Assembly (NCBI GenBank): GCA_009746045.1
Contig: RPFO01000027.1
Location: 774,138-838,137, forward strand
Direction: 5' to 3'
Source: Mesostigma viride
Lineage: Eukaryota; Streptophyta; Mesostigmatophyceae; Mesostigmatales; Mesostigmataceae
DNA: 64,000 nucleotides
The notes under the pieces are model-generated. The model made no database searches and had not been told where the DNA came from. It worked only from the letters and a program-made list of their open reading frames with translations. The first letter of the stretch is position 1. Each line of letters begins with the position of its first letter. Made by a program: the position numbers and the translations under genes. Positions 1 to 64,000 of the stretch are shown piece by piece.

Positions 1-680
1 TTGGCTGACTAATTCGATCTGTACAAAGGGTTTCATGTTCGCCTAAATTTTCCTTGGATGACCCGGTTGTTTATAAGGGTCGGTGGCTATTTTAGTGGTT
101 CGAGAAAATTAATTGTAGGTTTTATACGACTTGCTTGCAAAGATTGGTATTTGGTTGCACCGGCTGAGATTAGCTGGGGACCTGTAGGGTCGGCTGGTTG
201 CCTAACGAATCTTTGACTGATTTGTTCTTTTAGTCAGTTCTGATTGATTATTGTTGTATAGTGGATTCGGACCGGCCCAAGGGGTCGATGGGCGAGTTTT
301 ATGTTTGTCAGTCTTGAGAACCTTGTACAACTACCTGTACGGTTAACGCACTAGCCTGGGGGTGCGTGGCCACGTTGTTTGTAGTGGCGTTTTCAGCACA
401 GGCCGGCGTGTGACGCATGCCGGTGTTACTTAATTTAGGATTATGTCAGCTTGTGTGTCGGGGACCATGCCTTAAGCAAGCTAGGCTGGCAATGATCCGC
501 AGTTGTTTCTTTTTCCTCCCTCCCACCCTGGAGGCTTCTTGCTTCCGCGTGCGGATTGAGAAAGCTTGAGGCCACTGTTAACTGCTGCATCTGTGGCAGG
601 GCTCCACTTATTGTATTCAATCAAATGCTGGTCTTCTTGGGAGCTTAGTGATCTTAAACAATATTGGGCAGACCACACGC
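1..680 (+). repeat. Dispersed repeat R1, copy 1
   Basis: This block recurs at 7421-7940 in the same orientation and, reverse-complemented and interrupted, within 12960-14060. Shared landmarks are CGACCCGGTTGTTTATAAGG near position 60, TAGCCTGGGGGTGCGTGGCC near 352 and CCTCCCACCCTGGAGGCTTC near 520. No coding content is recognisable. It may start before the window. Confidence 0.75.
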
Positions 681-857
681 TTCACAATATTAAGGTGGAC
701 CCAGGGACCCCCCCCCACATATGGGTGTTCTCCAAGTTCCGCTGCCAACGCTCACGAAATTCAGGCACAAATTCACTATTACCGTAATCAGGCTAACTGA
801 ACACCATGACTCGAGTGTCAAAGGCCGGCCAGATAAAAAAAAGAAAGGAACAAACAC
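681..857. other. Unassigned spacer
   Basis: Short unassigned stretch between repeats R1 and R2, with a run of Cs near 710. Nothing coding is recognised. Confidence 0.4.
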
Positions 858-1465
858 ATAGGTGCTGAAGCTAAGGTCTATCGGAGTGCCTTCCTAGGTA
901 CCATGAGAAACATGTTTATTACGATGAGTGTGCAGGCTTTAGTAGTGGAGCCTAGCCACACCCTCAAAATCATTGTACAAGTCAGGCCAGTTCATAATTG
1001 TGGGGCCCAGCACATGCCCCCTTGGTCCAATCTTGTCCCCCAACAGCAGCGAGGGTGGGTGGGTGGGAGCTGCAAAAAGGCCTCCCTACGTTCACCACAC
1101 CGCTCTAAGTACGTGTGCTCATGCACAGCCGAGCACAATGTACAGTATCAAGGCGCCGCACCCCCCTCAAAGGGGGGGCATGTATGTGACAGTAGGCCAT
1201 AGTACCAGCGCAACGCCAGTCCCTTTCTACTCTAGTCCTATGTAACGCAGGCACCTCACATGGTGTAGGGGACGTACGGTAGAGCTACGCTACAGGCGGC
1301 AGATCGGCCCCCTTTGAGCCCGCTGCAACATAATAACTGTAAAATGAGATAGCTGAGAAAGTGTTCTTTGAACCTAGTTTCTCTTTGATAGATGAGAATG
1401 AATGCCGCAATCAGGGTGGTATGGTGGGTCGGTCGACGGTCGGCCTTGGGCCGCACCCATTTCAT
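858..1465 (+). repeat. Dispersed repeat R2, copy 1
   Basis: It begins with GGTGCTGAAGCTAAGG and includes a GGGTGGGTGGGTGGG tract near 1052 followed by GCTGCAAAAAGGCC. The same order of landmarks recurs at 27268-27790 in the same orientation, and an inverted, low-complexity-expanded relative lies at 4460-5060. Short open frames here are incidental. Confidence 0.7.
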
Positions 1466-3298
1466 GGGTTAGAATGAGGTGGCCTGACTTATAAGGCTGT
1501 TTCTACTTCTGTAAGTTATGAAGCGATTAGCCTAGCTGCTGAAGACTCGTGGGGTGAGCCTGGGCGTAGCCGCCCTCAAAGGCTACTGGAAGGAGCTCTA
1601 GTTGTCCTTTTCTTCTCATCGCATGTCTGGGGCTATGGCGGATGACAAGACCACTAAAGCTTCCCCAGTCGCGTCAGCCTACAAGTATTTGGCTGGCGGT
1701 GGCTCGACTACGTAGTGAAGGCGCGGGGCTGACATAACACGAACAGTCACACGCATGCGAAAAGAAAAGTTTTACTACCTTCGAATTCTCCCCATGGCTG
1801 GGTTCTCAGCCGATGCGTGAAAAAAAAAAACTTCGTGCTTACGCAAAGCCCATTGTGCTTACATACGGAAAGCCGAGGCTATGAGTAAGCTTGTCCGTGG
1901 GCGGCACAACGGGGGCTGCCACGTGGTGTCCACCACGGTCCGACGGTTCATGGCCCTGTCATGAAATGTGGCAGCATGGGTCAGATGCACTTGCCTGCGC
2001 CTACTGCGTCACTGGCAGGAGGGTTGGTTGGGTGATACTGCGGGCAGTTGTGATGGACTGCACATCTAGTCCGTTGGCACGCATGTTATAAACCCGTAAA
2101 CAGTGCCCATGCCAATTTTCGACCATGACTTGAACTCATGACCCCAAATTGGCATGATTTTGTAGCAGAACTGCAACTCGCGCAGGAAGGCTTTTTTGGG
2201 AAATTGAGCTCAGTGCCGAGATCCGGATCCGTGATACGTAGCACACTTGTCTGACTGACTACCGGACCAGGGTGGCTTCAGGACTTATTCGACTACTGGA
2301 GCATGCAGGGTGAATGTTCATCCTGGACAAACTGAATGGTGCACACTGGGGCATGCACCGTGGTGCACAGCTGTCGGTATAGAAGAAAACCAGTCATATT
2401 TAGCTCGATCAGCTGACCGTGCTGGTCCATAATGCAATACGGGGTATATTTGTCACGGGGAGGAAAATACGGCAAATACCCGAGTACTTACGAAGGGCCT
2501 GAAACTACCCCGTAAAATACGGCAGAGAGCCTATGCAGATATATACAGGTAGAGCTCCTTGTGAATGACTCTCAAAATCGTAATTCCATGGCTGTATTTA
2601 TTGTCATGATAGCATGGGCCGCTTATTCAAACACTTGGAAATCAAGGCTGCTTGTTATATATGACAATGCAGAAATTGCCCATGCACTCCCCTGAGTCTA
2701 CATTTCATGGTGAAGCTGGCCTAAAATGCAGGGTATTAAGGAGGGGGCCAAAATACCGTAAATGCACGATGTACGCGAGCATCTATGGACCCCATGTGAA
2801 GTACAGACCAACACGGCCAGCTGATGGGTCCCTGGGGCAGTTACAAGTATTTTAGTGCAGGGATACCGTCCTCATTTCAAGAAATTGTTCCTACATAATT
2901 AATCCCAGGGTGAGCTCATTGAGAAGGGGTCCATCATGCATAACCAGGGTGTCACATCACACACTCGACGTACCCCCTGAGGGGGGGTGCAGTTTACACA
3001 GCAGAGGGACCTTGTACAGGGACCACCCACTACACCCCCAAATAGCTCTACCCACGGGTGTGCATGCATTGTTCCTAGTATGGCCTAGGACTTATCGTTA
3101 GGCTGGATGGGGGCTCCAGTGGCGTATGGTGCAACTCATGGCTGGTTTAAGGCTTGAGTCAGAGACGGTTGAGGGGTCAAGAAGATAAGTGTTACCGACA
3201 TCAGCCCTCGTATGGGCATGCAGGGATTTAGTAACAGGGGGCAGAGACCGTTGTCATACCTATGCAGAATTTCGGTTCAGGCCAAGATAGAGGCCAGT
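1466..3298. other. No recognised gene
   Basis: About 1.8 kb with only short, unrelated open frames on both strands. No ankyrin-like segment, terminal inverted repeat or RNA gene was recognised. A weak tRNA B-box resemblance near 2130 on the minus strand is not backed by a cloverleaf. Confidence 0.5.
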
Positions 3299-3560
3299 TT
3301 AACAGACAGACACGAGTCGCACCAGTCTAATGGCTGGCTCAGTTGCGCTTGTGCTTTGTCGGCTGCTGGTGTGTGTGGTGTGTGCCTGCGCACCAGCTAA
3401 AGCCTGAAATATGGATACTCCCCCAGATGACGACGTCGATAATCGCCAAGATGAGGCAGCGGCGGATGTCTCCGAAAGTTGTTCCCGCGGTGAGGCATCA
3501 CTAGTTCTTGTAGGAAACTGGTGTATGTTTTCCGCTGCATCTTCTTCCTTGTCCTTGTGC
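3299..3560 (-). CDS. Possible 3'-terminal exon of the ankyrin gene
   Basis: Downstream of A24 on the minus strand is an open stretch reading DKEEDAAENIHQ and then a Ser/Thr-rich segment. It is preceded by a possible AG acceptor (CGCACAAG). It could be the C-terminal tail of the ankyrin protein. No domain is recognised, the splice acceptor is weak, and a shadow plus-strand frame (3411-3620) is equally open, so this is only a candidate. Confidence 0.2.
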
Positions 3561-3638
3561 GCACATTTCACAATTAACAAGCATGTCAGGCAATTAAAGC
3601 ACATCCAAATCAGCCACTGAGGCAAAAGCAAATCAGAC

Positions 3639-3737
3639 CTCATCCATGGCCTCCACGTCAGCCCTCCTTGCGACGAGGCGGTTGACGTCATCCAGACGTC
3701 CTGCCCCGGATGCGTCATGGAGCGGGGTTCTTCCATT
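3639..3737 (-). CDS. Ankyrin-repeat exon A24 (99 nt)
   Basis: One 33-residue ankyrin repeat beginning NGRTPLHDAS and ending ADVEAMDE. It carries the TPLH turn of helix 1 and a variant second helix (DDVNRLVARR in place of LDVVKQLI). The acceptor is TGCGTTCAG. The donor GTCTGA is non-optimal. Both ends are phase 0. It is the last ankyrin exon seen on this strand, 308 nt downstream of A23. The normally conserved G-H-L before helix 2 is changed to G-R-L, so this is one of the older copies. Confidence 0.75.
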
Positions 3738-4045
3738 CTGAACGCAGCCACCAGGGATGTGGCCATGAAATTCCGACAACGCACACAAAGACATGTCAAT
3801 ATCCACAAGCACCAAGCAGGCTTGGGTAGCGAGTGATCATGACCCTACACCTGTGTACATCATGGTTGCTGATCAATGGCACGACTAGGTTCTTGACAGA
3901 CTGATCTTCAAGCGCGGTTTGAGGGAAAAAACATCAGATTCAATACCACCAGCTTTGGAGACAAGTAAGCAAAGCATCTGCATGTCTCGGGCCTCAGGGG
4001 CGATGAGTGGATACATATAAAACTCTGTCCCTTGGCCACACCCAC

Positions 4046-4177
4046 CGCGCTCTCTGTGGCTCGTGATGCAGTTTGCTGTTGCTGTGCCTTCAGCTTGGCC
4101 TCGGGCACCTTGCGCAAAAAGTGCACCACGTCCTCCTCCTTGGCTTCCGTGGCAACATCAAGAGGTGTTCTCCCCTC
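4046..4177 (-). CDS. Ankyrin-like exon A23 with Gln-rich tail (132 nt)
   Basis: Starts EGRTPLDVATEAKEEDVVHF, a recognisable first ankyrin helix followed by a divergent second one. It then continues into a charged, Gln-rich stretch (KLKAQQQQTASRATESA) that could form a coiled coil. The acceptor follows AACCACAG and the likely donor is GTGGGTG. At 132 nt and phase 0 it is longer than every other cassette. It looks like a degenerate or capping repeat. The low-coordinate boundary is less certain than for the 99-nt exons, because the frame stays open for a few more codons. Confidence 0.6.
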
Positions 4178-4459
4178 CTGTGGTTTATTCATATATACAT
4201 GACATATTTAAAGCATCAGGCGAATTGAAGACACAAACTCTATATCACGGCGTAAAACGAGAGGTGCGGAGAAAAGAAGCCAGCCTAGTCACAAAATTGA
4301 ACCGACCAATCAACCGAAGGATGAACCGGTTGACTAGCCAGATGATGAGTTTACCAACCAACAATCAAAGATGATCGATTGCAGCCATATGAACAACATG
4401 ACTTCTGAGATTTAGTAACTAAGTTAGGGCCATTTGTTGAGCTTCGCTCATTTTACATA

Positions 4460-5060
4460 TGACGCGTGGACGGGCTCAAAGGGGACCGACCTGCCGTAGG
4501 TAGCGGAAGACCAGTGCTTGTCACGAGGGTACTGCACCGGCCGGCCCTTTCTGTACAGACGCTGAGTGTGGTTCCGAAGTGCAGGCCTAAGTAGCTTCTA
4601 ATGTACATGACTAGACCTTGTACCCACGCCAGCCACCAGGCGTGGCGCAACTGTGATGGGCCAGTCAGTACACCTTGTACCTGCGCCAGCCGGCAGGCCT
4701 GCGTGGCGCAATGTGAATGATAGTCAGTACTTATAGTGGTGTAGGGGACGTAGGGAGGCCTCTTTTCAGCTCCCCCCCCCCCCACCCCCCCACCCCCCCA
4801 CCCCCCCCACCCCCCCCACCCACTCACCCAACCGCCCGCCCGCCCGCCCGCCCGCCCGCCCGCCCGCCCGCCCCCCCCCCCCCCCCCCCCCCCACCCACC
4901 CACCCACCCACCCCACCCACCCACACCCCACCCACCCACACTGCTAAGAGGGGCAACACCTTGTGTTTGAGTATGCTGGGCCCCCAGCATGGTGCTACAA
5001 TAACCAACTTGATAATGATGTGCGCTGAGTTTGAAGGTGTGGTATAGGCTGTACGTATAA
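4460..5060 (-). repeat. Dispersed repeat R2, inverted copy with expanded C/G tract
   Basis: GTAGGGGACGTAGGGAGGCC (near 4741), the following AGCTCC and the distal GGGCCCCCAGCATGGTG mirror, in reverse complement, the layout of 980-1110. The short GGGTGGGTGGG tract of R2 is here replaced by about 170 bp of low-complexity sequence. Confidence 0.6.
4768..4942. repeat. C-rich low-complexity tract
   Basis: Consecutive runs of (C)nA, then about 10 CCCG units, then a run of roughly 20 Cs, then CCCA and CCCACA units. The minus strand is a near-continuous G-tract array able to form G-quadruplexes. Proline-, glycine- and tryptophan-rich open frames over it are composition artefacts. Confidence 0.9.
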
Positions 5061-5549
5061 AGCCTAGCACACAAAAATGTAAAACAAATGTTTCTCTTGG
5101 TGGGAAGGAATTCCAATGGACCAAAAACAAGAAATATATTGAAGGGTTATTCAGTTTGTGGGTCATCTTATGTATTGTGACACCATGTACGCCTCACTCA
5201 GTATGCTGCAACTTGCAAGAGGGGAAGGATTTACGTCTGGACATTCATGACATCCAATCTAAATACCAATATTTGCAGGACCCCCTAGCTAGGGTTTGTG
5301 CTACTCCAGGTGGTACTGTTCCCAAGTGAATATGGGACCAACAAGAGCTCCCGCGGTATGACCATAGTGCAAAATTGTCATCAAAATATTACAACCATGT
5401 AGGCTAGCAACTGTGCTGAAAGGTGAAGCGCGGACTGCTACACACGCCAGTGTTGAACACTTACAGACGCCCAAACATTACGTAAACGAGGGCAAAACCA
5501 CGTCCACTTTGGCCACTGGCATACATAAAACAAACAGCCAAACACTGAC

Positions 5550-5648
5550 ATTGTCCTTGGCTGCCACGTCGGCGCCACTTGCGACAAGTTGCTTCACGAC
5601 ATCCAGATGGCCATTTCTTGATGCATAATGCAGCGGCGTCCACCCATC
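5550..5648 (-). CDS. Ankyrin-repeat exon A22 (99 nt)
   Basis: A single well-conserved ankyrin repeat, DGWTPLHYASRNGHLDVV then KQLVASGADVAAKDN. The acceptor is TGCGTTCAG, the donor is GTCAGTG, and both ends are phase 0. The conserved intronic motif GCTGCTGCCAGAAGCC lies at about 5828, 180 nt upstream of the acceptor. The intron upstream (to A21) is 6.8 kb because it holds the 507-bp MITE, the 3.2-kb mariner-like shell and repeat R1. Confidence 0.85.
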
Positions 5649-6234
5649 CTGAACGCAGCATGGGGTCACGCACATGTTACCCGCACAAACCAACAAAATG
5701 CAGCAGGGCCTGCCAGCATCAACAAGAGCGCACGCTTCCAAAGCGACTGATGAGCCCAAGTCCATCTCCGACGTTGACTCTCTGATCAATGGCCTGAACC
5801 CCACGTTTGAACAATCAGACCTCCTAGCTGCTGCCAGAAGCCATGCCTTCAATATCTCTCTCCAAGCCAGGATTGCCACACACACCGATGTTTGCATACA
5901 AAAGAAGAGCTGTGCAAGGAACAAGCGGAGTATACGAGACCGTAATGGGATTGTAGCAGCAAGAGACGGGGCGCACGTGAACGATCGAGAAAAAAAACTG
6001 GCAACCTTGAAAGGACGAGCGCACATAAGCTTAGACGCAGCTCATGCCTGCCACAAACGACTAAAAGGGTGTAAGGCACAGATAATAGTATGTATGGCCT
6101 GCAGCAATCTACTGACCATCGCTGCAGCCACGAGCTTATCTTATTGTGATTAAGGTAATTCAAGAGTGCAATTAAAGATTGGCAGATAAAGTGCCCCAAT
6201 AGCTGCAATGTGAAGAAAGAACCAAACAAGGATA
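5649..6234 (-). other. Intron module upstream of A22
   Basis: Intronic sequence carrying the array-wide motif near 5828 and text such as GCATGCCTTCAATATC that resembles the other modules. It shows the exon-plus-upstream-intron duplication unit in a diverged form. Overlapping open frames are not supported as genes. Confidence 0.5.
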
Positions 6235-6741
6235 CAGAGATGGCTCACTTGTGTGGGCCACTGGTGGGCCGAATGCACCATAGTGGGCCACCAAATTAAC
6301 TTTAGTGGGCTGGCTCAACAGTGACCGTTTAGTGGGCCACCCAACCTCATGAATTTCAGTTTAGTGGGCCACTCATTCAGTTTCGTTGGCCGCACATAGG
6401 AAATCACGGATGTTATAAAGCTTGGAGGGGCCAACATGTTGTTGGTGTTGGCCTAAGCCCGCGGGACATAGGCCAGCGCTGCTGTCTCATTTATTTCACA
6501 AGGGGACGAACTGCACTACGTATGGGACACTCACTTCATGCACACGGGCCACGCAATCGCGTGCGTGAGCCACAAATAAACGCACGAGGGCCAGTGATTC
6601 ACGTACGTGGGCTCTCCTTATCAACTTCACCCTGGTGGGCCATCAAATCCAACTTGGTGGGCCGGGCCGTTCTGATGAGTTGGTTGGCCTATAAACCTTA
6701 CGTGGGCAATGGCCCACCCACAAAAGTGCAAGCCATCTCTG
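6235..6741. mobile_element. 507-bp TA-flanked MITE rich in GTGGGCC motifs
   Basis: Left end CAGAGATGGCT, right end AGCCATCTCTG, with a TA dinucleotide on both sides (6233-6234, 6742-6743). This is the target duplication expected of Tc1/mariner-type elements. The inverted similarity continues imperfectly inward to TGTGGG. The interior is dominated by irregularly spaced GTGGGCC or its complement. It has no coding capacity, so it is a non-autonomous element. Confidence 0.75.
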
Positions 6742-6743
6742 TA

Positions 6744-7420
6744 CAGTATCCAACTTAGCAGCTGACCTTCTTCAAACACATTTCAAGGCAAACGTTGACC
6801 GAGTTCAAGATTGCGTGTCTGCGTGGCCGGGAAAAAGTGCCTTGCAGGATACAGTGACAGGCCGCAGAGAGATTGACACAAGGCAGCATCCACGCCTCAG
6901 CTTTCCCTTCCCACGACCTAGAAAATGAAAGAAAATGTGGGTGGGCGTGACTTCAGGGGCATGGTGGGACTTGTGTGAATTAACCACATGAGAGCTATTT
7001 AGTCATCAAGGACAAGGCATGTACAGGGGGCAGGCTGCATCACTATAAATTGCGGCGTGTCTACCTATCTCTAAGCCCTAGAATATTCGTGTCATGTTTT
7101 CTAGCTTATCCCCATGTGAGATACGCCATTCCTAGTGGTAAACATGAACTGCGGGATGGATCCGGCAGGAAACGTGTATAATGTTAGACGTAATGGTTGG
7201 TGCAGGCTATGAGCTACGTCCAGCTCTTATTGATATGAATTCAGTCACGTGATGTGAAACATGTTTAGTGACGACCTGAGTGCTGAGATGTGTGTTCAAA
7301 GTCCGATAAATTTAAACATTTTTGCATTGGTTTTCTCTGCATATAGTTTAATTAACGCATGCGGGAAAGATAGGGCCGCTATGCCTTGACCTGAATGTGA
7401 AATTAAGGCTGTCTGCGACA
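6744..7420. other. No recognised gene
   Basis: Intronic or intergenic sequence between the MITE and R1 copy 2. No coding, RNA or repeat feature was recognised. Confidence 0.4.
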
Positions 7421-7943
7421 TGGGCTGACTAATCCGTTCTGTACAAAGGGTTTCATGCTCTCCTAAATTCTCCTTGAACGACCCGGTTGTTTATAAGGGT
7501 CGGTGGCTATTAATTAGTGGTCTGAAAAAAATAATAGCAGGCTTTATGAGACTTGCTTGCAAAGATTCGTACTTGGTTGCACCGCTGTGAAGCTAGGGAC
7601 CTTTAGGGTCAGTTGGTTGATTGTTATAATGAGTCGTGATGAATTATTGTGCAGTGGACTCGGACCGGCCCAAGGGGCTGATGGGCGAGATTTATGCTCG
7701 TCAGTTTTAAGAACCTTGTACGACTACCTGTACGGTTAACGTACTAGCCTGGGGGTGCGTGGCCACGTCAGGCCGGCGCGCGTGACACACGCCGGTGTTA
7801 ATTAATTTAGGATGATGTCAGGTTGTGTGCCGGAGGAATATGCCATAAGCAAGCTAGGCCGGCAATCATCCGCAGTTGTTTCTTTCCATCCCTCCCACCC
7901 TGGAGGCTTCTTGCTTCTTTGTGCAGACTGGGTTCTAAACCTG
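7421..7943 (+). repeat. Dispersed repeat R1, copy 2
   Basis: It matches 1-560 with scattered substitutions and small indels, for example CGACCCGGTTGTTTATAAGG followed by GTCGGTGGCTATT. Its right side ends where the TIR element at 7946 begins. Confidence 0.75.
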
Positions 7944-8757
7944 TACTACCTCCGGGCCATTAAAATATCTACGAGGGTGGGCCATTAAAATATCTACATA
8001 TTGGACACTGTGTATGAGGCACTACCACGGTAATTTATATGGGAATTTTTCAAAGCCCTTCCATGTCCTCATACCTAGAGATGTATAGCAAAGACCTATG
8101 AAAAAAAATCTGGGTTTGGACTCTGAAGTTAGAGGCACCACAAAAAGACACCTAGGGGGGTCACCTGGCCCTTGGCTAATTTTGGCGCACATGCCCGCGT
8201 TAAATTAGTGCAAATGAGAGATAGGAACCACGTGTGGGATTTGACATCACATCCATGCTGGTGGCACACTTGGGTATGAGCCCACCAATTTGGGGCCCAA
8301 TCGCAAAGCGTTTGGGCACATAAAACTTCCATGGTGCACATGGGTATTTTTCAGGGACATTTCAGTTACATTTTTTATTCACACTTTCAGTTACATGCAG
8401 GCTTATAACTTCTTTAAATGAACAGGTCTTTGAGAGCCCTCTTATTGTAGCATCCCCAGACTTGTGTACAAGAGAGTGGCACCTCTAAAGCCACAGTTAG
8501 GGACCATTAAGCCATGACTGGCGTAAATAATGCCTACAAAATCATCACAAAAAAGGACCTTCCCATGCCCTACAAACTTGAAAATCTGTGCAATACATTC
8601 CTTAAATGGCAATGGGAGAGGCTGCCACACTCAAAATTGGTGCAATACAATGTAGAGAGTCTAAATCCCAGCACCCAGCATGTGGGCCTGCAGTTTACTA
8701 GGAGAGAGGATGCACGCATGGGCATGCCCATTTCATGCCACCAAACATCAACCATAC

Positions 8758-9511
8758 AGTTAGGTTAAACAGTGCCGGAACCTTTTGCCCACTGAGGCAA
8801 ATCGGGCCGGAACACTATTTTGCCCGGAATAACCACTTCCGAGCACCCAAGTTAATTCGGCCTCGTGGAGGGTGGGTTGAATATGAGACATCCGCCTAGG
8901 CCACTGAGCACGCACCACTAAATGCGCCGGAGCTGTCCGGATCCGAACCCCTGACCTCCAAGTTGCACAGGTTTTAGTTAGGTTAAATAGTGCCGGAACC
9001 TTTTGCCGCCTGAGGCAAATCGGTCCGTCACACTATTTTGCCCGGAATAACCACTTCCGAGCACCCAAGTTAATTCGGCCGAATTAACTTGGGTGCTCGG
9101 AAGTGGTTATTCCGGGCAAAATAGTGTGACGGACCGATTTGCCTCAGGCGGCAAAAGGTTCCGGCACTATTTAACCTAACTAAAACCTGTGCAACTTGGA
9201 GGTCAGGGGTTCGGATCCGGACAGCTCCGGCGCATTTAGTGGTGCGTGCTCAGTGGCCTAGGCGGATGTCTCATATTCAACCCACCCTCCACGAGGCCAG
9301 GTTTTAGTTAGGTTAAACAGTGCCGGAACCTTTTGCCCACTGAGGCAAATCGGGCCGGAACACTATTTTGCCCGGAATAACCACTTCCGAGCACCCAAGT
9401 TAATTCGGCCGAATTAACTTGGGTGCTCGGAAGTGGTTATTCCGGGCAAAATAGTGTTCCGGCCCGATTTGCCTCAGTGGGCAAAAGGTTCCGGCACTGT
9501 TTAACCTAACT
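8758..9511. mobile_element. Fold-back element FB1 (754 bp)
   Basis: It begins AGTTAGGTTAAACAGTGCCG and ends with the reverse complement, giving perfect inverted termini of about 104 bp. It is flanked by the 5-bp direct repeat CATAC (8753-8757, 9512-9516). Inside are two spacerless perfect palindromes, 8859-9298 (440 bp) and 9306-9511 (206 bp). It has no coding capacity. It is nested in the 7946-11164 element. Related in terminus, target-duplication length and architecture to 38386-38769 and 20522-21360. Confidence 0.85.
8859..9298. repeat. 440-bp perfect palindrome, zero spacer
   Basis: The centre is TTAATTCGGCCGAATTAA at about 9078/9079, and the two 220-bp arms are exact reverse complements by direct comparison. 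Each arm contains a B-box-like GGTTCGGATCC (plus strand near 9208, minus strand near 8940) preceded by TGGAGGTCAGG, which suggests a tRNA-like or SINE-like component. Confidence 0.85.
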
Positions 9512-9516
9512 CATAC

Positions 9517-11143
9517 CACCTGTGACAAGCGTATGGTTCAAAAAACTGGGCAAAACCACTTCAACCTTAAAGTGGCGGCATATCATTACTAATGACAATT
9601 AAACCGGTGCTGAAGGCTGCAAAACCAGTGCTAAAGAAGCACGCTTGGCATGTAAATGAATGCAAACTGTCCTATTGCAAGGCCTTTAGTCACCTTATAC
9701 TACGCTAGTGCCGCTTTCTTGCACCCCATTAGAACCTTGCATCTGCCTTTATAGTGGTATAAAGCAGTGGTGTTGCACACTGTAGTAATTGCTTGTGTAA
9801 ATGCTGCCTAGCCAATACTAAGAAACCCATCCAACGTTTTTACCTTCACATGCTGAGAATTTACCTATGGGAAAGTGGGCAGAGGCAAGAGGAAAAGAGT
9901 ACTAACTTGCTTCCCTGGGCTGCCTTGCTGGCATCTTGCCAACAGCATTCTTAAAAAGGGCTATCTGGTTGCTAAAATTGCATGCATTCTCTCACGAACC
10001 AGAAAATACTGACGAATTTACTGCAGCATTTTTACAAAACAATTGCTCATTTTCTAACGTGATCCAGGACCCTATACTTCCAGCACCTGTTCATCCATCA
10101 GAACTCCACACCTTTTCCACTTTTTGCAGTGTTGCCAAAGGTTAGTAAGATAACCGCATGTCATTCTCCCCTTTCTTGGCGCTGCCTACCATGTTTGAGA
10201 AGCGCATACCTTTCAGCGATGTGCCCGTTTAGGAAGCCGGCCAGCGTCCGCAGTTTCCGCTGCCATTTTCACACGCAATATCTGCACTGTCGCGTCGAAA
10301 TCGTTTTATAGTTGCGAAATGACGAGAATACCGATCCCACGCACCGGCAGCTGCGTTTCTAGCTCAACCATGGCATCGTATGCCTGTCCGCTGAGGTCCC
10401 AGCAGCTCTCGGGCTCGCAGCAGCGACCTTGCACTATCTGACCACCGACTTACTCCTCCGCAGGCAGCCATTTCCCGCCCAGTAAGTTTAAATGCATTGC
10501 TAAGGAAAACCCATATCGTAGAACATCTTATTACGCAATAAAAACTGCGGAATAAAACATGACGCTCAGCAGGCCGGTGCTGCGAAAATCAAGCAAGTAC
10601 TCAGGTATAACCAACCATTAAAAAAAGAACCGCTGCGCCCCCCCAAACCAGACCAGTTTTCAGGCGTGAACATGTTTCATCATAAACAAGTATTCTACTA
10701 ACTCAGCATCGCGTTTAACGCTGGCAAGCATGAACTCCATAGCCAGCCCATCGCCAAATTCGCTTTTTTATGGCCGAACCGCATTCCTCGTCATTTTCGT
10801 GAATTTCCTGGTCTGACCGACCTACCCCGAGCATCCGAGATCCGGTACGACCTACTTGGACCAACCAAATCCTCTGGACGGACAAAATGATTCCTCCGAT
10901 TTCTCATTTGCGTTAATTTACCACAGACACCCCTAAAACACACTTTTTTGCCACGAGTTTTCTGAGGTACTTTTCAAGGTACTCCCAATTTCTAATGCTG
11001 GCAGCCCTTGGGCCAAAAAAAGTACTTTTCCTACCCTTTAAGAATATCTAGTTTGTTGGGCCACCCATTTCCTATTTTTTTCACAGTTTCTGTTTGCCCA
11101 CTATACAAATTTTGAAATTTTGGCAAAAAATGGCATTGTAGAT
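9517..11143. other. Interior of TIR element, no recognised gene
   Basis: AT-richer interior of the 7946-11164 element. Small open frames (9936-10145, 10129-10311) show no recognisable domain. Confidence 0.4.
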
Positions 11144-11166
11144 ATTTTAATGGCCCGGAGGTAGTA

Positions 11167-12461
11167 TATATATTTACATTGTCGCATCAAATTCTCATTT
11201 TCTTGGCACAGGGCACAAGTCTACCAGATTTTACGTGACAACCTGAGCTATACCCTGGACTTATCCATAAAGCCTAGTGCATGAGATGTGCGAGCCGCCA
11301 TCCAAGGGGTGACTCCGCGTAATCTGTCCAGCGAGGCTTATCTATGGGCGCAATCGACCACGCATTACTGATAAGGTTATCTGCCAGCTCACAGTTGTGG
11401 CAGAAATCTAGTGCCACAGTTGCTGTCGTGGATAATGCGCAAATAGCGCAGGCCTTTACCTGCAGTTCACCTTGGAACGTCCGCCCATTATCCCTGTCGG
11501 CGCAGGCATTAGCATTCAGTTCGTGGCGTAGCCTAGGCACAGCTATGGCATAAGTTCTGGCGCAGCCTCTGCCGGGCATGGCAATGTATACTTTTTGAAT
11601 AAAAAAACAATTGTGCAAAGCAATTCATTCACTGTCGTCTTATAGAACTTCCCTCCAATACGCAGAGTGTCTGGGGAAGGTCGGGCGTGGCCAGATGACA
11701 TACACTGTGTGTCGCCGGTCGGTGACCTATTGCTGTGAGCACTATTTCAAAGAATAAATGAGCATCCTTCCTGTTCCGTTGATTATCGACCCGCGCTTCG
11801 ATACTCATGTACTCCACAGTGTCAGGAGGGATTGCAAGGTAGGGGAATGGGTCAATCACAGAGTCTAATTAGAAGAAAGGCAGACGATTCTAAAAGATTT
11901 CACCGGGGAAATATCTGCTGTCTTTTTCCAGAGCGCCCCACACGGGCTCTGCATCTATGGAACTTAGTGCAACCATGGGCACATGCCTATCCGCTTTGGC
12001 CACCGAGAGCTAGCCGAGATCCGGCCGAGGCTGACTGAACGGACAGAGGTCCGCCAAACTTGTGAAAGCTGACATATGGAATTCCAAAGATTTACCTAGG
12101 CAGTAACCGAGTTAAGGGGAAGCAAAGGATCAGGTAAAGGGGAATTCTCTAGACTGTCCTGTGACGTGGACAGCCGGCAATCACTAGTGTGTGATGGCGA
12201 CCAATGATATGATGAGCTGTAGCGCATGAACTGTGGTTTATTCTGTTGGAGACGTGGCGGCTGATAGGACACGTGGCTGTGGACCGTGTAATGTGTTAAT
12301 GGTCTATGCCATCGTCGAAAAAGGACTGCGAATATATTGACAGTATTACTGTAATGGAAAGCTGACGACTCGGCTGAGTGTCAAAGTAATAACTTTCCGT
12401 GTTCTCAAGCATCATCAGCTACGCATTTTCTATATTATTACGGATCCAGGCAAAGACTGAC
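11167..12461. other. No recognised gene
   Basis: Intronic sequence between the TIR element and exon A21. Small open frames on both strands (11274-11618, 11629-11859) show no family resemblance, and no terminal repeats were found. Confidence 0.4.
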
Positions 12462-12560
12462 CTCGTTCTTGGCCGCAACATCGGCACGGCTGTTGATGAG
12501 TTGCTTCGTGACATGCAGGTGGCCATGTCTTGACGCGCGATGCAGCGGAGTATAACCATG
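12462..12560 (-). CDS. Ankyrin-repeat exon A21 (99 nt)
   Basis: Read in its own frame this is one ankyrin repeat: HGYTPLHRASRHGHLHVTKQ then LINSRADVAAKNE. The acceptor is CTGCATCCAG, the donor is GTCAGTC, and both ends are phase 0. Helix 2 has HVTKQ in place of DVVKQ. A diverged version of the conserved intron motif (GCTGCTGCCCGATCAAG) lies near 12772, about 210 nt upstream. Confidence 0.8.
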
Positions 12561-12770
12561 CTGGATGCAGAAAAGCAAGACCCGTGACGCCAGTGAACCG
12601 TTCACACGGTACACACAACCGACAACGTGGACATGCCACTAGAAAACAGAGTCAGGGCGCATGCTTGTGCAGCGATTCGTGAGACATGAGCCCCCTGACC
12701 TATGCACGACATGTGGTGGTTGCTGATGGATCATGGATGCGACGGCTAGCTTAACAGATTTCATCTCCTA

Positions 12771-12965
12771 GCTGCTGCCCGATCAAGCAACGCCCTACAA
12801 TTCTCGCTCCTAATTCAGAATTTCCAGCGACAAGAGTACCTACAATGCATGAACAACAAACAAAAGAGCTGAACAAAGAACACGCCAACATATACCAAAG
12901 GCAGTTCGTGATGGAACTGTAGTGACAGGCGAGGAGACACGCTCGCACATGTGACCAAAAGCCTT
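12771..12965 (+). repeat. Intron-module segment, left direct copy
   Basis: This segment, from GCTGCCCGATCAAGCAACGC to CTCGCACATGTGACCAAAAG, is repeated in direct orientation at 14056-14265. Landmarks such as AATTCAGAATTTCCAGCGAC and AACATATACCAAAGGCAG are shared. The pair flanks an inverted R1-related block. Confidence 0.75.
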
Positions 12966-14055
12966 TAAGATCACTGAGCTCCCAAGAAAGCCAGCATTTA
13001 AGTGATACAATAAGTGGAACCCTGCCACATATGCAGCAGTTAACAGTGGCCTTAAGGTTTCTCAGTCCGCACGCGGAAGCAAGAAGCCCCCACCCAATGA
13101 CCCCCCCTGGCGCCAGACCCATGACGCCGATTAATCTCATGACCACCATGCGCTAAAGAGCTCGCGCTAGGCTTTTATAACCCCCGCAGGAGCCTGCTGG
13201 TTACAATGTGACACAAGCTGGTGAACACCCCAAAAGCAAGGCTCCCAAGAGAAGCCAGCATTCCGCAACTGCGGAAGTATCCAAAAGGGAAGAGGCTTTA
13301 TGACACCATACTGTAATAGACTGAGCCGCGCAGCAATTGCTGAGACGAACAAAGGAACGACAAAGGTCTGGCGTTGCCTCGCCTCCCTATGACGCCCTCC
13401 CCGACTCGAGTCTCTCCTAGGGAATCGGAGCGCAGCAATCATGCGGCTCCTGAAGTCCCCAACCACCCCTCCTCGGCAGGGGCAACTGGACAACAGACCT
13501 GCCGCCACAAAAAAAAATTATGAAAACAGGCCGTCCCTGACAGGAAGCTGGGTCGCGACCTTCCAGGCCACTACACATGCACCATCGCAAGGTGGCAAGC
13601 CTGCGATGTGACACTAGAGCTGTTTTAGAAACTTATGAACAGCTTCGCCGAAGCTGGTCAAACCACCCTGAAGTAGCGCCCCATCCTTCGCCCATGTCAA
13701 AAGCACCCGCAGCCGGGGAAAACGACATGGGGGTGAATTGAAATTTTATTTCCGTTGCACGACCAACTCTGCTATGCTTGGTCGAACAACTTAGTGGTTG
13801 CGCCACCATCTGCCTCGGCTACAAGACAGATGCAACCCGCGCTAGAATGTCGAAATTTTCACAACTTGCAGCCTTTGCCGCCATTGTTAAAAACAACGAG
13901 TGCGGATCATTACCGGCCTAGCTTGCTTAGGGCATGGTCCGCTGGCACACAAGCTGACATAATCTAAAATGAATTAACACTGGAATGTGTCACGCGCTGG
14001 CCCGAACAGTGCTGAAAACACCACTACAAATACCGTGGCCACGCACCCCCAGGCT
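12966..14055 (-). repeat. Inverted R1-related block with internal insert
   Basis: 12966-13080 is the reverse complement of about 530-670, and 13915-14055 is the reverse complement of about 340-470. The roughly 830 bp between them are not in the other R1 copies and look like a further insertion. No gene was recognised; the short minus-strand frames are unsupported. Confidence 0.6.
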
Positions 14056-14265
14056 AGTGCCCGATAGAGCTGCCCGATGAAGTAACGCCCTACAACTTTC
14101 ACTCCTAATTCAGAATTTCCAGCGACAAAAATACCTACCATGCATGAACAACAAACAAACCAGCTTTACAAAGAACAAGCCAACATATACCAAAGGCAGT
14201 AGATGATGGAACTGTAGTGACAGGCGACAAGACACGCTCGCACATGTGAGCAAACGCCTGGCAAT
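14056..14265 (+). repeat. Intron-module segment, right direct copy
   Basis: Direct copy of 12771-12965, about 90 percent alike by eye. See the left copy. Confidence 0.75.
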
Positions 14266-14851
14266 AGTGAGAAAATTAGGCAAGAAAATATGCACCTTAT
14301 GCCTGCAGTACAGGGACACCCGCCTAATAAAGAAACTTCTTAAGAAACGTTGTCTGACAGCTTCGGATGTAGTTAATTACTGCCAGTTCTATCCCATATC
14401 AACTTCTGATAAAGGCTCCCAAACATCTTCTCATTAGATAAAAAAGGAGTTGACAACAGTTTTTAAGCCATCCCTTACGGGCAGGTGAACCCTACATGCA
14501 ACAGGGTTGAAGGCATAGACATGGCCTGCAGCAAGCTAAGGGCCACCACTACAGCCAGGCGTTTGACTGATGATACAGGCGATGTAAGCATGCAAAGACT
14601 GGCAGGAAAAGTACCCTAATCCCTGTGATACCCGACCGTGGAATAATGAACCAGAGGTAGCGTTTATTTTATTTCAACCTATTGCAGGCATAATCTTGAC
14701 AAGAAATGCATTCAGTCCTGAGATCCCAGGGACCCAAATTGGCACAAAGTGCTGTGTATATTCTGTGCACCGCACAAGCACCGTGTTGTGTGATTAAATA
14801 CTGCATACGCACATCCAACAATTGGCCACCAGGATAAAGGCAAAACCTTAC
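14266..14851. other. Intron, no recognised gene
   Basis: Sequence between the duplicated segment and exon A20. Phrases such as AGCCAGGCGTTTGACTGATG recall the downstream intron module seen elsewhere (AGCCAGGCGCTTCTCATGA). Confidence 0.4.
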
Positions 14852-14950
14852 CGGGCCCTTGGCGTTCACGTCGGCGTCGCTTGCAATAAGTCGCTTCACA
14901 ACATCCAGGTGGCCCTCTCTTGATGCCCACAGCAGTGGGGTGTTCCCGTC
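14852..14950 (-). CDS. Ankyrin-repeat exon A20 (99 nt)
   Basis: One ankyrin repeat, DGNTPLLWASREGHLDVV then KRLIASDADVNAKGP, with helix-1 His replaced by Leu. The acceptor is GCGCACAG. The donor GTAAGGT is the best match to a GTAAG consensus in the array. Phase 0. GCTGCTGCCAGAAGC lies near 15146, about 196 nt upstream. Immediately upstream in the same intron is the 45-bp minisatellite. Confidence 0.85.
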
Positions 14951-15351
14951 CTGTGCGAAGAAGCCACGCAAAGTCCCGTGGTCAACGCATGAACCGCACA
15001 AAAATCACAGAGCGCACAGATGCGCCTGTTTCGAGAAAATACACACATGCTTGTGCGATGATCAATGAGCCTACTTCCCCGTGTATGACATGGTCGCTGA
15101 TCAATGTAACGGCTAGGTTCTATATAAAGTTGACCTCCTACATATAGCTGCTGCCAGAAGCAACATCTTCCATATCTCACTCCACATTCAGAACAACCAC
15201 CCGGAATGACATTAGAATCCGTTTTAAACAGAATACCTGTGCAAGGAACAAGTACACAATAAGGCAGTAGTAGACTTTTCTGGCAGGCGACAGGACGCAC
15301 ATGCGCGTGCAAACGAGCAAAAGGGCGAGGAAAGGTTCAATGCAGCTAAAT

Positions 15352-16566
15352 GCATGGGGTAAACAGTTGACAAGCTGTATGGAATAGATATGGCCAGCAT
15401 GGGGTAAGCAGTTGACAAGCTGTATGGAATAGATATGGCCAGCGTGGGGTAAACAGTTGACAAGCTGTATGGAATAGATATGGCCAGCGTGGGGTAAACA
15501 GTTAACAAGCTGTATGAATAGATATGGCCAGCATGGGGTAAACAGTTGACAAGCTGTATGGAATAGATATGGCCAGCGTGGGGTAAGCAGTTGACAAGCT
15601 GTATGGAATAGATATGGCCAGCATGGGGTAAGCAGTTGACAAGCTGTATGGAATAGATATGGCCAGCGTGGGGTAAGCAGTTGACAAGCTGTATGGAATA
15701 GATATGGCCAGCGTGGGGTAAGCAGTTGACAAGCTGTATGGAATAGATATGGCCAGCGTGGGGTAAGCAGTTGACAAGCTGTATGGAATAGATATGGCCA
15801 GCGTGGGGTAAGCAGTTGACAAGCTGTATGGAATAGATATGGCCAGCGTGGGGTAAGCAGTTGACAAGCTGTATGGAATAGATATGGCCAGCGTGGGGTA
15901 AGCAGTTGACAAGCTGTATGGAATAGATATGGCCAGCGTGGGGTAAGCAGTTGACAAGCTGTATGGAATAGATATGGCCAGCGTGGGGTAAGCAGTTGAC
16001 AAGCTGTATGGAATAGATATGGCCAGCGTGGGGTAAACAGTTGACAAGCTGTATGGAATAGATATGGCCAGCATGGGGTAAGCAGTTGACAAGCTGTATG
16101 GAATAGATATGGCCAGCGTGGGGTAAGCAGTTGACAAGCTGTATGGAATAGATATGGCCAGCGTGGGGTAAGCAGTTGACAAGCTGTATGAATAGATATG
16201 GCCAGCGTGGGGTAAGCAGTTGACAAGCTGTATGGAATAGATATGGCCAGCGTGGGGTAAACAGTTAACAAGCTGTATGAATAGATATGGCCAGCGTGGG
16301 GTAAGCAGTTGACAAGCTGTATGGAATAGATATGGCCAGCGTGGGGTAAGCAGTTGACAAGCTGTATGGAATAGATATGGCCAGCGTGGGGTAAGCAGTT
16401 GACAAGCTGTATGGAATAGATATGGCCAGCATGGGGTAAGCAGTTGACAAGCTGTATGGAATAGATATGGCCAGCGTGGGGTAAGCAGTTGACAAGCTGT
16501 ATGGAATAGATATGGCCAGCGTGGGGTAAGCAGTTGACAAGCTGTATGGAATAGATATGGCCAGCG
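15352..16566. repeat. 45-bp minisatellite, about 27 units
   Basis: Tandem units of the form GGGGTAAGCAGTTGACAAGC plus TGTATGGAATAGATATGGCC plus AGCGT. Variation is confined to a few positions (GCATGG/GCGTGG, TAAACAG/TAAGCAG, GTTAACA/GTTGACA). Three units lack one G (TGTATGAATAG, near 15513, 16187 and 16276) and are 44 bp. The unit is a multiple of three and has no stop in two minus-strand frames, so it yields long artefactual open frames (490 and 226 codons). It sits in the intron between A19 and A20. Confidence 0.95.
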
Positions 16567-16720
16567 GCAACCTCGCGTCCATCAATGCAGTCAGGTGCTT
16601 CGAAGATTGAAGGCCATGTAACGGTGATACCTGCATGCTTATGGAACAACGCAGCTGATGAACGGGGATAGCTGCATGCTTATGGAACAACGCAGCTGAT
16701 GAAGCTCTCTCTCTCTCTCT
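16567..16720. repeat. Short direct repeat and CT microsatellite
   Basis: GATACCTGCATGCTTATGGA recurs as GATAGCTGCATGCTTATGGA about 40 bp apart (16626, 16666), followed by a (CT)8 run at 16705-16721. Confidence 0.7.
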
Positions 16721-19130
16721 GTGACATGTTACCCACCCAAACCAATCCAAGCGGTCGTTTATTTGGAATGCAATCCATCGGAAATAGCCCAATAAGTAAG
16801 CGATTAATTGATTGACCTGCTTCACAAACACTACACTCTTTACACACTCCAAGGCAAACATTAATGAGTTGTACAGCCTTTTGTTATTGCCTTTTATCGG
16901 CAAATTACTCACTGGCTAACATCCTGCGCAGGCCGATAAGAAGGCTATACAACTGAATGAGATCATAACAGTAAGTCTGCAAGGCGGCAAGCCTCAGATG
17001 ACCGTACACTGAGGACTAGCTGAATGACAAACACGCATGGCCACAACCATTGATCAGGTTTCCCTACGCAGCTATCAGAGGTAAAAGAATGAACTCAGCA
17101 GTGTCGGGAGTACCTGACGACGATTGCAGGGCCGTATGGTGCCTAATCTTTTGCCATGAGCCCGACCTGAACAGCAAAATGGTCGGCCTCCCTGTTGCCG
17201 CGAGGATCCCCCCGTGATCCGATGTTCCTCCCTTCTTCTCAAGTGATCCTCTGGCCATTCTGAACTAACACTCTGCAGTGTTAATCTGGCCCGGAGTAAC
17301 AGTGTTTTCACACCCGTGTTTTTCGTTGATGTAAACCAGGGTTAAGCCGTCAAAGTCCCGAGTAAGCCACCATTAGATTAAGGGGACGTGGCGCGGGGAA
17401 TATTTTCCACTCACCAAAAATGTGCGGTATGTAACACCCGTACCGTGTATACTGATGCAATCCCTTGATCATTTTTCTTGGTTACGTCCTAGCTTCATCC
17501 AGCAGTGCCCTCCCCCCCCTCCAAGTATGTAGCCCGACCCCAAGTAACACCGGAAACGTCGTGCAGCGCTACATAGGGTTTTGGTTTCGATAGGGGGATT
17601 TTTGGTGGGAACTCGTGGGTCAGCTCGAGGAGATGCTGTTGTAATTTATAGGTTTCTGCTCAAAGAAACATTAGAATAATTACTAATTGTGTGCCGGTAC
17701 CCAGCCATTTTGTGGTTCGATGGGTTTGGGTCAATACGGCGCGTTGGGACTTAGCCGTTTTGAGGTTCCAGGGTGAATTTCGGCATGCGTGAGCTGAGTT
17801 GTGTGGTTTGCGCCTTGTGAGTCACCCCCTAGACTTTGGCTGTGCAGCGGTCCGGTACTTTGGTGTTGCGCATATGCAACAGGTGTGGTCGATCTAATAT
17901 GGTCTTGTGAAGATAGACGCTGCCGTCACTGGCCAAAGTATTTTTAGAAATGTGAAGGTGTTGGTGCGCACAATGGATATTTTGTTGCTCCGCCGGCATT
18001 TATTAGTGCGCTTCCGGCGTTCTAACCGTTGCCCGGCCACTTTCCAGAGCGCAGCCGCGCAACTGAGGTTTGTGACAGTACTGAGGTCATTATTGAGGTA
18101 TTACTAACAAACTTGGCCTCGGAAGGCCCCAGCAGGTCCGCCAAGTGGAACTGTGAGAAGATTCATGTCCATGTCTGTACTGGCAATCCTAGGTTCTAGA
18201 CGCCTGTCCACGCAAGGATGTGGCGCCAGTCCTGGTTGGCAATGCTGCACACAGCCGTCATCAAAGTCGAAGGTGAAAAGAGCAAGCAAACGGCCAATGC
18301 CCGTAGCCCCTAATAATCATATCTCGTCTAGTGTAACCAATCTATTTAACAGGAGCTCACATGTGACCGACGGTGTTTCTGGCGCCCAGGAAGTTAAAGA
18401 TCTTTTGCATTGATAATTAATACCCAAGTTTCTATTTTAGACAGCCATACATGTTAAATTTTGGTACTGCCGTCAGGCATGATAAGTGGCTGAAAAAGGG
18501 TGTGTGTCGGTTGGTTGATACTTGGCTGCCATGCAGGTGCTGTCATGGAAATGTGGTTTGGTTGTGTGACAGTACTAGATGCGTTCCCAGGCTTGCGCCG
18601 GTGCCTAGCGCCGTTAGCTAGCCTAGCCGCCTGACAGACGCTGATGATCCAAAAGCCAGCATTGTGTTGCAGCGTTTCGGCAGTTGTTGCTAGTTCGCTG
18701 GCAGCAGCTATGGTTGTGCTGGCTAAATGTAAATTTAGCTGGGGGTCTGTGATCTAATTATCGTAAATTATCTCTTAATAGTAATCAAACTAAAATTTTT
18801 AACAGGTGACCCACTCGAGTTTCCACCGATTTTGGCCACAATCCTGGGAACTCGCCGGGAACTCGGTCACTATACGACAAGGCCGGATTGTCGCCAACGG
18901 GTTCGGGAACTCGATCTAGTGAGAACATGGTCCAGGGTTGCTTTCGACAGCCAACTAGGGCTGAAAAGTCCCAATCGAAACCCAAGCGTGAAAACAAAGT
19001 AAATGGAAATTCATGAGGATAATATCTGCCGCTTCTATAACCTTGAGAAAGTAGAGCACTCAAACTGGAGATCACTGGGACACCCAAGTTGGGAGACAAC
19101 CTGCTGGCCTTTCTATGCGCACAAGCTCAC
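16721..19130. other. No recognised gene
   Basis: About 2.4 kb of intron or spacer between the minisatellite and exon A19. Small open frames (17064-17311, 17907-18107, 18153-18413, 18785-19099) show no recognisable domain. No inverted termini were found. Confidence 0.4.
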
Positions 19131-19229
19131 ATTGGCCGCGGCCTTCACATTCGCGCCCTTTGCGATGAGTTGCTCCACGATTTCCAGATGGCCACGCCTT
19201 GACGCAAGGTGCAGCGGTGTATACCCATC
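19131..19229 (-). CDS. Ankyrin-repeat exon A19 (99 nt)
   Basis: One ankyrin repeat, [18 protein letters not shown] then [15 protein letters not shown]. The acceptor is TGCGTTCAG, the donor is GTGAGCT, and both ends are phase 0. The loop ends in a run of alanines instead of NAKD. The intron to A18 is short (597 nt), close to the array's basic period. Confidence 0.85.
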
Positions 19230-19826
19230 CTGAACGCAGCAGCGAGGAACATTCCGGGACGCAGGAACCACACAAAATTAAGTTAACATCAAAGCACGGG
19301 AATGTGTATACTGTCCTGTATGAATAATGGCCCAGTGTGGTTACAGGCTTTCCGGGATATTTTCTGTGGGGATACGCGCAAAGTTGAATATGCATGGCAG
19401 AATAGCGCAAAGTAATGTACTAGCATGACATAAGGTGGCAGATGTACGGGCTATTTCAGCCAGCTCTCATCATCTGAGGCCGTCTGTGCGAAGCTGAAAA
19501 TGCATGGTCGCATAACATCAAGTAATGTATGAAATCAGTTGGCAGATGTATGGGCTATGTCAGCCAGCTAGTGGGCTGGACTCAACCCAGGTGATGCCAC
19601 ATGTAAAGCACCAACCCACCCACCAGCCTACCTTCTGCTCCCCACCAACCCACTTCTAGAAAGTGAAACTGACCCCCTTTGGGTACTAGGGGCTGCAGAA
19701 ACTCTGCATGCCAGGAGGGTAGGTAACGTAGTTGCTGGTTTGTGTGCACCACACTGTGCTGTTATTTACTCATTGGTGAGAGCACATCCCCTTTGGCCAG
19801 CGGGTAAAGGGCCAGTTGACACTCAC
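19230..19826 (-). other. Intron between A18 and A19
   Basis: 597 nt. It contains a partial internal duplication (GTAATGTA...GCATGG...GGCAGATGTA...GGGCTAT) near 19410-19460 and 19500-19560. No gene is recognised. Confidence 0.5.
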
Positions 19827-19925
19827 GTTGTCCATGGCCTTTGCGTCGGCGCCGCTAGCAAAAAGCTGCTTTACGATGTCCAGATGGCCCTTCCGCAAGG
19901 CAAGGTGCAGCAGGGTGTTTCCACC
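19827..19925 (-). CDS. Ankyrin-repeat exon A18 (99 nt)
   Basis: One ankyrin repeat, GGNTLLHLALRKGHLDIV then KQLFASGADAKAMDN. The acceptor is TGCGTGCAG, the donor is GTGAGTG, and both ends are phase 0. TPLH is changed to TLLH. The motif variant GCTGCTGCTAGAAGC lies near 20106, about 181 nt upstream. Confidence 0.85.
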
Positions 19926-20521
19926 CTGCACGCAGCGGCACACAAATTGTGAGGCGCACAAGGTGACAAAAGAGACAGCCCCCACGGGTGTGTGCCAGCA
20001 TCGGCAGCGGCCACCCATGCTGGTGCACGTATGGATGAGGCCACACCTGGTATGAACTGGTCGCCGCTCGATGCCATGGCTAAGTTTTGACAACTTGAAC
20101 TATTTGCTGCTGCTAGAAGCACGCCTGTTCTAGCCCCAAATTCGAAGTACCGCCTACGATAACATTACAAAGCGTGTACAACAGAGAAACTGTGTCTGGA
20201 GTATGCAAGAGATTGGAGGAGAGACGGACGTAGTGTACCGGGGGCATCCACAGGTGTACTGAGAAGGTATCGCCAGTGTTAAAACTCTGATTACTTATCT
20301 ACTGCACGAGCTTCACTAAGTACATACACGCCCAAGTAATCTCGACTAGGCGGACCTTGAGCATTACAATTGAGCATTACAAAGGCAAACTTGATCCATG
20401 GCCACAACATTTGTTTGTGCAAGATAAAGTAAGGCAACCCACGAAAATTGTCATCGTTGACAGTGCATTCACAATGCGCGGCGACAATCCGAATGACCAA
20501 GTTGTGCATGGGTCAAAGGAC

Positions 20522-21360
20522 AGTTGAGTAACTCTAGAGCCCTAGGATCTGGCTCTAAGTTCCCCATGTCCGTCCGCAAGCCTTCCGCTAGCGTCCGCTA
20601 AGCCGCCGGCTATTATCCGGCGGTCCGATGCGGTCGACCGGTCTAAGGGCGGCGCCTAGGGCCGGCGCCGCCTAGGCTCCAGTCCGGGGCCTTATCCGGG
20701 TCGGTATGGACAGCTAGTCTGTCCCACGGTTACGGCTAAGGATAGGCTTTGCTGGCTAGGTCATAAGCCAGTGGTTGGCCAGCTCCGACAGCAGCTCTCT
20801 GTGTTCACATTCTCCCAAGCTCAACGTGACCGACCGCCATAGATTAGCCGGTCGGGGGCGATATTAACTTGTATTCATAAACGTCCCAATAGCTTCCGGC
20901 ACGCGGAGCCGCACGGGAGAACACGCGGAGAATGCGCCAAGTGGCGAGGCCGCAGGCTCCGTCCTGCCACGTTTCATTGCGGACGAGGCCACGAGGGTTT
21001 GCATAAGCCTCGTGGCCTCGTTGCCCCCGACCGGCTAAGCTATGGCGGTCGGTCACGTTGAGCTTGGGAGAATGTGAACACAGAGAGCTGCTGTCGGAGC
21101 TGGCCAACCACTGGCTTATGACCTAGCCAGCAAAGCCTATCCTTAGCCGTAACCGTGGGACAGACTAGCTGTCCGTACCGACCCGGATAAGGCCCCGGAC
21201 TGGAGCCTAGGCGGCGCCGGCCCTAGGCGCCGCCCTTAGACCGGTCGACCGCATCGGACCGCCGGATAGTAGCCGGTGGCTTAGCGGACGCTAGCGGAAG
21301 GCTTGCGGACGGACATGGGGAACTTAGAGCCAGATGCTAGGGCTCTAGAGTTACTCAACT
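20522..21360. mobile_element. Fold-back element FB2 (839 bp)
   Basis: The long inverted arms (about 338 bp each, 20522-20860 and 21023-21360) start AGTTGAGTAACTCTAGAGCC. A roughly 160-bp spacer contains a further small hairpin (GAGGCCACGAGG... CCTCGTGGCCTC). The arms differ at only a few positions by eye. The 5-bp direct repeat AGGAC flanks it (20517-20521, 21361-21365). It is GC-rich and non-coding, and lies in the intron between A17 and A18. The terminus AGTTRRG and 5-bp duplication link it to FB1 and FB3. Confidence 0.85.
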
Positions 21361-21365
21361 AGGAC

Positions 21366-22290
21366 CCCACAACACGGGCCGGCGCATGGCCAATCCGCCA
21401 ATTAACGCCAATACACTATAGGTAAACAGAGTTCCGGCACACTATGTCACAATGAATATCCTTGTATGCCGTCCAAATCACACGTGGTATAAAGACCGGC
21501 GTGCTCGAACTGACGAATCCTACCAATCCTGCCAATATGACAGGGCTGAAATAGAGTAGAACGTACACAATTAATAGGAATGCATAAAGTCTCCCTTAAC
21601 ACACTCGCCCAATAATATGGACGGAGGGCATTGAGCATATCATGGGACCAAATCGTATGGCCCAGACAAGCAGGGGATGGGACATGCCTGGGCGCGTGAG
21701 TAAAAAGCCTGTCAATGGGATGAGAGGATTAGGCAAAGTCAAAGATAGCTCAGGCTTGAACTAAGCAACTGAAAGGGTAATAGAAGTAGATTAAGCCTGC
21801 AGCGCTCTCAGTACTGCAGCCAGGCGCTTAACGTAAATAAGGTAATCCGAGCAATGAAAGGTTGGAGTGAAAAATGCCACGGTCGCTGTGATACTAGAGC
21901 AAGAATTAAGGCGGATGGAGCCGGCCCACATTGTTACTGCCTATACTACAGCAAAGCCTGGTTGACAGTGCAGAAAGTAACCAACGAGGATAGCCCAACG
22001 CGCAGCTGACATTCTTCATACACTTCTAGTCAAACTCTTGCACCAGTCCAGGATTGTGCACCTGCTACGTGGATTGTGCGAGTCCAGGATTGTGCGAGTG
22101 GGGACAACACCTTGCAAGATTGATCTTGAGAAAGAAAGGCTCTCACCCTGATATCACAGGGGCACCCAAGCTAGGGGCTTGTACCTATATGCTGCGCACG
22201 GCACAGGGGTGCTGTGTTGTCTCAAAGCATATTATAGCCATGGGCGAGAGCACAACCACTTTGGCCACCGGGACAAAGGAAAACACTCAC
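21366..22290. repeat. Intron with dispersed module R7
   Basis: From about 21710 the text (AGGATTAGGCAAAGTCAAAG, GCAGCCAGGCGCTTA, ATTCTTCATACACTTCTAG) recurs at 26640-27060, 30950-31190, 43260-43640 and 45180-45400. It appears to be the part of the duplicated intron unit downstream of an exon. No gene is present. Confidence 0.6.
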
Positions 22291-22389
22291 CGGGTCCTTT
22301 GCGTTCACCTCGACGCCCTTTTCGACAAGTTGCTTCACGACATCCAGTTCGTCATGTCTTAACGCAAGGTGCAGCCGGGTGTCCTCACC
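22291..22389 (-). CDS. Ankyrin-repeat exon A17 (99 nt)
   Basis: A diverged ankyrin repeat, GEDTRLHLALRHDELDVV then KQLVEKGVEVNAKDP. The acceptor is TGAGTGCAG, the donor is GTGAGTG, and both ends are phase 0. TPLH is TRLH, the helix-linking GH is DE, and GAD is GVE. The fold may be weakened, yet length, phase and splice sites are intact. The motif is degenerate here (TCGCTGCCAGATTCAAG near 22575). Confidence 0.8.
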
Positions 22390-23482
22390 CTGCACTCAGC
22401 AAAACAAGTCCCGTGACGCATGAAACGCTATAAAAATGGTCACAGCGTGTTCGGTTTGCCACCGTCGGTAGAAGATACGCATGCTTAAGTAAAGGGATTG
22501 ATGAGCCCACACCCATGGACATGGTTCCTGATGAATGCCACGGCCCACGGCTAGGCTGTTGTAAACTCGTTCTCGTCGCTGCCAGATTCAAGAGATGCCT
22601 TCCACTTTTCACTCAAGTCAAATTAGCACTCTGTTTGAATACTACTGTCAAGGTGACTTGTAATTCGACTTTGTGCATGGAGAAAACAAATTGCTGTGCA
22701 TGGAGCAAGTGCAACTATACCAGATGGTCCTGGGATTGTGGCAGTGGGGGAAGGGACGTACACACTCGTGTGAGCTACAGCCTGCCAAGGTGAAAGGACT
22801 CTGTAAAGTCCAAGGCAGCTACATAAGGCTTGCAGTAATATGCCACTGACAGGGTGTCAGGCGTGCGTATGGCTTGCAGCAAAGTACTTCCAGCATTGCA
22901 GTCAGGCGCTCATCGCAATACAGGTAACTCGATCACATGCAAAGGCTTATAGGAAAACTGCCCAGATGACAGTGATATCTGGCTGTGAAGTGCTGAGCAG
23001 ATGGAGCTGCCCCGCGACTACCAACAACAACAATACATAACCAATGATGCAGGTGTTACAACACAGGAAGTGAAAACCACTACAAGGTGTTAGGAGTAGT
23101 GGGTCAACTTGCTCCAATATATTAACTTCTTCGGCTAATTACTGTGGGGCAAGGGATTCGTAGAGTTCCACGACGTATTTTGATGAGTCAAGTGTGACGG
23201 TACCGTAGGCTGATTGCCGTATGACAGTATACATTTTCCAGGCCATGCGTCCTTTGTTTTCCGACCTTGGCGCTGCGCTTTCCGGTCCATGATGCTGTGA
23301 GGACCATGGCTCGATGCTACGGGTGATTTATTTCTGCACTAGTTCTTTGCCGGCGCAGCGTTGGAAGGATTTGTGTGTTTTCCTGTGACTTACGCTGTTC
23401 TTGCCCAAGTCATATGTCTGGACCTGAGTAATTTTATGGATCCACGCTTCGCGCAGCATGTTTTGGCTGTAAGTTTCGAGTA
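22390..23482. other. Intron, no recognised gene
   Basis: Upstream intron of A17 with part of the R7 module near 22820-22950 (GCAGTCAGGCGCTCATC). Nothing else is recognised up to the tandem repeat R3. Confidence 0.4.
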
Positions 23483-25497
23483 TTGGATTTCTTCGAAAAT
23501 AGTTTAGTATAGTGGTACGAGAGAGACTGCCGCAGGTGGCTGGTACACCTGCCGGCCGCGCGGATGGCAGGCGTTAGTCAATTAAGTCATAAATTAAATA
23601 TGGGAAATTGTGGGCCGGCTGCCCTTGGTCAGGCCGCGCGCCTCTAGTCCTTAGGCGCTAATACGGAATGTACGAATGACATCGCTGAAAATCCGGCGTC
23701 ACAGGTTAGTGATGTGATGGTCCCCACTTGTCAGTGGCCATATTTTGTGACGAAAGCACTTTGCGTGGCCAGCCCTAGTGGGCTTTGAAACAAGGAGTAG
23801 GAATAGTTCAAAGCTAATGTATTTCGTGGGGGGTTTGTGACACAAGTCTGACATTATACGGAAAGTAAATGACGGTAAATGACGGTTGTCAATGGCTGTC
23901 TGCTTGGCCGAAGCGGCCAAACGCAGTTTGTCGTCTAGGTAGTTTCTTTCAAAACTTTGGCTGCGCAGACACCCAGTGCCGGTAGCAAAAAATGGCGGAA
24001 CAAGAAATTCACCAGCCTCACACCTGTTTATGGCGCGGGGCAAGCTCCGAATAACTTTATTGCGGCAGCTGTCAAATTACCCGCGCTTTTCTAAAGCGGT
24101 TGACAGGCTGCCAAATTTCCTGGACCTTTGTTACGGTCCAGGTGGTCGGCTTTGTTCCGGTTCGGTTTCTGTTATCATGAATTATTAAGAAAAACCAGCG
24201 GAGTGGTCTGAGTCATCCTTCCTGAGCTGCAACGAGCCAGCAAATGCCACGATTGTTAAAGCGACTTAGTGAGCCGGCTGGCTGTGGCGGACCATCGTAC
24301 CTGGTGATGCTTGCACCCCGATCCGGTCGTTATGTCGCAGGCAGGCCTGCTTTGAACCGGCACGTACCTGGGGATGCTTGCACTCCGGTTTGCGCTGGTA
24401 GAAGGACGCTGAGGCATCCATCTTAAAAATTAATCCCCAACGATTGTCACCGGGCGTAGTTGGGGGGTCTTGCCAAGCGCTGTGGCAGGCACCCAACTTG
24501 TCTTCTCAATGCGCCCAGGCCAGCCGGATCTGCACCAAGCTGGGGCCGCGCCGGTAATCGCCCTGCGAGAGTGGGGAATTCAACGGCGCCTCCCAGCCGT
24601 GCATGAAAAGGTGGCCCTTACCAGGGTTGCTATACTGGAGGCGCAGGCTCAGTTGCCGCATTTTGGCGTTGCGACAGGTCGCGCTCGAGGTCCGTGATGA
24701 AGCGAGGAGCGTCGGCGCTTTAAGTCGCCAGGGGAGGGGTGATGGGGCATGCATGCACTACGCGCTGAATTGTTTCCAACTTGATATTCATTCATGATGG
24801 CCCAGTCCGCCCATTGTTTCAATAAAGACTGGTGATGCTTGGGAGTGAACGGGTGTAATCGGATTTCTTTGAAAATAGTTTAGTGTAGTGGTACGAGAGA
24901 GACCGCCGCAGGCGGCTGGTACAGCCGCCGGCTTTAGGTCCCGCCGGCCCCGTGGATCACAGGCGTCAGTCAATTAAGTCATAAATTAAATATGGGAAAT
25001 TGTGGGCTGGCTGCCCTTGGTCAGGCTGCGTGCCTCTGGTCCTTAGGCGCTAATACGGAACGTACGAATGACGTTGCTGAAAATCCTGCGTCGCATGTTA
25101 GTGATGTGACTGTCCCCACTTGTCAGTGGCCATATTTTGTGACGAAAGCACTTTGCGTGGCCAGCCCTAGTGGGCTTTGAAGCTAGGAGTAGCGATAGTT
25201 CAAAGCTTGTATAATTCGTAGGGATTTTGTGACGCAAGTCTGACGTTACACGGAAAGTAAATGACGGTTGTCAACGGCTGTCCTGCTTGGCCGAAGAGGA
25301 ATATAGCCAAACGCAGTTTGTCGTCTAGGTAGTTTCTTTCACCCGCCCACCCACCCCTTTCTTTCTCTCTTGCTTGGGGGCATGCACTACGTGCTGAATT
25401 GTTTTCTTATTCGGTTCCGCCTTGCCATTCATTCATGATAGCCCAGTCCACTCATTGTTTCAATAAAGACTGGTGATTCTTGGGAGTGAACGGGTGT
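23483..25497 (+). repeat. Tandem element R3, two unequal copies
   Basis: Copy 1 (23483-24857) and copy 2 (24858-25497) both begin near GGATTTCTTYGAAAATAGTT. They share AATTAAGTCATAAATTAAAT and GTCGTCTAGGTAGTTTCTTT, and end at TTGGGAGTGAACGGGTGTA just after TTTCAATAAAGACTGGTGA. Copy 2 lacks about 730 bp of the interior (roughly 23980-24720). The AATAAA near the end suggests an LTR-like or polyadenylated transcript unit. No retroelement proteins were recognised. Confidence 0.65.
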
Positions 25498-26231
25498 ATG
25501 TGTACTGTTCTGTGCAAGCGCGCCGCGCTGCACCTTATGTGTGATGATGCTGCCTTGGAGGCGCCGCAGCCTTGTCCCGGCATACATGTCATGCATGGCA
25601 TTCAACTAGTTCTATCTGGTACGCCTTGCCAACTTTCCTTTATAGGCGCTGACACTTGTGGTGCTTTGCACCTATGTGTGTTTTGGTCGTGACTTGCTGC
25701 TGTCAACCATAGATTGTCGAATCGACGGTGGACTATGCGCAGCCGCCAGACACGTACCTTAGACAAAAGCGATGCCCTTGTGCACAACACTCTATCCTCG
25801 CGTTTTCCATCTGTCATGGGTCCAGCAATGGACGCCTTGACCTGCAAGTTTCGTCATGAGCTGTAACTATGCTATGAAGTAATAAAAAGGAGTTTGTATA
25901 TTATTGGAAGATCATTTCCTGTTATAATGGGCTCATGAAACACAAGGGTAGCCCACCGCATACAACAGTGTAGCTGACAGTCTTCACACACTTCTACGCA
26001 AACTCTTGCACCAGTTCAGGATTGTGAACCTGCAAGTGTGGACAACATCCTGCAAGAGGGATCTTGAGAAAGGAAGGCACTAAATCCTGATATTACAGGT
26101 GCCCCCGGTTTGAGAGAGAGTCAGACTGCTGTCTTTTCTCTCAACAACACACAAGCTGCGCATTTGAAAATCATGTAGCCATGGGCAAAAAGCAGCCCAC
26201 TTAGACCGCCGAGGTAAAGGTAAGGACTCAC
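25498..26231. other. Intron, no recognised gene
   Basis: Contains a further piece of R7 at about 25960-26090 (CTTCACACACTTCTACGCAA). No gene. Confidence 0.4.
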
Positions 26232-26330
26232 CGGACCATGAAACTTTACGTCGGCGCCCTTCTCGATCAGTTGCTTCACGATGCACCAGTGGCCACTGCT
26301 GAACGCGCGATGGAGCGGGGTGTCCCCATC
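26232..26330 (-). CDS. Ankyrin-repeat exon A16 (99 nt)
   Basis: One ankyrin repeat, DGDTPLHRAFSSGHWCIV then KQLIEKGADVKFHGP. The acceptor is TGCGTTCAG, the donor is GTGAGTC, and both ends are phase 0. The motif GCTGCTGCCAGAAGCC is intact near 26487, 157 nt upstream. Like A20 it ends GP rather than DE, so these two may be closer relatives. Confidence 0.85.
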
Positions 26331-26639
26331 CTGAACGCAGCAGCCACACAAGTTCGTGACGCATGGGCCGCGCAAAACCACAGAGCATGCTCGGGCAGCA
26401 ATTGATGAGCCCACACCCGTGTACATGTACACCATGGTCCCTGATCAATGCCACGGCTAGGCTCTCGACTCTCGAAACCTCCAAGCTGCTGCCAGAAGCC
26501 ATGCCTGCCATCGCTTGCTCCTTGTTCAGAATTACCACCCACAAACGACACACAAGGGTGTCTACACAACCAATGGGGCGAAAGTAGAGGAGTATGCGGG
26601 GACGAGAGCAGCAGGAATGGGACATGCGCACACGTGTGA

Positions 26640-27060
26640 GCGAAAGCTTGGCAATGGTGAGACCATTAGGCAAAGTCAAAGATAGCTCAGGCCTGAGTAA
26701 GCAACTGAAAGTGCGATAGCATCAGAGTAAGCCTGCAGCACTCTGTTCCCAGTACTGCAGCCAGGCGCTTCTCATGATAAATGTAGTTCAAGCAATGAAA
26801 GGATGGAATGAAAGTACCAAGGTCACTATGATACCAGCGCAAGGATGCGGCGGATGGAGCCGACCCGCATGATGCCTACTAGTACAATATTCAGTACAGC
26901 GAACTCTGGTCGTGCAGAAAGTAACCAATGAGGATAGCCCCCCGCATAGCCGACAGTCTTCACACACTTCTAGGCAAACTCCCGCACCAGTTCAGGACTG
27001 TGCACCTGCAAATGTGGACGACATCAATTGTAAGCAGAATCTTGAGAGAGACAAGCGCTT
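26640..27060 (+). repeat. Intron module R7 copy
   Basis: It carries AGGCAAAGTCAAAGATAGCT, GCAGCCAGGCGCTTCTCATG and CACACTTCTAGGCAAACTC, as at 21710-22150. Confidence 0.6.
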
Positions 27061-27267
27061 ACCCTGATATCGCAGGGGCACCCAAGCCAGGGGCTGGCGT
27101 TACGTAGGCCCATACAAAGGTCTGGGCCATAACAGCTGGTCTAGATGCTGTGCACCCCTCACGGCCGTTGTGTTGATCGAAAGTCAAGGTACTGTATTGC
27201 CACAGACACTTTGGCCAAGGTCCGGGGCAAAGTCCAAGACAGAGCAGGCCCGCAGTAAACAACTAGA

Positions 27268-27790
27268 TAGGTGCTGAAGCTAAGGCCCATTTCAGTGCCT
27301 TCCTATACCATGAGAAACAATTTCATTACAATGTGTGCAGGCACTATTGTGGAGCCTAGCCACACCCTCAGAATCATTGTACAAGACATTGCCAAGTTAG
27401 GCCAGTTCACCATGCTGGCTGGGGCCCAGCAAATACCCCCTTGGTCCAATCTTGGCCCCCAACAGCAGCGAGGGTGGGTGGGTGGGCGCTGCAAAAAGGC
27501 CTTCCTACATTTACCGCACCACTCTTAAGTACGTGCGCACATACATGATCACATAACATCCAGGCGCCGCGCCCGCCTCATTGACACTCATACCAGTACC
27601 ACAAAAGGGGGGGCACGTGCGTGACAGTAGGCACTAGTACCGGCGAAACGCCGGTCCCCTTCTTCTCTAGCCCCTATGTAGCACAAGCACCTCACATGCT
27701 GTAAGTGACGTACGGTATAGCTATGCTCCAGGCGGCAGATCGGCCCCGTTTGAGCCCGCTGCAACATAACTATAAAATGAGCAGATAGCT
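27268..27790 (+). repeat. Dispersed repeat R2, copy 2
   Basis: Same orientation as 858-1460. It starts GGTGCTGAAGCTAAGG and includes GGGTGGGTGGGCGCTGCAAA near 27473 and GCATGTGAGGTGCT (minus) near 27690. Confidence 0.7.
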
Positions 27791-28135
27791 CAGAAAACTG
27801 AATGTCAGGCGTAGATGGGGCCTGCAGCAAGCTACTGTACTTGCCATCGCTGGAGCCAGGCCCATACATTCAACGATGAAGGCCACTTGCCCAAGGAAAG
27901 ACAGGCTGGAAAAGAAGAGAGAATACCTGGCAATGGAACACTACAGCGGACGGGCTGCCGCAGGGCAGCAGACGGGGCTGTCCCACAGACTACCTACCAC
28001 TACCATCAACAGCCACTGTTGGGTAAGGCAGAAGAAACCAAACGAGGAGAGCCCACTGGGCAGATGACATCTTCATTTGAGCTTGACGACACATGGTTCG
28101 ATCACGAGTTCAGGACTGGGCACCGGCAGGGCTGA
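27791..28135 (+). repeat. Intron module R5, copy 1
   Basis: Matches 43800-44130: CTGAATGTCAGGCGTAGATG, CTTGCCATCGCTGGAGCCAG, then GGCAGCAGACGGGGCTGTCC. It extends toward exon A15 and is non-coding. Confidence 0.65.
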
Positions 28136-28560
28136 GACGGTGTACCTCACGGTATGACAGCGCGCTGCGGAAAGAGCGATAAACACGCATGGCCGCCACT
28201 ATGGAGCAGCTTTAGCATCCCAGGCATCACAGAAAAAAGGTTGCGACCTTATCAACCCTGCGAGCCAACCTTCAATTCTGTTTTTTTTTTTTGGGGGGGG
28301 GTTCCCTCCTCAAATTGGCAGTCCGTTCTTTTGTTTTCTTCCTCAGCCAAGGAAGTACAAGTTATGTGCACCACTCCTTGCAAAAAGATGCTTGATCAGG
28401 CAAAAGGCAATAACCTTGAGAACACAGGGATGGTCAAGTTGGGGTACATTCTGAAGTCTACTTCTGCGCACCACACACGGGCGCTCCACCGTTCAAAAGT
28501 CAAGCAGCCATGGGTGAAAGCACGTGCTCTCTGGCCACTGGGACCAAGGCAGACGCTCAC

Positions 28561-28659
28561 CTCATCCTTGGCGTTCACGTCCGCGCCGCCTTCGATGAGT
28601 TGCTTCACGACATCCAGGTGGCCGTCGTGTGACGCGTGATGCAGCGCAGTCCACGCACG
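28561..28659 (-). CDS. Ankyrin-repeat exon A15 (99 nt)
   Basis: RAWTALHHASHDGHLDVV then KQLIEGGADVNAKDE. The acceptor is TGCGTGCAG, the donor is GTGAGCG, and both ends are phase 0. The encoded repeat is identical in the residues read to A8, which marks recent duplication. The motif CAGCTGCTGCCAGAAGCC is near 28850. Confidence 0.88.
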
Positions 28660-29367
28660 CTGCACGCAGCAGCCACACACACGAGCCCCGTGACGCATGA
28701 GCCGCACACATCTCCACAGAGCGTTCAGGCGTGCCAGCATACACCAGAGTAAGCCAAGCTTGTGCAGAGAACCTTGAGACGGCTGACCTATGCACGACAC
28801 GTGGTCGCTGATGGCGGCCACTGATAGCTTCAAAAAAAGTTCACCTCCCAGCTGCTGCCAGAAGCCGTGCCTACCATTGCTAGCGCCAAAACCAGAACCT
28901 TCAATGACGAAGGGCAGCATGCATATCAGCCAGCATAACAACTGAGCAAAGACACAGCAAGTATACTGGAAGGCATACTGGGAGTGTGGAGGCAGAGGGA
29001 TGGGAAGCGCATGCGATTTGGAGCAACAAACTGGCCACCGTGAAGGATTCGTTAATGTCAACTCCCAAGTTTTAACGGTCCTGAGGGTCGCCACGATTTT
29101 CACCCCGCAATCAAATGATCCTGCCTTCTTCTGAAGTCCGCAGCGTTCTCTGGACAATCTGAATATTACAAGAGGGAAGCTTGTAAGCAGCATTGGGGTG
29201 GGGGTGGGGGTGTTTAACCTGGGGGGGGGGTGTTTAACATGAGATCACAGGCACACCCAAGTTGGGCCAAAGCCTGCTGCCTATTTCTGCACACCACACA
29301 CGACCGCTGGGCTGCCATGGGCGAAAGCAAGTGCACTCTAGCCACCGGGACCAAGGAAAACGCTCAC

Positions 29368-29466
29368 CTCATCCTTGGCGTTCACGTCGGCGCCACTTTC
29401 GATAAGTTGCTTCACAACGTCCAGGTCGCTGTTCTCTGACGCAAGATGCAGCAGGGTCCACACATC
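29368..29466 (-). CDS. Ankyrin-repeat exon A14 (99 nt)
   Basis: DVWTLLHLASENSDLDVV then KQLIESGADVNAKDE. The acceptor is TGCGTCCAG, the donor is GTGAGCG, and both ends are phase 0. The inter-helix GH is SD. The next exon upstream is 705 nt away and the next downstream 807 nt, which is the array's basic period. Confidence 0.87.
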
Positions 29467-29889
29467 CTGGACGCAGCAGCCACACACACGAGCCCCGTGA
29501 CGCATGAACCGCACACAGTCACAAAGCGCCCGTGGTTGCCAGCATGGGTAAAACACAAGCATGCGTGGGCAGCTAGCGACTGATGAGCCCACTCCCATAG
29601 ATGTCACGAATGATGAATGCGACGGATAGGCTGCCGACCATGAAAAACTCCTGGCTGCTGCCAGAAGCCATGCCTTCCATCGCTTGCTCCTAATGAAGAA
29701 TCACCACCCACAAACAACACAAGGGTGTCCACATAACCAACAGCGCGAAAGTACAGGAGTATGCAGGGATTAGAGCAGCAGGGATGCAGCGTGTGCACGT
29801 GTGTGAGCAAAAGCTTGGCAATGGTGAGACCATTAAGCAAAGTTCAAGACAGCTCAGGCCTGCAGGAAGCGACCTGCAGGGAGATGGTT

Positions 29890-30045
29890 AGCTATGCTTA
29901 TTTTATCTATGACTAACCTGCTGAGCTGAGAATGCGACGCCGCATAGCACAAAAAGAAAAAAAAGTTTTAGGGAAAAATTTTGCTGGCACCTGGACCCAA
30001 GCCACCCAGGTAGTGGTTGGCTGGGCAAGGTGGTTGCCCATACTG
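29890..30045 (+). repeat. Repeat R6, short copy
   Basis: TTAGCTATGCTTATTTTATC, CTGAGAATGCGACGCCGCAT and ACCCAAGCCACCCAGGTAGT recur at 37912-38060 and 48588-48740. This copy stops at about 30045, where the 1.25-kb duplicated block begins. Confidence 0.75.
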
Positions 30046-31292
30046 GCCACAGGAACCAAGGCAGGCGCTCACCTTGTTCTTGGCGTCCGCGAAGGCGCCA
30101 CTTGCGATGAGGTGATTCACGACATCCAGGTGGCCAAAGCATAACGCAAAATGCAGCGGGGTGATACCACCCTGCACGCAGCAGCCATACACACAAGCCC
30201 CGTGACGCATGAGCCGCACACATCCAACCGAGCATGCAGGCGTGCCAGCATACACAAGAGTCAGCCAAGCGTGTGCAGAGAATGATCAGCCCGCGCTGAC
30301 CTATGCCCCACATGCGGTCGCTGATGGATGCCACAGGGAGAGCTAGGTTGCTGCCAAAAGCCTTGTTTCTTGCACTTACTCAGAACTAAGCCCAAAATGA
30401 CAGTAGAATGCGAGTACAGCAGGAAAGGTGGCCGAGAAACAGGCACACGTACAAGAGACAGTGTCGGCAGGGGATGGGACACGTGTGCACGTGAGAGCAA
30501 CCGCCCTGGTAACCATGAGAGGCCTTTCGGATAAGGTTAAACGCAGTAAACAAGCTTGTGCCTGCAGGAAGCAAGTGGCAGCTGGGTGTGTGGCACAGGA
30601 AAGGACTGCAGCACACTGCTAACCATCATCTGCAAACGGGTGCTCACATCTGATATGAAAAAAAGGCCATTTCGGCATATGAAGGGGTGAAAGGCACAGC
30701 ACCCAGATCGCCATGACGCATGAACTGCACACAGGCACAGAGCACACGTGCCTTCCAGCATGGGTAAAACACACGCATGCTTGGGCAGCGAGTGAGTGAT
30801 GAGCCCACACCCATGCCTGCCATCACTTGCTCCTAATTGAGAATTACCACCCACAAACGACTCAAGGGCGTCAACTAGAAATCAAAGGAGCGAAAGTAGA
30901 GGATTATGCAGGGATTAGAGCAGCATGGGACATGCACACACGTGTGAGCAAAAGCCTGGCGATGGTTAGAGGATTAGGCAAAGTCAGAGACAGCTCAGGC
31001 CTGCAATTGCAACTGTTTGGGCAATATGTAGGATTAGATTAAGCCTGCAGCCCTCTATTCCCAGTACTGCAGCCAGGCGCTTCTCATGAGAAAGGTAGTT
31101 CAAGCAATGAAAGGTTGGAATGAAAAGTACCAAGGTCACTGTGATACCAGCGCAAGGATGCGGCGGATGGAGCCGACCATCAACAGCAACGCTTAGGTAA
31201 GGCAGAAGAAACCAAACGAGGAGAGCCCACAGGGCAGATGACATTCGGCATGAGCTTGAGGACACGTGGTGCACGAGTCAGGACTGTGCACC
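30045..31292 (+). repeat. Segmental duplication D1, copy 1
   Basis: About 1.25 kb nearly identical to 44266-45523, including exon A13 (partner A6) and its full upstream module. Only scattered single-base differences and a roughly 10-bp net indel are seen, so the event is recent. Confidence 0.9.
30073..30171 (-). CDS. Ankyrin-repeat exon A13 (99 nt)
   Basis: GGITPLHFALCFGHLDVV then NHLIASGAFADAKNK. The acceptor is TGCGTGCAG, the donor is GTGAGCG, and both ends are phase 0. It differs from its duplicate A6 at one residue (AL versus AS in helix 1). The motif variant GTTGCTGCCAAAAGCC is near 30350, 180 nt upstream. Confidence 0.87.
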
Positions 31293-31840
31293 TGCATGGC
31301 TGGGACGGTGTATCTCACGGTGTAACAGCCCGCTGCAGAGAGAACGATAAACGCACATGGCCGCCACTATGGGGCAGCTTTACCATCCCAGGTGGCACAA
31401 AAAGAATGGGGGTGGACAGGACTTCAGGGTTGCGGGAAGCATCTGGGGAAGATTGGGCCTGGCCAAATGACATCGACAGTTGATCTCTGACCTTTTGCCA
31501 TGAGCATTACACGAAATCGTTACGTTTAATGTAAGATTGCGACAATTATCAACCCTCCGAGCCAACCTTCAACTCTGTTTGTTTTTTTCTCAAATCGGCA
31601 GTCCGTTCTTTTGTTTTCTTCCTCAGGCAAGGAAGTACAAGTTATGTGCACCACTCCTTGCAAAAAGATGCTTGATCAGGCAAAAGGCAATAACCTTGAG
31701 AACACAGGGATGGTCAAGTTGGGGTACATTCTGAAGTCTAGTTCTGCGCACCACACACGGGCGCTCCACCGTTCAAAAGTCAAGCAGCCATGGGTGAAAG
31801 CACGTGCTCTCTGGCCACTGGGACCAAGGCAGACGCTCAC

Positions 31841-31939
31841 CTCATCCTTGGCGTTCACGTCGGCGCCGCCTTCGATGAGTTGCCTTACGACGGCCAGGTG
31901 GCCGTTAAGTGACGCGTGATGTAGCGCAGTCCATGCATC
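31841..31939 (-). CDS. Ankyrin-repeat exon A12 (99 nt)
   Basis: DAWTALHHASLNGHLAVV then RQLIEGGADVNAKDE. The acceptor is TGCGTCCAG, the donor is GTGAGCG, and both ends are phase 0. It is nearly identical to A5 (SLNGH versus SVNGH, GGAD versus GGTD). Helix 2 has LAVVRQ, shared only by these two. Confidence 0.88.
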
Positions 31940-32497
31940 CTGGACGCAGCAGCCACACACACGAGCCCCGTGACGCATGAGCCGCACACAGCCCCACAGA
32001 GCGTTCAGGCGTGCCAGCATACACCAGAGTCAGCCAAGCTTGTGCAGAGACCGTTGAGCCCACTGGCCTATGCACGACATGTGGTCGCTGATGGATGCCG
32101 CTGATACCTTCAAAAAAAAGTTCATTTCCCAGCTGCTGCCAGAAGCCGTGCCTACCATTCCTAGCTCCAATATCAGAGCCTCCAACAACGACAGGTAGCA
32201 TTCGCGCCAAGCAGAATAGCTGAGCAGAGAAACAGCAAGTATACTGGAAGGGGTACTGCGTTATGGAGGCAGGGGAATGGGAAGCGCATGCGATTTGGAG
32301 CAACAAACTGGCGATCGTGAAGGATTCGTTAAGGTCAAGTACCAATGGTCATGCTCAGACTTTTTCACACGATTTTCACCCCGCAATCAAATGATCCTGC
32401 CTTCTTCTGAAGTCCGCAGGGTTCCTCTGGACAATCGGCATTGTACAAGAGGGCAGCTTGTAAGCAGAATGGGGAAGGGGGTGGGGAAGTTGTTTAA

Positions 32498-34057
32498 GGT
32501 GAGGGTCCTATGCCAGACCCCCTATCATGGAATAACATGCAGGGCTGACCTGGGGGTACCCAAAAGATGATTTTAGGATGTAAATGGAAAGTGTGGGGAT
32601 TCATCCCACCACTTGTTGAGGGTGGTACACACTGTTTACACACCGCTATTGAGCAAAAGACGCCATAGACGTTATATAGTGCACATACTGCCTAGGACAA
32701 TACCGGCATCATTTCGCCTCCAAAAGTCAATTCCATGTATATGCCTAATTTTACACATTTCCTACCGCATTGGCAACCCAAAATAGTCAGCATTCATGAA
32801 GTTACTAATCCCCCCCCCCAAACGCCCTTTTTTTGCTAGAAAAAAAATCAAATCAACGCCACATGGATAAGGGCTAGGAGTCAAAATCAAATACTAGACC
32901 TAGGCAAACATCATCCCACAAAGTTTGAGCTGATTCTGACTCCAAATGTAGGAGGAGTAGCATTTGGCAGTTGGCCACCTGTGCAGACGCTAAGGAAGGC
33001 AATAGTGAGTATTAAGGCACACTAACACTCCCTATGCCATCCAAAAGGCTCCTGACCATGCCCCATCCGAGCACAACGTACAAGGAGGTGGCTGGGCACC
33101 TCATGTGCCCTTCTTGCCTTACCTCGGTATGGGAAACCTTATGCGTGTGTGCACAACAATAATGCAGGTAGCTCTACATGATTACAATTAAGTGTAGCCA
33201 AAACCTCAAAAGCATATCCCAGGTTTATGGTGTGAGCACCATACCAAAAACAAGCGGTTCAATGCAAATACACCCTAGAAAGCCATATCCACTGACTGCC
33301 CACGCGAGGGGAACAACAGACCAGAGAAAGCATACTTATCATAAAGGCTGTGTGCCAGGGGTTCTTACCATGGTTACTTTGCCTTGCTAGCTTATGGTAG
33401 GGCTCTCCCATAATTCAGTGCCAGAGAGGCCAGCAAAACAATGATAATCCCTACCTACATGCAGGTCCACCCATGCAGTATGCCCCACAGAACACCCACT
33501 GTCGCCTCTCATTCCAGCGGAACTGTTTGCTAAGAAACAACATCAAGCATGTGAGCCGCTAAGCAGTGCAGCCGCTGCTGAGAAAGGCTGCGTCAATATT
33601 AACATAAAACCGAGTGCTTTTACCAAACTCCTTCCAAAAAACCACTCAACAAATCCCTGACAACTTGCCGACATGCTACGGCTACTGGTTTGATACGCCC
33701 CAGCCATGCAAGGGAGATAAATCACTGAAAGCTGCCAATCGCCGCCGCTAGCGTAAATTCTAATCTATTCCCGCGATGGAAATTTCGTATTGGACCCCCG
33801 TGGAGATGGTCATCAATAAAATTATTGACATTGCAAAACGCACAAACTCCGCTAAGTTATAACATCATAAACTCGTCGTCTTTAAGATTCGCTCAATTTT
33901 TTTGCATTCCACAAGCTATCTATGTCTAGTTTGCCCAAAAGCACGTCGCCATGGCCACTTCCGCTAGGGATGCGCGCACCGTGCACCACTTTTTCACGGT
34001 ACGGAGGGTACCGCTAATTTTTTCGGCGACAAAAAAATTTGCGCCGGGACCGTCACC
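32498..34057. mobile_element. About 1.56-kb terminal-inverted element, R4 copy 1
   Basis: The left end GGTGAGGGTCC follows a TAA, and the right end reads GGACCGTCACC. The insertion explains why the A11-A12 intron is 2.2 kb instead of about 0.7 kb. The right part (33935-34050: GCACGTCGCCATGGCCACTT, TACCGCTAATTTTTTCGG) matches 63900-64000. Left-side text (TTTTTTGCTAG then AAAAAATCAAATCAA) matches about 62105-62130. No protein was recognised. The right boundary is uncertain by a few bases because host sequence also reads CACCC there. Confidence 0.6.
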
Positions 34058-34175
34058 CAAGTTGGGCCAAAGCCTGCGCACTGTCTGTTTCTGCGCACCA
34101 CCCACAGGCACTACGCACCCTGTTTAAAAGGCACGCAGCCATGGGCAAAAGCACGTGCACTTTGGCCACGCTCAC

Positions 34176-34274
34176 CTCATCCTTGGCGTTCACGTCGGCG
34201 CCGCCTTCGATGAGTTGCTTCACAATGTCCAGGTGGCCGTTATGTGACGCGTGATGTAGCGCAGTCCACGCATC
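34176..34274 (-). CDS. Ankyrin-repeat exon A11 (99 nt)
   Basis: DAWTALHHASHNGHLDIV then KQLIEGGADVNAKDE. The acceptor is TGCATCCAG, the donor is GTGAGCG, and both ends are phase 0. The intron immediately downstream holds the 1.56-kb element. Confidence 0.88.
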
Positions 34275-34975
34275 CTGGATGCAGCAGCCGCACATGAGTA
34301 CCATGACGCATGAGCCGCACACATCCCACCGAGCATGCAGGCGTGCCAGCATACACCAGAGTAAGCCAAGAGTGTGCAGAGAACGTTGAGCCCACTGGCC
34401 TATGCATGACACGTGGTCGCTGATGGATGCCACTGATAGCTTCAAAAAAAAGTTCACCTCCCAGCTGCTGCCAGAAGCCGTGCTTTAAGCATAAATAATT
34501 AACCCCACTCCAAGCTCCCAAAACAGAACCTTCAGTGACAAAGGGCAGCATGCATATCAGCCAGTTTAACTGAGCAGAGACACAGCAAGTATACTGGAAG
34601 GCATACTGGGATTGTAGAGGCAGAGGGTGGGAAGCGCATGCCCATGTGGGGAACAAACTGGCCAGCTAGAAGGATTCGTTAAGGCTAATTACCAATGGTC
34701 ATGCTCAGACTTTTTCACCCCGCAATCAAATGCATTCTTCTGAAGTCCGCGGGGTTCCTCTGGACAAGGGAAAATAAAGTACAAGAGGGAAGCTTGCAAG
34801 CAGAAAGGGCGGGGGCGGGGAGGTTTTTAATCCTCAGATCACAGGGACACCCAAGTTGGGCCAAAGCCTGCTGCCTATTTCTGCGAACCACACACATGCT
34901 GCGCTGTTTCAAAGTCACGCAGCCATGGGCAAAAGAACGTGCTCTCTGGCTACCGGGATCAAGGCAGGCGCTCAC

Positions 34976-35074
34976 CTTGTTCTTGGCGTCCACGTCGGCG
35001 CCGCTTGCGATGAGTTGCTTCACGACATCCAGGTGGCCATAGCTTGACGCCACATACAGCGGGGTCAACGGACG
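34976..35074 (-). CDS. Ankyrin-repeat exon A10 (99 nt)
   Basis: RPLTPLYVASSYGHLDVV then KQLIASGADVDAKNK. The acceptor is TGCGTCCAG, the donor is GTGAGCG, and both ends are phase 0. TPLH is TPLY. It ends NK like A6 and A13, not DE like its immediate neighbours, so surface-loop sequence is exchanged along the array. Confidence 0.87.
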
Positions 35075-35792
35075 CTGGACGCAGCAGCCACACACACGAG
35101 CCCCGTGACGCATGAGCCACACACATCCCACCGAGCATGCAGGCGTGCCAGCATACACAAGAGTCAGCCAAGAGTGTGCAGAGAACGTTGAGCCCACTGG
35201 CCTATGCATGACGCGTGGTCGCTGATGGATGCCACTGATAGCTTCTGAAAGAATTCACCTTCCAGCTGGGGCCAGAAGCCGTGCTTTAAGCATAAATAAC
35301 TAACCCCACTCCAAGCTCCCAAAACAGAACCTTCAATGACAAAGGGCAGCAAGCAGATCAGCAAGCATAACTGAGCGAAGACACAGCGTATACTGGAAGG
35401 GGTACTGCGTTTATGGAGGCAGGGGAATGGGAAGCGCATGCGATTTGGAGCAACAAACTGGCCAGCTAGAAGGATTCGTTAAGGCTAATTACCAATGGTC
35501 ATGCTCAGACTTTTTCACCCAATTTCCATGCCGCAATCAAGTGATCCTGCATTCTTCTGAAGTCCGCGGGGTTCCTCTGGACAAGGGAAAATAAAGTACA
35601 AGAGGGAAGCTTGCAAGCAGAAAGGGCGGGGGCGGGGAGGTTTTTTATCCTCAGATCACAGGGACACCCAAGTTGGGCCAAAGCCTGCTGCCTATTTCTG
35701 CGCACCACACACACGCTGCGCTGTCTAAACGTCATGCAGCCATGGGCAAAAGAACGTGCACTCTGGCCATCAGGACCAAGGCAGACGCTCAC

Positions 35793-35891
35793 CTCATCCT
35801 TGGCGTTCACGACGGCACCACTTTCGATAAGTTGCTTCACAACATCCATGTGGTCCTTCTCTGACGCCTGATCCAGCGGGGTGAGACCACC
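35793..35891 (-). CDS. Ankyrin-repeat exon A9 (99 nt)
   Basis: GGLTPLDQASEKDHMDVV then KQLIESGAVVNAKDE. The acceptor is TGCGTGCAG, the donor is GTGAGCG, and both ends are phase 0. Differences from the consensus (TPLD, KDHM, GAV) lie at the variable helix-1 face and turn. Confidence 0.87.
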
Positions 35892-36588
35892 CTGCACGCA
35901 GCAGCCGCACATGAGTACCGTGACGCATGAGCCGCACACAGCCCCACAGAGCGTTCAGGCGTGCCAGCATACACCAGAGTAAGCCAAAAGTGTGCAGAGA
36001 ACCTTGAGCCGGCTGACCTATGCTCAACACGTGGTCCCTGATGGATGCCGCTGATACCTTCAAAAAAAGTTCATTTCCCAGCTGCTGTCAGAAGCCGGCC
36101 CTACAATGCCAAGCTCCAAAACCAGAACCTTCAGTGACAAGGGGCAGCATGCATATCAGCCGGCATAACTGAGCAGAGACACAGCGTATACTGGAAGGTA
36201 TACCGGGATCGTGGAGGCAGGGGAATGGGAAGCGCATGCGATTTGGAGCAACAAACTGGCCACCGTGAAGGATTCGTAAGGGTCAAGTACCAATGGTCAT
36301 GCTCTGAGTTGCCACGATTTTCACCCCGCATTCAAATGATCCTGCCTTTGTCTGAAGTCCGCGGGGTTCCTCTGGACAAGCGCAATTGTACAAGAGGGAA
36401 GCTTGTAAGCAGAAAGGGCGGGGGCGGGGAGGTTTTTTATCCTCAGATCACAGGGACACCCAAGTTGGGCCAAAGCCTGCTGTCTGTTTCTGCGCACCAC
36501 ACGCACGCTGCGCTGTTTAAAAGTCAAGCCGCCATGGGCAAAAGCACGTGCACTCTGGAGCCCTACCAGGACCAAGGCAGGCGTTCAC

Positions 36589-36687
36589 CTCATCCTTGGC
36601 GTTCACGTCCGCGCCGCCTTCGATGAGTTGCTTCACGACATCCAGGTGGCCGTCGTGTGACGCGTGATGCAGCGCAGTCCACGCACG
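36589..36687 (-). CDS. Ankyrin-repeat exon A8 (99 nt)
   Basis: RAWTALHHASHDGHLDVV then KQLIEGGADVNAKDE. It encodes the same repeat as A15, 8 kb away. The acceptor is TGCGTCCAG. The donor is GTGAACG, a single-base departure from the GTGAGCG of its neighbours. Phase 0. Confidence 0.87.
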
Positions 36688-37390
36688 CTGGACGCAGCAG
36701 CCACACACAGGAGCCCCGTGACGCATGAGCCGCACACAGCCCCACAGAGCGTTCAGGCGTGCCAGCATACACCAGAGTAAGCCAAGCTTGTGCAGAGAAC
36801 CTTGAGCCCACTGGCCTATGCACAACACGTGGGCGCTGATGGATGCCGCTGATAGCTTCAAAAAAAAGTTCATTTCCCAGCTGCTGTCAGAAGCCGGCCC
36901 TACAATGCCAAGCTCCAAAACCAGAACCTTCAGTGACAAAGGGCAACAAGCACATCAGCCAGTATAACTGAGCAGAGAAACAGCAGGTATACTGGAAGGG
37001 GTACTGGGTTTATGGAGGCAGGGGGATGGGAAGCGCATGCGATTTGGAGCAACAAACTGGCCACCGTGAAGGATTCGTTAACGTCAACTCCCAGGTTATG
37101 GTGGTCCTGGAGGTTGCCACGATTTTCACCCCGCAATCAAATGATTCTGCCTTCTTCTGAAGTCCGCAGCGTTCTCTGGACGAGCGGAAATGTACCAGAG
37201 GGCAGCTTGTAAGCAGAATAATGGGGGGGGAAGGGAGGTTGTTTAACCTGAGATCACAGGGGCACCCAAGTTGGGCCAAAGCCTGCTGCCTATTTCTGCG
37301 CACCACACACACGCTGCGCTGTCTAAACGTCATGCAGCCATGGGTAAAAGCACGTGCTCTCTGGCCACTGGGACCAAGGAAAACGCTCAC

Positions 37391-37489
37391 CTCATCCTTG
37401 GCGTTCACGTCCGCGCCACTTTCGATAAGTTGCTTCACAACGTCCAGATGGCCGTGTCCTGACGCCCCATGCAGCGCGGTCAACCCATC
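37391..37489 (-). CDS. Ankyrin-repeat exon A7 (99 nt)
   Basis: DGLTALHGASGHGHLDVV then KQLIESGADVNAKDE. The acceptor is TGCGTGCAG, the donor is GTGAGCG, and both ends are phase 0. It is closest to A3. The intron upstream to A6 is 6.8 kb because it contains the DIRS-like element and fold-back FB3. Confidence 0.88.
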
Positions 37490-37911
37490 CTGCACGCAGC
37501 AGCGACGCACACGAGCCCCGTGACGCATGAACCGCACACAGTCACAAAGCGCCCGTGGTTGCCAGCATGGGTAAAACACAAGCATGCGTGGGCAGCTAGC
37601 GACTGATGAGCCCACTCCCACAGATGTCACGAATGATGAATGCGACGGATAGGCTGCCGACCATAAAAAACTCCTGGCTGCTGCCAGAAGCCATGACTGC
37701 CATCGCTTGCTCCTAATGAAGAATCACCACCCACAAACAACACAAGGGTGTCCACATAACCAACAGCGCGAAAGTAGAGTACCGTATGCAAGGATTGGAG
37801 CAGCTGGGATGCAGCGTGCGCACCTGTGTGAGCAAAAGCCTGGCAATGGTGAGACCATTAAGCAAAGTTCAAGACAGCTCAGGCCTGCAGGAAGCGACCT
37901 GCAGGGAGATG

Positions 37912-38385
37912 GTTAGCTATGCTTATTTTATCTATGACTAACCTGCTGAGCTGAGAATGCGACGCCGCATAGCACAAAAGAAAAATAAGTTTTAGGGGAA
38001 AATTGTGCTGGCACCTGGACCCAAGCCACCCAGGTAGTAGTTGGCTGGGCAAGGTGGTTGCCCATAAAGGTGGGCTTCCATGATATGTAGGGAAGCAGGT
38101 TGTTTCTTTTGCCTGAGAACCCTCTTGTTGCCACAACACAAATAACAAAAGCTCACAAGGCAACACATTAAAGCAATGAAACCCACCATGACCACATCAG
38201 CAGCGGCCCCCGACCGCAATTTCATTATGAAGATAAAGAATGCAGCCCTAAGGAGGGATGCACACCAAAGGAGGCCACCATTGCGGTTCAGAAGATCCTT
38301 GGGGCGGAGGTCTGGCTAGAGCGAGTAAAACTGTTCAGCAAGTGACGTGCCGGGAAAGTCATGGCCGCATTGGAGGAGAGGGGTT
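37912..38385 (+). repeat. Repeat R6, long copy with ORF relic
   Basis: It shares TTTTATCTATGACTAACCTG and the MKPTMTT-type ORF start with 48588-49000. Here the reading frame shifts after a K-N-A-A, because TAAGGAGGG is preceded by an extra CCC, so the frame is broken relative to the 48.8-kb copy. It abuts the left end of FB3 and the DIRS-like element, and could be that element's 5' region. Confidence 0.6.
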
Positions 38386-38769
38386 AGTTAGGAAAATATT
38401 GCGCGGAAACCTTTTGCCACCTGCGGCAAAGGTTCCGCACAATCTTTTACCGGAGTTAACCTCTCTCCGCTACACTCAAGTTACATCCGGGATTAAATTG
38501 AGTTTACCGGAGAGTGGTTACCGCCGGCTAAATAGGTCCGTGGACCGATGTGCTCTAGTGGCAAAAAGGTTACGGACTACTGTATTTAGAGCTAACTACT
38601 AAGACCTGCGCATCCTGGAGGTCAGGGGTTCCAATCCGCAGTGAGACATGCCGGCGCCCAAGTGCCGGAATTAACTTGAGTGTATCGGAGAGTGGTTAAT
38701 TCCAGTAAAATATTCTGCGGAACCTTTGCCACAGGTGGCAAAAGGTTTCCGCACAGTATTTTCCTAACT
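38386..38769. mobile_element. Fold-back element FB3 (384 bp)
   Basis: It begins AGTTAGGAAAATATTGCGCG and ends with the near reverse complement (CTGTGCGG on the inverted strand). It is flanked by the 5-bp direct repeat GGGTT (38381-38385, 38770-38774). The order of hairpin arm, imperfect inverted arm, TGGAGGTCAGGGGTTCCAAT and terminal arm matches FB1's hairpin-plus-B-box layout, with diverged sequence. Non-coding. Confidence 0.85.
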
Positions 38770-38774
38770 GGGTT

Positions 38775-39926
38775 TTGTCAGCGGTTGGAATGCATGGGGA
38801 GGAGGCCCTGGTCGATGTGATTGCAGCGCAGCTGAGGCAAGCGATTGCGGAGCCAGATCCTCCAGCAGCGACGCGTGCGTTGGGAACAAGGGGCATTCCC
38901 CCTCCAGCGGGTGGGAGCGGAGGGGCAAGGCATGGTGGGGCCGGCTTTGGGGAGGAGGATGCCGCCCCAGGGGCAGCCGGCCGGGATGTGGCAGACCTAG
39001 ATCGAAACATGGGTCTGCTGACGGGGACCGAACCCCAGCCGGCGCCCTGGATGAGAGCCCATGCACGGGCCTCACTGGCGGAGATGGTGACGTCCTGCTA
39101 GCCGCCATGTCGAAGTTGCTCAACCAGGCAAAGCCTGCCCCCACTGCTGCCCAGGCACCGTCCGTCAGTGCCGGCAGGCTGGGGCGCACGAAGGGGGTGG
39201 CGCTGAGTGGGAACGCAGTGCCTGTCCTGCTGAGCAACATGCTGGACGCAGTGTTAACGGGGATGCTGGACTGCGCGGGGAGCGTAAGGGGGAAGTCCAT
39301 GCGTGCGTCGATAATTCTGTGGATGCAGGGCGGTGGCTCAGCAGGAAGGGAGCGACGAAAGCCCGCCCTACAGATGGCTGGCAACCTCGACACGATGGCC
39401 ACGGAATTTGGGTACTGGGCCACGCCACGCTCCGAAGTGATTCTGGAACTGGCTGCACCCCAGGACCTGGCAAAGCTGATCACTGCATGCGGCTGGTGGA
39501 TGTCGGGTCAACGGGCTGAAAGGGCACTTCATCGGTGATGCTGCCGTTCCAGGAGGTGGCGCGATGCTGGTGTCTCCGGCCGTTCGCGCCGCGATGAGCA
39601 TGGGGAAGCTTCAGCACCAGCTGGAGGAGCAGCCCGGGCAAGAAGGGGCAGGGGGGCCCCTGCAACAACAACAAGCAGTAGGGGAGCGGTGCCTCCTTCC
39701 GCTGCCTCTTCCAGCGCCACTTCCAGTCTGGGGCTGGTGGAAGCAGGTATTGTCAGGCCATAGGAGCGATAGGATGCGTCGAGCTGCTGATGCTCGCACA
39801 CTAGCCTGTCAAGCGGTTAGGGCTTTAGACTGGATCGGGCCGGTGGGGGGGTGGGCGAGACCCACCTGCTGGAGGGTCAGCCCGTGGGCCCGCGCCACGG
39901 CAGCAGGCGGCCCTAGATGGGATTGA
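38775..39926 (+). pseudogene. DIRS-like element, gag-like ORF1 region (broken)
   Basis: Three successive GC-rich open segments in different frames or separated by stops (38775-39101, 39107-39538, 39564-39926). The middle one includes PVLLSNMLDAVLTGML and a compact hydrophobic-charged region. No family was recognised from sequence alone. I assign it to the retroelement because it directly precedes the RT segments and shares their high GC, which contrasts with the flanking introns. Confidence 0.5.
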
Positions 39927-40301
39927 TGATGCTTGCAGGTCCTTTCTCCGCCGGAACGGTGGTTCCGTATCGGCAATGGTAGGATCTGTAGAGGATGGGG
40001 GTCAATATGCTCAAGAAGCCCCTTACAAACCGTTAGTATGTAGCTGCACGCTTGGCTTTGCCTGGCCCGGGGGGAGGCAGCCAAGAGGACGTGCTGAACT
40101 TACTACCCCCCTCATGGGAAGCAATTTTCAATTATCAGAGTATAATGGGACGGATGCTGAGCCCAGCAGAGCGAATCTTGCAGAAGTCGTTGCGGATCTA
40201 GCGGGGGTGCATGCAGTGCATACAGGAGTTTGCGCGGGTTTGCTTGGTGTGCATCGAGCGGGGAATTTCGGGTGGATTTGTTTAGGAGTCGCCTGTGGTG
40301 A

Positions 40302-41102
40302 ATGGCGCTTTTGGAGTCGGAAAGCCAGATGGCCATGTCTGCGTCGTTTGAGGACAACCGTCGCGGCAACGTGCCACTCGTTGATCCTATGCCCGCGTTT
40401 TTACCCCACCTTGGCGTGATGTGCGATCTGCCCATGCGCGCTGGGGAGGATGTCCTAGGGGGCGTATCTGATCTGGATTCCTGCTACAACAGGCTCCGCC
40501 TGCCTACTTGGCTGCGGCGGTACTGTGCGTGGATGCTGGTGTGGTCGGATCTGGTCGGGCTGAGTGGGGCGCGGGGAAGGTTCGGCCGTGGATGCTGTGC
40601 TGGCCAATCGGGAACAAGCTGGCCGTCGGTGTGGCCCAGTGCATGCTCTACTTTGTACTGTACCGCTGCGGCCCCAAGCCGCCACTCAAGGCTAGTCGGG
40701 GCCTGAGCATCGACATGTCAGCGCTGATTTTGGTGGCGGATGCTAACGAGGCAGGGCAGCCAATCGGACTTCAGCTTAAGGAGGACCCTTATGCGCCGCT
40801 GGTACCTTCGCCCTGACAGTTTCGAATCTCTGCACGATCAGGGAGGTATGCATGCCGTAACGATCGATGATCTCCACTTCACCCATGGTACTTCGGTGGA
40901 TGGGGTGAATCAGCAGTTAGATCTTGTTCAGGCTGCCAAAGCCGCTGTGCATGGCTGCTGCAGAAAGCAAGCAAGGCGGTACACGCGTCAGCTGTACCGA
41001 CTGGGGTGCAGGTGGTGGGTGTCTTTCACCGATGGGATGGTGACGTGGTACTGCTTGCTGAGCGTGCGACGGCGGTTATTGCCACTACTGCTAGAACCTT
41101 GA
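40302..41102 (+). pseudogene. DIRS-like element, reverse transcriptase (frameshifted)
   Basis: RT landmarks occur in order but in changing frames. EDNRRGNVPLVDPMP (motif 1/2) and SDLDSCYNRLRLPTWLRRYC (motif A, DLxxCY) lie in 40302-40706. PIGNKLAVGVAQ (motif B region) lies in 40508-40816. TIDDLHFTHGTS (motif C, IDD for the YxDD box) lies in 40740-41102. At least two frameshifts separate them, so no intact RT is encoded. The combination with the downstream RNase H and tyrosine recombinase identifies a DIRS-order element rather than an LTR or LINE element. Confidence 0.8.
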
Positions 41103-41858
41103 CTCGTGGGTTCACCTACTACCGCGAAATGAGTTCTGTGCTGGCAAAGTGGATGTGGATGCATCTGGTCTGCCGTCCCATGCTGTCGGTGTGGTCTGAG
41201 ACGTATCGGCTGCTAGCATATGTGAACGTCTCCATGCCTGGGTGCCGCTGGCGTCTCCCTGCGGGGGCCCGCCAGGAGCTTCAGGCGGCGATCTACCTGG
41301 AACCCTTTTTAAAGGCTGTCAGGACCCGGCCCCTTTCTGACCGGGTAGTCGCTAGTGATGCTAGCAGCTCCGGCGGTGGGGTGGTGTACAGGGACCTTCC
41401 TGGGGCGGATTGCGCCGGGCTGGCCACCCAGCGCGAGGCACGGGGGTGGCGCATGACAGCCTTAATCTCTGGGGAGGACTGGGAGCTGGAGCGCATGGAA
41501 GAGGGGACTACAGCCTGCTAAGTAGTGGCCACTGGCATACGGCACTTTCCTATGGGTGGCGGGGCCAGCAGAACCACATCAACGTCAAGGAGGCGATTGC
41601 AGCGACCAAGGGGCCGAGTGGCCGTGCCGCACCAAGGCGTGTTGTGGTGAGCGAGTCGTCTGGCTCGTGGACTCTACTGCTGTGGTGGAGGGGTTTGTCA
41701 GAGGGCGTTCGTCTTCCTACCACCTCAACCACCTGGTTCGGCACTGCTGCGCCCTGTCACTGGCTGGTGACATGCACAGCTACTGGGTCTGGATGGCTAC
41801 TGCCCACGACCCTGCCGACCAGGCCAGTCGGCGCGGTGCCTGGGTTCCTGTCACTTGA
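41006..41858 (+). pseudogene. DIRS-like element, RNase H domain (broken)
   Basis: VVASDASSSGGGVVYRDL (41006-41521) is the first RNase H strand with its catalytic Asp. WLVDSTAVVEGFVRGRSSSY and TAHDPADQASRRGAW (41556-41858) correspond to the C-terminal half with the NPADxxSR-like box of DIRS and related RNase H domains. The two halves are in different frames with a stop at 41521. Confidence 0.75.
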
Positions 41859-41867
41859 CCTGGTGCG

Positions 41868-42979
41868 GTGACGTGCACCCCAGCCCTGGGCTTGAGGGGG
41901 CGCGTACGACGCCCTTGGAACTTTGCTATTTTGGAGGGCACTGTCAACCCCGTTTCCACCTTGCCAGCCTACTGGCACGCGGTGGCTGTCTACGTGGCGT
42001 GGGCGCCACCTGGCCCTGTGGACCTGGCTGATGCGGAGGCCATTTACTGTGAGTGGATTTCTGCTGTCTACCATGCCCGAGGTGGGCGGAGTCGTACCTT
42101 ATGCCAGCACGCCAAAGTTTGTCTGCACCTGTACTACCCCGACCTCGTTTGGTACTGGGTACTGGCGGACCGCATGCTCGCTGGGTGGCAGCAGCTTGTT
42201 CCGGCTGTCAGCCCTCCGCCTATGCTCTGGCACCTTCGCTATGTCACTGCATGGATGATTTTTTTACGTCGGCAAGTGCGTTTGCGTGCGTTGATTATTG
42301 TTGCTTTCAGCAGACGTATTTACCCATTAGCGAGGCGTTAGGGCTGCGGCTTTGGGATGTGGCTCATCCTGGCCACCGGCTTCTTGAGCCAGAGCCCACG
42401 GTCGGTGCCCTTGTGCTGTGCAACCCCAAAACTGCGCAGGGGGCGGCCCAGCACAGCGGGCCTCCTCGTCCGGACCCACTTTGTGGTTCCTGCGACGCTT
42501 GACAGCTGGTCAGCCCCTGGATGCACTTCTTTTTCGGGGCTTAAAAGCTGGTCAGTCCCCGGATGCACTTTCTTTTTCGGTCGCACAGCCAGGCTAGGCA
42601 GCGATGGGAGGCAGTGCAGGCCGGTACGGGCATCCTGGGGATGTTTTCCATTCACAGCCTCCCGCACAGGGGGGCCACGCATGACGCCATCGCTGGCGAG
42701 TCGCCGGAGGCCATCCAGCTGCGTGGCCGGGGTTCAGCCCTCTCGGTCACACGCTACATCGGCCTCCATTGTAGCCTCATGGAGCGGGTCAACGCGCCGG
42801 TCCTTTGGGCTCAGGCCCATAGTCAAGACCCAGCAGCCTTCCGGCGCCACTTCCGTCGTGTTTTGACGCATTCCAGGCTGTATCGCTCATGTTTTAGCTA
42901 TCAACTGACCTCACCCCTGTGGGGGGGGATCAGGGGGAAAAAGGTTGAACTTTGTGACCCGAGGGTGAACCTGGGTTGA
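41868..42979 (+). pseudogene. DIRS-like element, tyrosine recombinase (broken)
   Basis: The N-terminal helical part (AEAIYCEWISAVYHARGG) is in 41868-42341. LPISEALGLRLWDV, in the frame of 42053-42502, corresponds to the box normally reading LRxxEALxLRxxDV. HSLPHRGATHDAIAGESPEA and ALSVTRYIG, in the frame of 42563-42979, correspond to the HxLR...GAT...Y box. The nucleophile Tyr is present, but both catalytic arginine positions read Pro in this copy and the frame is broken, so it is inactive. Confidence 0.75.
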
Positions 42980-43260
42980 GACAAAGTACCCTCACAGCTA
43001 GTGGGGTAATATTTTTCGTATTTCCATGTCGTACGTATATTTCGGCTATTATATCCACGCAAGGAGATGTGGGTAGCGCAGGGGTGCAGCGGCTGTGTGC
43101 TGGCCCTGCAAATTCACAAAGTGTGCTCATGCACCCTAGCATACAGATGGCCGTGTGGTCATCCGGTAGACAAGTCTGTGTTATTCCGCCGAATAGAGCT
43201 ACTGCAAACATATTGTAATATATTGGATGTTTTGTGGTGATGCATGCAAAGCAAGGCCAC
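42980..43260. other. 3' flank of the DIRS-like element
   Basis: GC drops after about 42960 and the sequence is neither recombinase nor ankyrin intron. It may hold the element's 3' terminal repeat. No clear boundary was found. Confidence 0.3.
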
Positions 43261-44130
43261 AAATGGATAGGGCAATAGGATTAGATTAAGCCTGCGGCGC
43301 TCGGTTCCCACTACTGCAGCTAGGCGCTGATCACGATAAAGGTAGTTCAAGCAATGAAAGGTTGGAAAGGAAATTACCAAGGTCACTGTGATACCAGTGC
43401 AAGGATGCGGCGAATGGAGCCGACCCACACACTGCCTGCTAGAACAATCTACAGCAAAGGCTGGTCCTGCAGAAAGTAACCAACGAGGATAGCCCACCGC
43501 ATAGCTGGCAAACTTCACATGTGCACTTCTGGGCAAACTCATGCATGAGTTCAGGACTGTGCAGCTGCAAATGTGGACAACATCAAGTGCAAGCAGAAGC
43601 TTGAGAAAGAAAGCCTTTCACCCTGACATCGCAGGGGCACCCAAGCCAGGGGCTTCTCTATATGCTGAGCACTATATGCTGTGCACCCCTCACGGCCGTT
43701 GTCTTGATCGAAAGTCTCGATACCATGGGCGAGAGCACATCCACTTTGGCCCCGGTCCGGGGAAAGTCAGAGACACAGCAGGCATGCAGTACACAACTAG
43801 CTGAATGTCAGGCATAGATGAGGCCTGTGGCAAACTACTGCACTTGCCATCGCTGGAGCCAGGCCCTTCCATTTGATTATGAAGGCCCTCTACCCAAGGA
43901 AGGACGCCGGGCAGGACAAGGAGAGAGAATACCTGGCAATGGAACACTACGGCAGACGGCTGCCGCTGGGCAGCAGACGGGGCTGTCCCACAGACTACCA
44001 CTACACCATCAACAACAAGCTTGGGTAAGGCAGAAGACACCAAACAAGGAGAGCCACTGGGCAGATGACATTCTTCATGAGCTTGAGGACACGTGGTGCA
44101 CGAGTTCAGGACTGTGCACCTGCAGGGCTG
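43261..44130 (+). repeat. Intron modules R7 and R5, second copies
   Basis: 43261-43640 matches R7 (AAGCCTGCGGCGCTCGGTTC, GCAGCTAGGCGCTGATCAC) and 43800-44130 matches 27791-28135. It ends at GACTGTGCACCTGCAGGGCTG, where the telomere-like tract starts. Confidence 0.65.
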
Positions 44131-44173
44131 TTTTAGGGTTTAGGGTTCAGGGGTTAGGGGTTAGGGTTAGGGG
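44131..44173 (+). repeat. Interstitial telomere-like tract 1
   Basis: TTTTAGGGTTTAGGGTTCAG followed by GGGTTAGGGG-type units, a degenerate (TTTAGGG)n array of about 6 units. It is directly followed by GGGAAATTCTGAAGTCTACT. Confidence 0.85.
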
Positions 44174-44265
44174 GAAATTCTGAAGTCTACTGCTGCGCAC
44201 CACACGAGGGCGCTGCACTGTTTAAAAGTCACGCAGCCATGCATGGGCGAAAGCACGTGCTCTCT

Positions 44266-45523
44266 GGCCACAGGAACCAAGGCAGGCGCTCACCTTGTTC
44301 TTGGCGTCTGCGAAGGCGCCACTTGCGATGAGGTGATTCACGACATCCAGGTGGCCAAAGCATGACGCAAAATGCAGCGGGGTGATACCACCCTGCATGC
44401 AGCAGCCATACACACAAGCCCCGTGACGCATGAGCCGCACACATCCAACCGAGCATGCAGGCGTGCCAGCATACACAAGAGTCAGCCAAGCGTGTGCAGA
44501 GAATGATCAACCCGCGCTGACCTATGCCCCACATGCGGTCGCTGATGGATGCCACAGGGAGAGCTAGGTTGCTGCCAAAAGCCTTGTTTCTTGCACTTAC
44601 TCAGAACTAAGCCCAAAATGACAGTAGAATGCGAGTACAGCAGGAAAGGTGGCCGAGAAACAGGCACACGTACAAGAGACAGTGTCGGCAGGGGATGGGA
44701 CACGTGTGCACGTGAGAGCAACCGCCCTGGTAACCATGAGAGGCCTTTCGGATAAGGTTAAACGCAGTTAACAAGCTTGTGCCTGCAGGAAGCAAGTGGC
44801 AGCTGGGTGTGTGGCACAGGAAAGGACTGCAGCACACTGCTAACCATCATCTGAAAACGGGTGCTCACATCTGATATGAAAAAAAGGCCATTTCGGCATA
44901 TGAAGGGGTGAAAGGCACAGCACCCAGATCGCCATGACGCATGAACTGCACACAGGCACAGAGCACACGTGCCTTCCAGCATGGGTAAAACACACGCATG
45001 CTTGGGCAGCGAGTGAGTGATGAGCCCACACCCATGCCTGCCATCACTTGCTCCTAATTGAGAATTACCACCCACAAACGACTCAAGGGCGTCAACTAGA
45101 AATCAAAGGAGCGAAAGTAGAGGATTATGCAGGGATCAGAGCAGCAGGAATGGGACATGCGCACATGTGTGAACAAAAGCCTGGCGATGGTTAGAGGATT
45201 AGGCAAAGTCAGAGACAGCTCAGGCCTGCAGTTAGCAACTGAATGGGCAATACGTAGGATTAGATTAAGCCTGCAGCGCTCTGTTCCCAGTACTGCAGCC
45301 AGGCGCTTCTCATGAGAAAGGTATTTCAAGCAATGAAAGGTTGGAATGAAAAGTACCAAGGTCACTGTGATACCAGCGCAAGGATGTGGCGGATGGAGGC
45401 TGCCGACAATCAACAGCAACGGTTGGGTAAGGCAGAAGAAACCAAACAAGGAGAGCCACTGGGCAGATGACATTCTTCATGAGCTTGAGGACACGTGGTG
45501 CACGAGTCAGGACTGTGCACCTG
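44266..45523 (+). repeat. Segmental duplication D1, copy 2
   Basis: Near-identical to 30045-31292. It is bounded on both sides by telomere-like tracts (44131-44173 and 45523-45561) followed by the same AAATTCTGAAGTCTACTGCT. The partner copy lacks the tracts. Confidence 0.9.
44294..44392 (-). CDS. Ankyrin-repeat exon A6 (99 nt)
   Basis: GGITPLHFASCFGHLDVV then NHLIASGAFADAKNK. The acceptor is TGCATGCAG, the donor is GTGAGCG, and both ends are phase 0. It is the duplicate of A13 within the 1.25-kb block D1. Confidence 0.87.
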
Positions 45524-45561
45524 GGTTTAGGGTTCAGGGTTTAGGGTTTAGGGTTAGGGGG
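45523..45561 (+). repeat. Interstitial telomere-like tract 2
   Basis: GGGTTTAGGGTTCAGGGTTT then AGGGTTTAGGGTTAGGGG, again on the plus strand as TTTAGGG. It is placed between GACTGTGCACCTG and AAATTCTGAAGTCTACTGCT, exactly as tract 1. In the paralogue at 31.29-31.73 kb about 430 bp of other sequence occupies this position. Confidence 0.85.
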
Positions 45562-45700
45562 AAATTCTGAAGTCTACTGCTGCGCACCACACGAGGGCGC
45601 TTCACTGTTTAAAAGTCACGCAGCCGCACTGTTTAAAAGTCACGCAGCCATGGGAAAAAGCACGTGCTCTCTGGCCACTGGGACCAAGGCAGACGCTTAC

Positions 45701-45799
45701 CTCATCCTTAGCGTTCACGTCGGTGCCGCCTTCGATAAGTTGCCTCACGACGGCCAGGTGGCCGTTAACTGACGCGTGATGCAGCGCAGTCCATGCATC
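45701..45799 (-). CDS. Ankyrin-repeat exon A5 (99 nt)
   Basis: DAWTALHHASVNGHLAVV then RQLIEGGTDVNAKDE. The acceptor is TGCGTCCAG, the donor is GTAAGCG, and both ends are phase 0. It is the near twin of A12. Confidence 0.87.
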
Positions 45800-46133
45800 C
45801 TGGACGCAGCAGCCACACACACGAGCCCCGTGACGCATGAGCCGCACACAGCCCCACAGAGCGTTCAGGCGTGCCAGCATACACCAGAGTCAGCCAAGCT
45901 TGTGCTGAGACCGTTGAGCCCACTGGCCTATGCATGACATGTGGTCGCTGATGGATGCCGCTGATACCTTCAAAAAAAGTTCACCTCCCAGCTGCTGCCA
46001 GAAGCCGTGCTTACCACTCCAAGCTCTACAACTATCTAGAACCTTCAATGACAAAGGGCAGCAAGCATATCAGCCAGTATAACCGAGCAGAGAAACAGCA
46101 AGTAGCAGCAGCCAGTATAACTGAGCAGAGGAT

Positions 46134-46329
46134 TCTCACATCCATGGGACAGCGGTGGGACAATGTCACGTAGGTGGGACACCCCAACTCGCGTAGGTGG
46201 GACACCCCATTTCCCTAAACTCATGCAGGTGGGACACCCCATTCTCCTAAACTCACGAAGGTGGGACGTCCCACCTTCGTGAGTTTGTCCCAAGTTCGTC
46301 GGATTGGGACGTGTCCCACGGATGTGAGA
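46134..46329. mobile_element. 196-bp inverted-repeat insert (MITE-like)
   Basis: The ends are TCTCACATCCATGGGACA and its near reverse complement. The interior has four GTGGGACACCCCA-type units, a 32-bp palindrome centred on GGTGGGACGTCCCACC near 46262-46277 and its flanks. It interrupts the otherwise conserved intron text AGTATACTGGAAGG. No clear target duplication is visible. Confidence 0.7.
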
Positions 46330-46732
46330 CTATACTGGAAGGTGTACATACTGGGAGTGTGGAGGCAGGGGGATGAGAAGCGCATGCAATTTGGAGCAAC
46401 AAACTGGCCACCGTGAAGGATTTGTTAACGTCAACTCTCAAGTTATGGTGGTCCTGAGGGTCGCCACGATTTTCACCATTCGAATGATCCTGCCTTCGTC
46501 TGAAGTTCGCAGGGTTCTCTGGACAAGAGGGCAGCTTGTAAGCAGAAAGGGCGGGGGCGAGGAGGTTGTTTATCCTGAGATCACAGCTTCAACACCCAAG
46601 TTGGGCCAAAGCCTGCTGCCTATTAATTCTGCGCGCCACCCACAGGCACTGCGCACCCTGTTTCAAAGTCACGCAGCCATGGGTGAAAGCACCTGCACTC
46701 TGGCCACTGGGACCAAAGCACTCAACGCTCAC

Positions 46733-46831
46733 CTCATCCTTGGCGTTCACGTCCGCGCCGCCTTCGATGAGTTGGTTCACAACGTCCAGGTGGCCGTTAT
46801 GTGACGCCATATGCAGCGGGGTCCACGCACG
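46733..46831 (-). CDS. Ankyrin-repeat exon A4 (99 nt)
   Basis: RAWTPLHMASHNGHLDVV then NQLIEGGADVNAKDE. The acceptor is TGCGTCCAG, the donor is GTGAGCG, and both ends are phase 0. The motif GCTGCTGCCAGAAGCC is near 47023. Confidence 0.88.
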
Positions 46832-47467
46832 CTGGACGCAGCAGCCACACACACGAGCCCCGTGACGCATGAGCCGCACACATCTCCACAGAGCGTTCAG
46901 GCTTGCCAGCATACACCAGAGTCAGCCAAGCTTGTGCAGAGAACTTTGAGCCGGCTGACCTATGTACGACACGTGGTCGCTGATGGAGGCCGCTGATAGC
47001 TTCATAAAAACATCACCTCCCAGCTGCTGCCAGAAGCCATGCCTACCATGCCTAGCTCCAAAATTAGAACCTTCAATGACGAAGGGCAGCATGCATATCA
47101 GCCAGCATAACTGAGCAAAGACACAGCAAGTATACTGGAAGGCATACTGGGATTGTGGAGGCAGAGGGTGGGAAGCCCATGCCCATGTGGGGGACAAACT
47201 GGCCACCGTGAAGGATTCGTTCAGGTCAAGTACCAACGGTCATGCTCAGAGTTGTCACGATTTTCACCCCGCAATCAAATGATCCTGCCTTCTTCTGAAG
47301 TCCGCAGGGTTCCTCTGGACAAGCGGAACTTCACATTGAAGAGGGCAGCTTGCCAGCAGAATTGGGGGGGGAGAGAGGTTGTTTATTCTGAGATCACAGG
47401 GATCACCCAAGTTGGGCCAAAGCCTGCTGCCTATTTCTGCACAACACACACACGCTGCGCTATCTAA

Positions 47468-48003
47468 GGTCCCTCTCACGCTTGGGCCCGGAACCAGTTT
47501 GTTGTAGGGGTACGACCTATTTCCCGAAGTTCCTCTAATGCTAATGGCCGAAATTCACCCTATTTCGACTCCGTCCACTCACGCTTGGCCGAAATAGGTT
47601 CCTACTTCCAAAGTGGATCGGCGCGGCGCCCTGCTGCTGTTTGGCTGGGTGGCATCGATTTCGGCTTGTCCCAACTCCGGGTTTGAGACAAGGACGAAAT
47701 TGGTAAATAGGACTGCTCTGAACGTGCACTGAACAAAAGTCGTGCGTCCTGCGGAATGTACTGTAACTAGTACATCGTTTATGAGTCCATAAGTTCATGT
47801 TTAGCTGCGCCTGTCTTTCCCGCGCGTGACGGCCGTAACTTTACGACAACAAGGAATCGGACCCGTAAAAGGAATTGCCAGGGTCACCCGGAGCTGGCTA
47901 CGGAAAAGGTGCTTGTCCCAAGAACAAAAAAAAACCGGGACAAGTATGTAGGGGACGGATCCGAAAAAAAGGTTCCGGGGCGCTCAAGCGTGAGACTGTG
48001 GTC
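47468..48003. mobile_element. 536-bp TAA-flanked MITE
   Basis: The left end is GGTCCCTCTCACGCTTGGGC. The inverted right end reads GACCACAGTCTCACGCTTGA. TAA lies immediately on both sides (47465-47467, 48004-48006). Restoring one TAA rejoins conserved intron text (CTAA/AAGTCACGCAGCC). A 3-bp TAA duplication is typical of PIF/Harbinger-type transposition. Non-coding. Confidence 0.75.
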
Positions 48004-48070
48004 TAAAAGTCACGCAGCCATGGGCGAAAGCACATGCACTCTGGTCACCGGGACCAAGGAAAACGCTCAC

Positions 48071-48169
48071 CTCATCCTCGGCGTCCACGTCGGCGCCACT
48101 TTCGATAAGGTGCCTCACGACGTCCAGATGGCCGTGTCCTGACGCCCCATGCAGCGGGGTCAACCCATC
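48071..48169 (-). CDS. Ankyrin-repeat exon A3 (99 nt)
   Basis: DGLTPLHGASGHGHLDVV then RHLIESGADVDAEDE. The acceptor is TGCGTGCAG, the donor is GTGAGCG, and both ends are phase 0. It is the closest relative of A7. Confidence 0.88.
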
Positions 48170-48587
48170 CTGCACGCAGCAGCCACACACACGAGCCCCG
48201 TGACGCATGAACCGCACACAGTCACAAAGCGCCCGTGGTTGCCAGCATGGGTAAAACACAAGCATGCTTGGGCAGCTAGCGACTGATGAGCCCACTCCCA
48301 TAGATATCACGAATGATGTTCAAATGCAACGGATAGGCTGCCGACCATAAAAAACTCCTGGCTGCTGCCAGAAGCCATGACTGCCATCGCTTGCTCCTAA
48401 TGAAGAATCACCACCCACAAACGACACAAGGGTTTCTACATAACCAACAGCGCGAAAGTAGAGGAGTATGCAGGGATTAGAGCAGCAGGGATGCAGCATG
48501 CGCACGTGTGTGAGCGAAAGCCTGGAAATGGTGAGACCACTACGCAAAGTTCAAGACAGCTCAGGCCTGCAGATAGCGACTGAGATG

Positions 48588-49000
48588 GTTAGCTATGCTT
48601 ATTTTATCTATGACTAACCTGCTGAGCTGAGAATGCGACGCCGCATAGCACAAAAAGAAAAATAGGTTTTACTGGGAAAATTTGTGCTGGCACCTGGACC
48701 CAAGCCACCCAGGTAGTCGTTGGCTGGGCAAGGTGGTTGCCACTAAGGGTGGGCTTCCATGCTAGGGAAGCAGGTTGTTTCTTTTGCCTGATCGAGAACC
48801 CTCTCGTTGTCACAACACAAATAACAAAAGCACACGGCAACACAATGAAACCCACCATGACCACAACAGTAGCGGCCCCGGACCGCAACTTCATTACGAA
48901 GATACAGAATGCAGCTAAGGAGGGATGCACACCAAAGGAGGCCGCCATTGCGGTTCAGAAGATCCTTGGGGCGAGTATGGCCAGTTCCAGAGCGAGTATG
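48588..49000 (+). repeat. Repeat R6, copy with open ORF start
   Basis: Third copy of R6. From the ATG near 48845 it encodes MKPTMTTTVAAPDRNFITKI followed by QNAAKEGCTPKEAAIAVQKI, then LGASMASSRASMYVSR. A related but frame-broken version lies near 38176-38300. No family was recognised. It may be the 5' coding end of a mobile element. Confidence 0.5.
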
Positions 49001-49187
49001 TATGTGAGCAGAATTGGGGGGGGAGGGCTGTTTGTCCTCAGATCACAGGGACACCCAAGTTGGGCCAAAGCCTGCTTCCTATTTCTGCGCACCACACGTG
49101 GGCCCTGTGCTGTTCAATTAGAAGTCACGGCCGGCTATGGGCAAAAGCACGTGCACTCTGGCCACCGGGACCAAGGCAGATGCTCAC

Positions 49188-49286
49188 CTCGCAATTGGCG
49201 TTCACGTCGGCGCCGCATTCGATAAGGTGCTTCACAGCGTCCAGGTGGCCGTTGCCTGACGCAAGATGCAGCGGGGTCACCCCATC
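49188..49286 (-). CDS. Ankyrin-repeat exon A2 (99 nt)
   Basis: DGVTPLHLASGNGHLDAV then KHLIECGADVNANCE. The acceptor is TGCGTGCAG, the donor is GTGAGCA, and both ends are phase 0. The terminal AKDE is ANCE. The motif GCTGCTGCCAGAAGCC is near 49510, about 224 nt upstream. Confidence 0.87.
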
Positions 49287-49811
49287 CTGCACGCAGCAGC
49301 CACACGCACGAGTCCCGTGACGCATGAACCGCACACAGCCCCACAGAGCGCGCAGGCGTGCCGGGATCAGTAAAAAGACACAATTCTAAAGAATCCCTGC
49401 ACAAGCACATTGCGCTTGTGCAGGGATTGATAACCCACACCCATGTAAACCACGGTCCCACGATCAATGTGACGGCTAGGCTCTTGACTATATGCATCAA
49501 AACGTTCTAGCTGCTGCCAGAAGCCATACCTGCCATCGCTAGCACATGATTCAGAATTACCACCCAAAACTACATATATAGTAATGTGTGTACAACAGAA
49601 CTAATGTGCAAAAGAAATTAAAACGTAAAGTCATGCATAAGTCTAGGATTGCGCATGTAGGGGAGAAGTCCTGGCCATGTCTGCTGCCTACTTTCTGGGC
49701 ACCACACACATGCACTACGTGTATTGTTTACAAAATTACATTTCTATCAGCAAAAGCGAATTAAAACAGATCTAGTAACTAGGCCAGTGAGATGTCACGT
49801 ACAACTGGCAC

Positions 49812-49907
49812 CTTGTTGTCCTTGGCATTCGCATCTGCACCCCTTGTGATAAGGAGCTGAACGACGTCCAGACAGCCCTTCTCAGATGCTTCATGCAGAG
49901 TCATACC
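49812..49907 (-). CDS. Ankyrin-repeat exon A1 (96 nt)
   Basis: GMTLHEASEKGCLDVVQL then LITRGADANAKDNK. The Pro of TPLH is missing, giving 32 codons. The acceptor is GAGCGCTCAG-like (CGCTCAG), the donor GTGCCAG is weak, and both ends are phase 0. It is the most 5' clear ankyrin exon. Deletion of the TPLH proline is expected to disturb the helix-1 cap, so it may be an N-terminal capping or decaying repeat. Confidence 0.75.
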
Positions 49908-50021
49908 CTGAGCGCAGGCGCCACATGAAATTTGAAGACCATATTGTACAAAACCAACCAAGCAAGAGAACATATCAGTACTTGCCAGAAGCAAGCAGGA
50001 CCATGCAGCAATAGATGACAC

Positions 50022-51526
50022 CCCTGCCTCCCTTGTCCATACATCATGGCAGCTGATCGACGGCTAGGCTCTTGAGCAGTTATAGAACTCTTGAAGCTAT
50101 GTACACTGTCGATCTTCTAAAAGGGACATTCCAGTGCTCAGCCATGCCTGCAGCATATCTTGCACCATGGACGAGTAAACACGGTCCCCTCAAAGACCGT
50201 GAGGAATGCCTCTAGCAGGTCTACCTTTCAAAGCACCAAAAGGATCAAGAAAAAAAAAAAAAAACGAAAATGGACAGGGAAGAATGGGACCGATCGATGG
50301 ACACACGTTAGCAAAAGCCTGGATTGAAACTAGCGAAAATGGAGTAGGAAATGGAATGGTCAAAAGGCAGAAAGATAATACCGCCAGCTTAAGCCCAATG
50401 CTGTCGTGGCCACGGTGTGTGCCAGCACATCACGTGCAGCGAAAGCCCTTCTTTCCAACCCATACCCATGTATTGTAATAAACACCATTAATAGGCAGAG
50501 ATAACTGAAATACATGCCTTGAGTGCTATTCATTGACCAAACACCCATAAGAAAAACACGGCTTAGTAATTACTGCATGAGGCTGCCCTCTGAGATTAAC
50601 ACTGAACATGGACACCTCCACACATTCACCAAGATCAATGGCCGAGAAGCTGCTTGCTGTCAAGAAAAAAAATTGAAAGTTGTTGGCACCGGTGGGGAGC
50701 CAATTGCCCAGCTATCTCTGGCTGACAGCATAACCTGGCACCCTGTAACAGTCATCACCTTCTTACATGATGGATGGATCTTCTTACCCTGTAGCATGTA
50801 CATACCACACTCATGCATGCTGTTCACACCTTTCAATGCATTTCCCAGGATAACTGCTGCACATACCCTTAGTAGTGACAGTACTTTGCGTCATCCCGTG
50901 GCCCAACCATGCCACATGGGGGAAAAATAAGTGTGAATTTAGCGTTCGAAGCTACTACGGTCAACACCTTCGGCAGTGGCATGCAACGAGCAAGCTGCCT
51001 GTTGACCTGGATAGTGCGGCGCATTGACAATCAGTGCAGCCGTTGTAGCACTTACAGGAGCCGATTCCACCAGGAAACTCTGGAATTAAGCTGTGAAGCT
51101 CCATACGGGCTGCCATCGTCCCTGGCACCGCGGGCAAAATACATGGGGTAGCTGCCATATTGCGAACAATCCACCTTGGTATGTGCCGTGCAACGCGATG
51201 ATGGTCATATGTACCAACATATTTGGACAACTTAGTTGGATAGTCCAATGGGGGTTTCCTTGGGTCACTACCCCGAAGGGCAAGTCGTGGACATGCTTGA
51301 CGCCCGATTAAGGACAGCCCTTTGATGTTGGTAAGCTAGGTTGGTTGTGGGCCGGGTGGTTTACAATAAAGTGTCAATATTTACAGCCGACTTATCGACG
51401 GCAGTATTTCTGCCCATTTAGGGGTTAATTCAATCGCTATAAGTAGGAATTTGCAAGCTTTTCTACTGGAATCATGCGCAGTCAGTGGCCACAGGACACC
51501 ATCGCCATAAACTTGGACACACTCAC
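50022..51526. other. No recognised gene
   Basis: About 1.5 kb upstream of A1, expected to be intron if the upstream candidate exons are real. It holds an A15 run near 50250. Open frames (50523-50930, 50909-51151) are unsupported. Confidence 0.4.
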
Positions 51527-51607
51527 CACGTTCCCCTTGGCCTGTGCGGCAAGTTGCTGACCCGCCTCAGGCGAGGGCGCGAAGGGCGGCACAGCTGCTG
51601 TTCTATC
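51527..51607 (-). CDS. Candidate 5' exon of the ankyrin gene (81 nt)
   Basis: DRTAAVPPFAPSPEAGQQ then LAAQAKGNV, ending in the strong donor GTGAGTG. The end of the exon (QQLAAQAKGNV) echoes the KQLIASGADVNAKDN tail of ankyrin cassettes. With an acceptor at CAAAAAG the exon is 81 nt and phase 0 at both ends, but the polypyrimidine tract is poor. It could be a decayed cassette or an N-terminal linker. Confidence 0.35.
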
Positions 51608-52417
51608 CTTTTTGGCAGTTCGTGCTTTCCCCGTCTGACAGTTGTTGGTTGACAAAAATTGGCATTTCAGAGCAAGCTCAACGTCAGTGCATCAGGCATA
51701 TGCGCAGCCATAAAGTGCGGTATACGTCACCCTTTGAGAAAAAAGGGAGCAAAAGACCAGCCAATCAGGGTAATAAATCAAAACAAGCTCACAATTTCTA
51801 AGGAGCCAATCAAAGCACCAAAGGATCAACAAACCCATGATGATAAATTTGCATCCCACGTACATCCTCATGCAGAGATAATAGACTACTGCATGTCTAG
51901 CAACCTGGGGAGTACAAGAGACTACGGGCGAAGGCCATGTTTCTACATATCCGACATCGCTGTGTTATCAGAGTGCATGATCAGACAATGGATTGATTGA
52001 AGTTAACGTTGCTAGCATTCGCCGACAGTTTGGCGCACAAACTTGGTCCGGTCCCAGTGCATATGGTGAAAAGAATTAGAGTCAGCTTCGACTGACTAAG
52101 AGCTAGATGAGTACGGGCGCAATTAAACTCGAGTTACTGTCAGTCATAAATATCAGTACCATCCTCACTGCTAAGGCCATTGTGTCCCACTTAGTAGGTG
52201 CTTCACAAGGCTGTGCACAATTCCGGCCTGTTCAACCGTGACGGACCCATACAGTGCACCGCTGGGTACGTGTGGATATGCCCCAGGGAACAAGGGAAAG
52301 GCAAGATCAAAGCAGCGATGACAAGATTCTCGGCATATCGATGCTTATGATGGTGAGAGTAAGACTGGCACCTTACAAACATTGCCCAAGTTGGCCTAAC
52401 ATAACAGTATCACTCAC

Positions 52418-52489
52418 ATCTGCAAGGGTTCCCTTGTCGTTCAGCACAGGGGCCCCTTGTAATCTGAGCACAGGAAAACCTCGGACCTT
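52418..52489 (-). CDS. Candidate 5' exon of the ankyrin gene (72 nt)
   Basis: KVRGFPVLRLQGAPVLND then KGTLAD, between the acceptor TTAATTTAG and the strong donor GTGAGTG. It is phase 0 at both ends, as in the array. LQGAPVLNDKGT resembles the LIxxGADVNAKDN end of a repeat. No start codon for the gene was found upstream. Confidence 0.35.
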
Positions 52490-52499
52490 CTAAATTAAC

Positions 52500-54020
52500 C
52501 ACTACAGTGCTTAATCACATCGAATCTTTCTCAGTGTAAAAGAAATATTTTTTCAAGAATGCAGCAGAACAACATGCAACAGCAGAAGATCCTGCAACCA
52601 AAGTTTTCTATTTTCTGTCGAGTTTTATTAAAATGTTGAAAAGTTCTCGCTGTTCTTGGAGTATGCGAATACTTGGATGTAGCTGAGTAAGAAAATCTAC
52701 ATTTTGGATAGATCTTAATGAAAGTACAACATCACAAAATGCGCACATGCTTCTGAGCGCAATTTTGTATACGCTGTGAGATACATCTTGAATTAGGCTG
52801 CTGGGGAACGCGTGCATGGTGTAAGGCTGCACCTAGGAACCTTGATGGAAACCTACAAGCTCGATGGCACTATGTATAATATACAACAACGTTTGTTGCC
52901 GGTAGGCGCGGTCCATGGTGTTGGCTATAATGATCGCACTGCAATCAGTAACAAGGGCCTATTTACACCAGGCGGTGGTGCCCTACAGTGCCGTTGTATT
53001 TCCATGAATGCTACTTCCATACTTCATCAATATATTCAGCTAAGAGCCATATTTACTGGAGGAATTGTCTCATCCTGCTGTAGTGCCGTTCACGAAAGCC
53101 CACCTTCTTGCTGCTTACTCCCCCCATGCGTGCTTATTATGGAGCAAAGCGACTTGTTGCAGAGCAGGAGACTGCTCAGTTGCTGCACACATCATTTATA
53201 AGGCATCGCAGCAGATGGAGTAATAAAGCAAAAGCACAATTACAGGGAGTTGACTCATGAATTAAGGAGCTGGGCGCATGGAAAGAACAGGAGGTCATCG
53301 CATGGGTGATGGGACAACAAAAGCAAGAACCATGGCTGTATTAGGAGGCAATTGCAAGGTCAGGTGATAAAACAAGCTACAAACAAAAACAAGCTAGGAC
53401 CATGCGTATAAATTAAACAACTAGCTGGCATCGAATCATGCTGCCGTGGCGTCCACACAATCATATGATCTGAGATGAAATGCCTGGCGATTGGGTTGAT
53501 CATGATCTGTACTGTACGCTGTTCACAGAAACTGTGCCCAACGTATAATTATTGTAAATATGAGAATCTAGCTCAGTACGCCCCGCGCGCGGCCAGTCAA
53601 AAGCTGGCAAAAGTGAGTACCTGGGAACAGTATAAAAGCAGGGCAGCTTGTATTAATGGTGCTGCAGGTAAGCTGGCAATGGTGAACCCAAACTCCATGC
53701 TGTTACGTACGGCACCCCCCCGCCGTATTTACGCGGATTAAACCGTTCGAATGGTCCCGACGTATCTACGGCAAAAATACGGCTGGATTTTACGGCGCGG
53801 CCTGGTCGATAACAGACACTGCACTTTCCCCTAGGCAAATCGGCGCGGCGCCGGCGCGACGCAGGGCTTTTGCCACGTGTAAGCAGCGCAGCTGCTGCAG
53901 TGCTGCACTTGACCAAGCTGCCAGCCGTGCAGCACTGCAGCTTGGCGTGCACGGTAAAATAATTAATGCAACTGATAACTTCACGTCGTCGAGGGGCTAG
54001 CTGCGTTCCGTCATTTCAGG
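52500..54020. other. No recognised gene
   Basis: About 1.5 kb with small open frames on both strands (52812-53201 plus, 53653-53952 minus) lacking any recognised domain. The promoter and first exon of the ankyrin gene could lie here or further right, but I cannot place them. Confidence 0.4.
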
Positions 54021-54028
54021 TTGCAGCC

Positions 54029-54290
54029 ATGGCAGGCGGGAGAAAAGCAGGACCGGAGCACAATCACGTGCTTAGGGTGGTTGAAATATTTGATCACAAA
54101 CCTTCACTCGGTGGAGCACGAGCGTGTGAGGCTTGAATGCAAGTACTGCGGGAGAAACCCGGGCACTCGGGAGAAACCCGTCGGGGCTACACGCATCCGC
54201 TCATTTGGCTGGTGAGGCTTGCGAAGGCATCGGCGAATGCACAAAGGTTCCACCCGACGTGGCAGATATTTTTTCAGGTCGTTGTAAAGA
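54029..54290 (+). pseudogene. hAT transposase BED zinc-finger relic
   Basis: VRLECKYCGRNPGTREKPVG then ATRIRS in one frame, continued as HLAGEACEGIGECTKVPPDV in the next, reconstitutes the pattern CxxC...GATRI..HL.G...C.KVPPDV of BED zinc fingers at the N-terminus of hAT transposases. A one-base indel near 54206 breaks the zinc finger before its histidine, and another shift precedes it. The catalytic domain and RNase H-like motifs were not found downstream, so this is a fragment. Confidence 0.65.
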
Positions 54291-55023
54291 AAAGGCTCAA
54301 TAGGCGAATCAGAAGAAGGATCTCGGCAAGGCAGTCGAGCTGGGGCGCCATGTCGCACGTACGCGCGGTGGGCCAGGCGAGCAGCTCATGTCCGGCTGCT
54401 TCGACCCCTCTCTTTGTTGGACGTCTCTTTGTTGGGCGGTTCCTTGCTGGGTCGCGGTGCTTCCAGGCTGTTCCAGCTCGCTCAGTGGGCAGAGCTTGCT
54501 GCTGCCAGCTGGTAATTAAATCCCTGCACCCAGCTTTCATGCCAGTGCTGGCAACCGGCTCCGGCTTTGCAACATCAGAGCCTTGCACAGCCCAGCCTGC
54601 AGGCGCAGCCCATAAGGTCAAGATGCGTCAGACCATACTGCATGGTAGAGGATTATGAATGTCATCTTACCAATAAGTGATAACTGAATAAATGGAGGAG
54701 TTGAGTGAATGTTAACTATCAAATTAAGCTAATTTTGCTACTGTGAAGTGAGACAACCCCACGCCGCACATGGGCAGCAGAGTCTATACATAGCCTGGCT
54801 AGGCCAGTAGGAGTCGAATTTAAATAGGACGTCTCACGTCTTGCAAAGAAGCGGAGCCCCACGGGATGCACTTGTTCATACTAATCGGCGATCAATTAAT
54901 CGCCATAGCATGCATTAATGGCAGTGCACCGTTAATTAATGGCCGCGCCAATATTTTGTGCTGTTATGTACGGTACGCGAGTATCATACGTCTGACCATT
55001 CAACGTCAATCATACGTTTGGCC
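54291..55023. other. No recognised gene
   Basis: Downstream of the hAT relic. Plus-strand frame 54137-54658 and minus frame 54274-54621 overlap with no recognised domain. Confidence 0.35.
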
Positions 55024-55080
55024 TCATTCATACGTCATTCATACGTCATTCATACGTCATTCATACGTCACTCATACGTG
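55024..55080 (+). repeat. 11-bp tandem repeat
   Basis: Five tandem units of CATTCATACGT with one CACTCATACGT variant, followed by a C10 run. Confidence 0.9.
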
Positions 55081-55327
55081 TCCCCCCCCCCTGCCAAAGT
55101 GCAGCTTGGGAGCGACAGTCTGCCATCCAGATATGTATACAAGGATAAGAAATTGCCATGGACTGTGCGTCCAGGAACGGGGGGCCATTTCCGCGGGTGA
55201 ATCAGGAATAAATATTTTACTTTTTGAGACTATATCAACTAAACTACCTGCCCTACAGGTAGCCCTACAGTACTGTAGGCTGTTCCCAGTTTCCCACCCA
55301 TGGATCTGGAGTGAAGTTGCGGTTTCC

Positions 55328-55380
55328 GAGTCGCCAAAGGATGGATTGCGGTCGCCAAAGGATGGATTGCGGTCGCCAGA
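55328..55380 (+). repeat. 21-bp tandem repeat
   Basis: Two and a half units of GTCGCCAAAGGATGGATTGC plus G. Confidence 0.85.
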
Positions 55381-55849
55381 AGTTAGTTTGTGGTGCTGGG
55401 CGGAGGGTTAAGGTTACAGGCTTACAGCACATTAACATTAGTTTCCTGCACCTTGGCGATGGAGTTCTATCAAGGAGACAACCAGCGCAGGCCAGAAATC
55501 GGGAGAATCCGGACCATGGTAGCTCGAGCCTGCCGTTATCTTGTCCGCGTGTTCGAGTCGTTCAGGATGATGAAGATGAGTGGTTATGGAAATGTGTAGC
55601 CTTGTGCATTGAAATTATGGCTGGCTTACGTGTAGAGCGACTAGATGACCTAGACGGTGGGGCCGGAAACAGCCTGCGTTGGGTTTTATAGCCTGCGTTG
55701 GGCGACGCCAGCTGCTGTGCGATCATGACCGTGCGATCATAAGCATCCATTTTTCACGGAACGTATAATGCAGCGGTGCTCTGGCTTGTTTCGTTAATTT
55801 GGTCGCTGCTCTCTGCGTCTTCTAACAGATTCCCATTCTTAACTCCACG

Positions 55850-56011
55850 ATGTCGACGCCAACACGCTGGAGGAGGGCCTCGGCGGAGTTGCCAGATCCC
55901 TCCACACCGAAGAAACAAAGCAAGAAAAGAGGATCGGGGAATTCGGCGGCCTCTCCGATATGCTTGGATTTCTCGCCTCAGCGCTCTTCCCCCGCGAGCA
56001 AGCCGCGGCTT
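55850..56011 (+). CDS. Hypothetical plus-strand gene, exon 1
   Basis: ATG in ACGATGTCG, encoding MSTPTRWRRASAELPDPS then TPKKQSKKRGSGNS, a basic Ser/Pro-rich N-terminus with a KKQSKKR cluster that could be a nuclear localisation signal. A GTGAGG donor follows codon 54 in phase 0. The frame stays open for 20 more codons if not spliced. The gene would end just before the Harbinger element. No family was recognised. Confidence 0.4.
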
Positions 56012-56144
56012 GTGAGGACCCTGCCTCCTCTTCAGGCGGATCGAGCAAGTGCGAGTCTGCGCCTGTATTCTTAATGTCGGTAGCATTTTTTGGAAAGCAT
56101 CGTCTAACATAACGACATTGTTTTGCGTGGCATTCGTACTTCAG

Positions 56145-56243
56145 GGAGAATTCGAAGGGCCTTTGAGGGATCGCACTGGTGTGAAGGAAGAGCGTGGTCC
56201 GCCGGTGTCCCGAGCGACGTCTACCGAGCTGCCAGCTGTGATG
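56145..56243 (+). CDS. Hypothetical plus-strand gene, exon 2 (99 nt)
   Basis: After the acceptor CGTACTTCAG it reads GEFEGPLRDRTGVKEERG then PPVSRATSTELPAVM to a GTATTG donor. It is 99 nt and phase 0 at both ends like the ankyrin cassettes, but not ankyrin in sequence. It is charged and probably disordered. Confidence 0.4.
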
Positions 56244-57227
56244 GTATTGTGATGACTTACTGGCGGTTAACTGTGCTTGTCTTTGTAGGCCTTTTCTGCC
56301 ATTGGGTTTACTTTGCATCAGCCATTTACGCATGCATTGCTAAATGTTACATGGGGTTCATTGGCCAGCCTTTGTAAGAGATGACCATCACTTGTTTTTT
56401 TGAAGGGATTGCTCTTCTGCCTGTTTCAATAATAGGTTGCCCATCATTCGCACCTACAGTCCATCTCAACTACATCGTTCATTTTTTCTGTGTGTGATGG
56501 CAAGTTTGCATTTTACCATACCGATAATGCTCGCATCACTTGCTAAGGAATATGGTTCGCGGGTATTTTCACTCTGCATTATGAATGTAGGGGGGCACTG
56601 AGAGCATGTAAAGTGAGCAGGTATGCATCAAGGCTGAGTCGACGAGTTTTCCCAAAGTGGGTGTGCCCATGCCGCACCATGGTTTACACCCCACCTTCAT
56701 GTGTTGGAAACTTGCGGGTTTTTTGTTCTGTTTACATGTTTACAGACACTTGGCGAAGTTTCTCAGAGATGTCTATTGGGTGTGGGGCAATTTGGTTTGC
56801 ATTGCTGTGATGTCACATGGGACTGTGGTAATGATGAGTCACTTGGAGGGGGAAGCAAGTGTGCACACCTGCCATGGGTCGGTAGCGCCAGTATTGAATT
56901 CCTCTTCGTTATGGGGAGACATTCTTGTTACATGTCAGTCTAGTTTCATAATGGTGTTGTTCTTTGTGACAAATTGGCTAGTTTCTCGCGTGCCCCACAC
57001 CCGTCTTGTCCATCGCTTGACTTGCGCCCTTGCTTGTGCACAATGATGCCACTTGCATTGCCATTCCTCCACCCCTCCTTATTTCGCCATGCAGGCATTA
57101 GCTGCCGCCCTCTTTTATTTCCTCTCTCATTTCCTTTAAATGCTTAGGGCTTGATTTAGGATTCAGTCGTGTACAAGAACATCAGTGTCTAAATTTGATT
57201 GTGTCATGATTGCGTTTGCTGTTGCAG

Positions 57228-57497
57228 GTGGGTGGCTGGACGAATGCGAAGATGGACAGCAGAAAGAGGGTTTGCGGCGGCAAGGGCGTGAACGCTAGTC
57301 ACCATTGTCAGGTGAAACTTGAGAATGGGTACACATACCTTGCAATTGATTGCAGTACCTGGGTAAAGATTAATGATAAGCTGTCAAAAAGAAACCCAGG
57401 TCCGTTTTTTTTTTTCAGCAAGGCATGTGCAAAGAATCCTGAGATGAGCCTGCACTTGCCGGATGGTAAGGCCGTGCCTGCCTACTCCGGTTTATAA
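57228..57497 (+). CDS. Hypothetical plus-strand gene, exon 3
   Basis: The acceptor is TTTGCTGTTGCAG. It reads VGGWTNAKMDSRKRVCGG then KGVNASHHCQVKLENG, and ends at a TAA. The frame agrees with exons 1 and 2 (phase 0), giving a predicted 176-residue protein. The C-terminal part has four cysteines and a His-His pair, but no recognised zinc-binding pattern. Confidence 0.45.
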   Translation: MGGWTNAKMDSRKRVCGGKGVNASHHCQVKLENGYTYLAIDCSTWVKINDKLSKRNPGPFFFFSKACAKNPEMSLHLPDGKAVPAYSGL

Positions 57498-57926
57498 ATG
57501 CCGCAATTTTGTTTTAGCGACCTTAGGGTCATTTGCATTTTGGGGCACAAGTTTACATGGTATGGTATTTGATGATGCCAACTGGGATGTACCCTGAATA
57601 GGGCTGTATGCTCGTATGTACAACATAGAGTGGACACTCACTTCCATATTCCTCAACGACTCTAGAATTGTGGACAAGATAATGGCAGGTTTGAGCTACC
57701 ATGGTCCGAATTCAAGATTCTGCTGGTTGTATCTATAGTGATGGACTTTACAATGAATCTATTTTAACAAAATCGTTGCAGGAGCCGTTAATGAATATCT
57801 ATTATCAAGTAATAGTTGTCAAGATCACTCAAAATTAAGTGGGACAAGTCTACTTCAAGGTCTTGCGTTACGTAAGTACTTAAAAATTAAAAATTAAATT
57901 AGAACATGCCTCCGTTGGGAGATCAT
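57498..57926. other. 3' flank of hypothetical gene
   Basis: AT-rich. It includes AAAAATTAAAAATTAAATTA and AACATGCCTCCGTTGGGAGA (57904-57923). The latter recurs on the other side of the Harbinger element. Confidence 0.5.
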
Positions 57927-58202
57927 TAAGAGCCTTTCCACATATGGTGACGAATTAGTGCGAATTAGGAGGACTCGGATTGGTCCGGACCGCAGTTCCA
58001 GGCTCGAGGTCTAATTCGGCGCGGCGAATTAGAATGAATTAGCGGTGAATTAGTCGGGACGGGGTTTCCACATTCAGTTCCGATCCAACGGCGGCGAACA
58101 AGTTCCCGCCTTTTTGTGTGCATCATGGCACGTGCTTGACCCTAAAAGTGAAAACTGCACCCCGTCGCCCAGCATTACACGCCATAACCATCTGGCATCG
58201 CT

Positions 58203-58385
58203 GTGATTTTAAGCCTTGCAATGGCTGAGCCGCCGCCTGCGGCGCTTACGTTTAAGACGCAAGAAGATGTTCTTGAGGCCGAGGTGCGCGGCCAGATCAC
58301 AGCGGCCTATGCCATACATTGGATTAGGCGCCTTAACGAACTGAGTCGAGGGAAGCGAGGAGGGGACGCGATGAGCGCCATCTAA
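58203..58385 (+). CDS. Small ORF inside the Harbinger element
   Basis: MAEPPPAALTFKTQEDVL then EAEVRGQITAAYAIHW, 60 codons on the opposite strand to the transposase, near the left terminus. Its position fits the second (Myb-like) ORF of Harbinger elements, but no tryptophan-repeat pattern is visible, so the assignment is open. Confidence 0.3.
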   Translation: MILSLAMAEPPPAALTFKTQEDVLEAEVRGQITAAYAIHWIRRLNELSRGKRGGDAMSAI

Positions 58386-59104
58386 GCAGTTGCTTGTCAT
58401 GTCTATACGCCCGGGCATCTCATGATCTGTCTACCATGCACGCATTTTCCTTGGATGAATCAAACAGCTTTTGACATTTTAATGGCGACAATGAAGTCCG
58501 GCCACGACAATATAGCGCTGCTCAGAGCTTCGTTGCCGAGAAAGGTTTAAGAGGTGCTTTTTCCGGGCAGATAATGTAACTCTGCCTAGACCCCGGTAGC
58601 TTTCAGCACGCGCATATTGCTTGAGGTAAGCGAGCCACGACGCCTGCAGGTGCTCCTGCCGAGGTGGAGACCTCCGAGAGCACGTGGATTAGGCTCATGC
58701 GTCACAGCAGCATCGACCTTCATTCTCCCGGTGTACGTGGAAGGTCACTTTTCAGGATTAACATATCTGAATGTTGATTGCCTGTTCATTTTCCGTCAAT
58801 TGAGCAGCGATTGAAACCATGAGCCATGCAAGTGTAAGGTGCAGAATTCAGTTGATGCACCCAAGCAGGTAATGTGCAAAATAGATGAACCCAAGTAATA
58901 TGTGCAGATGTTTCGTCCCACTGGCTGTGTGCTATTGCATGAACCGTGTAGGCCCTTGGCGTGTACTCACTTGCTGCAACCGTGCCCACAGCTGCTTGTC
59001 AATACACGCGGCAGGCACAACGACTTTTGCAGCGAGGTGAAACATTTAACTCCCCCACATCTTGCATTTTTCACTCTTTCTTTTCCCTATCCATCCTACC
59101 CCCC

Positions 59105-59640
59105 AGCACACACACACGCCCACACACATACACATGCACATAAATGTTCACACACACATGCAAACACGCACGCATACACACATGCACACATGCACACATA
59201 CACACATGCACACACGCACACATGCACACATGCACACACGCACACACGCACACACGCACACACGCACACACGCACACACGCACACACGCACACACGCACA
59301 CACGCACACACGCACACACACACACACACGCACACACGCACACACGCACACACGCACACACGCACACACGCACACACGCACACACGCACACACGCACACA
59401 CGCACACTCGCACACACGCACACACACACACGCACACACGCACACACGCACACACATGCACACTGTGACATACACATGTATGCACACAATATCACACACA
59501 TGCACACACCCACGTGCGCACATGCACGCTAACACATGCACACAAACATGTGCACACACCCACGAGCACACGTGCACATGCATACAAACGCACACAAACA
59601 CAGGCCGACTTGCACACATGCGCCACACACATCAATCCAT
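59105..59640. repeat. CA-rich microsatellite
   Basis: About 535 bp of CACACG, CACACA and CACATG hexamers. The central 59240-59450 is nearly pure (CACACG)n. His/Thr- and Cys/Val-rich open frames over it are artefacts. It lies inside the Harbinger element, followed by CTGCCTGC-type repeats near 59745-59780. Confidence 0.95.
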
Positions 59641-60786
59641 CACCAATAAACGGGTTGCTTGGACCCAACGACCTTCTTACTCGCCTGTCCACCCAATGTT
59701 CTGCCCATCCTCCCGCCTGCCACCCGCCTATCTGCCCACCCATCTGTCAACCTGCCTGCCTGCCTGCTTGTGTGCATGCCTGCGGGCCTGCATGTGCACC
59801 TGCGCCCATGCACCTATTATGCCCCCATGGCACATACATGCAGCCTAGCTAGTTGAGTGTCTCTAGGCACGCGCACATGGGTGGCTACATGGGCATTTGC
59901 CTGTGTCTTGGGCTGGGGCGTTGGGCTGATTAGTTCAAGAGTGGGCGGGAAGACGGTGGTATAATTGGGTGGGTAGGGACGGAGTGGATGGATGATTGGG
60001 GGGGTTGGATGCGGGTGGGACTCAAGTTAGTGTTAAGTCCAATGTTGCCTATAGCATCAACAAAAATAAGCGAGAAAGCAGCCAAAATTCAAGGAGCCTA
60101 CTTTTTGTAACATGTGCCAAACTGCAATTAATGGTTGCAGGCTCACAAGCTGCCAGATTCATAACGCACATGGAATGAATTGCATGGTTACAGGACAAGC
60201 GCGTGGTTGGAAATCTTACAATGCCTGGCAACGTCTCTTTCATGTGCCCACTGAGAACCGCTGTTCTTCGACACAAGAAGGCTTTGGCAAGCAACGAGCT
60301 TCGGCCAGGGCCTTCATTTCAAGGAACCGTGTGTAAAGCAAGAACTCAGGATTTACAAACAGAAACTATACCTAACTTTGCGACCTTCATGCAGTATGTC
60401 ATGTGCATGGCTATGTAGTATGTGCCAACAATCACAACGAAAACGTGCGAAATTGCAAACATTGCCATGGAAGGGCAGGAGCCACGCACGCAGCAAATTA
60501 AAACGGTTCGTGAACCAGTCTGTCGGGCATAAAGACAGCAAAGTCTGGCCAGCAATAATGCAGTGCGATGCGAGACAAACTCGGTAAATATGGGCAGGCA
60601 GGCGCAGCTCGTCCTCAGCAGTGCTATCTAACGTGACGGCGCCTTATTTCCGCGTGCACGGTGCCGAACATGGCACTGGCCTGATTCCAGTTGCAGCAAC
60701 GCCAGATGCCTTCCCGTCATAGAGCAGAGGCTTCACGTACGTCGCCATCGTTGGCTACCAATCGCTATGCTTCCCGTGATAATGCA

Positions 60787-61266
60787 CTACGCGTCCGAAC
60801 AAAATGTCGAGAAAGCAAACAATCTACACGCGAGAGAACTGGGCTGATAGCTTTTCAGTACTGGTTTTACCGTGCCTTCAAATTCCATTAGCTTACTTAA
60901 CCATGGCTGACTAATTTTAGCTAACGCGATCAACATACACACTACACGATCAAAGGAATCACGGGTCATGTGAAATGTTGTACGGAAGTCCGCGTCCGTC
61001 ATGACACCCCCTCGCTTTGCTGATTCCCAAAATCCACGTCCTGCGGCCCTATCATATGCCCACGGGCGACCGGGCTGCCACCCGCCTCGTCGGTCGTCTG
61101 GCTTGTCGTCCATTGCCATCCCCATCATCACTTGTGTGGCGGTTGCCATGTATTCCGCCTCGCGAGCCGCATTTTCCTGAATAATGCGGATCGCGGCCTG
61201 CTTCCTGCGTAGCTGCAGGTAGCGCACCAGCACGATGAGAAATATAACTATAAGTCTCGCGATCAT
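60787..61266 (-). pseudogene. Harbinger transposase N-terminal fragment
   Basis: Contains RGFWESAKRGGVMTDADF then RTTFHMTRDSFDRVVCML, matching the (W/F)xxxxxxxxDxDFRxxFRMSRxTFDxL segment ahead of the DDE domain of PIF/Harbinger transposases. The N-terminus begins MIARLIVIFLIVLVRYLQLR, an unusual hydrophobic stretch. After RVV the frame diverges, with a possible GTGTAG or GTATG donor. No DDE motif was identified between here and the microsatellite, so the element is probably defective. Confidence 0.7.
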
Positions 61267-61581
61267 GGCTACGCACTTTCATCCACTAACGCGCGGCAGC
61301 GATGGTGGCCGCACTGTCTTCCCGGCGTGTTCCCCGCCCTTTTCACGTCGTGTTCCCCGCCCTTTTCGTGCATCGACCAAAAAAAAAAAATTAATTCTGA
61401 CTGGAACTGGCCGGAACTGCTTTTTTCGAGTTCCAGGAGTTCCACCCCAGTTCCGGTCGAATTAGCGGTTAATTAGAATTACATTTCTAATTGGACGGCC
61501 CAATGTGGAAACCTCTAGTTCCGGAACCGACTGAATTAGGACCCTAACTCCCCGGAACTGACGAATGTGGAAAGGGCCTAA

Positions 61582-61757
61582 AAATTAAATTAAATTATAA
61601 CATGCCTCCGTTGGGAGATCATGTAGCACATATTCCATGATGGATGGGTGGGGTGGAGGAAGCCGCGTAATCGAACTATCCTAACTCTAAGCTATCTAGT
61701 CTAGAAAAAAAAAGTAAGTACTTGCGTGTCATTAATTAATGAATGAATTAATTAATT
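61582..61757. repeat. Right flank repeating the Harbinger left flank
   Basis: TAAAAATTAAATTAAATTAT then AACATGCCTCCGTTGGGAGA and TCAT repeats the left flank at about 57884-57926 with few differences. It is followed by a TTAATTAATGAATG/(AATT)n run at 61731-61760. Confidence 0.8.
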
Positions 61758-61759
61758 AA

Positions 61760-64000
61760 TTAAGGGGTCCGGACGGACCTGCCCCCCCCCAAATTGAATA
61801 CACATGTTTTACACTCAATACCCATGCTGGCAATGCAAATTATGATGGGGGACCATAAATATGACCCTTGGGCATGCATCTGGCTACTTTTTGAGTTCAA
61901 GGCCCATCACAATACATGTGCAGGGAGCTTTTTTTGGCGCGCACACCCCCTAAAAGCACGGATTGCCTAGGACAACCCCCCCACACTTGTGTACCAAACA
62001 CCATATTCCAGTCAAATCCCCACCCAGACCAAAGAATGGAGCTAATTTGCAGCACCAAAATCGCACGTCTGGGCATACTTATGCAGTTTACCGAAAAATA
62101 CGTCTTTTTTGTGACTAAAAAAAAAAAAATCAAATCAAATACGCATGGGTTGGGCCCAGGGAGATAAAGATAACTTCCACAGGGTGGGAATATCAATGGG
62201 ACCAATTTTCAGCTCATTCTGACCACGTATGTGAACAGCCATCACTTTTGTATGAAAAAAAAATGCACGAAAATACGGTTTTATGCCAAATGGCTGCACC
62301 AATCACAACCTTGCCCACCACCAAGTGGGGCAAACAAGGTGCCAGCAAGTTATTTATCATGCAAACTATCTTGGAATCAAAATTCAGGTCATTCTGAGCT
62401 AGACTGATGGCATAAACTAGTGTCCTCAACTGCCACCCCTCAACCCTAGTATAGACTGGCATGAGCTCAAACATAACCCTTTTCATCACCTGCCCACCAC
62501 AAATCATCAGAATCCTAACATAGACGGCTGCCAATTGAGTTATACAAACAGCCACCAAATGCAGGATCAAGCTGAGCATGAGCCTTGAGTACTAGAGAGG
62601 TCATTCATAGCATGCAGCACCACACTATGGTAGCATAGTTGGCAATCTTCATTGGTAATAACAGAAATGTTTAGAGGCCCAAGCAACGTTCAATAGCAAC
62701 AGAAACATGTGGGATTAGATGGGTGACTCGTACATGCTAGCCACACCCCACACCTCACCATGGTTGTAAACCATGCTCAACAATAAGGTGCATAAACAGC
62801 ATGCTCATATACACGTGCTATGCTGACTTAGAGTAGAGGATGATGCCTCAATCAACCAGCAATAATAACACAATGTTCTAACCCTGCAGGTTCACATCAC
62901 CCCGTTCAAAAACCAACCAACAAAACAGAACTGTAAGCGCAAACACGAAATACAGCAAAGCCATAAGAGAAATGGCTTGCAGCCATCCTCATAAGCATGG
63001 CTAGCATCCTTGAGAGCACATTGATTGTGATGCATAGTGGCTGTGATCCACAAATCTAAAGAGAACACACACGTAAGCATAGCTTACACATAAACAAAGC
63101 ATGGCCAGCAAGAGAAGTATAGCCACCTTGTTTCCCAGCACGTTGAGACGCACGGTTCATATGCTCGCCAGCTTGTTGCATGCCGCCCTCGAGGCATGCC
63201 GGGGTACGTGTTGAATATGCAATGTAAGCACTCTGCCATCCAAATCCTTCCATATATCATTACATTAACGTAGCAGCTTACCTTGATATTACCCAAATCA
63301 ATCCTAGACAGGATTTCAGAGCTTGCCACGCATAACGTAAGCGAATCGGTTGAAAGCTGCCGGAAAACTAGAGACGTGCACGCAGCAAGCGGCGAACAAA
63401 ACAACGCACCCTTCCAGGAAACCGTGCTGAAAGCCTACTAGGATAAAGGGATTTCTAAACGCAATAGACTTCGGGGGTAACCACTGGATAATAGACGTAC
63501 AATGGCATGCTATCTTTCCTGACAAGGCGCGCAAGAAATGCCAGCCACCCATGGACGGGTTGACAGCGCATAAAGCAGGACCTGGCGTTTTCTTTCCGAA
63601 AATGACGAGGAAAAGTAATAAAATAAAAGGTTCTTTAACATTTTCAATCTCCCCGTTAATGAACGTTGCTTTCTGCATCGCTAGGGACTAAGAACCTTTG
63701 TAATTATCGCTGTAGGCATGTATTGCTGCTTATTCGTTGCGGCAAGATTTCCGGGCCAGACCCCCTCGCAAACGCGGATGAAAAATGGCATCGATCTCGT
63801 CAATAATGCGTCTTCGGCTACGCAAGATCATGATGAAACTTTGATTTGACGCATCTGCATAATTTTCTGCGGTCTTATTGCCATATTACTGCATTTATTA
63901 CCTAACGCACATCGCCATGGCCAACTTGGCGCAAGGGTTACGCGCATCGTGCACCACAATTTCACGTGACGGGTACCGGCGCGAATTTTTTGGCGCGAAA
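61760..64000. mobile_element. R4 element, copy 2 (runs off window)
   Basis: Starts TTAATTAAGGGGTCCGGACG. Its right part (ATCGCCATGGCCAACTTGGC, GGTACCGGCGCGAATTTTTT) matches 33935-34050 and continues past 64000. The interior has many small frames and no recognised protein. Boundaries are approximate. Confidence 0.5.

Follow-up and report, generated by a model that had tools for sequence, protein, structure and literature searches.

A stretch of 64,000 nt (the window, here and below) carries on its minus strand what is probably one large, working gene of Mesostigma viride or of a close relative, whose predicted product would be a solenoid recognition protein, built in blocks and subjected to diversifying selection. 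An earlier note on this DNA had described 22 minus-strand exons of exactly 99 nt lying between AG and GT, plus a 96-nt and a 132-nt relative, all of them phase 0 at both ends. The 22 exons were all recovered (22 of the 23 matches above score had both signals, the 23rd being the 96-nt exon, 49907-49812, in a shifted register), and the 132-nt relative was found at 4177-4046. The 24 exons, whose splice sites and joins are predicted from AG/GT and phase, all have lengths divisible by 3, all are phase 0 between AG and GT, and none contains a stop codon. The 132-nt exon does belong to the array, but as a divergent C-cap rather than as a core repeat. As for the repeat borders that the note had proposed, a DGxTPLH start and an AKDE or AKNK end, they recur but are loose: position 1 is D in 11 of the 22 99-nt exons, and 12 of the 22 finish in AKDE (9) or AKNK (3).

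Read along the minus strand, a 96-nt N-cap exon is followed by 21 core repeats and by the 132-nt C-cap exon (Table 1). Beyond it, the exon at 3639..3737 apparently resembles an N-cap that would open another block, in which case the gene probably continues past the window start. The whole would thus be a long ankyrin solenoid organized in blocks, each with an N-cap exon, one-repeat core exons (21 in this case) and a C-cap exon, followed by the start of the next block. The joined exons encode 802 residues, which Pfam identifies as an ankyrin-repeat protein (PF12796, 774.1 bits for a cutoff of 27.3, E 5.5e-239; PF00023, 649.3 bits for a cutoff of 21.1); a five-exon piece compared with solved structures gave a DARPin fusion as the best match and ankyrin-1 as the second best. 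When a profile built from the 22 exons was searched against all six frames, no further ankyrin exon was detected and no other match exceeded 7.9 bits. The divergent C-cap exon, however, reached only 5.4 bits in this search, so other caps could have escaped it. A DNA profile of the exon plus 60-nt flanks recovered 23 exon-bearing copies, all belonging to the 24 known exons, and four short flank fragments (E 0.003-0.005). Neither Rfam, at the gathering threshold, nor a tRNA scan gave any hit, and scans for the splice motif yielded 0 stretches in viral contigs and 12 in prokaryote contigs, all in bacterial records and judged to be chance.

Table 1. Positions of the predicted ankyrin exons, in minus-strand order, and of the retroelement within the array
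Feature	Position	Strand	Length (nt)	Remark	Basis
N-cap ankyrin exon	49812..49907	-	96	GMTLHEASEKG..., first repeat of block	With next exon, 41/59 identical to P0126
Core ankyrin exon 1	49188..49286	-	99		Exon profile, AG/GT
Core ankyrin exon 2	48071..48169	-	99		Exon profile, AG/GT
Core ankyrin exon 3	46733..46831	-	99		Exon profile, AG/GT
Core ankyrin exon 4	45701..45799	-	99		Exon profile, AG/GT
Core ankyrin exon 5	44294..44392	-	99	98% identity to exon 12 (30171)	
Core ankyrin exon 6	37391..37489	-	99		Exon profile, AG/GT
Core ankyrin exon 7	36589..36687	-	99	Identical to exon 14 (28659)	
Core ankyrin exon 8	35793..35891	-	99		Exon profile, AG/GT
Core ankyrin exon 9	34976..35074	-	99		Exon profile, AG/GT
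Core ankyrin exon 10	34176..34274	-	99		Exon profile, AG/GT
Core ankyrin exon 11	31841..31939	-	99		Exon profile, AG/GT
Core ankyrin exon 12	30073..30171	-	99		Exon profile, AG/GT
Core ankyrin exon 13	29368..29466	-	99	13/14 differences vs exon 6 in first 42 nt	
Core ankyrin exon 14	28561..28659	-	99		Exon profile, AG/GT
Core ankyrin exon 15	26232..26330	-	99	In older array part	Exon profile, AG/GT
Core ankyrin exon 16	22291..22389	-	99		Exon profile, AG/GT
Core ankyrin exon 17	19827..19925	-	99		Exon profile, AG/GT
Core ankyrin exon 18	19131..19229	-	99		Exon profile, AG/GT
Core ankyrin exon 19	14852..14950	-	99		Exon profile, AG/GT
Core ankyrin exon 20	12462..12560	-	99		Exon profile, AG/GT
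Core ankyrin exon 21	5550..5648	-	99		Exon profile, AG/GT
C-cap ankyrin exon + linker	4046..4177	-	132	EGRTPLDVATEAKEEDVVHF...	Comparison with P0126
Ankyrin exon, N-cap-like	3639..3737	-	99	Candidate start of further block	Comparison with P0126
Decayed retroelement, RT/recombinase type	40190..42853	+		Inside the 6.8-kb intron separating core exons 5 and 6	Type by eye; Mesvir1 protein matches

The same order of core, C-cap and N-cap is found in P0126, an ankyrin protein of Mesvir1/17134 (66/123 identical residues, E 4e-36, in a one-against-one comparison). This protein, with its N-cap, core repeats in a 33-residue register, C-cap and second N-cap, belongs to the same family, but its C-cap is preceded by 2 core repeats, against 21 at the locus (by manual division), and its C-cap unit counts 57 residues (manual cut) instead of 44. 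The expectation that exon number can vary is borne out by this difference. The public gene model of P0126 (449 aa) apparently extends into intron sequence on either side. Among 8,000 candidates scored against the decayed retroelement of the array, 2 matched, both of them proteins with the label Mesvir1, which we read as Mesostigma viride. A brown alga, the source suspected at first, was dropped on this ground, and the DNA very probably comes from the streptophyte M. viride.

That the array might be a graveyard, that is, a functionless pile of duplicated exons, is very improbable. Its wide span, its long introns holding the decayed retroelement and minisatellites, and the fact that no gene model of the locus figures among the best 120 matches of either ankyrin search would all agree with such a fate. 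However, the random stop codons that had been set beforehand as the mark of a graveyard are absent from the present copy: no stops were seen, whereas 8.8 of 22 exons would be expected to carry one if the same substitutions were randomly placed on the consensus (P=0.0001). Nor has any of the 24 exons lost its AG or GT, and the DNA profile found no decayed exon copy. The exons of 14 young copies contain 0 indels, compared with 0.5-5.6 events per 100 bp in bins of the flanking introns; the amino-acid changes among exons amount to 207, in contrast to the 269.8 obtained by random placement of substitutions, and the 3' part of the repeat is constrained.

The array has expanded by tandem and block duplication of exon-intron units, the densest young part being the segment 28400..38070 (minus strand), and it is a recombination mosaic. 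Trees of the exons and of their upstream introns reject each other; both 60-nt stretches of intron that border the exon, upstream and downstream, accept the far-intron tree but reject those of the exons, and third codon positions alone reject the intron trees. Among 15 sliding windows, the one over the exon has the largest likelihood gap to its flanks (69.5 versus 62.3 for the best purely intronic one; 1.24 versus 0.83 per variable column), and the exons at 36687 and 28659 lie within a 106-nt tract of identity that reaches 3 and 4 nt past the exon ends. All these results speak for an alternative in which gene conversion swaps whole or partial core exons from unit to unit, or with ankyrin loci elsewhere, so that the excess exon divergence would be imported and not the outcome of point mutation under selection. 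We consider this alternative credible but rather unlikely. In the sliding control, 14 of the 15 windows, including the 9 purely intronic ones, reject the trees of their own flanks, and one intron segment rejects the trees of both neighbouring segments, indicating that recombination is general; exon-bounded exchange as the exclusive process was discarded on the basis of this control and retained as a rival. In addition, nt 43-99 of the exon narrowly failed to reject the near-intron tree (p 0.061), and visual inspection of the other young exons revealed no donor for the odd exon starts. Among 41 identity runs at least 40 nt long, 5 cross the donor side and only 2 pass the acceptor by more than 10 nt, a pattern that would fit a hypervariable exon start better than an exon-bounded exchange.

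Such a hypervariable start emerges when units are compared with their own introns. Five unit pairs, some of them with an exon in common, have at least 85% similarity in each flank; in these, exon nt 1-42 differ at 54/210 positions (25.7%) and introns 60-350 nt away at 313/2791 (11.2%; Fisher p 2e-8), nt 43-99 differing at 24/285. Three disjoint pairs gave the same picture (35/126 in nt 1-42 versus 232/2345 in introns within 400 nt, p 4e-8). Relative to intron distance, dN is 3.25x in codons 1-14 and 0.36x in codons 15-33. This replacement excess at codons 1-14 is accompanied by a raised dS (in the disjoint-pair analysis, 0.36 in codons 1-14 and 0.28 in codons 15-33, both above the intron distance of 0.106), and third positions of the six variable codons vary more than elsewhere (0.476 versus 0.206, p 0.008), so imported or old exon segments account for part of the excess. 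The classical dN/dS ratio does not reach 1: among the 14 young copies it is 0.86 at six surface codons, which were picked once the variation had been seen. In the pair 37489/29466, whose intron is identical from -131 to -19, 13 of the 14 exon differences fall in nt 1-42, with 8 amino-acid changes there and 0 later. Intron windows as divergent as the exon start numbered 175/693, 254/693, 29/681, 0 and 0 in the individual pairs, and where upstream introns are similar (19 pairs), conservation was lower than in the intron for the whole exon in 11 pairs, for nt 1-42 in 16 and for nt 43-99 in 8. Entropy reaches 2.21 bits, against 1.18 overall (permutation p 6e-4), at six repeat positions, which we take to be those randomised in DARPin libraries. 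The variable residues within 1-14 presumably correspond to the target-contacting positions of engineered ankyrin proteins. The copies would therefore differ most on the predicted partner-gripping face, as expected of a fast-evolving recognition protein.

Much of the history of such a gene can be read directly from the sequence. The core has grown by duplication of exon-plus-intron units, one at a time and in blocks; as each exon is phase 0 and encodes a whole repeat, gains and losses preserve frame and repeat register, and since the units also recombine, the copies are mosaics. Changes between copies have accumulated in residues 1-14 faster than in the neighbouring introns, the remainder of the repeat being conserved. 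The product may be a protein-recognition receptor or adaptor, with its binding surface under diversifying selection imposed by a changing partner, plausibly a parasite, a symbiont or a non-self protein. Pfam gave no match of any kind above cutoff, and so no signalling domain (ROC-COR or NB-ARC), in the chosen ORFs and ORF strings outside the array, which cover part of a window beyond which the gene may extend; the receptor role is, consequently, one that we infer. Most exons would be constitutively spliced, with some skipping possible. The modular, frame-neutral locus portrayed in the earlier note thereby stands, as an array that grows by exon duplication and has a diverse predicted solenoid surface.

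Dscam-type clusters are made of tandem homologous exons that are alternatively chosen, and the array is like them in offering tandem homologous exons open to alternative choice. It departs from them in that a limited test on the 70-nt intron ends of 20 introns gave a mean pairing z of -0.40 and only two antisense copies of the conserved acceptor block, each with 6 mismatches in 21, which points to no Dscam-type selector there; a mutually exclusive cluster based on selector docking was rejected within the scope of this test. Besides, all exons can be joined in frame, so Dscam-style mutual exclusion would not be needed. A splicing generator of the sort suggested in the earlier note, in which the selection made from the 21 core exons varies between cells or transcripts and one gene yields many solenoids, seems improbable to us. 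Since all 24 exons are phase 0, any subset would stay in frame, and several splice variants are reported for similar LRR exon arrays of Ectocarpus in the available part of PMC11378527; nevertheless, the pairing signal is missing from the 70-nt intron ends, and duplication by itself would just as readily produce exons that are phase 0 and hold a whole repeat. The evidence favours diversity obtained over time by duplication, recombination and selection rather than by splicing. We likewise doubt that the exons belong to several short ankyrin genes in tandem. Although a span of 46 kb is large for M. viride, whose genes have a mean length of 5.9 kb according to the accessible text of PMC6947507, and the P0126 model has only 449 aa, a single N-cap and a single C-cap frame the 21 core exons, all on the same strand and in the same phase. 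These alternatives are not mutually exclusive. A more ambitious proposal, in which we place little confidence, would make the ankyrin exons exchangeable cassettes, their first 42 nt forming a hypervariable segment for target binding that is renewed as array copies exchange exons, with introns and the structural half of the repeat having another history. Because the two ends of an identical tract lie no more than 4 nt from the splice sites, the exchange might perhaps be templated by spliced RNA. The result would be a germline, possibly also splicing-based, DARPin-style recognition repertoire in an early-diverging streptophyte alga, independent of the brown-algal LRR/TPR arrays and of plant NLRs.

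The membrane-binding domains of vertebrate ANK1-3 contain about 24 ankyrin repeats, many in 99- or 198-nt exons, but those repeats are conserved and stable in number, whereas the array holds many young, diversifying copies. The notion that exon/repeat coincidence is uncommon on such a scale proved too strong, given that single-repeat exons have been published for brown-algal LRR genes. According to PMC11378527, the LRR-ROCO genes of Ectocarpus and Saccharina carry single repeats in exons of constant length and phase, with exon shuffling, a variable binding face and a proposed role in immunity, and the repeat exons of NB-TPR genes are also thought to be shuffled to vary recognition. The locus shares with the former single-repeat exons of constant length and symmetrical phase (22 of 24 of 99 nt), copies gained and reassorted, as reflected by tandem and block duplicates with discordant trees, and a variable predicted binding face. 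In contrast, LRR-ROCO exons are of 72 bp and phase 2, joined to ROC-COR and found in brown algae, and NB-TPR genes combine TPR repeats with a nucleotide-binding domain (also PMC11378527), while the locus has 99-nt, phase 0 ankyrin exons, with no partner domain found in the part scanned, in a streptophyte green alga. Membership in either family is ruled out by the ankyrin repeats and the Mesvir1 matches, and a working mode like that of the LRR-ROCO arrays is, by analogy, the best reading. Literature searches, largely confined to open-access papers and covering arrays of ankyrin exons, exon shuffling in brown algae and Mesostigma itself, found no description of the locus or family. In the M. viride genome paper (PMC6947507), which reports PacBio isoform sequencing, the word ankyrin occurs 0 times in the main text.

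In brown algae, exon-shuffled repeat arrays have already been put forward as a repertoire system. A similar design, based on a different repeat and found in the green lineage, near the base of the streptophytes, would represent a convergent route to diverse recognition surfaces. With 24 clean exons in one locus and introns serving as a yardstick for each copy, the array offers a direct test of how repeat proteins grow, and much of its natural variation lies at residues that protein engineers randomise when building DARPins.

A scan of both window strands revealed 23 ankyrin-like segments of 99 nt, all of them on the minus strand, and in 22 of these AG and GT flank the segment exactly, the remaining match corresponding to the 96-nt N-cap exon. 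With the 132-nt C-cap exon, the array contains 24 ankyrin exons, none of which has a stop codon and all of which have a length that is a multiple of three; therefore, if spliced as drawn, all are phase 0. The exon coordinates, counts and phase proposed in the earlier note were correct. The joined array product far exceeded the Pfam ankyrin cutoffs (PF12796, E 5.5e-239). A six-frame search yielded no further exons, with an ankyrin profile on which the divergent C-cap exon scored only 5.4 bits, so that other caps could escape it. Elsewhere in the window, a 163-aa ORF has no Pfam match apart from a villin headpiece below the cutoff.

Coordinates of features in the window
Feature	Position	Strand	Remarks
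N-cap ankyrin exon, 96 nt	49907-49812	minus	23rd match of the 99-nt segment scan
C-cap ankyrin exon, 132 nt	4177-4046	minus	
Retroelement, decayed	40190-42853	plus	between core exons 5 and 6; protein matches aligned back
Minisatellite, 45-nt unit	15355-16566		27 copies, 97% match; within an array intron
Inverted repeat	20522-20859 / 21023-21360		98.5% over 338 nt; intronic, between core exons 16 and 17
Acceptor-flank fragment copies	44960-44927 and 30739-30706		no exon behind
Dispersed repeat family	3-545 / 7423-7917		~80% alike; outside exon units
Dispersed repeat family	849-1360 / 27258-27796		~80% alike; outside exon units
Tandem repeat, 8-nt CA-rich unit	59149-59589		38 copies, degenerate continuation
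ORF, 163 aa	60790-61278	minus	transposase-like by eye

When the observed substitutions were randomly placed on the consensus, stops were expected in 8.8 of 22 exons but seen in none (P 0.0001), and 207 amino-acid changes were seen against 269.8 expected. The 14 young exons (by our own split, those above 28 kb, the eight below being old) carry no indels, while their introns carry many. No decayed exon copies were found in the window; four short exon-less flank fragments were.

The 23 array introns have a mean length of 1,907 bp and a median of 1,239 bp; PMC6947507, available in part, gives M. viride means of 1,142 bp for introns and 5.9 kb for genes. All 23 end in CAG, and 16 have a GTGAGC or GTGAGT donor. 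Intron ends paired no better than shuffled ones (mean z -0.40, 20 introns), and the best antisense copy of the conserved acceptor block had 6 mismatches in 21. None of these features points to exon choice by splicing, which may nevertheless occur. The acceptor-side block formed by the last 50-60 intron nt before the 14 young exons shows little pyrimidine tract and bears a GCGTCAC-like element ~30 nt from the AG. The intronic inverted repeat looks like a small mobile element. For the decayed retroelement, a joint search with three pieces gave two matches, both labelled Mesvir1, among 8,000 scored candidates from 5.8 billion proteins, their pieces being 54-86% identical to the window copy.

A relative of the array, P0126 (the Mesvir1/17134 gene model), ranked fourth of 7,800 significant matches in the second ankyrin protein search. 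With Mesvir1 read as Mesostigma viride, this match and those of the retroelement would put the window in that alga or a near relative. P0126 aligns, in order, with core exon 5648, exon 4177 and exon 3737 (66/123 columns identical, E 4e-36), which makes 4177 a C-cap with linker; 3737 seems to open the next ankyrin block, and the gene probably runs on past the window. The first two array exons, 49907 and 49286, match P0126 at 41/59 residues. By our own division, P0126 has two core repeats between its caps, in contrast to 21 at the window locus. Outside the repeats, its ends resemble window intron sequence adjoining ankyrin exons: six of 16 rows stop 10-33 nt ahead of the exon at the N-terminal end, and four of 16 begin 11 nt past it at the C-terminal end. 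With E-values of 0.9 to 10 and mutually related copies, these matches are weak, yet they suggest that the public model takes in intron sequence at both ends.

Comparing the window with itself revealed tandem shifts of ~0.8 kb, with 85% identity between 34054-36739 and 34848-37541. Blocks have been copied as well, 30043-31294 matching 44264-45523 at 97% and 28419-30042 matching 36445-38066 at 89%. The two acceptor-flank fragments are perhaps relics of a lost exon, duplicated along with its block. The nearest neighbour of a copy often changes according to whether its upstream intron, its exon or its downstream intron is compared, and rejection between the exon and intron trees is mutual. Segments within one exon-plus-intron unit also reject one another's trees, with exceptions: the near and far intron segments are in agreement when tested one way (p 0.18), and exon nt 43-99 fall just short of rejecting the near-intron tree (p 0.061). 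A sliding control covered 15 windows, of which 14 rejected their flanks' trees; the likelihood gap was largest for the exon window (69.5; purely intronic windows, at most 62.3). Judged by its sequence, the array is a recombination mosaic.

Among young copies, pairwise difference rises from 0.08 in the last 10 intron nt to 0.335 in the first 11 exon nt, and the last 50 intron nt are 92.4% alike compared with 78.8% for the exon, a difference probably due to conservation of the splice signals. Five pairs reach 85% identity or more in both flanks; in these, 54/210 sites differ in exon nt 1-42 and 24/285 in nt 43-99; the adjoining 60 nt differ at 21/298 sites upstream and 33/288 downstream, and introns 60-350 nt away at 313/2,791. 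Three disjoint pairs gave 35/126 for nt 1-42 versus 232/2,345 for introns. In one pair, core exons 6 and 13 (37489/29466), 13 of 14 exon differences fall within nt 1-42, with eight amino-acid changes there and none later. The excess is uneven across the five pairs: the 42-nt intron windows that equalled or exceeded the exon start in divergence numbered 0/699, 0/707, 175/693, 254/693 and 29/681. Variability is highest at codons 8, 12, 11, 3 and 1, and we take the last four to be among the six positions randomised in DARPins; an entropy test over these six gave p 6e-4.

For the three disjoint pairs, replacement changes reach 3.25-fold the intron yardstick in codons 1-14 and 0.36 of it in codons 15-33, a pattern in keeping with a binding face under diversifying selection and a scaffold under constraint. 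Synonymous sites, however, are also more distant than introns (0.36 and 0.28, versus 0.106), so part of the excess is due to stretches of exon that predate the sequence around them and were introduced by recombination or conversion. Diversifying selection and imported older segments are both taken to act. This divergence, together with the likeness to the brown-algal LRR-ROCO arrays, one-repeat-per-exon recognition genes described in the available part of PMC11378527, leads us to infer that the product may be a recognition protein. The 'Ca. Megaira' symbiont, whose genome, according to the available part of PMC10132079, was assembled from an M. viride library, is a possible partner.
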